A program made the position numbers and the translations under genes. Positions 1 through 34,765 of a stretch of DNA of 34,765 nucleotides are shown here, one piece after another. The notes under the pieces were generated by a model that was not told the DNA's origin, made no database searches, and saw only the letters and a list, made by a program, of their open reading frames with translations. How positions within the stretch are numbered: position 1 is the stretch's first letter; every line of letters begins with the position of its first letter. Location: assembly GCA_017621695.1 (NCBI GenBank), contig JAGASP010000061.1, positions 1-34,765 of the forward strand, given 5' to 3'. The DNA is from Clostridia bacterium. Lineage in GTDB: Bacteria; Bacillota; Clostridia; Oscillospirales; CAG-272.

Positions 1-6
1 GTTGGC

Positions 7-102
7 GGGCGGCCACACAGGGCCGCCCCTACAAGCAAATTTTCTATATGTATCAGCGTCTTTCTGGGTTTGTATGTAGGGGCGACCCTGCGTGGTCGCC
101 CG
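7..102. repeat. Inverted repeat with hairpin-forming GC-rich arms (MITE-like)
   Basis: Two GC-rich arms face each other. The left arm (7-33) reads GGGCGGCC...GGCCGCCC followed by CTACA. The right arm (75-102) reads TGTA followed by GGGGCGACC...GGTCGCCC. Each arm is itself a hairpin, and the arms are imperfect inverted copies around an AT-rich centre. No gene is encoded. This resembles short non-autonomous repeats common between clostridial genes, but I cannot name the family. The left end may continue outside the window. Confidence 0.6.
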
Positions 103-167
103 TAACCTAAAAATTCCCGATTTACTTCCGTCAAACAGCCCGATAAACCCAAATTTGCATTGCTGCC

Positions 168-1790
168 TCACGCATCTCCCTTATCCCGCTCCTTCTTCGG
201 AAAAGGCAACAACCCCTTGATCTCTCCCCATTCCTCTGCTCCCACGGTTTTTGTCATGACAGCAAGCAGAATGTATAAAGCTACTGTCGCGGCGATCATC
301 AGCACCAGTCCGGGCGTTGTGCCGGGGGAGGGCAAATGCAGAAGATATCCGATGATGCGGATGCCGCAGGTCGCCCCTATAACGCACAAAAGCGGGCCGA
401 AAACCATACGCTTCAGATCCACCTTCATGCCACTCACCCGTAGCATCCGAGACAGCGATAGCGTAGTATTGAGAGTTTCGGTAACATAAATGGTCACGAC
501 GTATCCCTGCAAGCCCATGCGGGGCAGTAATAACCAGACCATGATGACAGAAGCCAGCGCATCCGCAATGTTGACGTTCATGGAATACACCTGTTCCCCC
601 ATGCCCTTGAGCACCCCATCCACCGAGCTGTCCACGTACATGATGGGAATCAGGGGCGCGAGCTGTCGAATGTAATCCCCCGCCTCCGCGCTGTTGTATA
701 GCAGTAGACCCAACTCATGGGAAAAACAGCTCATGATCCCGGCAACGCCAAAAGAAAAGAACAGAGCAGGGCGAATGATTCTCTCGGAGATCCGCGCGAC
801 ACGGGCTTCATTGCTTGCCGCGTGCGATTCCGCAATTTCGGGTACCAAAAGCCCTGAAAAGGAAGAAATAAAGGCCGACGGAAATAATACGACGGGCAGC
901 ACCATGCTGTGCAAGACCCCATAGGAGCTGAGCGCCTGACTCCAGTTGCTTCCCGATGCCTTGAGACCTCGGGGAATCAGAATGTGCTGTAGCGTGATAA
1001 GCCCCGAGCGAATGCACGCGCTGAAGGTGACGGGCAGGGTAATGCCCAAGAGCTTTTTGACGGGAGAGGCATCTGTTGCGGGGGATGTTTCTGCCATCGC
1101 GTTCTTGCGTGCGGCGATACGCCGCTGGCGGGACGTATCCCACAGATACGCGATCCACGTCATGAAAAATCCAGCAAATTCTGCCAGCGCACCGCCGACT
1201 ACCAACGCCATACAAGTCGCTTCTATGCCGTTCCCCAACCACAGGGACAAAAGGTAGACACAGCACCCGATGCGAACGAGCTGCGATGCGATTCCCACGA
1301 CTGCGCTGGGCGTGATATGCCTGCGCGCCGTGAAATATCCGCCAAGACAGGAGGATACCGCGATGGGCGGCAATGTCAGAGCCAGCACTCGCAGAGCCCC
1401 TACCGTGCGTCCGTCTCCCAACCAGCTTTCTCCAACGGTGGGCGCAAGAACGAAAAGAAGAATACAAGCGCCTGTCCCAAAGCCAATGCTGTAAACAAAG
1501 CATCTTCTGAGACAACGCTTGATCTCCTGCTCAAGCCTTGAAGGATCGGAGGCATATGCCCCCATGGCATCGGCCACCATACGCGTCGTTCCCAGATGAA
1601 TGCCGCCACAGCCCAGCGTCATGGCAAAGGTATACACGCCTGAGAGCAGGGAATAGAGCCCCATGACCTCGCTTCCCGCGCGGTTGGATAAATAAACGTT
1701 AAAGGATACCCCCACCGTCCGCATCAGAAGATTGACGGCAATGAGCAGGAGTGCGTTGAAGGCAAATCGGCGTGCGGCGCTTTGGGACAT
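168..1790 (-). CDS. SpoVB/MurJ-type polysaccharide (lipid-linked) flippase
   Basis: A polytopic membrane protein of 540 residues with about 14 hydrophobic segments, the size and shape of the MATE-like MVF superfamily that includes SpoVB and MurJ. These proteins flip lipid-linked sugars such as lipid II across the membrane for cell wall or spore cortex synthesis. The C-terminal half carries a SpoVB-like stretch (PIMYVDSSVDGVLKGMGEQ) followed by paired helices and a basic tail. Two ATG codons lie at 1796 and 1790. The AAAGG ribosome site sits only 3 bases before the first but 9 before the second, so 1790 is preferred. The gene is divergent from the NamZ-like gene and has no clear promoter. The family is confident; the exact substrate is not known. 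Confidence 0.85.
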   Translation of the reverse strand: MSQSAARRFAFNALLLIAVNLLMRTVGVSFNVYLSNRAGSEVMGLYSLLSGVYTFAMTLGCGGIHLGTTRMVADAMGAYASDPSRLEQEIKRCLRRCFVYSIGFGTGACILLFVLAPTVGESWLGDGRTVGALRVLALTLPPIAVSSCLGGYFTARRHITPSAVVGIASQLVRIGCCVYLLSLWLGNGIEATCMALVVGGALAEFAGFFMTWIAYLWDTSRQRRIAARKNAMAETSPATDASPVKKLLGITLPVTFSACIRSGLITLQHILIPRGLKASGSNWSQALSSYGVLHSMVLPVVLFPSAFISSFSGLLVPEIAESHAASNEARVARISERIIRPALFFSFGVAGIMSCFSHELGLLLYNSAEAGDYIRQLAPLIPIMYVDSSVDGVLKGMGEQVYSMNVNIADALASVIMVWLLLPRMGLQGYVVTIYVTETLNTTLSLSRMLRVSGMKVDLKRMVFGPLLCVIGATCGIRIIGYLLHLPSPGTTPGLVLMIAATVALYILLAVMTKTVGAEEWGEIKGLLPFPKKERDKGDA

Positions 1791-1908
1791 GGTCATGATC
1801 CTTTCGTTTTATATGCAAACTGCGTGAGACTTTTACTTTTGAAACATCATATGAGCAGAATCGGCGCTTTATGTGTCCGACACGCTGATCGAAAGAAAGG
1901 AAAACCTT

Positions 1909-3042
1909 ATGAAGCATACTGTTTTTTGCGGCATTGACCGCTTGGATGAACTGAAAAGTTATATCGCAGGCAAGCGCGTTGCGCTTCTGACGGCTGCGTC
2001 GGGGGTCAACAAGCAAGGTATCCCCACCTACGAGATCATCTCGCGCATGGCCAAGCTGGAGCTGATCTTCGCGCCCGAGCACGGCCTGACCTCTGCCATG
2101 CAAGACGGAAAGTTCGGAGAGAACGATGGCGATATTCACACGGCGAGCGGCGCACGTCTCTATAACCTGACATCCAAGGGACATCCGCAGCTGCCGTCGC
2201 TTCTTTCGGAGGTGGACGTGGCCGTGTATGACATACAGGACGTCGGAGCACGCTTCTATACCTATCTCTGCAATCTGACACAGCTCATGCGTGCCTGTAA
2301 AGCGGCCGATAAGCCCCTGCTCGTGTTGGATCGCCCCAACCCCATCGGCGGTATCAACTGTGAAGGTCTGATTTTGGACGAAACGCGGTATTCTTCCTTC
2401 GTCGGGGAATTCGCTATCCCTACACGCTACAGCCTTACCGTGGGCGAATACGCCGCTTACGTCAATGCCGAAAAGGGAATCGATTGTGACCTCTCGGTGC
2501 TTCCTTGCCTCGGCTGGACAAGGGATCTCTATATGGACGAGACGGACCTTCTCTTCGTCAATCCTTCCCCCAATATTCCCTCGGTGAACAGCGCTGTCAA
2601 CTATATCGGCAGCTGCATCTATGAAGCCACCAACATCTCCGAAGGCCGCGGTACGACACGCCCCTTTGACTGTATCGGCGCGCCGTTTGTGGACGGTGAT
2701 CGCCTGTATCGCGAGATGACCGCCCTTGAACTCCCCGGCGTGGTCTTCCGCCGTATCTTCTTCACGCCCATGTTCAATAAGCACGCGGGAGACGTGTGCC
2801 ACGGTGTCGAGCTGCACATTACTGATCGGAGAATATACCGACCCTTCCTGACAAACCTGTATATGCTCCGCCACTTCAGCACCTACGAGGATTTTACCTG
2901 CCGCGCCGATGGGCTTGCACTCCGTATCGGCCAGGATATCCTCTCCGAGCTCTCCCAACCCGAAAAGATCGTATCGCGAAACGAAGGGGCGCTGGCCGCC
3001 TATTGCGAGACCGCAAGAAAATATTGGCTCTACCACGTTTGA
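1909..3042 (+). CDS. DUF1343 / NamZ-like exo-beta-N-acetylmuramidase (GH171)
   Basis: A protein of 377 residues with the DUF1343 hallmarks: APEHG near residue 57, YDIQDVG near 107, LDRPNPIGG near 139, and SEGRGTT followed by PFD near 244. NamZ members of this family release terminal N-acetylmuramic acid from peptidoglycan fragments. A GTG-started upstream extension (1873) is possible, but the ATG at 1909 has a good GAAAGAAAGG ribosome site and is chosen. No signal peptide is visible, unlike the exported NamZ enzymes, so it may act on imported muropeptides in the cytoplasm. It is divergent from a flippase gene, a plausible cell-wall pairing, and is followed by a palindromic terminator. Confidence 0.85.
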   Translation: MKHTVFCGIDRLDELKSYIAGKRVALLTAASGVNKQGIPTYEIISRMAKLELIFAPEHGLTSAMQDGKFGENDGDIHTASGARLYNLTSKGHPQLPSLLSEVDVAVYDIQDVGARFYTYLCNLTQLMRACKAADKPLLVLDRPNPIGGINCEGLILDETRYSSFVGEFAIPTRYSLTVGEYAAYVNAEKGIDCDLSVLPCLGWTRDLYMDETDLLFVNPSPNIPSVNSAVNYIGSCIYEATNISEGRGTTRPFDCIGAPFVDGDRLYREMTALELPGVVFRRIFFTPMFNKHAGDVCHGVELHITDRRIYRPFLTNLYMLRHFSTYEDFTCRADGLALRIGQDILSELSQPEKIVSRNEGALAAYCETARKYWLYHV

Positions 3043-3052
3043 TGACATAAAA

Positions 3053-3074
3053 GGCCTCCACCCGGGTGGAGGCC
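3053..3074. terminator. Perfect-palindrome terminator between convergent genes
   Basis: An 11-bp inverted repeat (GGCCTCCACCC / GGGTGGAGGCC) lies between the stops of two convergent genes. On the minus strand it is followed by TTTT, so it best serves the cysteine-rich gene. On the plus strand the T-rich stretch is weak. Confidence 0.75.
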
Positions 3075-3109
3075 CATGTTATTTTGGAAAAGCTGTTTGA
3101 GCGCGGGTA

Positions 3110-3991
3110 TCAGTCCTTGCTGCACCCGCAACCGCCCTTGATGCGGTCAATGGGGGTCAGGGGCATGGGGGGAGGCGCAAACTCGGTCACGGGGAAGGCC
3201 ATGGAGCGGAAGAGCTCGCAAGGATCACCCGGTGTTGCGGACACGCACTCCTTGTCGGGAATGATAAACTCGGTGGCATTGATGAGATACTGTGCAGGAC
3301 GGATCAAACGAACAAGAGAGAAAAGACCGATGGAGACGACCAGCGTGCGATGATTGTTGTCATTGCCGTTTTCGTTGTTGCAAAGAGGCGCAGACAGACA
3401 GCCGCAGATGGATGCGGGAATGTCGCCTGCACAACAGCAACAGCAGCAGGGAACCTCACAGGCAGGCTCCAGAACACGAACCCCCAACGCGATTGGCTCT
3501 ACGACCTCAACCACCGCCGTCGGTACGGTGCGCTCCTTGTAGCAAGGCTCAGGCTCGGCACAGAAAGCGGAACCGTCGCCGCTGCTGCGGAAGATGGAAA
3601 CGTTGCTCTCACCGCCCCAAAGCACGACCTGCTTTTCAATGACGGCGATTCCGTCAAACTCCTGACTCCGCCCGGGACAGATACAGCCCTCAAGGATCAA
3701 CCGGATGTAGTAACGAATCGTGACGGTATAAAAGCCGCGGTTGAACTGAACGGGGTCAATACCGATATAGGTCCAGGCGATGCAAGCATCCTTCACACGC
3801 ACCTGGGTGGTGTGGTCAATGATCTCCTGACCGAGATCGGTCAGAAAAACCTTGACGTTTTCGTAGCAATCCCTGTCGCGGCAGGAATCCAAAATGCGGT
3901 TGGTCTCAATACAAAACGTATCGCGGGAGCCATCTTTCCCGCAACCGTGCGGAAGACAGGAAGAACCGCAGGGAAATTTGTTTTCACCCAT
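3110..3991 (-). CDS. Cysteine-rich protein of unknown function
   Basis: A protein of 293 residues with about 27 cysteines. It has no signal peptide and no membrane helix. The N-terminal 170 residues hold a motif ETNRILDSCRDRDCYENV and then alternating strands (RGFYTVTIRYYIRL, GIAVIEKQVVLWG), suggesting a beta-rich domain. A run of six cysteines (PCCCCCCAGD) follows near residue 185, and the tail ends GGCGCSKD. The start is well supported by AAGGAGG at 4001-4007, 9 bases upstream. I recall similar uncharacterised proteins in spore-forming Clostridia. A role in the spore coat or another disulfide- or metal-rich structure is a guess from composition only. Confidence 0.7.
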   Translation of the reverse strand: MGENKFPCGSSCLPHGCGKDGSRDTFCIETNRILDSCRDRDCYENVKVFLTDLGQEIIDHTTQVRVKDACIAWTYIGIDPVQFNRGFYTVTIRYYIRLILEGCICPGRSQEFDGIAVIEKQVVLWGGESNVSIFRSSGDGSAFCAEPEPCYKERTVPTAVVEVVEPIALGVRVLEPACEVPCCCCCCAGDIPASICGCLSAPLCNNENGNDNNHRTLVVSIGLFSLVRLIRPAQYLINATEFIIPDKECVSATPGDPCELFRSMAFPVTEFAPPPMPLTPIDRIKGGCGCSKD

Positions 3992-4145
3992 ATAAATATA
4001 CCTCCTTACAGGATTGGCAGGAAACCCTGCTCACTTGCATGATATGCCATTCCTCGGTATTTGTTGACAGCATTTTCAATTTTCCGCCATGGAAGGGAGG
4101 TGTATTTTTTTTTTGATAACAGCGAAATAAAAATGCAAAAAGCTA

Positions 4146-4174
4146 TTGACAATCTATATCTCTTGTGGTATAAT
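4146..4174 (+). promoter_or_regulatory. Consensus sigma-A promoter of tRNA-Lys
   Basis: TTGACA (4146-4151), a 17-bp spacer, then TATAAT (4169-4174): a perfect match to the housekeeping consensus, ending 23 bases before the tRNA. Confidence 0.9.
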
Positions 4175-4197
4175 ACTGAAATGTACGGTACAAATAC

Positions 4198-4273
4198 GAC
4201 CCATTAGCTCAGTCGGTAGAGCACTTGACTTTTAATCAAGGGGTCCGGGATTCGAGTTCCCGATGGGTCACCA
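4198..4273 (+). tRNA. tRNA-Lys (anticodon TTT), CCA encoded
   Basis: A 76-base cloverleaf. The acceptor stem GACCCAT pairs perfectly with ATGGGTC, followed by discriminator A and an encoded CCA (4271-4273). The D-arm is GCTC/GAGC. The anticodon stem CTTGA/TCAAG carries loop CTTTTAA (anticodon TTT, lysine). The T-arm CGGGA/TCCCG carries loop TTCGAGT. The 3' half of this gene recurs as a decayed copy in several intergenic elements of this window. Confidence 0.97.
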
Positions 4274-4314
4274 AAATCAGGAAAGCACTGCATTCGCAGT
4301 GCTTTTTTGATTTT
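4274..4314 (+). terminator. tRNA-Lys terminator hairpin
   Basis: The stem AAAGCACTGC / GCAGTGCTTT has loop ATTC and a T6 run. Flanking AAATCA and TGATTT extend it symmetrically. The same position in the other copies of the repeat element carries a different hairpin (GGAGCACA/TGTGCTCC) with the same AAAATCA/TGATTTT clamp. Confidence 0.9.
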
Positions 4315-4526
4315 GAAGATTGGTTTGGTGAAGCTGAGCCCCGCAAAGCCGTAAGGCTTTGCTCGCGTGCGCAAGATCGATTTTGAATACGTTTTTCTTG
4401 GGCGCACGCAGGGGTTCAGATTCCCGTACGGGTCACCATTACCTGCATATGTCGAACACCTCGGCATATGCAGGTATTTTTCTTTCAAAAATAAGTAGGC
4501 GCGCAGCTCGAGATGAGTTGCGCGCC
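4315..4526 (+). repeat. tRNA-tailed interspersed element, copy 1
   Basis: Three-way-junction fold. The outer stem is GAGCCCC (4336-4342) with GGGGTTC (4411-4417). The first arm is GCAAAGCC/GGCTTTGC (4343-4362). The second arm is GCGTGCGC/GCGCACGC (4365-4409). After it come a T-arm-like TTCAGATTCCCG and GGGTCACCA (4430-4438). Next is a terminator hairpin, and then a 12-bp hairpin (4498-4509 with 4515-4526) preceded by ATAAGTAGG. The stems pair in this copy and in copies 2 and 3 with different bases. The upstream boundary is the real tRNA-Lys. No protein is encoded. Confidence 0.75.
4442..4485 (+). terminator. Terminator hairpin inside repeat copy 1
   Basis: CCTGCATATGTCG (4442-4454) pairs with CGGCATATGCAGG (4462-4474) and is followed by TATTTTTCTTT. 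Copy 2 of the element has an unrelated sequence but an equivalent 14-bp hairpin at the same place. Confidence 0.75.
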
Positions 4527-4549
4527 GTTTCTTTTTCGAAACCATACAT

Positions 4550-4764
4550 TTAGTTCGGGGCGGGAGCATCGTCAGACGCTTTGGACATCTCGGGCCTCCG
4601 GGTCTCAGAAACCTCGGGCTCCTTTTCGGGAATAGTGGTTACCGCCCTATTTTATAAAAAGGGGAAATGGCAGTCAGATCGCCCCAGATGCTGTTCTGAC
4701 CCAGGATGAGGGAGGCCAGGTTGATGTCCTGGGTACGGAACCTTGCATCACGAGCTTCCGTCAT
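4550..4764 (-). pseudogene. Remnant of a secreted-protein or glycosidase C-terminus
   Basis: Starting directly after the stop of the 1051-residue gene and in the same frame, the minus strand reads an ATG-started 41-residue stretch (contains FRTQDINLASLILGQ, then NSIWGDL) ending in a stop. A second frame then continues with a PE-rich stretch (IPEKEPEVSETRRPEM) to a TAA at 4550. The codon use and the Pro/Glu linker resemble the neighbouring secreted enzyme. No ribosome site is visible. It is best read as a frameshifted leftover of another gene's 3' end, possibly a glycoside hydrolase, joined here by deletion. A short real reading frame cannot be excluded. Confidence 0.45.
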
Positions 4765-7700
4765 TCAATTCCGTTCCTTACGCTTACGAGTCAGCAGAGC
4801 GACAGCCATGGGAAGGATCACCACAGAAATCCCTACGTTCAGAACCGAGCCACAGCCCTTCTTGCTTCCCTCCTCGGTTTCGCTCTCGGCGGGAGCCTCG
4901 GTGGACTCTTCGGGGGCCTCGGGCTTCTGGGTCTCGGTTTCGGGGTAGGTGATTTCGGATACGCCGGGGATATAGTTCTGGTAGATGTAGTTCATGCGTC
5001 CCAGAGGAGCAACATCACCGTCGATGTAGAAGTCCTCCATCTCGTCGTAGACGGTATCGCTGTCGGCCAGCTTGAACTCGACGTTGATCTCCTTGTAGCC
5101 CTCAATGCCCAGCATCTCCAGAGGCACGGCAATCATCATTTCTTTATTCTTGACACGATAGGAGACCTCGCCGCAGGACTCGAAACCATACGCTCCGTCG
5201 GTGCCGTTATACTTGGCAACGGTGGTGGTGAACTCGTCCTTTGCCTTGTGATTCAGGATAAAATCGTAGCCGTACCAGCCCGTGGTCTCACGATCGGTGT
5301 TCATGTAGATCTGCATCCACGAGGAGTCGGTATCGAACATGGTGATGTTGTAAGCGGTCTGCACGTAGACGTAGAGATTTTTCGTGTCCGAGGTGACCTT
5401 GGCGGTGATTATATCGTTACGACCCGAGGTGTTTACATAGTTGGTATGGCCAAATCCGATGGCATTGCGGTCTTGAATATCCCCCTCGGTATCCTTGTAG
5501 GTTACGGTCACGTCCTCCCACTGGTCGAATCCGCCCGTGACGTTGATGGGCTTGCGGCTGTCCTGGACAACCACAGGGGCGGTACCCTTGAGTCTTTGGA
5601 CGTTGTAGGCAAGCTGGATGTAGTAATTGTCGAAGTAACCGCCCCGCATCATCTCGCAGTCGCGTGAGAACTCCATGGAGGCGCAGTCGGTAAAGACGAA
5701 GGGTACTCTGTAGTTGTGAGCGGCGGCATTGTTGCCCACGGTCCACTCGTTCCACCCCGTGACTAGGACGTACATGGCATCCGACTCTACAGCGTTGTCG
5801 AACTGCTTCTGGAAATTAATGCCTTGCATGGTCAGGCTCTGATCCGCCTGCCAGGCTTCATAGGAGTCGCGAAGAGTCTGGCGGTAGTCCTGCTTCATAG
5901 CGGACCAGCGATGACCGACGTTATTGGGATTGCTGTAGGAGCGGCCACGGTTGGTGAAGTCGCCATAAAGGGAAGAATCCGAAAAGACCACGGTACCGCT
6001 ATGCTGGGCGACAGAGACGCTGATGGCAGAGCCATCTCCGTTATTTGCTTTAAAAATGCGCTGAGGCCAGTTGAAATCCATCCATGGCCAACCGTTGGTC
6101 ACGGCGGCATCCGTGGGCCATTGCTTTTTCTTGACTGTAAAAAAGCCATTCGCGTCGTAGTTGGTGGGACCGATGATGACGGGCTTGCCGTTGATACGGA
6201 ACCAAGTATCGGGGTACATCCCGGCTTCGTAAATGTCTCTGTACAGTTGGTCGATCACGCCCTCCGAATTTGCATTGGTGTAGAACACCACCTGGGGAGC
6301 ATCAAAGCCCTGCTCGTTGAGCTCGTGGAGGATGCTCATGAGCGCGATGGCATTGTGGGTATAGGTAAAAGCATTGGTTACGTCGAAATACAGAAAGTCG
6401 ATATTCGCCAGAGTCAGAAGCTCGGCGTGCTTGCGCATGACCCACGTATCGTTGCTGTAGTAGTAACCGTAGAGGGGTTCCCCCCACCAGCAAGAGCCGT
6501 TGTACCGATCGCAATCGGCGCTACCCGCCGCCACAGGCCCCAATTCGTCGAGGATCTTCTGCAGGTCAGAGACACCGTTATCGCCGTGTTCGCCCTGACA
6601 GAGGAAGTAGAACAGGCCAACATAGCGCTCCTTCTCTTCTCCGTAGCCGCCCACCTCGCTTGAATCGAACATGGAGCGCCCAAGGTCATCGGTAGCGCCG
6701 TAGCCGCCAAAGAGGTAGTTATCGTTGTTGGGCACCGTATGACTGATGGTATTACCGTTGACCGTGTAGGAAATGGTCACGGTAGTGCCGTCCTCGGATA
6801 CGGTGTATTGGAGAGTTCCCTCGGCGGTATCCTCGGGGGTGGTCTCCATCTCTTTGTAGGTGGGATCGGGCCAGTTGACGTTCAAAGCTGCCTCCAGCTC
6901 CGCGATAGCGGCTTCAGTCTCGGTCAGCTTGCCATAGTTGGAGATATAAGCCTTGCCATCGGCGGACAGGCTGTCGTAGAGGGCGCGGGCGGTGATGACA
7001 GCCTCCTTAGCCTCATCCAGATTCGCCGGAGTGATCTGGGAGGGGAGCTCATCAATGGACAGCAAAGTTATCTGAAGATTGCCCAGCTTCACGCAGACAT
7101 CGTCAACAGCCATATCATTGGCGCGGGTAGCCCAACCAAAGATTGCACCGTCACTACCCAACAGAGTATCGGTATACGCCCCCAACTCGTTGCCCTTAGC
7201 GTCGTACAAGGTGGCGGCGGCATAGCAACCGGCGGAGGAGGCGTGCTTCTCATAGGTCTTGCCCGGATCGGATACCGTGATACGGCACATCAGGGTGTCG
7301 TTGACGTAGATGCAGATCTCCTCGGCGGTGTCGGTGACCCGCAGGTTGTAGGGGTAAGCCGCACCTTCGGGCAGGTCGAACATATGGGTGTTATTTTGGA
7401 CGTAGGCTTCGCATGCGGTCCAGCTCGGGTCGTAGGTCTTAATGTTCACACCCAGCTGATCCGCACGGGGATAGAGCAAAAGACCCGACTGACAGGTAGA
7501 GGTATCGGGGTGACCGTCCGCCTCATAGAAAGCAGGGGCGGTCTTGAGGGCGCGGACGAACACACCGCACTGAGGAACGCTTCCCCCCACCGCCAAAACG
7601 TCCAAGGAGAACTCGTAGGCACCCACGATGGGGGTCTCGTTGTAGACCTGGGTGAAGACATGGGACTGCAGGTGCTTGCCGCCGTCAGCGGTCTCCTGCA

Positions 7701-7920
7701 CCTTGATATAGCCGTCTCCGATACCGTTGGCTTCATAGGCGAAAAAGCCCGACATAGCGGTAGCCGGAATGCCGGCATCCGTCTTGCAGGACTCAAAGTT
7801 CTCGTCCACAACCACGGTCAGCCCTCCGTCATCGATGCTCTTATCAGCAAATGCCACAAAGGGCACCGTGCTGAGGCTGATGGTCAGTGCGAGCAGGAAG
7901 ACAAGTGTTTTTTTGAACAT
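4765..7920 (-). CDS. Large secreted GH99-like glycosidase with CBM9-like domain
   Basis: 1051 residues. A signal peptide (1-25, ending AFA) is followed by a jelly-roll/laminin-G-like domain (about 30-290) and a helical FIVAR-like repeat (about 290-346). A catalytic core follows (about 430-770), with NDTWVMRKHAELL, FDVTN, and WNEW at 723-726. A CBM9-like beta-sandwich (about 795-985), a Pro/Glu/Thr linker, KKGCGS, one membrane helix and RKRKER end the protein. WNEW recalls GH71/GH99-type enzymes, where a Glu here is catalytic, but the usual second Glu is absent (WNEWTVG). It probably cleaves an extracellular glycan at the cell surface. Its ribosome site is AAGGAG, and it lies 32 bases after the GH43 gene, likely one transcript. 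The core is shared with the lipoprotein at 12423-16226. Confidence 0.75.
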   Translation of the reverse strand: MFKKTLVFLLALTISLSTVPFVAFADKSIDDGGLTVVVDENFESCKTDAGIPATAMSGFFAYEANGIGDGYIKVQETADGGKHLQSHVFTQVYNETPIVGAYEFSLDVLAVGGSVPQCGVFVRALKTAPAFYEADGHPDTSTCQSGLLLYPRADQLGVNIKTYDPSWTACEAYVQNNTHMFDLPEGAAYPYNLRVTDTAEEICIYVNDTLMCRITVSDPGKTYEKHASSAGCYAAATLYDAKGNELGAYTDTLLGSDGAIFGWATRANDMAVDDVCVKLGNLQITLLSIDELPSQITPANLDEAKEAVITARALYDSLSADGKAYISNYGKLTETEAAIAELEAALNVNWPDPTYKEMETTPEDTAEGTLQYTVSEDGTTVTISYTVNGNTISHTVPNNDNYLFGGYGATDDLGRSMFDSSEVGGYGEEKERYVGLFYFLCQGEHGDNGVSDLQKILDELGPVAAGSADCDRYNGSCWWGEPLYGYYYSNDTWVMRKHAELLTLANIDFLYFDVTNAFTYTHNAIALMSILHELNEQGFDAPQVVFYTNANSEGVIDQLYRDIYEAGMYPDTWFRINGKPVIIGPTNYDANGFFTVKKKQWPTDAAVTNGWPWMDFNWPQRIFKANNGDGSAISVSVAQHSGTVVFSDSSLYGDFTNRGRSYSNPNNVGHRWSAMKQDYRQTLRDSYEAWQADQSLTMQGINFQKQFDNAVESDAMYVLVTGWNEWTVGNNAAAHNYRVPFVFTDCASMEFSRDCEMMRGGYFDNYYIQLAYNVQRLKGTAPVVVQDSRKPINVTGGFDQWEDVTVTYKDTEGDIQDRNAIGFGHTNYVNTSGRNDIITAKVTSDTKNLYVYVQTAYNITMFDTDSSWMQIYMNTDRETTGWYGYDFILNHKAKDEFTTTVAKYNGTDGAYGFESCGEVSYRVKNKEMMIAVPLEMLGIEGYKEINVEFKLADSDTVYDEMEDFYIDGDVAPLGRMNYIYQNYIPGVSEITYPETETQKPEAPEESTEAPAESETEEGSKKGCGSVLNVGISVVILPMAVALLTRKRKERN

Positions 7921-7952
7921 GGTAAATTCTCCTTTTTAAGAAAGAGTAAGGA

Positions 7953-9605
7953 TCATACTTTCTGAATATCCGCGCCAAAGGATATTCCGCTTTCGTTGTA
8001 TGCGTCCACGGTCACGTAGTAGGTCACGCCTTTAGTCAAACAGTGAACAGTGGCCTCGGTGTTCCCGATAACCTGCCAATGGGTATTCAGCTCGTCGGGA
8101 TGAATGCCCCAGCGGATCATGTAGCCTTGGGCTCCCTCCACGGGGTCCCAGGTGACCGTCATATTCCGCGCATCCTCACAGCGGACAGCCTTGAAGTCGG
8201 GAGCCTTTGCGGGTGCTTCCCCGCCGCCATATCCAAACACACGCAGACCGCTGACGGCGAATTTGCCTTTACCGGGGGTCTCACCGTGGTTGGTAAGCTT
8301 GAGGTAGCGGAGCTTGGTCACCTTGTCCAGCTGGATGTAGTCGTGAGACAGATCGTCTGTGCTGTTCCGTCTATCCACTAGCATGAACCAGTTCTCACCA
8401 TCCTCGGAGGCCTCCAGGGTGTACTTGTAGGCAAAGCCGTGTCCGCGTCCACCTACAGCCTCCACATCCTGATCGGCGAAGTTGATCTGGATGGCGCAAA
8501 CCTCGTAGGCCTTGCCCAGATCCGTCCACAGCCATTCCCCCGCGTTCCCCGTCTTGGCACTCCACCAGGTGCGGAGGCTTTCGTCAAAGGCCTTGTCGTG
8601 GGTATGGCTTTCGTCCAGCGACGAGGAGGCCTTGGCGGTCTTATGTAGGGAGAGGAGGTGCCAGCCTGCATCGGCCATGGTGAAGGGATCCTCGATATCG
8701 TGAGGAAGAAGCATGGGGTAATCCCCCCGGTAGGCGTTGGTGTAGATCAGACCCTTTTCCACCTTGGCGGGGAACAGGCAGAGGCGGCGCTCAAAGATGT
8801 GGTTGACGCTGATGGATACGGTATCCATCTTCCAGTAGTTGCCCTTTTTGTCCGCGAACAGGCACCCGTGACCCGCGCCCCGCATGAATCCCGTAGCCTT
8901 GTAGACAACGGGGCTGTTCTCGCAGTAGGTGAAGGGGCCCATGGGGGAGTCCGAGACCGCACAGCCGTCGCAGTAGCCCGCGTATTCGGTGCCGGGGACG
9001 GCGTAGGTCAGGTAGTATTTCCCGTCGATCTTGTTCATCCACGGGCCTTCCAGATGGGTGCGACCGCCCTCCTTTTCGTTGATGTCTCCCACCCGCTCAA
9101 AGCCACGCACATCACGGTCGCTCTGAAAAATGTCGATGGGGCCTTCCAGCACCTTAGAGGGATCTTGGGGATCCAGCTTACAGACGTGGAGAGGATGGAC
9201 GGGGCTCAGACCCTCGTAGCAGTACAGCGAGCCGTCATCGTCCACGAATAGAGCAGGGTCGTTCCAGTAGTAGGGTCTGCCCACGTTGATCCAGGAGTCG
9301 GGATCGCGGGGATTGTCGGAGTAGAGAATACTGCCACCCTGACAATGCGTAATATACATGCGGTCGCCCGCCACCACAGGCCCGGGGGCAAAAAGGTTGA
9401 ATTCGGGCTGCTTATTCAGATCCACCTCGATGAACTCCCAGTTGGCCAGATCGGAGGACACCCAGTAGCCCGAGCCGTGGGAGGCGAAGAGGTAGTACTC
9501 GTCTTGATACAGCACCACGGCGGGGTCTGCGGACTCACGGGAGCGCATGGGGACTTGGTACTGGTAGTTGATATTGATGGGGTTACATATTGTCTTTACT
9601 TTCAT
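7953..9605 (-). CDS. GH43-family glycosidase with F5/8C and FN3 domains
   Basis: 550 residues. An N-terminal five-bladed propeller carries the GH43 acids: Asp27 in ADPAVV, Asp116 in WNDPALF and Glu186 in HLEGPWM. A discoidin/F5-8C (CBM32-like) domain spans about 320-461 and a fibronectin type III domain about 468-545. GH43 enzymes are mostly arabinofuranosidases, xylosidases or galactosidases; the specificity cannot be read here. No signal peptide is present, so it is probably cytoplasmic and trims imported oligosaccharides, although binding domains are more usual on secreted enzymes. The start at 9605 has GGAG 7 bases upstream; a longer in-frame start at 9653 lacks this. It is upstream of and co-directional with the GH99-like gene. 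Confidence 0.85.
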   Translation of the reverse strand: MKVKTICNPININYQYQVPMRSRESADPAVVLYQDEYYLFASHGSGYWVSSDLANWEFIEVDLNKQPEFNLFAPGPVVAGDRMYITHCQGGSILYSDNPRDPDSWINVGRPYYWNDPALFVDDDGSLYCYEGLSPVHPLHVCKLDPQDPSKVLEGPIDIFQSDRDVRGFERVGDINEKEGGRTHLEGPWMNKIDGKYYLTYAVPGTEYAGYCDGCAVSDSPMGPFTYCENSPVVYKATGFMRGAGHGCLFADKKGNYWKMDTVSISVNHIFERRLCLFPAKVEKGLIYTNAYRGDYPMLLPHDIEDPFTMADAGWHLLSLHKTAKASSSLDESHTHDKAFDESLRTWWSAKTGNAGEWLWTDLGKAYEVCAIQINFADQDVEAVGGRGHGFAYKYTLEASEDGENWFMLVDRRNSTDDLSHDYIQLDKVTKLRYLKLTNHGETPGKGKFAVSGLRVFGYGGGEAPAKAPDFKAVRCEDARNMTVTWDPVEGAQGYMIRWGIHPDELNTHWQVIGNTEATVHCLTKGVTYYVTVDAYNESGISFGADIQKV

Positions 9606-9639
9606 GATGATCTCCTGCAATATGCTATACTGCCTTTTT

Positions 9640-9667
9640 ATTATAGCACACAATTCTTCAATTTGAA
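9640..9667 (-). promoter_or_regulatory. Likely activator-dependent promoter of the GH43-GH99-like operon
   Basis: A good -10 (TATAAT, 9640-9645 on the minus strand) lies 34 bases before the GH43 start. No proper -35 is seen at 17 bp. Instead a small palindrome TTCAA-T-TTGAA (9657-9667) covers that region. A strong -10 with a poor -35 suits a promoter needing an AraC-type activator, which lies just upstream. The palindrome as an operator is inference. Confidence 0.4.
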
Positions 9668-9689
9668 TAATAAAAATGGGACACGATTC

Positions 9690-10537
9690 TCAAACCGTGT
9701 CCGTTTTGTTGAATTTCCGGTATTTTGCGGGGGTCATATGGTGAATTCGTTTAAAATTCTCAATGAGGCAGGCAGCGGTAATGCTACACATGGCGCTGAT
9801 CTCACCGACAGATCTATCGGTATTCACGAGGAGATACTCGGCATACTTGATGCGCGTTGCCATAAGCTTTTCGTGAAAGGTCACACCGTAATACTCCCGC
9901 AGAAGGCGGTTCAGATGTCGAGGGCTGATATGGAGCTGGGAGGACAGCTCGTCAATGGTCAGGTTGTGGCCTTCGTCTCCAAAGATGCGGTTGAAGAACA
10001 GATCAATGATCATGTAGGTGTTCTCCAGCTTGGCAACGCGGGAGAGCTTGACCGATTCCTCATGGATGAAGCTTCTCTGGAGATGGATGAGGAGGATGGA
10101 AAAAAGGTTCTTGCAGTAGCTCGTGTACTCGGGTCTTTGCTCTCCCGCCTCGGTGAGGATCCTTGCCATCCAATCTCCCAGTTCGGGATCATGCCCGCCC
10201 TTGTGGTACGGAAGATTCTCCAGAGAGGAAAAGAAGGACTTTTTCTCCACGTTTTTCAAGTTAAAGCTCAGAACGTATCCCGAGGCAGCCCGGGGATGGT
10301 CTCCTCGTGGTACACGTTTTTATTGATCAGAAGCCATTCGCCCGTGTGCAAAGTGATCTCCTCATGGAAATTCATGGTGTAGACTGCGGATCCCTCGGTG
10401 ATATAGTGCAGCTCAAAATGGGAGTGGATATGATGAACCGTGTACTCCTTTTTAGGGAAATACGCCATTTGGTAGAGCTTGATATCCGCATTGGATACGT
10501 GTATGGTATATTCAGCGTTATAGATTTGGACTTCCAT
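9690..10537 (-). pseudogene. AraC-family regulator broken by a one-base frameshift
   Basis: Two abutting reading pieces make one AraC protein. The first (10537-10268) is a cupin-like ligand-sensing domain (HIHSHFELHYITEG) ending PGLPRDTF and a stop. The second (to 9690) carries the linker and the two helix-turn-helix motifs (TIDELSSQLHISPRHLNRLL; SVGEISAMCSI). Read one frame over, the join gives YVLSFNLKNVEK, running directly into the second piece. The region is 848 bases, one short of 849, the exact length of the intact AraC gene next door. Loss of one G in the GGG at the join (about 10280) explains it. It has its own GGAG ribosome site and promoter, so the loss is recent or a sequencing error. 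Confidence 0.85.
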
Positions 10538-10569
10538 ATACGACTCCTTTTTTCAAAACTGACACTTGT

Positions 10570-10598
10570 ATTATATCATATAGATTCGAAAAAATCAA
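10570..10598 (-). promoter_or_regulatory. Sigma-A promoter of the frameshifted AraC gene
   Basis: On the minus strand TTGATT (10593-10598), 17 bp, then TATAAT (10570-10575), followed by GGAG and the ATG at 10537. Confidence 0.8.
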
Positions 10599-10672
10599 TA
10601 CTATCCCTTATAAGGAACTGACTGTTTTGTCGTTATATGCATGCCCAACCTCTCATTATAGGAGAACAAGGG

Positions 10673-10957
10673 AATTCGATTTAGTTTGAAGTTGGCTCAC
10701 CAAAATCAAAAAGGAGCACAACTGTGCTCCTTTTTTGATTTTGCCGATATATGGCACAACTCAGAATCCCGCAAGGCCGACAGGCGTTGCTCGCGTGTGC
10801 TCAGTTTCCGGTGTGGAATATATCGTTTGGGCACACGCAGGGATTCAGAGTTCCCGATGGGTCACCATTACCAACCTAAATTGAACCGCTCAATTTAGGT
10901 TGGTTTTTTCTTTGCAAAAAATAAGTAGGTGCGCAGCTCAAAATGAGTTGCGCGCCT
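10673..10957 (+). repeat. tRNA-tailed interspersed element, copy 2 (most complete)
   Basis: Starts with AATTCGATTTAGTTTGAAG and GGCTCACC, a decayed tRNA 3' end. Next is hairpin GGAGCACA/TGTGCTCC (10713-10730) clamped by AAAATCA/TGATTTT. In the three-way junction the outer stem is GAATCCC (10764-10770) with GGGATTC (10840-10846). One arm is GCAAGGCC/GGCGTTGC (10771-10790) and the other GCGTGTGC/GCACACGC (10793-10838). The tail TTCAGAGTTCCCGATGGGT plus CACCA (10844-10867) matches the tRNA-Lys 3' end with one inserted base. A terminator hairpin follows, and a final 13-bp hairpin closes it (10927-10939 with 10945-10957). Confidence 0.8.
10871..10909 (+). terminator. Strong intrinsic terminator inside repeat copy 2
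   Basis: A perfect 14-bp stem CCAACCTAAATTGA / TCAATTTAGGTTGG with loop ACCGC, followed by TTTTTT. Confidence 0.85.
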
Positions 10958-10975
10958 ATCTGCTTTTAGTATTTT

Positions 10976-11070
10976 CTATTTGCCAAAGGCAATCTGGTAC
11001 ATCAATTTTTTATATTCAATCATTCTAGTACGTTTTCGTTGGTGATTCTTACTTGGTTTTGGGTTTTCAT
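10976..11070 (-). pseudogene. Possible short gene remnant
   Basis: A strong ribosome site (GGGAGG, 11079-11084) precedes an ATG at 11070 and 16 codons (MKTQNQVRITNENVLE), ending in an ATGA where a second frame continues for 15 codons (MIEYKKLMYQIAFGK). One frameshift would fuse them into a basic peptide of about 32 residues. I recognise no family. The good ribosome site suggests it was once translated. The rest of 10958-11382 holds a small hairpin (11093-11109) and an orphan promoter, and nothing else I can support. Confidence 0.25.
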
Positions 11071-11309
11071 TTTCTATACCTCCCGATTTTTTGAACAGCT
11101 TCGCTGTTCGCGAGCCATTTCGGCAGGGTCGGGGGAGCATAGGTCGGGAGAGAATCAAGATCATTCCGAGTGAGGTGTGCAGATGTCAACGAGAGGTATT
11201 GCTCGCTTTCAGTACACGAAAAAATATTGCTTGTGGATAAAGAAAAAGCCAAGTATTGCTACTTGACTTTCTCGATAACTATTTCATTTTTCGGCGATAA
11301 TTTTTCACG

Positions 11310-11337
11310 TTGACAGCTGCGAGAGCTATGCTACACT
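11310..11337 (+). promoter_or_regulatory. Orphan promoter-like sequence
   Basis: TTGACA (11310-11315), 16 bp, TACACT (11332-11337), pointing at the 3' end of the convergent AraC gene with no gene of its own. It could be the relic of a lost gene or drive antisense RNA. Confidence 0.35.
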
Positions 11338-11382
11338 GGACACGGACGAAAGGCAAAAATCGGGGCGATCATCATGTCTCAA

Positions 11383-12231
11383 TCATCTTACCATTTCCGG
11401 CTTCTTCCCCATCCGCCTACACTCCGTGGGTGTGATCCCGTAGCATTTTTTGAACATACGATAGAATGTAGAGTAATCCTTAAATCCACAGGATAGAGCC
11501 ACCTCGCTCGCGTGAATTCCATTAACCAGCATATCGCAGGCGCGATCCAAACGGATGTGAAGAACGTATCGCCACAGAGACACGCCCAGACGGTTCTTGA
11601 ACAGGCTGTTGACGTGAACCGTGCTGTAGTGAAAGACGTCAACCACAAAGGAAAGATCCTGTATGTTCGCGTAATTTTGAGAAATATACTCAATGATCTG
11701 ATCGGTCAGGGTACTTTGGCGCGCAACCTCCCTGATCAAGGCATCATATTTTCCGCTGACGGGCGTTCCGTATGCGAGGATTTCACATAAAACGGGAAAG
11801 AGTATGCGGAAAAATTGCTCATGTACGTCTTTCGTACTTGAGATACAAAGCCGCTTGACCGCCGCGTACACGTAGGAAAAGCTCTCGGAGGAGAGCCGGC
11901 GCATACTCAACTCACCTTCTCCGTGGTTATGGAACAATGCATCCACTGCCGTCCGTATCTCCGATTCATCGGGGATGGCTCTCGGGGTAAACTGTACGTA
12001 CAGGTACTCCAACGGTTCGCTGTCCTTGACGACCAGACGATGGGTTACAGAAGGAGGTAAAATCAAAACAGAACCGCGCCCAATGGTGTGCAGGTAATCC
12101 GACACCTCGAATTCCAAAGAGCCTGCAATAGGCAAAAACAGCTCATAAGAATCGTGAGAATGGGAGGAATAGTTTTCGGCCAGGGGATAGGCGTCTTTTC
12201 TTTCGTAGGCGCAGATACCGACGTATTCCAT
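11383..12231 (-). CDS. AraC-family transcriptional regulator (intact)
   Basis: 282 residues. An N-terminal cupin-like sugar-sensing domain has SSHSHDSYELFLPIAGSLEF and LILPPSVTHRL. The C-terminal DNA-binding domain (about 175-280) has two helix-turn-helix motifs, the second carrying the signature SEVALSCGFKDYSTFYRMFK followed by KCYGITP. It is divergent from the large lipoprotein glycosidase, with a 191-base shared regulatory region, so it probably activates that gene when its glycan product is present. The start has AAGGATG upstream. It is the same length as the frameshifted regulator at 9690-10537 but clearly diverged from it. Confidence 0.9.
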   Translation of the reverse strand: MEYVGICAYERKDAYPLAENYSSHSHDSYELFLPIAGSLEFEVSDYLHTIGRGSVLILPPSVTHRLVVKDSEPLEYLYVQFTPRAIPDESEIRTAVDALFHNHGEGELSMRRLSSESFSYVYAAVKRLCISSTKDVHEQFFRILFPVLCEILAYGTPVSGKYDALIREVARQSTLTDQIIEYISQNYANIQDLSFVVDVFHYSTVHVNSLFKNRLGVSLWRYVLHIRLDRACDMLVNGIHASEVALSCGFKDYSTFYRMFKKCYGITPTECRRMGKKPEMVR

Positions 12232-12271
12232 ACAATCATCCTTCCTGAATTTGGTTTGTTTGTTTTTGTCT

Positions 12272-12300
12272 ATTATAACACAAAATCATCGGAATTGCAA
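12272..12300 (-). promoter_or_regulatory. Promoter of the intact AraC gene
   Basis: Minus strand: TTGCAA (12295-12300), 17 bp, TATAAT (12272-12277). It is back to back with the lipoprotein promoter. Confidence 0.75.
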
Positions 12301-12322
12301 TATTTTAGCCAAGCATTTATAA

Positions 12323-12351
12323 TTGGAAAAGTAATTTATTTGTGCTATACT
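12323..12351 (+). promoter_or_regulatory. Promoter of the GH99-like lipoprotein gene
   Basis: TTGGAA (12323-12328), 17 bp, TATACT (12346-12351), giving a leader of about 65 bases with GGGAGG at its end. The divergent AraC promoter lies 23 bp away, so one bound regulator could control both. Confidence 0.7.
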
Positions 12352-12422
12352 ATATAATGAATTGGAATGTTTTTGGAAATTTGAAGATACGAAAGGAAAA
12401 TCAAACATTCCGGGAGGTACAT

Positions 12423-15400
12423 ATGAAGCATCATAAGATCATGGTCACAGGGTTGGCCCTCACCCTCGCTGTCGGTCTTCTCGCAGCTTGCGACTCTGCC
12501 AAGGAGCAGGAGACCACGGCGGAGGCCGCCCCCGTCACGTTGCCCGCGACCGAGTCGGCGGAGCTCACCGAAGCTCCCACTGAGACACCCACCGAAGCCC
12601 CCACTGAGGTCGAGACTCCCGAGCCCGAGACCTACTACTTCGTAGACAATGTCGCCCCCGAGACCGAGTCCCAGGCTCCCGAGACCAAGCCCGATGAGCA
12701 TTACGAGTATACCCAGGACTTCTCCGAGCCCATCAGCGCAAATGATCCGGACTGGACGATCAACGAGATGGCCGATACCTCCAAGGGATACCTGACCGCC
12801 ACGGGCAGTCAGCATCCCTACGTGGCGATCAAGCACAAGGCAAAGGCCGACGTGGTCACGGTCACGGTGGATCTGAAGGCCAACCGCCCCGGGGCGATGC
12901 CCCACGATTCGGGCTATATCGCCCTCCGCCTTCCCAAATATGACGATCAGTTTGCCGCCGTGGGACAGAACGGCATCTGGCTGGCCTTCCAAAGCGGTAA
13001 GGTCGGTATCATCAATACGTGGCCGAATGTCACCCTCTTTGACAGCGGCTTCGATTTCAGTAAGGCACGCGCCGTCACCGTGGAGGATAACCAGACGGAT
13101 AATATCATTTCGGTCTACGTGGACGAGGACGGAACCAAGACCTTTGTCTTCCGCGTAGCCATCACCGACAGCAAGAACGTGACCGTCACCGACAAGGATG
13201 GCGCTGTGAAGACCACCGCCAAGTTCGGCTACGATATCCCCGAGAACGGTTACGTGGCGGTGTGGGCACATCAGGACAACGGAGAGGTGACCTTCGACAA
13301 TCTCAAGGTCAGCTGGACGGTGCCCGGAAATCCCACGACCACTGTGAAAAACAGCTACAAGCAGGACTTTAGTGCCTCCCTTTCGGGAAATAAAGATTGG
13401 AGCCACAACGGCACCGCGGTATTCGAGGACGGCATGGTGGTAGGCACAACCGAGCATTGCTACTTCGATATGACCAAGCGGGTACGTGGCGAGAAGGTCT
13501 ATATCGAGCTGGATCTGCTGGCCGACCGCAAGGGCACCGTGGACAACGTGGCCTCCTACGTGGGTCTGCGTGTGACTCAGCGGGATCAGTTCCGCGCCAC
13601 GGGTCCCGACGGCATCTGGCTGGCCTTCCACGATAACCGTATCGGTCTCATCACGGGCTGGCCGGCCACCAAGATGTACACCTCCGATATCTCCTTCGCG
13701 AATATGCGCCACATCCTCATTGAGGACGATACCGTCAACAACGAGATATCGGTCTACCTCAAGGAGGATGGCAGCAAGCAGCTCATCTGCCGCTTCGTCA
13801 TCCAGAACGAGCACGACGTGACCGTCTTTGACGGAAACGGTAAGTCCAAGATCACCCACACGTTGGGTCACGATCTTGGCAGAGACGGCTTTGTCTGCTT
13901 CTGGGCACCTGCGGGGAACAAGGGCAAGAGCGCCTTTGATAACGTGGAGATCCGCTGGGATAACAAGGTGCGCGCCGAATACACCCCCACGGATCCCGAG
14001 ACCCTCCGCGACCTCTACAACGACACATGGGTAGGCATGGACGACGAGGATCGCTTCGTGGCCTACGGTGCCGATGACGTGGAGGATAAGCTGGTGGGTA
14101 TCTTCTACCAGATCTGGCACGTTCAGACCGGCACCACCTACCCCGATCAGATCCTCTACGATCACCACGCCATCTACCAGCAGGGCGGTCATGCCGCCGT
14201 CAAGGAGGCCTACACCAAGGGCCCAGTGGGCTGGGGACACTACTGGGGTCAGCCCTACTTCGGCTACTACCTCACCAACGATCAATGGGTCATCCGCAAG
14301 CACGCCTCCATGCTCTGCGATATCGGCGTGGATTTCATCTATCTGGACGTGACCAACGGAAATCCCCTGACCACCTCCTACATGGCCATCTTCAAGGAGT
14401 ACCACGCTATGCGTGAAGAGGGTATGGATACCCCCGATATCTGCTTCTTCATGGCGGACAACGCCGATCTGAATCCCCGCGTGTTCGAGGATATCTGGGA
14501 CAACATCTACTCCACGGGTCAGTACAGTGATCTCTACGCCATGTACAAGGGAAAGCCCCTGCTCCTCGGCAACGTGGAGAAGATCGAGGACAAGGCCGCT
14601 CTGGAGACCTTCACCATCCGCCGCTGCTGGGCACTCCGCGAGAACGTGAACGGCGGGCGGGATATGTGGACATGGATGCACGAAACCCCCCAGCCCATCT
14701 CCAGGAACACCGCCACCCGCGAGGAGGAGGAAATGTCCATCTCGGCGGCCATTCTGGCCAACACCTCCTCGGGCCGCAGCTTCTCCAAGGGGCGTCAACC
14801 CGCTCTTCTGACCCTCCCTAATGGAGAAAAGGATATCTTCCAGTTCGAGCTGGAGACCACGGGCAAGGGCATCTTCTTCGCTGAGCAGATGGAGCGCGCC
14901 GCCAAGGCCGACACCTACGTCCTCCTCATCACCGCGTGGAACGAGTGGGGAGCAGGCCGTTGGGAAGGCAATCATCATCCTAAGATCGCCAATACCTACA
15001 TCGACTGGACCTTTGATTACTACGTGGACTGCTTCAATCCCGAATTCTCCCGCGATATCGAGCCTATGACGGGCGGCTTTGGGGATAACTACTACTACCA
15101 GCTGGCTCAGTTCCTCCGTGCCTTCAAGGGCTCCCGTACCGCTCCCGAGGCGGCGGGGCAGACCGAGATGGCACTGGACGCGCCTCTGTCAGTATGGGAC
15201 AGCGTATGGCCCGAGTATATGGACACGCTGGGCGACACCTTCCACCGTGACGCCATGGGCTACTGCAACTTCTTCCACTACACCAACGAGAGCGGCCGCA
15301 ACGACATCATCTCTGCCAAAGTGTCCCGCACCGATGCGTTCACCTACTTCCTGGCGGTCTGCGCCAATACCATCACAGCTCCCGCAGGATCAAACTGGAT

Positions 15401-16226
15401 GAATCTCTTCATCAACACCGACGGCAGCTACGAGACGGGCTGGTACGGTTACGATATCGCCATCAACCGCGACGGTGCCAAGGCCGCGGCGGGCAAGGTC
15501 ACCATCGAGAAGTTTGTGGGCAACGAGTGGAAATTCCAGTATCTCAGCGAGGGCGAGATCAAGGTCAACGGCAATTACCTTGTCATCAAGGTGGACACCG
15601 CTCTGTGCGGTCTGACGGGCGACTTCGACTTCAAGTGGGCGGACAACTCCACCATCGACGGTCAGATCATGCAATTCCTGGATCAGGGCGATGCCGCTCC
15701 CAACGCGCGCTTCAACTACGCCTACCGCGCCGAGGCCTCCAAGGCTACCTTCAACCCCGCCATGGACAGCTACCTGGCAGGTGGCGCGGCCTTTGACGCA
15801 GGCAAGGCCTACATGGCCGCCGAGGAAGGCGTATACCGCCTCTACGATGGCAATACCCACGCCAAGGCCAGGATGCAGGAGGGCCGACTCTTCGCCCCCG
15901 TGACGGCTCTGGGCAACCTGAAGGATGCCGCCGTAACCGTTTCTGCTGATGGCAAGAGCGCGACCTGGACATTCAACGGCAAGACGATTGTCTTCACCGC
16001 CGATTCCACCGAGGTGAAGGTGGGCTACAACATCTGCATCATTCCCGTTGCTCCTTTCGTAGAGAACGGCGTGCTGTACGTGCCCCTCAACGCCGCCGCC
16101 TTCGTGGCCGACCTCCACTACCACAGCAGTCCCGACGGCACCTCCGCCATCCTCAGCCCCAAGGCCGAGGCTCCCGAGGGAGAGGACGGGAGACGGCTGT
16201 TTGAGGCTCTGGAGAGAGCGTTCTGA
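12423..16226 (+). CDS. Large GH99-like glycosidase lipoprotein
   Basis: 1267 residues. A lipoprotein signal has lipobox LAAC (Cys23), so it is anchored outside the membrane. A Thr/Glu/Pro linker (24-93) is followed by two tandem related jelly-roll domains (about 95-302 and 312-517, both with GIWLAF and late FDN.K/E..W motifs). The catalytic core (about 550-910) has NDQWVIRKHASML, LDVTN and WNEW (839-842), then FSRDIEPM. A CBM9-like domain (about 925-1105) and a copper-amine-oxidase-N-like domain (about 1113-1250) end it. The core and CBM9-like parts are homologous to the 1051-residue enzyme at 4765-7920. Substrate unknown. The ATG at 12423 follows GGGAGG by 5 bases. Codon use is strongly C-ending, more so than in the pho region. 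Confidence 0.8.
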   Translation: MKHHKIMVTGLALTLAVGLLAACDSAKEQETTAEAAPVTLPATESAELTEAPTETPTEAPTEVETPEPETYYFVDNVAPETESQAPETKPDEHYEYTQDFSEPISANDPDWTINEMADTSKGYLTATGSQHPYVAIKHKAKADVVTVTVDLKANRPGAMPHDSGYIALRLPKYDDQFAAVGQNGIWLAFQSGKVGIINTWPNVTLFDSGFDFSKARAVTVEDNQTDNIISVYVDEDGTKTFVFRVAITDSKNVTVTDKDGAVKTTAKFGYDIPENGYVAVWAHQDNGEVTFDNLKVSWTVPGNPTTTVKNSYKQDFSASLSGNKDWSHNGTAVFEDGMVVGTTEHCYFDMTKRVRGEKVYIELDLLADRKGTVDNVASYVGLRVTQRDQFRATGPDGIWLAFHDNRIGLITGWPATKMYTSDISFANMRHILIEDDTVNNEISVYLKEDGSKQLICRFVIQNEHDVTVFDGNGKSKITHTLGHDLGRDGFVCFWAPAGNKGKSAFDNVEIRWDNKVRAEYTPTDPETLRDLYNDTWVGMDDEDRFVAYGADDVEDKLVGIFYQIWHVQTGTTYPDQILYDHHAIYQQGGHAAVKEAYTKGPVGWGHYWGQPYFGYYLTNDQWVIRKHASMLCDIGVDFIYLDVTNGNPLTTSYMAIFKEYHAMREEGMDTPDICFFMADNADLNPRVFEDIWDNIYSTGQYSDLYAMYKGKPLLLGNVEKIEDKAALETFTIRRCWALRENVNGGRDMWTWMHETPQPISRNTATREEEEMSISAAILANTSSGRSFSKGRQPALLTLPNGEKDIFQFELETTGKGIFFAEQMERAAKADTYVLLITAWNEWGAGRWEGNHHPKIANTYIDWTFDYYVDCFNPEFSRDIEPMTGGFGDNYYYQLAQFLRAFKGSRTAPEAAGQTEMALDAPLSVWDSVWPEYMDTLGDTFHRDAMGYCNFFHYTNESGRNDIISAKVSRTDAFTYFLAVCANTITAPAGSNWMNLFINTDGSYETGWYGYDIAINRDGAKAAAGKVTIEKFVGNEWKFQYLSEGEIKVNGNYLVIKVDTALCGLTGDFDFKWADNSTIDGQIMQFLDQGDAAPNARFNYAYRAEASKATFNPAMDSYLAGGAAFDAGKAYMAAEEGVYRLYDGNTHAKARMQEGRLFAPVTALGNLKDAAVTVSADGKSATWTFNGKTIVFTADSTEVKVGYNICIIPVAPFVENGVLYVPLNAAAFVADLHYHSSPDGTSAILSPKAEAPEGEDGRRLFEALERAF

Positions 16227-16246
16227 TCCTTAATGGGATAAAAAAG

Positions 16247-16291
16247 CATACACATATATCGCGCCTTCGCATCAAACGGTATATGTGTATG
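16247..16291. terminator. Long hairpin downstream of the lipoprotein gene
   Basis: CATACACATATA (16247-16258) pairs with TATATGTGTATG (16280-16291). A-runs precede it, so on the minus strand it is followed by T-runs; on the plus strand the T-tract is absent. Probably part of the 3' end of the lipoprotein transcript. Confidence 0.5.
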
Positions 16292-16294
16292 TAC

Positions 16295-16546
16295 AATTCG
16301 ATTTGGTTTGAAGTTGGCTCACCAAAATCAAAAAGGAGCACAACTGTGCTCCTTTTTGATTTTGCCGATATATAGCACAACGATGAATCCCGCAAGGCCG
16401 ACAGGCGTTGCTCGCGTGTGCTTAGTTTCCGGTGTGGAATATATCGTTCGGGCACACGCAGGGATTCAGAGTTCCCGATGGGTCACTTGGAAATGATCGG
16501 AGCACAACTGTGCTCCTTTTTGATTTTGCCGATATATGGCACAACT
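16295..16546 (+). repeat. tRNA-tailed interspersed element, copy 3, with a tandem partial unit
   Basis: Near-identical to copy 2 from AATTCGATTTGGTTTGAAG through ATGGGTCAC (16478-16486). The hairpin lies at 16324-16363. The outer stem is GAATCCC (16385-16391) with GGGATTC (16461-16467). The arms are at 16392-16411 and 16414-16421/16452-16459. Directly after the tRNA-like end a second partial unit begins: GGAGCACA/TGTGCTCC (from 16499), then GCCGATATATGGCACAACT to 16546. An inverted copy of the tail (GTGACCCAT) lies at 16634-16642. Confidence 0.8.
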
Positions 16547-16582
16547 AGGTCTTGCAAAAATTAGAAGAATTGAATAGCAAAA

Positions 16583-16621
16583 AACATTGTCCGTGCTACC
16601 TTGAACAGCACGGACAATGTT
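16583..16621 (-). terminator. Terminator of the truncated Na/Pi cotransporter
   Basis: The 15-bp stem AACATTGTCCGTGCT / AGCACGGACAATGTT is followed on the minus strand by a T run. It stands just past the stop at 16646. Confidence 0.85.
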
Positions 16622-16645
16622 TATTATTTAGAGGTGACCCATAAC

Positions 16646-17686
16646 TTAAACAAACTTCCCAACAGTATACTTGCTCAAATATTCTTCGTACTTTTCGTTG
16701 TAATGCGCATTGCCTTCTTTAAGGCTCTTGATCACCTCGTGAGCATTCATCGTATGCTCGCTTACGTCGATAATACCAACGGCAACGTTAGAGCAATGGT
16801 CACTCACGCGCTCAAAGTTGGTAATGAGATCCGACCAGATAAATCCCGTTTCCACGGTGCAGGAGCCTTCCTTGAGTCTTGCGATATGGTTGTTACGGAG
16901 AAGTGTTTTCAGGTTGTCGATCACCTGCTCAAGAGGCTCAACATTGTATGCGAGCGCAATATCGTTGTTAATGAAAGCGGTTTCGGTCAAAGTAAGTATC
17001 TCATCCGTTGCGGCGCAAAGAACGGCAAATTCCTCTCTTGCGGCAGACGAGAACTCAATGCCTTTTTCACGAAGCTCCTCCACCGATTCAAGCACGTTTA
17101 CGGCGTGGTCAGATACACGCTCAAAGTCACCGATCGCTTTGAGAAGCTTGGTAACGGTTGCGCTGTCCTCGTCGGACACCTGACTCTTACTGAGCCTTGT
17201 GAGATACGTTCCGAGAATATCCTCGTAGTGATCGGTATCATCCTCGATCTTCCTGATTTTCTCGGCAATTTCGGGGGAATAATCCCTTATGGATGCTATA
17301 CTCAGCTTAAAGCCCTCGACTGCCTCGCTTGCCATCTTGGATGCAAGCTGACAGCATCTTTCAACCGCAACGGGAGGAGTGGCGAGCAGACGCTCGTCAA
17401 GCTCGACGACCTTTTCGGGAGCTTTCCCTTCGGGAACAAGCTTGTATGCAAGCTTTTCAAGGAGCGAGGATGCAGGCAGAAGGATCAGAGTACAGAGTAC
17501 GTTAAATGCAGAGTGGAAAACAGCAATACCGAAATAGGATGCCGATTCACTCAGGATGACCGGCTTAAATACGGCGGAGATGATGCAGAAAACGGAAAGC
17601 CAGATCACTGTGCCAAGGTCAATAGACTTTACATAAACCTTACATTGCAAATTTACATAAACCTTACACGCACCGAACGAAAGCAT
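16646..17686 (-). pseudogene. 5'-truncated Na+/phosphate cotransporter (PhoU-like C-terminus kept)
   Basis: The homologous part begins near 17625 with the last membrane segments of a Na/Pi cotransporter (GIAVFHSAFNVLCTLILLP), followed by a complete PhoU-like helical domain with paired FERVSDHA/C motifs. Full-length relatives have about 550 residues; here the first two thirds, with most of the transport helices, are gone. The reading frame continues upstream only through the Pho-box repeats of the pst promoter, with no ribosome site at either ATG. It is therefore a remnant and cannot transport phosphate. A short PhoU-like product is possible but unsupported. Confidence 0.8.
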
Positions 17687-17717
17687 GGTGGTTGGTTTTT
17701 TGAGGCTTTGGTATAAT
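17628..17717 (+). promoter_or_regulatory. Pho-box array and promoter of pstS
   Basis: Four direct repeats TTTACA/CTTACA start at 17628, 17639, 17652 and 17663. Members of each pair are 11 bp apart, one helical turn, as in Bacillus PhoP boxes. A -10 TATAAT lies at 17712-17717, 34 bases before pstS; the -35 is poor, fitting an activator-dependent promoter. The phoB-phoR genes at the end of this locus are the obvious regulators. Confidence 0.8.
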
Positions 17718-17751
17718 GACGGTGCAAAACACGAAAAGGAGATTTTGAACA

Positions 17752-18627
17752 ATGAAAAAGATTTTTGCGCTCATACTCACATTGGCACTCACGATCTGCA
17801 CCCTCGGTGCGCTCACCTCCTGCGGCGGCGCAAAGTTTGATGAAAACAAGAACATCAGCGTTGTCACCCGTGAGGACGGTAGCGGAACCAAGTCCGCCTT
17901 TATGGAGATCATAGGGCTCAAGGGCAAGACCGACGTTTCGGGCGTTATCGTCGCAACAGGCACAGCTGCTGTTCTCCAAGAAGTTAAGGGCAATCCTCTT
18001 GCCATCGGTTACGACAGCCTTGGCTACATCACCGACGAGGTAAAGGTCCTCAAGGTTGACGGTGTCGAGCCGACTCTTGAGAATATCAAGAACGGTTCTT
18101 ATAAGATCTCCCGTCCGCTTAACGTGGTTTACCAAGAGAGCAAGGTAGCGAGTGAGGTCAATACCGCCTTCCTTACCTTCCTGCAAAGCTCTGATGCACA
18201 GACCATCATTTCCGACAACGGCTACGTTTCCACCAAGGATGGCGCTGTCGCCTACACGGTTGTTCCGGGGCTGACGGGCGAGATCGCCATTTCGGGTTCT
18301 ACCTCGCTCAAGCCCCTGATGGAGAAGCTCGCCGCTAAATTTGAGGAGATGCAGAGCGGTGTCAGCGTGACCGTCGGCGGCGGCGGAAGCGGAACGGGCT
18401 ACAACGATGCAAAGAACGGCGTATCCGATTTCGGTATGATCTCCGAGGCCTTCAATTCCTCCAAGGCTGATAACTGCACCTACTATGAGGTAGCCAAGGA
18501 CGGTATTGCCGTCATCGTCAATCAGGCAAACACCTTTGACAACATCTCTCTTGAAGATCTCAAAAACATCTACAACGTAGAGGCAGGCGACGCGGCTATC
18601 AAGACTTGGGCAGGCGTTACGAAGTAA
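17752..18627 (+). CDS. pstS: Phosphate-binding lipoprotein PstS, circularly permuted
   Basis: 291 residues with a lipobox (LTSC, Cys24); the extracellular phosphate receptor of the Pst ABC importer. The order of its halves is swapped. The segment that normally forms the second half comes first (SVVTREDGSGTKSAF at 37-50, AIGYDSLGY, then PTLENIKNGSYKISRP). The usual first half follows (ISGSTSLKPLMEKL from 180, GGGSGTG, SDFGMIS, DGIAVIVN). It ends at WAGVTK, just where a normal PstS would continue into REDGSGT. Expected phosphate ligands are all present: GSTS, Asp226, Arg40, Ser44-Gly45-Thr46. The ribosome site is AAAGGAG. First gene of the pst-pho locus. Confidence 0.9.
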   Translation: MKKIFALILTLALTICTLGALTSCGGAKFDENKNISVVTREDGSGTKSAFMEIIGLKGKTDVSGVIVATGTAAVLQEVKGNPLAIGYDSLGYITDEVKVLKVDGVEPTLENIKNGSYKISRPLNVVYQESKVASEVNTAFLTFLQSSDAQTIISDNGYVSTKDGAVAYTVVPGLTGEIAISGSTSLKPLMEKLAAKFEEMQSGVSVTVGGGGSGTGYNDAKNGVSDFGMISEAFNSSKADNCTYYEVAKDGIAVIVNQANTFDNISLEDLKNIYNVEAGDAAIKTWAGVTK

Positions 18628-18628
18628 T

Positions 18629-19561
18629 ATGAAAAATCTGTACGGATTTATAAACGCGAGAGAAAAGGTCATGCGCGGCGTGTTCCTTTTCTCCGCGATC
18701 TTTTCCATTCTCGCGCTTGCGACGATCACGGTATTCCTCTTTGTCAGCGGTGTGCCGTTTATTGCAAAGACGGGCTTTGCAAAGTTCCTGTTCGGAAGTG
18801 ATTGGGCGCCGCTTGCAGACAATCCAAGCTACGGGATATTCCCGATGATCGTGGCATCCCTTTACGTCACGGCGCTTTCGGTCATCATAGGCATTGGCAT
18901 CGGCCTTCTCACGGCAATCGCGCTTTATAAGTTCTGCCCGAAGAAGCTCGTTGCTCCCATCAGACAGATGATCAACCTGCTTGCAGGCATTCCTTCGGTC
19001 ATTTTCGGTCTGTTCGGTATGACCATCATCGTGCCTTTTGTAAGAGATTATATTTCACCCACGGGCGTTGGCTACGGTATTCTATCGGCTTCATTGGTTC
19101 TCGGTATCATGATCCTACCGACCATTGTCAGTGTCAGCCTTGATTCTCTGAACAGCGTTCCGAACACCTACTATGAAGGGGCGCTCGCGCTGGGTGCGAC
19201 CAAAGAGCAAGCCACGTTCAAGATCATGCTGCCTGCTGCCAAAAGCGGCATTCTCGCGGGCGTCGTTCTTGCCATCGGACGCGCCATCGGTGAGACCATG
19301 GCTGTGATCATGGTCATCGGCGGCAGCCCCGAAATGCCGGAGAGTCTGTTCCAAAGCGTCAGAACGCTGACGGCGAATATTGCTATGGGTGCTTTGGAGC
19401 TGAACGGAGATGCGCTTTCCGCGCTGATCGCGACGGGCGTGGTCTTGTTTGTGTTCACGTTGATCCTCAACGTCAGCTTCGCTCTGCTCAAAAAAGACAA
19501 CCACGCCCAAGGCACCCACAAGGTTGCCGATAAGAAGGGAAGAAGAGGTGCAAAAAAATGA
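18629..19561 (+). CDS. pstC: Phosphate ABC transporter permease PstC
   Basis: 310 residues, six membrane helices with the binding-protein-dependent permease EAA loop (YYEGALALGATKEQATFKIMLPAAKSGI). The motifs LAGIPSVIFGLFG and GRAIGETMAVIMVIG are typical of PstC. It forms the membrane channel with PstA. Its ATG lies one base after the pstS stop with no clear ribosome site, so it is probably translated by coupling. It overlaps pstA by four bases (ATGA). Confidence 0.95.
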   Translation: MKNLYGFINAREKVMRGVFLFSAIFSILALATITVFLFVSGVPFIAKTGFAKFLFGSDWAPLADNPSYGIFPMIVASLYVTALSVIIGIGIGLLTAIALYKFCPKKLVAPIRQMINLLAGIPSVIFGLFGMTIIVPFVRDYISPTGVGYGILSASLVLGIMILPTIVSVSLDSLNSVPNTYYEGALALGATKEQATFKIMLPAAKSGILAGVVLAIGRAIGETMAVIMVIGGSPEMPESLFQSVRTLTANIAMGALELNGDALSALIATGVVLFVFTLILNVSFALLKKDNHAQGTHKVADKKGRRGAKK

Positions 19562-20388
19562 GAAAGCTGTATTCTGCACTCAAATATATTGGCATCGCCG
19601 CGCTCATGATCTCCTTGGCCGCCCTTGTTACCGTTGTTGCATACGTGCTGATCAACGGCGTAGACAAGCTTTCCGTGGATCTTCTTTTTGGAGATTATAA
19701 GGACACTCCTTCGATTCTTCCTGCGTTTATCGGCACACTTCAGCTTGTCGGTATCGCTGCTATGATTGCAGTTCCGATTGGTGTGTCAAGTGCTATCTTC
19801 CTTGTCGAATATACGAACAATAAGGGCAAGTTCGTCAAGATCGTACAAGTTGCCACGGAAACGCTCGCAGGCATTCCGAGTATCGTTTACGGTCTTTTCG
19901 GTTATCTGATCTTCGTGGTTACCTTCGGTTGGGGCTATTCCATGCTCGCAGGCGGTATCACACTTGCCATAATGATACTTCCTACCATCGTCAGATCCAC
20001 ACAGGAGAGCCTGCTTTCGGTGCAGGGCGGACTTCGTGAAGGCGCGTATGCGCTTGGTACAAGCAAGGTCAGAACCATCTTCAAGATCGTTCTTCCCTCT
20101 GCCGCAGGCGGTATCGTGACCGCCATTATCCTTGCCATCGGGCGCGTCGTTTCGGAAAGTGCCGTGCTGATCCTGACCATTGGTATGGTTGTCAATAAAG
20201 TTCCCGAAACCTTGATGTCACCGGGAACGAGCTTGGCTCTTGACATTTACTATTTCGCAAGCCACGGCTATCCCAATGAGGCGGCGGCCACGGCGGTCGT
20301 GCTTCTTGTTCTTGTTTTGATACTGAACCTGCTCGCAGGATGGATCGGCAATCTGATCAAAAAATCAACGTATGGAGATGCAAAATGA
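19558..20388 (+). CDS. pstA: Phosphate ABC transporter permease PstA
   Basis: 276 residues, six membrane helices, EAA loop ([20 protein letters not shown]), [13 protein letters not shown] and [15 protein letters not shown]. Partner of PstC in the inner channel. It overlaps pstC and pstB by ATGA junctions, so the three are translated as a coupled unit. Confidence 0.95.
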
Positions 20389-21155
20389 ATGAATTTATCG
20401 GCAGTATGGACATCACCGCCAAGGGCTGTAACCTTTATTACGGTGATTTCCACGCTTTGAAAGATATTAACATAGAAATTCCCGAAAAACAGGTCACGGC
20501 TTTGATCGGACCTTCGGGATGCGGAAAATCTACTTTTCTTAAAATATTCAATAGAATGAATGACCTTGTGGAGGGCTGTCGCGTCGAAGGCGAATACCGG
20601 ATCGGCGGGATTGACATCTTCGACAAAGAAACCGACGTGAATCTTCTTCGCAAGAACGTCGGGATGGTGTTTCAAAAGCCCAATCCCTTCCCGATGAGCA
20701 TTTACGATAATATTGCATTCGCTCCGAGAACCTTCGGCATCAAGAAAAAGAGCGAGCTTGACGGGATCGTGGAGCAGTCGCTGCGCCGCGCCAGCATTTG
20801 GGACGAGGTCAAGGACAGACTTCGGGGGAACGCACTCGGCATGAGCGGCGGTCAGCAGCAAAGACTTTGCATCGCGCGCTCGCTTGCCGCAAGTCCCAAG
20901 GTGCTTCTGATGGACGAGCCAACCTCGGCTCTTGACCCCATCTCCACGGGTAAGATCGAGGAGCTGATGGAGGAGCTGAAGAAAGACCTCACGATTGTCA
21001 TCGTAACCCACAATATGCAGCAGGCAACGAGAATCGCAGATAAGACCGCTTTCTTCCTTCTCGGTGAGCTTGTGGAGTACGGCAACACCGACGATATTTT
21101 CACTTCTCCGAGAGATGAGCGCACCGAGCGTTATATTACGGGAAGATTCGGTTGA
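20385..21155 (+). CDS. pstB: Phosphate ABC transporter ATPase PstB
   Basis: 256 residues. Walker [13 protein letters not shown] signature [16 protein letters not shown], Walker [14 protein letters not shown] and switch His in [21 protein letters not shown] and [20 protein letters not shown] are characteristic of PstB. It supplies ATP-driven energy to the PstCA channel. The ATG at 20385 overlaps the pstA stop and has a GGAG upstream; a more upstream in-frame ATG at 20340 lies deep inside pstA. Confidence 0.97.
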
Positions 21156-21180
21156 TTTTGTAACAAATTTATGGTATAAT
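21152..21180 (+). promoter_or_regulatory. Candidate internal promoter before phoU
   Basis: TTGATT (21152-21157, overlapping the pstB stop), 17 bp, TATAAT (21175-21180). The ribosome site GGAG follows the -10 at once and the ATG is only 12 bases past it, so a transcript from here would start near 21187 and lack the ribosome site. Either it gives a nearly leaderless mRNA or it is not used. Confidence 0.5.
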
Positions 21181-21192
21181 GGAGATAATGAT

Positions 21193-21846
21193 ATGTCTAT
21201 CAGAAAAATATTTGAAGAAGAACTTGCCGACTTAAAAACACAGCTTGTCGAGATGTGCAGACTTACCGAGCAGATGATCTCGGATGCCATCACCGCGCTT
21301 GTAAACCGTGACCGAGAGCTTGGCAAAAGCATCAGCGTGATGGATAAGCGCGTAGATGAATATGAGATGGCGATTGAAAAGAAGTGTATGCGTATCCTTC
21401 TGAAGCAGCAACCCGTGGCGAAGGATTTCCGTGAGGTATCCACCGCGCTTAAGATGATCACAGACATTGAGCGCTTCGGAGATCAAGCCGCAGACATCGG
21501 CGACCTTGTTTACACCATGCCGGGCGATGCCTATATCAAGAAGCTCACGCACATTACCGCTATGGGGGATCTTGCGGTCAAGATGGTCAGAGATAGCGTA
21601 AGCTCTTTTATCAATAACGACGAGTCACTTGCAGACGAGGTGATCGCTCTTGACGATCAGATGGACGATATGTTCCTCTGTGTCAAGACCGACCTGATCG
21701 AGCTGATCAAAAAGGACGGCAGAAACGGCGACCAGGCGATTGAGCTGATGATGGTCGCAAAATACTTGGAACGAATCGGTGACCACGCCGTGAATGTGGC
21801 CGAGTGGACAAAATATAATGAAACGGGGGTACATCAAAAGTTTTAA
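21193..21846 (+). CDS. phoU: Phosphate signalling protein PhoU
   Basis: 217 residues, all-helical, made of two PhoU repeats with the metal-binding signatures TDIERFGDQAADI and AKYLERIGDHAVNV. PhoU links the Pst transporter to the PhoR sensor and keeps the pathway off when phosphate is plentiful. The start at 21193 has GGAG 8 bases before. The gene overlaps phoB by one base (TAATG). Confidence 0.95.
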   Translation: MSIRKIFEEELADLKTQLVEMCRLTEQMISDAITALVNRDRELGKSISVMDKRVDEYEMAIEKKCMRILLKQQPVAKDFREVSTALKMITDIERFGDQAADIGDLVYTMPGDAYIKKLTHITAMGDLAVKMVRDSVSSFINNDESLADEVIALDDQMDDMFLCVKTDLIELIKKDGRNGDQAIELMMVAKYLERIGDHAVNVAEWTKYNETGVHQKF

Positions 21847-22511
21847 TGGATGAGATGATTTATATCGTCGAAGACGACGAAGGCATCCGCGAGCTGTACG
21901 AAGGCGCTTTTGAAGGCGTTTTTGCTACCCAAATGTTTGAAAACGGAAAGGACTTCTTCCGTGAATTCACGAAAGTTCGCCCGAATCTTGTGATTCTTGA
22001 TATCATGCTTCCCGATATGGATGGATACACCATTCTCACAAGGATCAGAGAAATGGATGAGAAGATGCCCGTCATTATCGTGAGCGCAAGATCCGACGAG
22101 ATCAGCGCGGTCAAGGGACTGAATAAGGGTGCTGACGATTATATGACCAAGCCCTTCTCGGTGCTTGAGCTGATCGCCCGCGTCAAGACCAACATTCGCC
22201 GCGCAAACCTCTACGTGTCGGCGCAGAAGGGCTTTGTCATCGACAATAACGTTTATAAGATCTTTTACGAGGGACAAGACTTGGGACTTACCTTGAAGGA
22301 ATTCAAGCTGCTTAAGATGCTGATTACGCGCGCAGGCGTTACCATCGAGCGCGAGGAGCTGTTCCGTGAGGTTTGGGGAGAGAGCTATATGGGCGAAACA
22401 AGAACGCTGGATATACATATCTCTCAGCTCCGTGATAAGATCACCGAATGTGGAGGGGGCGATGTGATCGTTACCGTGCGCGGTATCGGCTATCGCTTCG
22501 CGGGAGAATAG
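21846..22511 (+). CDS. PhoB/PhoP-type response regulator
   Basis: 221 residues. The receiver domain has acidic pocket EDD (9-11), phospho-acceptor Asp52 in LDIMLPDMDG and Lys102 in MTKPF. The OmpR-type winged helix (about 125-220) ends VRGIGYRFAGE. By position it is the phosphate regulator and the likely binder of the TTTACA/CTTACA repeats at 17628-17668. It overlaps phoU, so both are translated together; phoR follows 3 bases later. Confidence 0.9.
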   Translation: MDEMIYIVEDDEGIRELYEGAFEGVFATQMFENGKDFFREFTKVRPNLVILDIMLPDMDGYTILTRIREMDEKMPVIIVSARSDEISAVKGLNKGADDYMTKPFSVLELIARVKTNIRRANLYVSAQKGFVIDNNVYKIFYEGQDLGLTLKEFKLLKMLITRAGVTIEREELFREVWGESYMGETRTLDIHISQLRDKITECGGGDVIVTVRGIGYRFAGE

Positions 22512-22514
22512 CTT

Positions 22515-24221
22515 ATGAAAAAAAAGATATTTTATAAGGTATTTGCCGCAGCGCTTACCTGCGTTCTTCTGATGTTCGTGTTCGGCATCATTGCCGTTCA
22601 TATGAATACGGACAATATTGTAAATGAACGGTTAAAGGAAGAAACAGAGCTTGCCGCCACGCTGATGAATGAACAGAGCGACTTTGCTGTATTTAATAAA
22701 TACTCGGACAACCTCGAGCTTCGTATTACGATTTTCGATACAGACGGTAACGTTCTTTACGAGAGCGACACAAAAGCGCCTCTTGAAAATCACAGAGACC
22801 GCGAGGAAATCAAAAACGCCCTTGAAGGCAAGCCCGATACCGTGGAAAGGTATTCAGAAACCTTCAAGTGCGATATGACCTATTATGCAACAAAAACAGC
22901 GCTTTCGGACGGTACCGAGGTTATTCTCAGGCTTGCGATAAGAAGCAGCCATGTTATTACGCCTTACTTTACCGCTATCATTCCGCTTCTCATTCTCGTT
23001 CTTGCCGTATCCCTGATTCTTTCCTTTGTCCTCTCAACCGTTATATCCCGTAACGTTTCATCTAAGGTGACAGAGATCGGGGAGAGTCTAAAGAGCTTGA
23101 ACGAAGGACAGTATGCACCGATCAAGACCGATATGAGTGAGCCGGAGCTGTTCGGGGTTCTGAATCAAATCAACGAGTTGAACGCGAACATTCACAGCCA
23201 CATCCGTATCGCGGACGGCGAGAGGGTGAAGCTGAACGCCGTGCTTGATAACGTATCTCAAAGCATTATCGCTCTTGACAAATCAAAACATATCGTTTTC
23301 GCAAATAAGCGTGCGTTTGAAATGTTTAACGGAACGCACCACGACATTGGCAGAGATCTTGTGTTTCTGATTGAAAAGCTGCCTGTTTACGAGCAGATCA
23401 CCGAGCATATCGGGGAGAATTTCGCTTTTAACTGTGCTTACGACGATAAATATCTGTCGGTCGTGATTACTAAGGTGACAAACGAGGTCATCTGCGACGA
23501 TATTTCCGCGATTATTATCGTTACGGATATTACGAAGGAAAAGCTGATTGAGAAGCAAAAGAGTGATTTCTTTGCCAACGCATCGCACGAGCTCAAAACG
23601 CCCATCACAGTTATGCAGGGCTTTGCCGAGGTGCTGATGAACAAGGAGGGCATGGACGATACCTCCCAAAAACAGCTTGGACGGATTTATAAGGAATGTC
23701 TTAGGCTCGGCTCTTTGATCTCAGATATGCTGATGCTTTCCAAGATCGAAAGCGGAGATGCACCCAAGAGAGCGCTTTCCGAGGTATCTCTTGAGGATAT
23801 TGCAAAGGAGGTTCTCGACGGTCTTTCCGAGAAGACACAAAGCAGAAATATCACCGCAAGCATCGTTGGCTCTGCTAAGATATGCGCCGATCAAGCCATG
23901 ATTTTTGAGCTTATCGAAAATCTTGTTTCCAACGCCATCAAGTATAACAAAGACGGCGGCTCGGTAACGGTTTCCATGACCGAAACGGATACAGGTGTAA
24001 GCCTTGCGGTCGAGGATACGGGCATCGGTATTGAAAAAGAGCATCTGCCGCGCCTTTGCGAACGCTTCTACCGCGTGGATAAATCCCACTCCAAGCGTAT
24101 CGGCGGCACGGGACTTGGCCTTGCCATCGTCAAGCACATCTGCGCCATTTCGGATGCGGAGCTTTCCATCGAAAGCGAATTCGGTGTCGGTACGACCGTT
24201 ACGGTTGCATTTCGGAAATAG
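22515..24221 (+). CDS. PhoR-type sensor histidine kinase
   Basis: 568 residues. Membrane helices at about 8-28 and 151-178 flank an extracellular sensor of about 120 residues. A linker and PAS domain (about 235-345) follow. The HisKA domain has His358 in ASHELKTP. The ATPase domain (about 450-568) has ENLVSNAIKYN, EDTGIGI and GTGLGLAIV boxes. It phosphorylates the adjacent response regulator when phosphate is low. Ribosome site GGGAG. The transcript ends in repeat copy 4. Confidence 0.92.
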   Translation: MKKKIFYKVFAAALTCVLLMFVFGIIAVHMNTDNIVNERLKEETELAATLMNEQSDFAVFNKYSDNLELRITIFDTDGNVLYESDTKAPLENHRDREEIKNALEGKPDTVERYSETFKCDMTYYATKTALSDGTEVILRLAIRSSHVITPYFTAIIPLLILVLAVSLILSFVLSTVISRNVSSKVTEIGESLKSLNEGQYAPIKTDMSEPELFGVLNQINELNANIHSHIRIADGERVKLNAVLDNVSQSIIALDKSKHIVFANKRAFEMFNGTHHDIGRDLVFLIEKLPVYEQITEHIGENFAFNCAYDDKYLSVVITKVTNEVICDDISAIIIVTDITKEKLIEKQKSDFFANASHELKTPITVMQGFAEVLMNKEGMDDTSQKQLGRIYKECLRLGSLISDMLMLSKIESGDAPKRALSEVSLEDIAKEVLDGLSEKTQSRNITASIVGSAKICADQAMIFELIENLVSNAIKYNKDGGSVTVSMTETDTGVSLAVEDTGIGIEKEHLPRLCERFYRVDKSHSKRIGGTGLGLAIVKHICAISDAELSIESEFGVGTTVTVAFRK

Positions 24222-24253
24222 GCATTTGGCCTGTACAACGCATAGCTTCACAA

Positions 24254-24410
24254 AATTCGATTTGGTTTGTAGTTGACTCACCCAAATCAAAAAGGAGCAC
24301 AACTGTGCTCCTTTTTTGGTTTTGCCGATATATGGCACAACAATGAAACCCACAAGGCCGACAGGCGTTGCTCGCGTGTGCTCGGTTTCCTGCATGGGAT
24401 AGTGTATGGG
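24254..24410 (+). repeat. tRNA-tailed interspersed element, copy 4 (3' part lost)
   Basis: Begins AATTCGATTTGGTTTGTAG, then the decayed tRNA end GACTCACC. The terminator hairpin GGAGCACA/TGTGCTCC has its clamp changed to AAATCA/TGGTTT, still pairing through a T-G wobble. The 5' strands of the three-way junction follow: GAAACCC (24345-24351), ACAAGGCC/GGCGTTGC (24352-24371) and GCGTGTGC (24374-24381). Similarity fades near 24410, so the closing strands and tRNA-like tail are missing. It serves as the phoR terminator. Confidence 0.75.
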
Positions 24411-24491
24411 GAATGCTAAACTATCAGGAAACGATTTTTCTTTTGCTTGAAAAAATCAACCGTCGGTTCAATTGGGTAACTTATCCGTCTC

Positions 24492-24520
24492 TTGCAAGAA
24501 GTGTACTTATGGTGTATAAT
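24492..24520 (+). promoter_or_regulatory. Promoter of the HTH-TPR gene
   Basis: TTGCAA (24492-24497), 17 bp, TATAAT (24515-24520); the ATG lies 49 bases downstream with GAGG before it. Confidence 0.8.
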
Positions 24521-24568
24521 ATGCGCAGAAGCACCGGTGATTCAATTCATGAAAACGAGGTATACAAT

Positions 24569-25681
24569 ATGCAACTTTACATTGGCAATAATATCAAACG
24601 CCTTCGCAAACAAAAAGGCATTACCCAAGAGACGCTTGCGGAGCGTATGCACGTTTCAATCGCGGCTGTTTCCAAGTGGGAGCGAAATGAAGCACTTCCC
24701 GATATCAGTATGGTGCTTCCGTTGGCATCCTATTTCGGCGTCTCTACCGACGAACTGCTTGGACTGGATGCGGTCAAAGCCGAAGAAAGAATCCAAGAGA
24801 TCATGAACGAACGGAACAGGCTGTGCGCACTTGGCAAAGAGCGTGAGGCTTTCGATCTGATCGTGGCTGCTTACGAGGAATTCCCCAACGATTGGAGAAT
24901 CGTCGAGGAATATATGTGGAAGCTCTACTATGATCCGAATTGCGAGGAGCCTTACGGTCACGAAGTACACAAGGAGGAGTTGTACCGCCTGTGTGAGCGG
25001 GTGCTGGATGAGTGTACGGTCGATCAAGTACGCTACTCCGCGCTTTCGATTCTTGGAGGTCTATATGCTCTGGATGGTCGGCTTGACAAGGCGATCGAGA
25101 CAGCCAAACGCTTTCCTACGTTGCTCCATACACAGGAAAAGGAATTGCAAGGATGCTATGAAAAGGGTTCGGAAGAATGGTGGTCATACACTCGCGCAGG
25201 CTTGGTGGAATTTACTGAGTATCTGATGGTGGATATCCGCAATATGGCACTGGCTACGGAAGACCCGCATGAATCCATTCGTATTTTGAAAAAAGCGATC
25301 GCTTTGATCGAACTGGTATTCGATGATGGGGACTTTTGCTTCTGGAATTATCATTTGGCCGAACTGCATATCTGGATTGCCCATCGGTATGTGCGCGTTC
25401 AAAACTTGGATGCGGCTTTGGAGAACTTTGAGAAGGGCTTGCAGTATGCCAAAGCCTATGATGATCTCTCTCAAACCGCCGTGCATTCATCCTTCCTTGT
25501 TCGCGGAAATATGTTTGATGCAAGCAAGATCAATTCCGGCACGGAGGAAAACGACGTGGCGCGAGAGCTTGGGTATCTCCTTCAAAGCGGTTCGTATCAG
25601 GAATTGAAGGATATGCCGCAAATGCAAGATATCATTGCGAAATATGAGCCCTTTGTTGGAAAGAAAAAGGATTTCTCGTAA
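24569..25681 (+). CDS. Cro/CI-type HTH regulator with helical TPR-like domain
   Basis: 370 residues. The N-terminal XRE helix-turn-helix (about 5-60; GITQETLAERMHVSIAAVSK, then DELLGLD) is followed by about 300 residues of helical hairpins (AALENFEKGLQYAKAYDDLS and similar), resembling TPR repeats of peptide-sensing or stress regulators. It binds DNA and probably a peptide or partner protein; no target is evident. It stands alone with its own promoter and terminator, between repeat copies 4 and 5, and may move or be exchanged as a unit. Confidence 0.85.
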   Translation: MQLYIGNNIKRLRKQKGITQETLAERMHVSIAAVSKWERNEALPDISMVLPLASYFGVSTDELLGLDAVKAEERIQEIMNERNRLCALGKEREAFDLIVAAYEEFPNDWRIVEEYMWKLYYDPNCEEPYGHEVHKEELYRLCERVLDECTVDQVRYSALSILGGLYALDGRLDKAIETAKRFPTLLHTQEKELQGCYEKGSEEWWSYTRAGLVEFTEYLMVDIRNMALATEDPHESIRILKKAIALIELVFDDGDFCFWNYHLAELHIWIAHRYVRVQNLDAALENFEKGLQYAKAYDDLSQTAVHSSFLVRGNMFDASKINSGTEENDVARELGYLLQSGSYQELKDMPQMQDIIAKYEPFVGKKKDFS

Positions 25682-25690
25682 TACCACTTT

Positions 25691-25708
25691 GCCCCGCTTC
25701 TGCGGGGC
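25691..25708 (+). terminator. Hairpin after the HTH-TPR gene
   Basis: GCCCCGC / GCGGGGC with loop TTCT, then ATTCTATAT; the T-tract is weak. It occupies the place of the terminator hairpin of the repeat element. Confidence 0.6.
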
Positions 25709-25710
25709 AT

Positions 25711-25770
25711 TCTATATGTGGTACAACTCAGAATCCCACATGGCCGACAGGCGTTGCTCGCGTGTGCCCA
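25711..25770 (+). repeat. tRNA-tailed interspersed element, copy 5 (core fragment)
   Basis: About 60 bases matching the centre of copies 2 and 3: GTACAACTCAGAATCCC (outer 5' strand GAATCCC at 25731-25737), ACATGGCC/GGCGTTGC (25738-25757) and GCGTGTGC (25760-25767). The closing strands and tRNA-like tail are absent. Confidence 0.7.
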
Positions 25771-25788
25771 ATCATATCTCAAAAAACA

Positions 25789-25822
25789 GGAGCATTTCTC
25801 ACGATGCTCCAGTTTTCTTTTT
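25789..25822 (+). terminator. Terminator hairpin after repeat copy 5
   Basis: GGAGCAT (25789-25795) pairs with ATGCTCC (25804-25810), then AGTTTTCTTTTT. Confidence 0.7.
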
Positions 25823-25830
25823 CAAAACCG

Positions 25831-25859
25831 TTGCAATCCTTCCCAAAATATGCTACAAT
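25831..25859 (+). promoter_or_regulatory. Promoter of the methyltransferase-SDR gene pair
   Basis: TTGCAA (25831-25836), 17 bp, TACAAT (25854-25859), 30 bases before the GTG start. Confidence 0.7.
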
Positions 25860-25889
25860 AAAGAAAAGCCTCCTGAAAGGGGAAAAACC

Positions 25890-26555
25890 GTGAAACTGTT
25901 GCTCAACGCCCTTATAAAATTTACCGTAGGGCTTCTCTTTGTCGGTGTCCTGCTCTTTTTGCCCGCCGGCAGCTTTTCTTATATGAACGCATGGCTCTTT
26001 ATCGGGCTCTTGTTTGTGCCCATGCTCATCCTCGGTGCGATCCTCCTTTTCAAAGCCCCCCATCTGCTGGAAAAACGCCTGAATGCCAAAGAGACAGAGA
26101 ATACCCAAAAGGGTGTTGTCGCTGTCTCCGCTTGCCTGTTCCTTGGCGGATTTATCGTAGCAGGCTTGGATTTCCGATTCGGCTGGTCGCATATCCCCCT
26201 GTGGGGCGTGGTGATCGCTTCGGTTGTTTTGCTGGTCTCCTACGCGCTTTATGCCGAGGTCATGCGGGAAAACGCCTATCTTTCCAGAACCGTTGAGGTG
26301 CAGGAAAGCCAAACCGTTGTGGATACGGGACTATACGGCATTGTCCGTCATCCCATGTATGCGGCAACTGTTTGGTTGTTTCTCTCCATCCCCGTGGTGC
26401 TCGGATCTCTATGGTCGCTCCTTTGCTTTGCCCCCTATGTTGCCGTCATCGTTGTCCGCATCCGTAACGAGGAAAAGGTGCTTACTGAAGGGCTGGCGGG
26501 ATATGAAGAATACAAAAAACGTGTCAGATACCGTTTGATTCCATGGATCTGGTGA
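25890..26555 (+). CDS. Isoprenylcysteine carboxyl methyltransferase-like membrane protein
   Basis: 221 residues with about five membrane helices. The C-terminal half has the ICMT/PEMT methyltransferase signature: GLYGIVRHPMYAA, then RIRNEEKVLTEGLAGYEEYK. Bacterial relatives transfer a methyl group from S-adenosylmethionine to lipids or other hydrophobic substrates; the substrate is unknown here. The start is a GTG at 25890 with AAAGGGG 7 bases upstream. The SDR gene follows after 7 bases. Confidence 0.8.
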   Translation: MKLLLNALIKFTVGLLFVGVLLFLPAGSFSYMNAWLFIGLLFVPMLILGAILLFKAPHLLEKRLNAKETENTQKGVVAVSACLFLGGFIVAGLDFRFGWSHIPLWGVVIASVVLLVSYALYAEVMRENAYLSRTVEVQESQTVVDTGLYGIVRHPMYAATVWLFLSIPVVLGSLWSLLCFAPYVAVIVVRIRNEEKVLTEGLAGYEEYKKRVRYRLIPWIW

Positions 26556-26562
26556 GGTAAAT

Positions 26563-27273
26563 ATGTTTGATTTTAAAAATAAGATCGCCGTTGTGACGGG
26601 CGGTGCCCGCGGGATCGGCAAATGCATCAAAGAACAGTTTGAGGCCGCAGGCGCTACCGTGTGCGTCATCGACCTTTTGGAGAACGATGGTTTCGTGGGT
26701 GATCTTGCCGACAAAACCGTGCTGGAAGCCTTTGCCGCCAAAGTCATTGCCGAACATGGCCGCGTGGATTTCCTGATCAACAACGCCGCGCCGCAAATGT
26801 GCGGAATTACCGAGGGAAGCTACGAGGATTTTGAATATGCGCTGAAGGTCGGTGTGACCGCACCGTTTTACCTTGCCAAGCTCTTTATGCCTTACTTTGC
26901 GGAGCGGGCAAGCATTGTCAATATTTCTTCCTCCCGTGACCGCATGAGTCAGCCCGAAACCGAAAGCTATACCGCCGCGAAGGGAGGCATCTCTGCCTTG
27001 ACCCACGCCCTCGCCGTGAGCCTTGCGGGAAGGGTGCGCGTCAATTCTGTCTCTCCCGGCTGGATCGACAACAGCTATACGGTTTATGAGGGCGCCGATG
27101 CTGTCCAGCAGCCTGCAGGACGGGTGGGAAATCCCCCGGATATTGCCAACATGGTGCTGTATCTTTGCTCGGATATGGCGGGATTTATCACGGGAGAAAA
27201 CATTTGCATCGACGGCGGCATGACGCGCCTGATGATCTACCACGGCGATCACGGTTGGGAAATGAAACCGTAA
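26563..27273 (+). CDS. Short-chain dehydrogenase/reductase (SDR)
   Basis: 236 residues. Rossmann motif TGGARGIG near residue 12, NNAAP near 73, and the catalytic Ser and YTAAK (ISSS..., ESYTAAKG). The late SPGWIDN and GENICIDGG are classical SDR marks. It oxidises or reduces an alcohol or ketone with NAD(P)(H); Asp37 after the second strand (VIDL) favours NAD. Substrate unknown. Likely co-transcribed with the methyltransferase-like gene before it. Ribosome site GAGG. Confidence 0.88.
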   Translation: MFDFKNKIAVVTGGARGIGKCIKEQFEAAGATVCVIDLLENDGFVGDLADKTVLEAFAAKVIAEHGRVDFLINNAAPQMCGITEGSYEDFEYALKVGVTAPFYLAKLFMPYFAERASIVNISSSRDRMSQPETESYTAAKGGISALTHALAVSLAGRVRVNSVSPGWIDNSYTVYEGADAVQQPAGRVGNPPDIANMVLYLCSDMAGFITGENICIDGGMTRLMIYHGDHGWEMKP

Positions 27274-27332
27274 CGAATTGAATCGAAAGGGAAGAGATGC
27301 GGTACATTCGGCCGCATGAAGCGTAAACCTAT

Positions 27333-27821
27333 ATGAATAAGCAAGAAATATATGATTTTTTGAAGCGTGAAAACCTGTGGCATGAGATCACCGAGCATCC
27401 TGCCGTTTATAACATGGCGGAGCTTGCCGCGGTGGATATCCCCTATCCCGAAGCCGATGCCAAAAACCTGTTTGTCAGGGATGATAAACGCCGCAATTAC
27501 TACCTCATCACCGTCAGGGGGGACAAGCGCGTGGATCTGAAGGAATTCAGACGCACCTATGAGACGCGTCCCTTGACCTTTGCGTCCCCCGAGGATTTAA
27601 TGTCCATCATGCACCTCATTCCGGGGGCGGTGACCCCTTTGGGAATTCTGAACGACGAAGAGCGCAAGGTGATTCTGTATCTGGACCAGAGCTTTTTTGA
27701 AGGTCTGGGTCTTGTGGGTGTTCATCCCAGTGACAATACCGCGACTGTCTGGCTAAAGTCGGAGGATCTGGTAAACATCATACGCGCACACGGAAATGAG
27801 ATCCATATCGTTAATTTTTAG
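27333..27821 (+). CDS. Prolyl-tRNA editing protein (YbaK/ProX-type deacylase)
   Basis: 162 residues of the YbaK/aminoacyl-tRNA deacylase fold. AKNLFVRDDKRRNYYLITVRG carries the conserved Lys, and GAVTPLGILND and GVHPSDNTATV follow. Such ProX/PrdX proteins remove mischarged alanine (or cysteine) from tRNA-Pro in trans. No strong ribosome site stands directly before the ATG. A small hairpin (ATGCGG 27297-27302 / CCGCAT 27312-27317) could bring the upstream AAAGGGAAG closer. It is probably the last gene of the transcript begun at 25831. Confidence 0.87.
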   Translation: MNKQEIYDFLKRENLWHEITEHPAVYNMAELAAVDIPYPEADAKNLFVRDDKRRNYYLITVRGDKRVDLKEFRRTYETRPLTFASPEDLMSIMHLIPGAVTPLGILNDEERKVILYLDQSFFEGLGLVGVHPSDNTATVWLKSEDLVNIIRAHGNEIHIVNF

Positions 27822-27878
27822 GTCTTCTCTGCATACATTGACAGAGCTTTTAGAGTTGTCCGCCAAAACTGATTTTTT

Positions 27879-27907
27879 GCCGAAGCAATGCTTCGGCTTA
27901 TTTATTT
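27879..27907 (+). terminator. Terminator before the nad operon
   Basis: GCCGAAGC / GCTTCGGC hairpin with a 3-base loop, followed by TTATTTATTT; T6 on the other side makes it possibly bidirectional. Confidence 0.8.
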
Positions 27908-27941
27908 CCCCAAAAAACGGCACAAAAACTTTACAGCGGAC

Positions 27942-27970
27942 TTGACACATGACAATTTTCGTGGTATAAT
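27942..27970 (+). promoter_or_regulatory. Promoter and candidate NiaR operator of the nad operon
   Basis: A perfect sigma-A promoter: TTGACA (27942-27947), 17 bp, TATAAT (27965-27970). The -35 is part of an imperfect palindrome TTGACACATGACAA (27942-27955; 5 of 7 pairs match). NiaR repressors block nad promoters in other Firmicutes and niaR closes this operon, so an operator here is a fair inference. Confidence 0.75.
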
Positions 27971-28158
27971 ATGGAGGTTAAATTCAGAGTCACCTCTAAA
28001 AACTCTCTTGACGGATCATCCACGGTGATTTTTCCGTCACTTTTTTCGGCTGCTTTTTGCGTAGCGCCACTACGAGAAGAGAAGACGAAAACCTTCCTCA
28101 CGGCGTCCTTGCCAACAACGTTTTTGGAGGTTCCCTCAGGCATATCACGAGGAGAAAA
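27971..28158 (+). promoter_or_regulatory. Structured nadA leader with possible attenuator
   Basis: About 180 untranslated bases with three hairpins: GAGGT/ACCTC (27974-27996); GACGGATCA with TGA...TCCGTC (28010-28038) followed by T6 (28041-28046), shaped like a terminator; and CGTAG/CTACG (28060-28074). An open frame from 27971 exists, but its ATG lies upstream of the expected transcription start and it has no ribosome site. Regulation by premature termination is a hypothesis. Confidence 0.5.
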
Positions 28159-29070
28159 ATGAAAGAAGAAATAAAAAACAGAATCATCAGGCTGAAGCAA
28201 GAGAAGAATGCGGTTATTCTTACCCACTATTACGCACCTGCGGAGGCACAGGAAATTGCTGATTATGTAGGCGATTCCTTCTATCTTGCCAAGGTCGCAA
28301 AGAAAAGCACGGCGGATATCATCGTGTTCTGCGGTGTTTCCTTTATGGGAGAAAGCGCCAAAATACTCAATCCCGATAAAAAGGTGCTGATGCCCGATCT
28401 TACGGCGGATTGCCCGATGGCACATATGGTCGCCAAGGGGAAGATCGAGGAAATGCGGGAGAAGTATGAAGATCTCGCGGTCGTTTGCTATATCAACTCT
28501 ACGGCAGAGCTGAAATGTCTGAGTGATGTTTGCGTGACTTCCTCCAACGCCATCAAGATCGTCAAGGCGTTGCCGAACAAAAACATCTTCTTTATTCCCG
28601 ACAGAAATCTCGGTAGATACGTGGCTTCGCAAATCCCCGAAAAGAATATTATCATCAACGACGGCTGTTGCCCGATCCATGCCTCCATTACAAAGGAACA
28701 GCTCATCGAGCAGAAAGAGAAGCACCCGGCAGCTCCCATTCTGATTCACCCCGAGTGCGAGCCAGAGCTGTTGGAGATATCCGATGTTATCGGAAGCACG
28801 GCAGAGCTGATCGATTATGTATCTCAAAGTCCTCATGAGGAGTTTATCGTTTGCACTGAGGATGGTGTGGACTATAAGCTGGTCACAGACAACCCTGAGA
28901 AGAAGTTTTTTTATCCGGATCCCCGTCCTTGCTGCACGGATATGAAGCTTAACACACTTGAAAACATCCTGCTTGCGTTGGAGAAGGAGAATCATGAGGT
29001 GCTTGTGAACGAAACGGTTGCTGCAAAAGCGCAAAAGTCGCTGGATCGAATGCTTGAGTTAGGAAGGTAA
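28159..29070 (+). CDS. nadA: Quinolinate synthase NadA
   Basis: 303 residues. Condenses iminoaspartate with dihydroxyacetone phosphate to quinolinate, using a 4Fe-4S cluster. Visible marks: HYYAPAEAQEIADYVGDS, FCGVSFMGESAK, INSTAELK, HPECEPEL and DPRPCCTDMKLNTL, containing the cluster cysteines. The ATG at 28159 has GAGGAG upstream; upstream in-frame codons lie in the leader. First gene of nadABC-niaR; nadB starts 4 bases after its stop. Confidence 0.96.
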   Translation: MKEEIKNRIIRLKQEKNAVILTHYYAPAEAQEIADYVGDSFYLAKVAKKSTADIIVFCGVSFMGESAKILNPDKKVLMPDLTADCPMAHMVAKGKIEEMREKYEDLAVVCYINSTAELKCLSDVCVTSSNAIKIVKALPNKNIFFIPDRNLGRYVASQIPEKNIIINDGCCPIHASITKEQLIEQKEKHPAAPILIHPECEPELLEISDVIGSTAELIDYVSQSPHEEFIVCTEDGVDYKLVTDNPEKKFFYPDPRPCCTDMKLNTLENILLALEKENHEVLVNETVAAKAQKSLDRMLELGR

Positions 29071-29074
29071 GAAA

Positions 29075-30352
29075 ATGAAGACGGATATTTTAATTGTCGG
29101 CAGTGGCGTGGCAGGACTGTATTGTGCCTTGAACTTACCAAAGGAAAAGAGCATCGTCATCATTACGAAGAATAAAGCTCGCAGAAGCGATTCTTTTCTC
29201 GCACAGGGCGGGATCTGTGTTTTGCGTGACGAGGATGATTATGATTCCTTCTACGAGGACACCATGAAGGCAGGACACTATGAAAACAATCCCGATTCGG
29301 TCCATATCATGATCCACTCCTCCCAGGAGGTCATTTCCGATCTTGTATCCTTTGGCGTTCGTTTTGAGAAGAACGGTGAGGAATTTGTTTACACCCGTGA
29401 GGGCGCGCATTCCCATCAGCGGATTCTGTTTCATGAGGATGAAACGGGCAAGGAGATCACCTCGCATCTTTTGGAGACGGCAAGAGCGAGAGAGAACATT
29501 ACCATCATCGAAAACTATACGATGGTCGATCTCATTTGCGACGGTAACGAATGCCACGGCATCATAGGACACGATGCAAACGGCGATTATTCCGCCATCC
29601 AAGCGGATTATACCGTTCTTGCCACGGGCGGCATCGGCGGCATCTTTGAGCATTCCACAAATTACAAGCATTTGACGGGGGATGCGATCGCTCTCGCACT
29701 CAAATACGGCATCAAGCTCCAACACATTGATTACATACAGATCCACCCCACTACGCTCTATACCGAAAAAGAGGGAAGCAGAGAGTTCCTGATTTCCGAG
29801 TCGGTTCGAGGCGAGGGCGCGATCCTGCTCAACTCCAAGGGTGAGCGCTTTGTCAACGAGCTTTTACCTCGCGACGTGGTGGCCAATGCCATCTTTGCGG
29901 AAATGAAAAAGGAAGGAAGCAAGCACGTGTGGCTCTCAATGGCTCCGATCCCTACGGAGGAGATCAGAGCGCACTTCCCGAACATCTACCAGCGTTGTCT
30001 TGAAGAAGGTTACGATGCGACCAAAGAGCCAATCCCCGTAGTACCTTCCCAGCATTACTTTATGGGCGGAATTGACGTTGATCGGTATAGCAAAACCTCC
30101 ATGGGGCGTCTGTATGCGGCGGGAGAGACGGCATGCAACGGCGTTCACGGCCGAAACAGACTTGCAAGCAATTCGCTGCTTGAGAGCCTTGTGTTCGCAA
30201 AGCGCGCCGCAAAGCACATCATGGAGGGCTATGAGCCGCTGACAGACAAATCTGAAATCACCGTTGACGAATCCCAATATGAAAACTATCAGGAAAAATA
30301 TAAAGCAGCCGTTCTTGCGGCAATCGAAAAGGAGAGAATGAGCCATGAATGA
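29075..30352 (+). CDS. nadB: L-aspartate oxidase NadB (short form)
   Basis: 425 residues. FAD-dependent oxidation of aspartate to iminoaspartate, which is handed to NadA. N-terminal FAD motif VGSGVAGLYCAL; AQGGICVL; the active-site region with THLL-type SHLLETAR and IQIHPTTLY; GEGAILLNSKGERFVNEL; and HGRNRLASNSLLESLVF. It is shorter than the roughly 530-residue enzymes because the C-terminal helical extension is mostly missing, as in some Firmicutes. Ribosome site GGAAGG. Its end overlaps nadC by 8 bases. Confidence 0.95.
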   Translation: MKTDILIVGSGVAGLYCALNLPKEKSIVIITKNKARRSDSFLAQGGICVLRDEDDYDSFYEDTMKAGHYENNPDSVHIMIHSSQEVISDLVSFGVRFEKNGEEFVYTREGAHSHQRILFHEDETGKEITSHLLETARARENITIIENYTMVDLICDGNECHGIIGHDANGDYSAIQADYTVLATGGIGGIFEHSTNYKHLTGDAIALALKYGIKLQHIDYIQIHPTTLYTEKEGSREFLISESVRGEGAILLNSKGERFVNELLPRDVVANAIFAEMKKEGSKHVWLSMAPIPTEEIRAHFPNIYQRCLEEGYDATKEPIPVVPSQHYFMGGIDVDRYSKTSMGRLYAAGETACNGVHGRNRLASNSLLESLVFAKRAAKHIMEGYEPLTDKSEITVDESQYENYQEKYKAAVLAAIEKERMSHE

Positions 30353-31196
30353 CATTACAATGAAAATGAACGCGGATGAGCTGATCCTGCAGGCGCTCAG
30401 AGAGGACATCACAAGCGAGGACATCACCACCAATTCGGTGATGCCTCATTATCAGGCGGGGGAGGTTGATCTCATCTGCAAGCAGGACGGCGTGATTGCG
30501 GGCCTTGAGGTGTTCAAGAGAGTGTTCGAGCTTCTTGACAAAGCAACCGAAGTTATTTTTTATTGCAAGGACGGTGACACCGTAAAGAAGGGCGAGAAGA
30601 TCGGTCTTGTTCGCGGAGACATTCGCGTACTTCTCTCGGGAGAAAGAACCGCGCTGAACTATTTGCAAAGAATGAGCGGCATCGCCACCTATACAAGAGA
30701 GATCGCAGATCTTTTGAAAGGTAGCAAGACCAAGCTTCTTGACACCAGAAAAACTACACCCAATATGCGTGTCTTTGAAAAATACTCGGTGAAGGTCGGC
30801 GGCGGCTACAACCACAGATACAACCTCAGCGACGGAATTCTTTTAAAGGACAACCATATCGGCGCCGCGGGCGGTGTCAGGGAAGCGGTCAGAATGGCCA
30901 AGGAATACGCGCCTTTTGTCCGCAAAATTGAGGTGGAGGTGGAAAACCTTGATATGCTGATGGAAGCGCTCGAAGCAGGGGCTGACATCATTATGCTGGA
31001 CAATATGAGCGTGGAGGATATGAAAAAGGCGGTGGCGCTGTGCCGTGGCAAGGCAGAGACTGAGTGTAGCGGTAATGTAACGAGAGAGAACGTAGCGCGC
31101 CTTGTGGATATTGGCGTGGATTACATTTCCAGCGGTGCGCTGACCCACTCCTCTCCGATCCTTGACCTCTCTCTGAAAAATCTTCATGCCATATAA
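30345..31196 (+). CDS. nadC: Nicotinate-nucleotide pyrophosphorylase NadC
   Basis: 283 residues. Turns quinolinate and PRPP into nicotinate mononucleotide and CO2. Family marks: REDITSEDITT, GERTALNYLQRMSGIAT, LDTRKTTPNMR, GGGYNHRYNLSDGILLKDNH, IEVEVENLDM, and ISSGALTHSSPILDLSL at the end. The ATG at 30345 has AAGGAG 10 bases before, inside nadB. niaR follows after 9 bases. Confidence 0.97.
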   Translation: MNDITMKMNADELILQALREDITSEDITTNSVMPHYQAGEVDLICKQDGVIAGLEVFKRVFELLDKATEVIFYCKDGDTVKKGEKIGLVRGDIRVLLSGERTALNYLQRMSGIATYTREIADLLKGSKTKLLDTRKTTPNMRVFEKYSVKVGGGYNHRYNLSDGILLKDNHIGAAGGVREAVRMAKEYAPFVRKIEVEVENLDMLMEALEAGADIIMLDNMSVEDMKKAVALCRGKAETECSGNVTRENVARLVDIGVDYISSGALTHSSPILDLSLKNLHAI

Positions 31197-31205
31197 GGAG
31201 GATGT

Positions 31206-31718
31206 ATGAAGGTAGCCGAACGAAGAAAAGCGATCGTCAATTTGCTTTTATCCGCCCAAGAGCCGATCTCGGGTGGCGAGCTTGCGCAAAAATTCAATAT
31301 TTCCCGTCAGATCATCGTACAGGATATCACAGTGCTGAAAGGAACCGGGTACGAGATCCTTTCCACAAGCAACGGTTACATTCTTAACAAATCTCCTTTG
31401 GCCGAGCGGGTATTCAAGGTAAAGCATTCTTCCGAACAGACCGAGGATGAGCTTAACTGCATCGTGGATCTTGGCGGAACCGTTGTTGACGTGTTTGTAT
31501 GGCATAAGGTGTACGGAAAAATTGAAGCGCCTCTGAATATCTTTTCGAGACATCATGTCAAGCAATTTATGGAAGGTGTCAGAACGGGGAAGTCTACGGA
31601 GCTGATGTCCATTACAGGTGGGTATCACTATCATACTGTCCGCGCAGATTCGGAAGAAATTCTCGATAAAATATCGGATGCGCTTGATGAAAGAGCGTAT
31701 ATTGTCCCGGAAATATGA
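31206..31718 (+). CDS. niaR: NiaR-type transcriptional repressor (HTH_11 + 3H domain)
   Basis: 170 residues. An N-terminal winged helix (ISGGELAQKFNISRQIIVQD) is followed by a 3H domain with its conserved histidines: VWHKVYG, FSRHHV and GGYHYHTV. NiaR (YrxA) binds nicotinic acid and represses NAD synthesis and uptake genes in Firmicutes. Ending the nadABC operon, it probably represses its own promoter at 27942. Excellent GGAGG ribosome site. Confidence 0.92.
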   Translation: MKVAERRKAIVNLLLSAQEPISGGELAQKFNISRQIIVQDITVLKGTGYEILSTSNGYILNKSPLAERVFKVKHSSEQTEDELNCIVDLGGTVVDVFVWHKVYGKIEAPLNIFSRHHVKQFMEGVRTGKSTELMSITGGYHYHTVRADSEEILDKISDALDERAYIVPEI

Positions 31719-31732
31719 TCCCATAATATCAG

Positions 31733-31766
31733 AATACCCCGTCCATTTGCATGGACGGGGTATTTC
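31733..31766. terminator. Bidirectional terminator between niaR and alaS
   Basis: 14-bp stem AATACCCCGTCCAT / ATGGACGGGGTATT, loop TTGC, short T-tract. It sits between the convergent stops of niaR and alaS. Confidence 0.85.
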
Positions 31767-31780
31767 GATGATTGCAGATA

Positions 31781-34411
31781 TTATTTCAGCATCCCGCCGA
31801 GTACACTCTCAGCAGCAGCCAAAGCCTCGTTCAGCTTGGAGAATTCCTTGCCGCCGGCCATAGCGGAGTCGGGACGTCCGCCGCCCTTACCGCCGGTGAC
31901 AGCCGCAACGGCACCCACCAGCTTACCGGCGTGGGCACCGTGAGCCACGGCATCCTTGCCGGCGCAAGACAGGAACTTGACGCTCTCGCCGTCGGAGATG
32001 GCAATGACAGCCACTACGTCAGCGTAGGTGTCCTTGATCTTGTCGGTCATGGAGCGGGCAATATCCACAGCCAGACCGGGCATATGAACGGTGACCAGCT
32101 TGAAATCACCCACGGAAACAGCGTTCTTCATCAGATCGGTGACCTGAGAAGCCGCGATCTTGCCGTTCAAAGACTCGATCTCCTTGTGGGCAGCGTTCAG
32201 CTCGGACTGAAGCTGGGTCGCCTTGTGGGCAATGTCAGCGGGGTTGTTGACCTTCAGCTCTTTGGCGGTGCTGTGGATCAGCGCGTCCTTCTGACCCAGC
32301 AGAGCCAGCACGCCGGTACCCGTCACAGCCTCGATACGGCGCACGCCGGCGGCCACAGAGGACTCGGAAACGATCTTGAAGAGACCTATCTTACCGGTGT
32401 TGTCCACGTGAGTACCGCCGCACAGCTCGATGGAGCTGGAGCCCATGCGGACCACGCGCACGGTCTTGCCGTACTTCTCACCGAACAGAGCCATAGCACC
32501 CAGAGCCTTGGCCTCGTCGATGCCCATCTCGGTCATAGAGCCCTCGCCCGCGGCCAGGATCTCGGCGTTGACGATGGCCTCGACCTTGGCGATCTCCTCG
32601 GCGGTCATAGCGGCGAAGTGGGTAAAGTCGAAGCGGCAGACGGTGTCGGAGACGTAGGAGCCTGCCTGCTCCACGTGGGTACCGAGCACCTGACGCAGAG
32701 CGTTCTGGAGCAGGTGAGCGGCGGAGTGGTTACGCATGATAGCCTGACGGCGGACGGTATCCACCAGCACCTTGACGGTGTCGCCCACCTTCAGGGTACC
32801 GTTCTCAACGGTAGCGATGTGGATGTACACGCCGTCGGACTTCTGGGTGTCGTTGACCTTGACGGTCAGGCTCTCGGCAGAGATCACACCGGTATCACCG
32901 ATCTGACCGCCGCCCTCGCCGTAGCAGGGGGTCTTGTCCAGGATCACGGTGACGTCGCCCTCGGAGACCTCGTCCACGGACATCTCGTCTACGATCAGGG
33001 CGATGACCTTGGCATCGCTTGCCAGCTCGGTGTAGCCCACGAACTCGGTCTTGGGCAGATCGGCCAGCAGGGTCTTGGAGGCATTGCTCCAACCGCTGAT
33101 GTTGGCGCGGGCGGCGCGTGCACGCACCTTCTGCTCCTGCATCAGCTCAAGGAAACGGTCGTTGTCATAGGTCATACCTGCTTCTTCGATGATCTCGCGG
33201 GTGAGGTCGATGGGGAAGCCGAAGGTATCGTACAGCTTGAAGGCATCCTCGCCCGAGACCTCGGTCTTGCCCTCGGCCTTGGCGGTGTCAATGACGTTGT
33301 TCAGGATGGACAGACCCGCGTCGATGGTGGCGTCGAAACGTTCCTCCTCCAGGGTCAGCACCTTGAGGATGTAGTCGTACTTCTCGGAAAGCTCGGGGTA
33401 TGCGCCGCAGTTCTGTTCCATGGCCACCTTGCACAGGTCGGTCAGGAAGGGATGGTCGATGCCCAAAAGCTTACCGTGACGGCAAGCGCGGCGGATGATG
33501 CGGCGCAGGACGTAGCCGCGGCCCTCGTTGGAGGGGATGACACCGTCGGCGATCATGAACATAGCCGACTTGATGTGGTCGGTGCAGACACGGATGGAGA
33601 TGTCGTTGTTCTTGTCGGCACCGTACTCCTTGCCCGCGATCTGGCTGACGGTGTCCAGGATCTTGCGGTTGGTATCCACCAGGAACATATTGTCTACGTC
33701 CTGCATGACGCAGGCCAGACGCTCCAGACCCATACCCGTGTCGATGTTCTTCTGGGCCAGCTCGGTGTAGTTGCCGTTGCCGTCGTTGTTGAACTGGGAG
33801 AAGACGTTGTTCCAGATCTCCATGAAGCGGTCGCAGTCACAGCCGGGCTTGCAGTCGGGAGAGCCGCAGCCGCGAGCCTCGCCGCGGTCAAAGTAGATCT
33901 CGGAGCAGGGACCGCAGGGGCCGGAGCCATGCTCCCAGAAGTTGTCGGCCTTGCCCAGACGGACGATGCGCTCGGCGGGAACGCCGACCACGTCAGCCCA
34001 CAGGTGGTAGGCCTCCTCGTCCTTCTCGTAGATGGAGGGCCAGAGCAGGTTCTCGGGGATCTCCAGGGTCACGGTGAGGAACTCCCAGGCCCACGGAATG
34101 GCCTCGTTTTTGAAGTAGTCGCCAAAGGAGAAGTTGCCCAGCATCTCAAAGAAGGTGCCGTGGCGGGCGGTGTGACCCACGCGCTCCAGGTCGGGGGTAC
34201 GGATGCACTTTTGGCAGGTGCAGACGCGGTTGCGGGGAGGGATCTCCTCGCCAGTGAAGAACTTCTTCATGGGCGCCATACCCGAGTTGATGAGGAGCAG
34301 GGAAGGGTCGTTGATGGGAACCAGGGGATAAGAGGGGAGACGAAGGTGACCCTTCGACTCGAAGAAGGCGAGATATTTCTCGCGCAGATCGTTAAGAGAT
34401 GTCCATTTCAT
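31781..34411 (-). CDS. alaS: Alanyl-tRNA synthetase
   Basis: 876 residues, full length. The class II catalytic domain has SGMAPMKKFF, FFEMLGNFSFGDYFK and MEIWN. A cysteine-rich insertion (GCGSPDCKPGCDCDRF, about 181-196) is one I recall from clostridial enzymes. The editing domain keeps its zinc ligands HSAAH (562-566) and CGGTH (664-668). The C-Ala domain runs to the end with GGKGGGRPDSAMAGG. It charges tRNA-Ala and clears mischarged Ser/Gly. Only a weak ribosome site (GAAAGG) precedes the ATG. Codon use is strongly C/G-ending, as for a highly expressed gene. Confidence 0.98.
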   Translation of the reverse strand: MKWTSLNDLREKYLAFFESKGHLRLPSYPLVPINDPSLLLINSGMAPMKKFFTGEEIPPRNRVCTCQKCIRTPDLERVGHTARHGTFFEMLGNFSFGDYFKNEAIPWAWEFLTVTLEIPENLLWPSIYEKDEEAYHLWADVVGVPAERIVRLGKADNFWEHGSGPCGPCSEIYFDRGEARGCGSPDCKPGCDCDRFMEIWNNVFSQFNNDGNGNYTELAQKNIDTGMGLERLACVMQDVDNMFLVDTNRKILDTVSQIAGKEYGADKNNDISIRVCTDHIKSAMFMIADGVIPSNEGRGYVLRRIIRRACRHGKLLGIDHPFLTDLCKVAMEQNCGAYPELSEKYDYILKVLTLEEERFDATIDAGLSILNNVIDTAKAEGKTEVSGEDAFKLYDTFGFPIDLTREIIEEAGMTYDNDRFLELMQEQKVRARAARANISGWSNASKTLLADLPKTEFVGYTELASDAKVIALIVDEMSVDEVSEGDVTVILDKTPCYGEGGGQIGDTGVISAESLTVKVNDTQKSDGVYIHIATVENGTLKVGDTVKVLVDTVRRQAIMRNHSAAHLLQNALRQVLGTHVEQAGSYVSDTVCRFDFTHFAAMTAEEIAKVEAIVNAEILAAGEGSMTEMGIDEAKALGAMALFGEKYGKTVRVVRMGSSSIELCGGTHVDNTGKIGLFKIVSESSVAAGVRRIEAVTGTGVLALLGQKDALIHSTAKELKVNNPADIAHKATQLQSELNAAHKEIESLNGKIAASQVTDLMKNAVSVGDFKLVTVHMPGLAVDIARSMTDKIKDTYADVVAVIAISDGESVKFLSCAGKDAVAHGAHAGKLVGAVAAVTGGKGGGRPDSAMAGGKEFSKLNEALAAAESVLGGMLK

Positions 34412-34448
34412 AGTGATCTATTGCCTTTCAAATAAATTTCCAAATTTC

Positions 34449-34477
34449 ATTATACCATATATTTTGTTATAAATCAA
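34449..34477 (-). promoter_or_regulatory. Sigma-A promoter of alaS
   Basis: Minus strand: TTGATT (34472-34477), 17 bp, TATAAT (34449-34454), 37 bases before the ATG. No T-box-like leader would fit in that space. Confidence 0.8.
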
Positions 34478-34527
34478 GATATATCAAGGAATTTTTGAAA
34501 AATTTTATCGATTTTTAAAATGTGGAT

Positions 34528-34765
34528 GTTGGCCACGTGAATTGTTGTTTGCCGCAGTGCGGCGGCCAATATCGCGTGACACGCTCCACGGCGCGGTATA
34601 TCACCCGACAAGAGGTTGGTCATGTAAATTGTTGTTTACGGGCTGAAAGCCCGTAGAGCCCACGCAAGTGGGCATATCGATCCGATGCGGGCATCGCCCG
34701 CTCGGAATATCGAGTGCGGAGGGAATCGACGCACATATCGAACGCCGAAGGCGTATATCGACTCA
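34528..34765. repeat. Array of small hairpins with ATATCG spacers and an 87-bp direct repeat
   Basis: A unit GTTGG(C/T)CA(C/T)GT(G/A)AATTG with following TTGTTT occurs at 34528 and again at 34615. It is followed each time by a different hairpin (GCCGC/GCGGC; ACGGGCT/AGCCCGT). Next come GCCCAC/GTGGGC, GCGGGC/GCCCGC and CGCC/GGCG hairpins, separated by ATATCG-type spacers (near 34570, 34598, 34674, 34707, 34734, 34755). No reading frame or gene is seen. The array probably continues beyond the window. Confidence 0.65.

Follow-up and report, generated by a model that had tools for sequence, protein, structure and literature searches.

What is the sequence that stands directly behind the only tRNA gene of this window, and why does it recur four more times further along the same strand? 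The window, that is, the whole stretch of 34,765 nucleotides analysed here, is the entire contig C33 of a 2.62-Mb draft genome of a Clostridia bacterium (hereafter the source genome). The first-pass annotation had seen in it a non-coding interspersed element in five copies of shared layout and equal orientation, bounded by tRNA-Lys 3′ ends, had inferred an origin by duplication or integration at such an end, and had known of no named family with this design. The feature is real and reaches far beyond the window, and it consists of repeat units, probably mobile, that follow the end of the host tRNA. The repeats are recovered by blastn at all five sites, always on the plus strand, at 4264-4526, 10673-10956, 16295-16486, 24254-24401 and 25714-25770; with copy 2 as the reference, and thus its own match, copy 1 gives an E value of 4.4e-30, copy 3 of 7.1e-85, copy 4 of 4.6e-52 and copy 5 of 2.2e-16.

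The tRNA end of copy 1 belongs to an intact tRNA-Lys(TTT) at 4198..4273 on the plus strand (ARAGORN, Rfam and the sequence itself agree on it), which is the single tRNA that ARAGORN finds in the window, and apart from which Rfam reports nothing there at gathering threshold. Its last bases, GAGTTCCCGATGGGTCACCA (4254-4273, plus strand), make up the stretch of which units of this kind carry a second copy. The CCA of this gene is followed at once by a complete unit of 165 bp (4273..4437, plus strand; sequence, folding and covariance model), composed of a terminator hairpin with the AAAATCA/TGATTTT clamp described from the outset, a three-way-junction core, GGTTC and one extra base. The core is matched with 134 bits at 4314-4437 by R1, a covariance model built from 13 cores. 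The distal end (4418..4438, plus strand) comprises an inserted A at 4418 and the 3′ end GATTCCCGTACGGGTCACCA at 4419-4438, and it is here that the initial description as tRNA-Lys has to be given up, as CCCGTACGGGTCACC is of the tRNA-Glu(CTC) type, an end known from relatives, on which this assignment is based. Behind it follow a second terminator hairpin and a third hairpin (4439..4526, plus strand; sequence and repeat comparison), a pair that in relatives lies 3′ of tRNA-Glu genes devoid of a unit. A trpB motif (RF04312) at 4444-4537 scored 40.9 bits against a cut-off of 59 over what are two successive terminator hairpins, and was set aside.

The remaining copies, all on the plus strand, have no tRNA gene in front of them. 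Copies 2 and 3 are near-complete and intergenic, and each is preceded by a left end of 29 nt. In copy 2 the left end AATTCGATTTAGTTTGAAGTTGGCTCACC (10673..10701) leads into the unit at 10702..10866 (R1, 107 bits), whose inserted A at 10847 and Lys-type 3′ end from 10848 agree with the original reading of a tRNA-Lys end interrupted by one base, and a second terminator and third hairpin follow at 10867..10956. In copy 3 the left end (16295..16323) precedes a unit at 16324..16487 (R1, 104 bits) with the Lys-type distal end GGGTCACT, its last base changed, and an extra fragment with a terminator and the start of a core is detected by repeat comparison at 16499..16546. Of copy 4 (24254..24401), which is truncated, there remain the left end, the terminator and the 5′ portion of the core, without the distal tRNA-like end, and copy 5 (25714..25770) is a core fragment of 57 bp without terminator or left end; the full layout is thus not common to all five copies. 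In copies 1-3, the three-way junction folds better than shuffled sequences (z of -5.7, -6.2 and -3.5 for copies 1, 2 and 3, respectively). The left end of copies 2-4, AATTCGATTTRGTTTGAAGTTGGCTCACC, had been taken for a decayed tRNA-Lys end; it is actually a conserved element, which relatives also have, followed by different interiors or by no interior at all, and whose sequence in common with the tRNA goes little beyond TTCGA and CTCACC. No gene-like reading frame covers the units, so that they can be considered non-coding, with some degree of judgement: the frames of at least 80 aa that overlap them are antisense or apparently long-start versions of neighbouring genes.

In two contigs of the source genome, the window (10673-16546 and 24254-25770) and G000:C25 (at 9824, 18856 and 44105), several dispersed copies are gathered on one strand, a grouping that may be a hint of local spread.

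A lack of further copies in related genomes would have refuted the first-pass annotation, but they do exist, in 10 of 58 relatives by blastn, and R1 finds matches in 12 of 32 genomes, with units behind tRNA genes; one of these matches, in G019, coincides in part with a tRNA gene and does not count as a unit. Within the genus, units stand, often in tandem, behind intact tRNA-Glu, -Lys, -Arg, -Val and -Ser and behind tmRNA, and beyond it behind a tRNA-Leu of another genus and a tRNA-Glu of another family of the same order; tandem arrays are found behind Lys, Glu, Arg, Ser, Val, Gly, tmRNA and others. A pattern made of a tRNA T-loop, 130-160 nt, and a second T-loop with one inserted A or T occurs in 72 of 395 genomes sampled from the family, which are gut bacteria, and in 24 of its 71 genera, the other 323 genomes being without it in this strict form; the reversed control pattern gives 0 matches. 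One of the genomes drawn for the family bears a name that NCBI files under Bacteroidota. In a class-wide sample the pattern is present in one of 291 genomes, which is the source genome, the sole member of the family sampled, and the reversed one is again absent. A scan of named genomes yielded at least 114 stretches, and among the 80 matches listed 55 bear Clostridia-type names and 25 lie elsewhere.

In L249 (G000:C127, minus strand) several tandem units follow an apparent 3′ half of tRNA-Ser where ARAGORN reports no tRNA, as if the gene had been split by a larger element. In L005 (G026:C103, 1640-1980, minus strand) a different repeat, ending in GGCGAGATTCCCGT, splits a left end with apparent duplication of about 20 of its bases, and similar pieces occur in L026 and L035. 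The latter (G101:C9) and L021 (G007:C141), from two genera, have near-identical upstream DNA and left end with different interiors, one of them with a tRNA-Glu end inverted after the terminator. The pattern is also found in nine viral contigs. Two of these (IMG/VR; L257, 1-600, and L262, 11000-11300) are near-identical and contain the 3′ half of a tRNA-Lys beside reading frames that we read as phage-like, with a unit-like core just beyond whose distal copy matches 6 nt only, an arrangement that resembles the insertion of a prophage at the anticodon loop in a tRNA gene already bearing a unit; in the remaining seven there is no host match beyond the pattern itself.

The distal end of most units varies with their host tRNA. 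The loci examined contain 135 distinct pattern matches, for 103 of which there is a usable tRNA, and in 80 of these 103 the distal copy matches its host over at least 9 nt from base 57, with a mean run of 16.65 nt against the own host and 6.85 nt against other tRNAs with the same first six bases. The other 23 do not match, 12 differing already at base 59 and 11 diverging after 6-8 nt. Leaving aside L093 (an apparent duplicated tRNA-Phe fragment) and L101 (from Bipolaricaulota, treated apart), 78 units are kept, which stand behind 26 tRNA species and have a period of 144-171, with a median of 165. Their general order is a terminator hairpin, a hairpin core ending in GGTTC, one extra base (A in 51, T in 27) and the copy of the host from T-loop to CCA, complete in 41 units and partial in 37; an inverted repeat of at least 9 bp follows the CCA of the tRNA in 69 of the 78, and in none of the shuffled sequences. 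Looked at from the side of the genes, 92 of 198 distinct tRNA genes have a copy of their own end downstream, a proportion that is not a genome-wide rate, because the loci were picked for carrying units, and for 78 of these genes the first copy comes at 124-163 nt behind the tRNA. These tRNA-to-copy distances disclose no long, self-mobilising version among the 198 genes, the only first copy farther than 340 nt being a dispersed unit at 4815 nt. Integron-like cassettes (attI/attC), which were considered for the varied interiors behind one left end, were given up, since the distal end goes with the host tRNA. Copy 1 of the window, with a Glu-type end behind tRNA-Lys, is an exception that requires a later exchange between units.

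The core covaries. R1 has 91 matches in 78 chosen loci, and in their alignment, which is fitted to its own structure and has related rows, 92.7% of the cells are paired, both partners change in 23 of 26 pairs, and there are 483 double-change cells against 42-100 with slid partners. The outer stem (helix 1), formed by the tRNA-end copy and an upstream arm, has 87.1% of its cells paired and changes on both sides in 9 of its 12 pairs. With six antisense echoes excluded, the base of the 5′ arm that faces the host-coded base 59 is complementary to it in 78 of 82 rows, where 27.8 would be expected by permutation, and the base facing the inserted base in 47 of 73, where 30.0 would be expected; a strict motif test of the 5′ arm, applicable to 12 of the 80 units, finds complementarity in 11 of the 12 for base 59 and in 10 for the inserted base. 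On the tRNA-sense strand G.T cells outnumber A.C cells (64 vs. 34), which points to this as the strand that folds. Cores of a second class, in which a short hairpin follows a long stem, covary at 8 of 9 predicted pairs in 17 units picked by eye. When the stretch after the terminator is compared with the entire reverse complement of the tRNA end, the unit's own tRNA does better than others at the 5% level in just 10 of the 80 units.

How the units came to stand behind so many tRNAs can be approached through the sites that lack them. The tRNA-Glu(CTC) site is filled in G002 and empty in G011, a different species and the sole pair aligned; the two agree up to GGGTCACCA and then again from the original terminator, and their blast blocks overlap by 29 bases, which is the duplicated end. 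There are further empty sites at tRNA-Glu in G000 and G004 and at tRNA-Lys in G010. In G007, the units behind Glu(CTC) and Glu(TTC) are identical at 156 of 165 bases and each distal copy has the base of its own host, a transfer between isoacceptors that looks recent; Gly(CCC) and Gly(TCC) of one genome have cores that agree to 91%, and each of these carries the end of its own host; this is the one pair of the kind that exceeds 80% in the set of 80 units. A duplication of the target end fits these isoacceptor pairs, and a crossover that carried a tRNA end along would not. Two observations, that a site can be filled or empty and that one core stands behind two isoacceptors, speak for units that are mobile and duplicate the end of their target. 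The origin first proposed is supported, mainly by the relatives (the filled and empty tRNA-Glu sites, the host-matching ends behind 26 tRNA species and the tandem arrays), and its tie to tRNA-Lys is lost.

The design itself already has a precedent, and the statement that no named family possesses it does not stand: the tyrT repeats of E. coli (RtT, Rfam RF00391) have the same layout. At tyrT/tyrV of E. coli K-12 each of the two tRNA-Tyr genes has units behind it whose end repeats the last 19 nt of the tRNA; this copy pairs with an upstream arm, and Rfam gives four RtT matches there. The units and RtT are alike in layout and not by model match, given that the RtT model has no match in the window or in 20 unit-bearing loci, and R1 none in tyrT of K-12 or in the Bipolaricaulota loci. 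What RtT/RttR/tpr shares with the Clostridia units is a position distal to the tRNA, a partly tandem arrangement and an end copy that closes an outer stem with an upstream arm; it differs in being attached to one tRNA species at tyrT/tyrV and in that no terminator is seen between tRNA and unit, whereas the Clostridia units stand behind 26 tRNA species and tmRNA, and have their own terminator, GGTTC with an extra base, and dispersed copies. A third instance is a Bipolaricaulota metagenome-assembled genome (G704; L297, L298 and L299), where three tRNA-Arg genes (TCG, CCG and CCT) have one unit each, with a terminator, a segment complementary to the end of the tRNA, hairpins, GGTTC with one base and a partly matching end copy; one of them folds with a z of -5.6 and two of the cores look alike. 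A search of the literature, with most subscription journals outside it, shows no paper on this element among the matches listed.

Starting from the anatomy, host-matching ends, covariation, filled and empty site and tandem arrays that are observed, the reading that we favour, with a confidence somewhat better than even, is that the units are non-coding, non-autonomous repeat elements that insert behind the CCA of tRNA and tmRNA genes and duplicate the end of their target. Elements of about 165 bp would enter directly behind the CCA, each supplying its own terminator, so that the tRNA transcript would still end properly; the insertion, through a staggered break or template switching, would leave at the far end a second copy of the target's final 19-20 bases, which extend from base 57 in the T-loop to CCA, and the closing stem of the core would then span the junction into the duplicated end. 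What is recognised may be the folded tRNA-sense strand. The dispersed copies of the window would derive from such elements, having been taken to other intergenic sites along with a left end that resembles a tRNA end. Duplication alone is insufficient to explain that the 5′ arm tracks the host base, and this counts against it. So do the Glu-type end of copy 1 behind tRNA-Lys, the 23 of 103 pattern matches that disagree with their host, the 37 of 78 units with a partial copy, the reliance on a single aligned filled/empty pair from two species, the fitted R1 alignment with its related rows, and the fact that none of the enzyme families searched is tied to the units.

A different origin would be that the units are scars or satellites of islands integrated by a tyrosine recombinase, with crossover in the T-loop and the distal copy being the displaced tRNA end (attR), the integrase acting in trans. 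The resemblance is considerable: islands and prophages at tRNA genes also show a direct repeat of the 3′ end, occur in tandem and use tmRNA as a target (PMC4383910 and PMC1762012), the duplicated block of the units likewise runs from T-loop to 3′ end, T-loop crossover is documented for phage Ms6 (PMC1762012), the T-stem region is used by many islands (PMC4383910), and tyrosine recombinases (PF00589) are present in all 12 unit-bearing genomes searched. The source genome, however, has just two PF00589 proteins; when 22 such proteins are clustered, one of the two falls in a cluster that spans 10 genomes, which we take to be Xer-like, and the other in a cluster of six. Moreover, the units, at 144-171 bp (about 165 bp) and without an integrase gene, have a conserved and covarying core, and the extra base lies inside the T-loop, where crossover needs identity (Ms6, PMC1762012). 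An island should also supply one of its ends, but here the tRNA's own end stands on both sides, copy 1 of the window excepted, and the core has moved between isoacceptors without the end of the other tRNA. We therefore regard this origin as unlikely, and slightly less probable still is that of a functional, RtT-like structured RNA, produced by read-through from the tRNA and maintained by selection, with arrays arising by tandem duplication and ends by selection for pairing. The strong covariation, the excess of G.T over A.C cells (64 vs. 34) on the tRNA-sense strand, the 5′ arm that follows base 59 of the host and the annotated small RNA RttR, of the same design, in E. coli K-12 all speak for such an RNA; it is difficult to reconcile with the terminator-like inverted repeat that separates tRNA and core in 69 of the 78 units, with a strict pattern missing in 323 of 395 genomes, and with the truncated and dispersed copies that are common in the source genome.

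Other mobile elements also make use of tRNA genes. Casposons duplicate their target at the 3′ end of a tRNA gene, and retrotransposons of yeast and Dictyostelium (Ty3, TRE) use tRNA genes as safe landing sites. It might be thought, then, that the units are retroposons or non-autonomous elements of casposon (Cas1) or IS200/IS605 (Y1) type, and indeed a tRNA 3′ end duplicated over about 20 nt is reminiscent of casposons, as hairpins near both ends are of IS200/IS605. Yet among the 12 unit-bearing drafts Cas1 is found in only three, and no terminal inverted repeats were noticed in the units; RVT_1 is found in one, and the units, as opposed to Ty3 and TRE, are non-coding; and Y1_Tnp is found in seven (six over the cut-off) and not in G004, G009, G010, G463 or G007, the last being the genome in which transfer between isoacceptors looks recent. 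Taken together, such elements are a very improbable source, with the proviso that absences are weak evidence, the genomes being drafts. In these 12 genomes no member of RVT_1, Cas1, Y1 or PF00589 is tied to the units.

Beyond the favoured reading of target-end duplication, it could be supposed, although with somewhat less than even confidence, that the units represent a widespread class of bacterial, non-coding mobile elements for which almost any tRNA or tmRNA gene is a safe landing site, and which recognise the universal T-loop and CCA, duplicate the 3′ end and restore the terminator there, that the tyrT repeats would be an isolated member of it, and that the joining would fall to an enzyme or host pathway which is not yet known to act at such sites. 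For decades the E. coli repeats distal to tyrT have passed for a peculiarity of a single tRNA locus; should the same design accompany dozens of tRNA species as well as tmRNA in the Clostridia of the gut, and recur in Bipolaricaulota, it would be a general kind of element. The link between base 59 and the 5′ arm offers a handle with which to distinguish a folded RNA from a folded single-stranded DNA, and the coexistence of filled and empty sites makes the gain and loss of these units testable in strain-level metagenome data.
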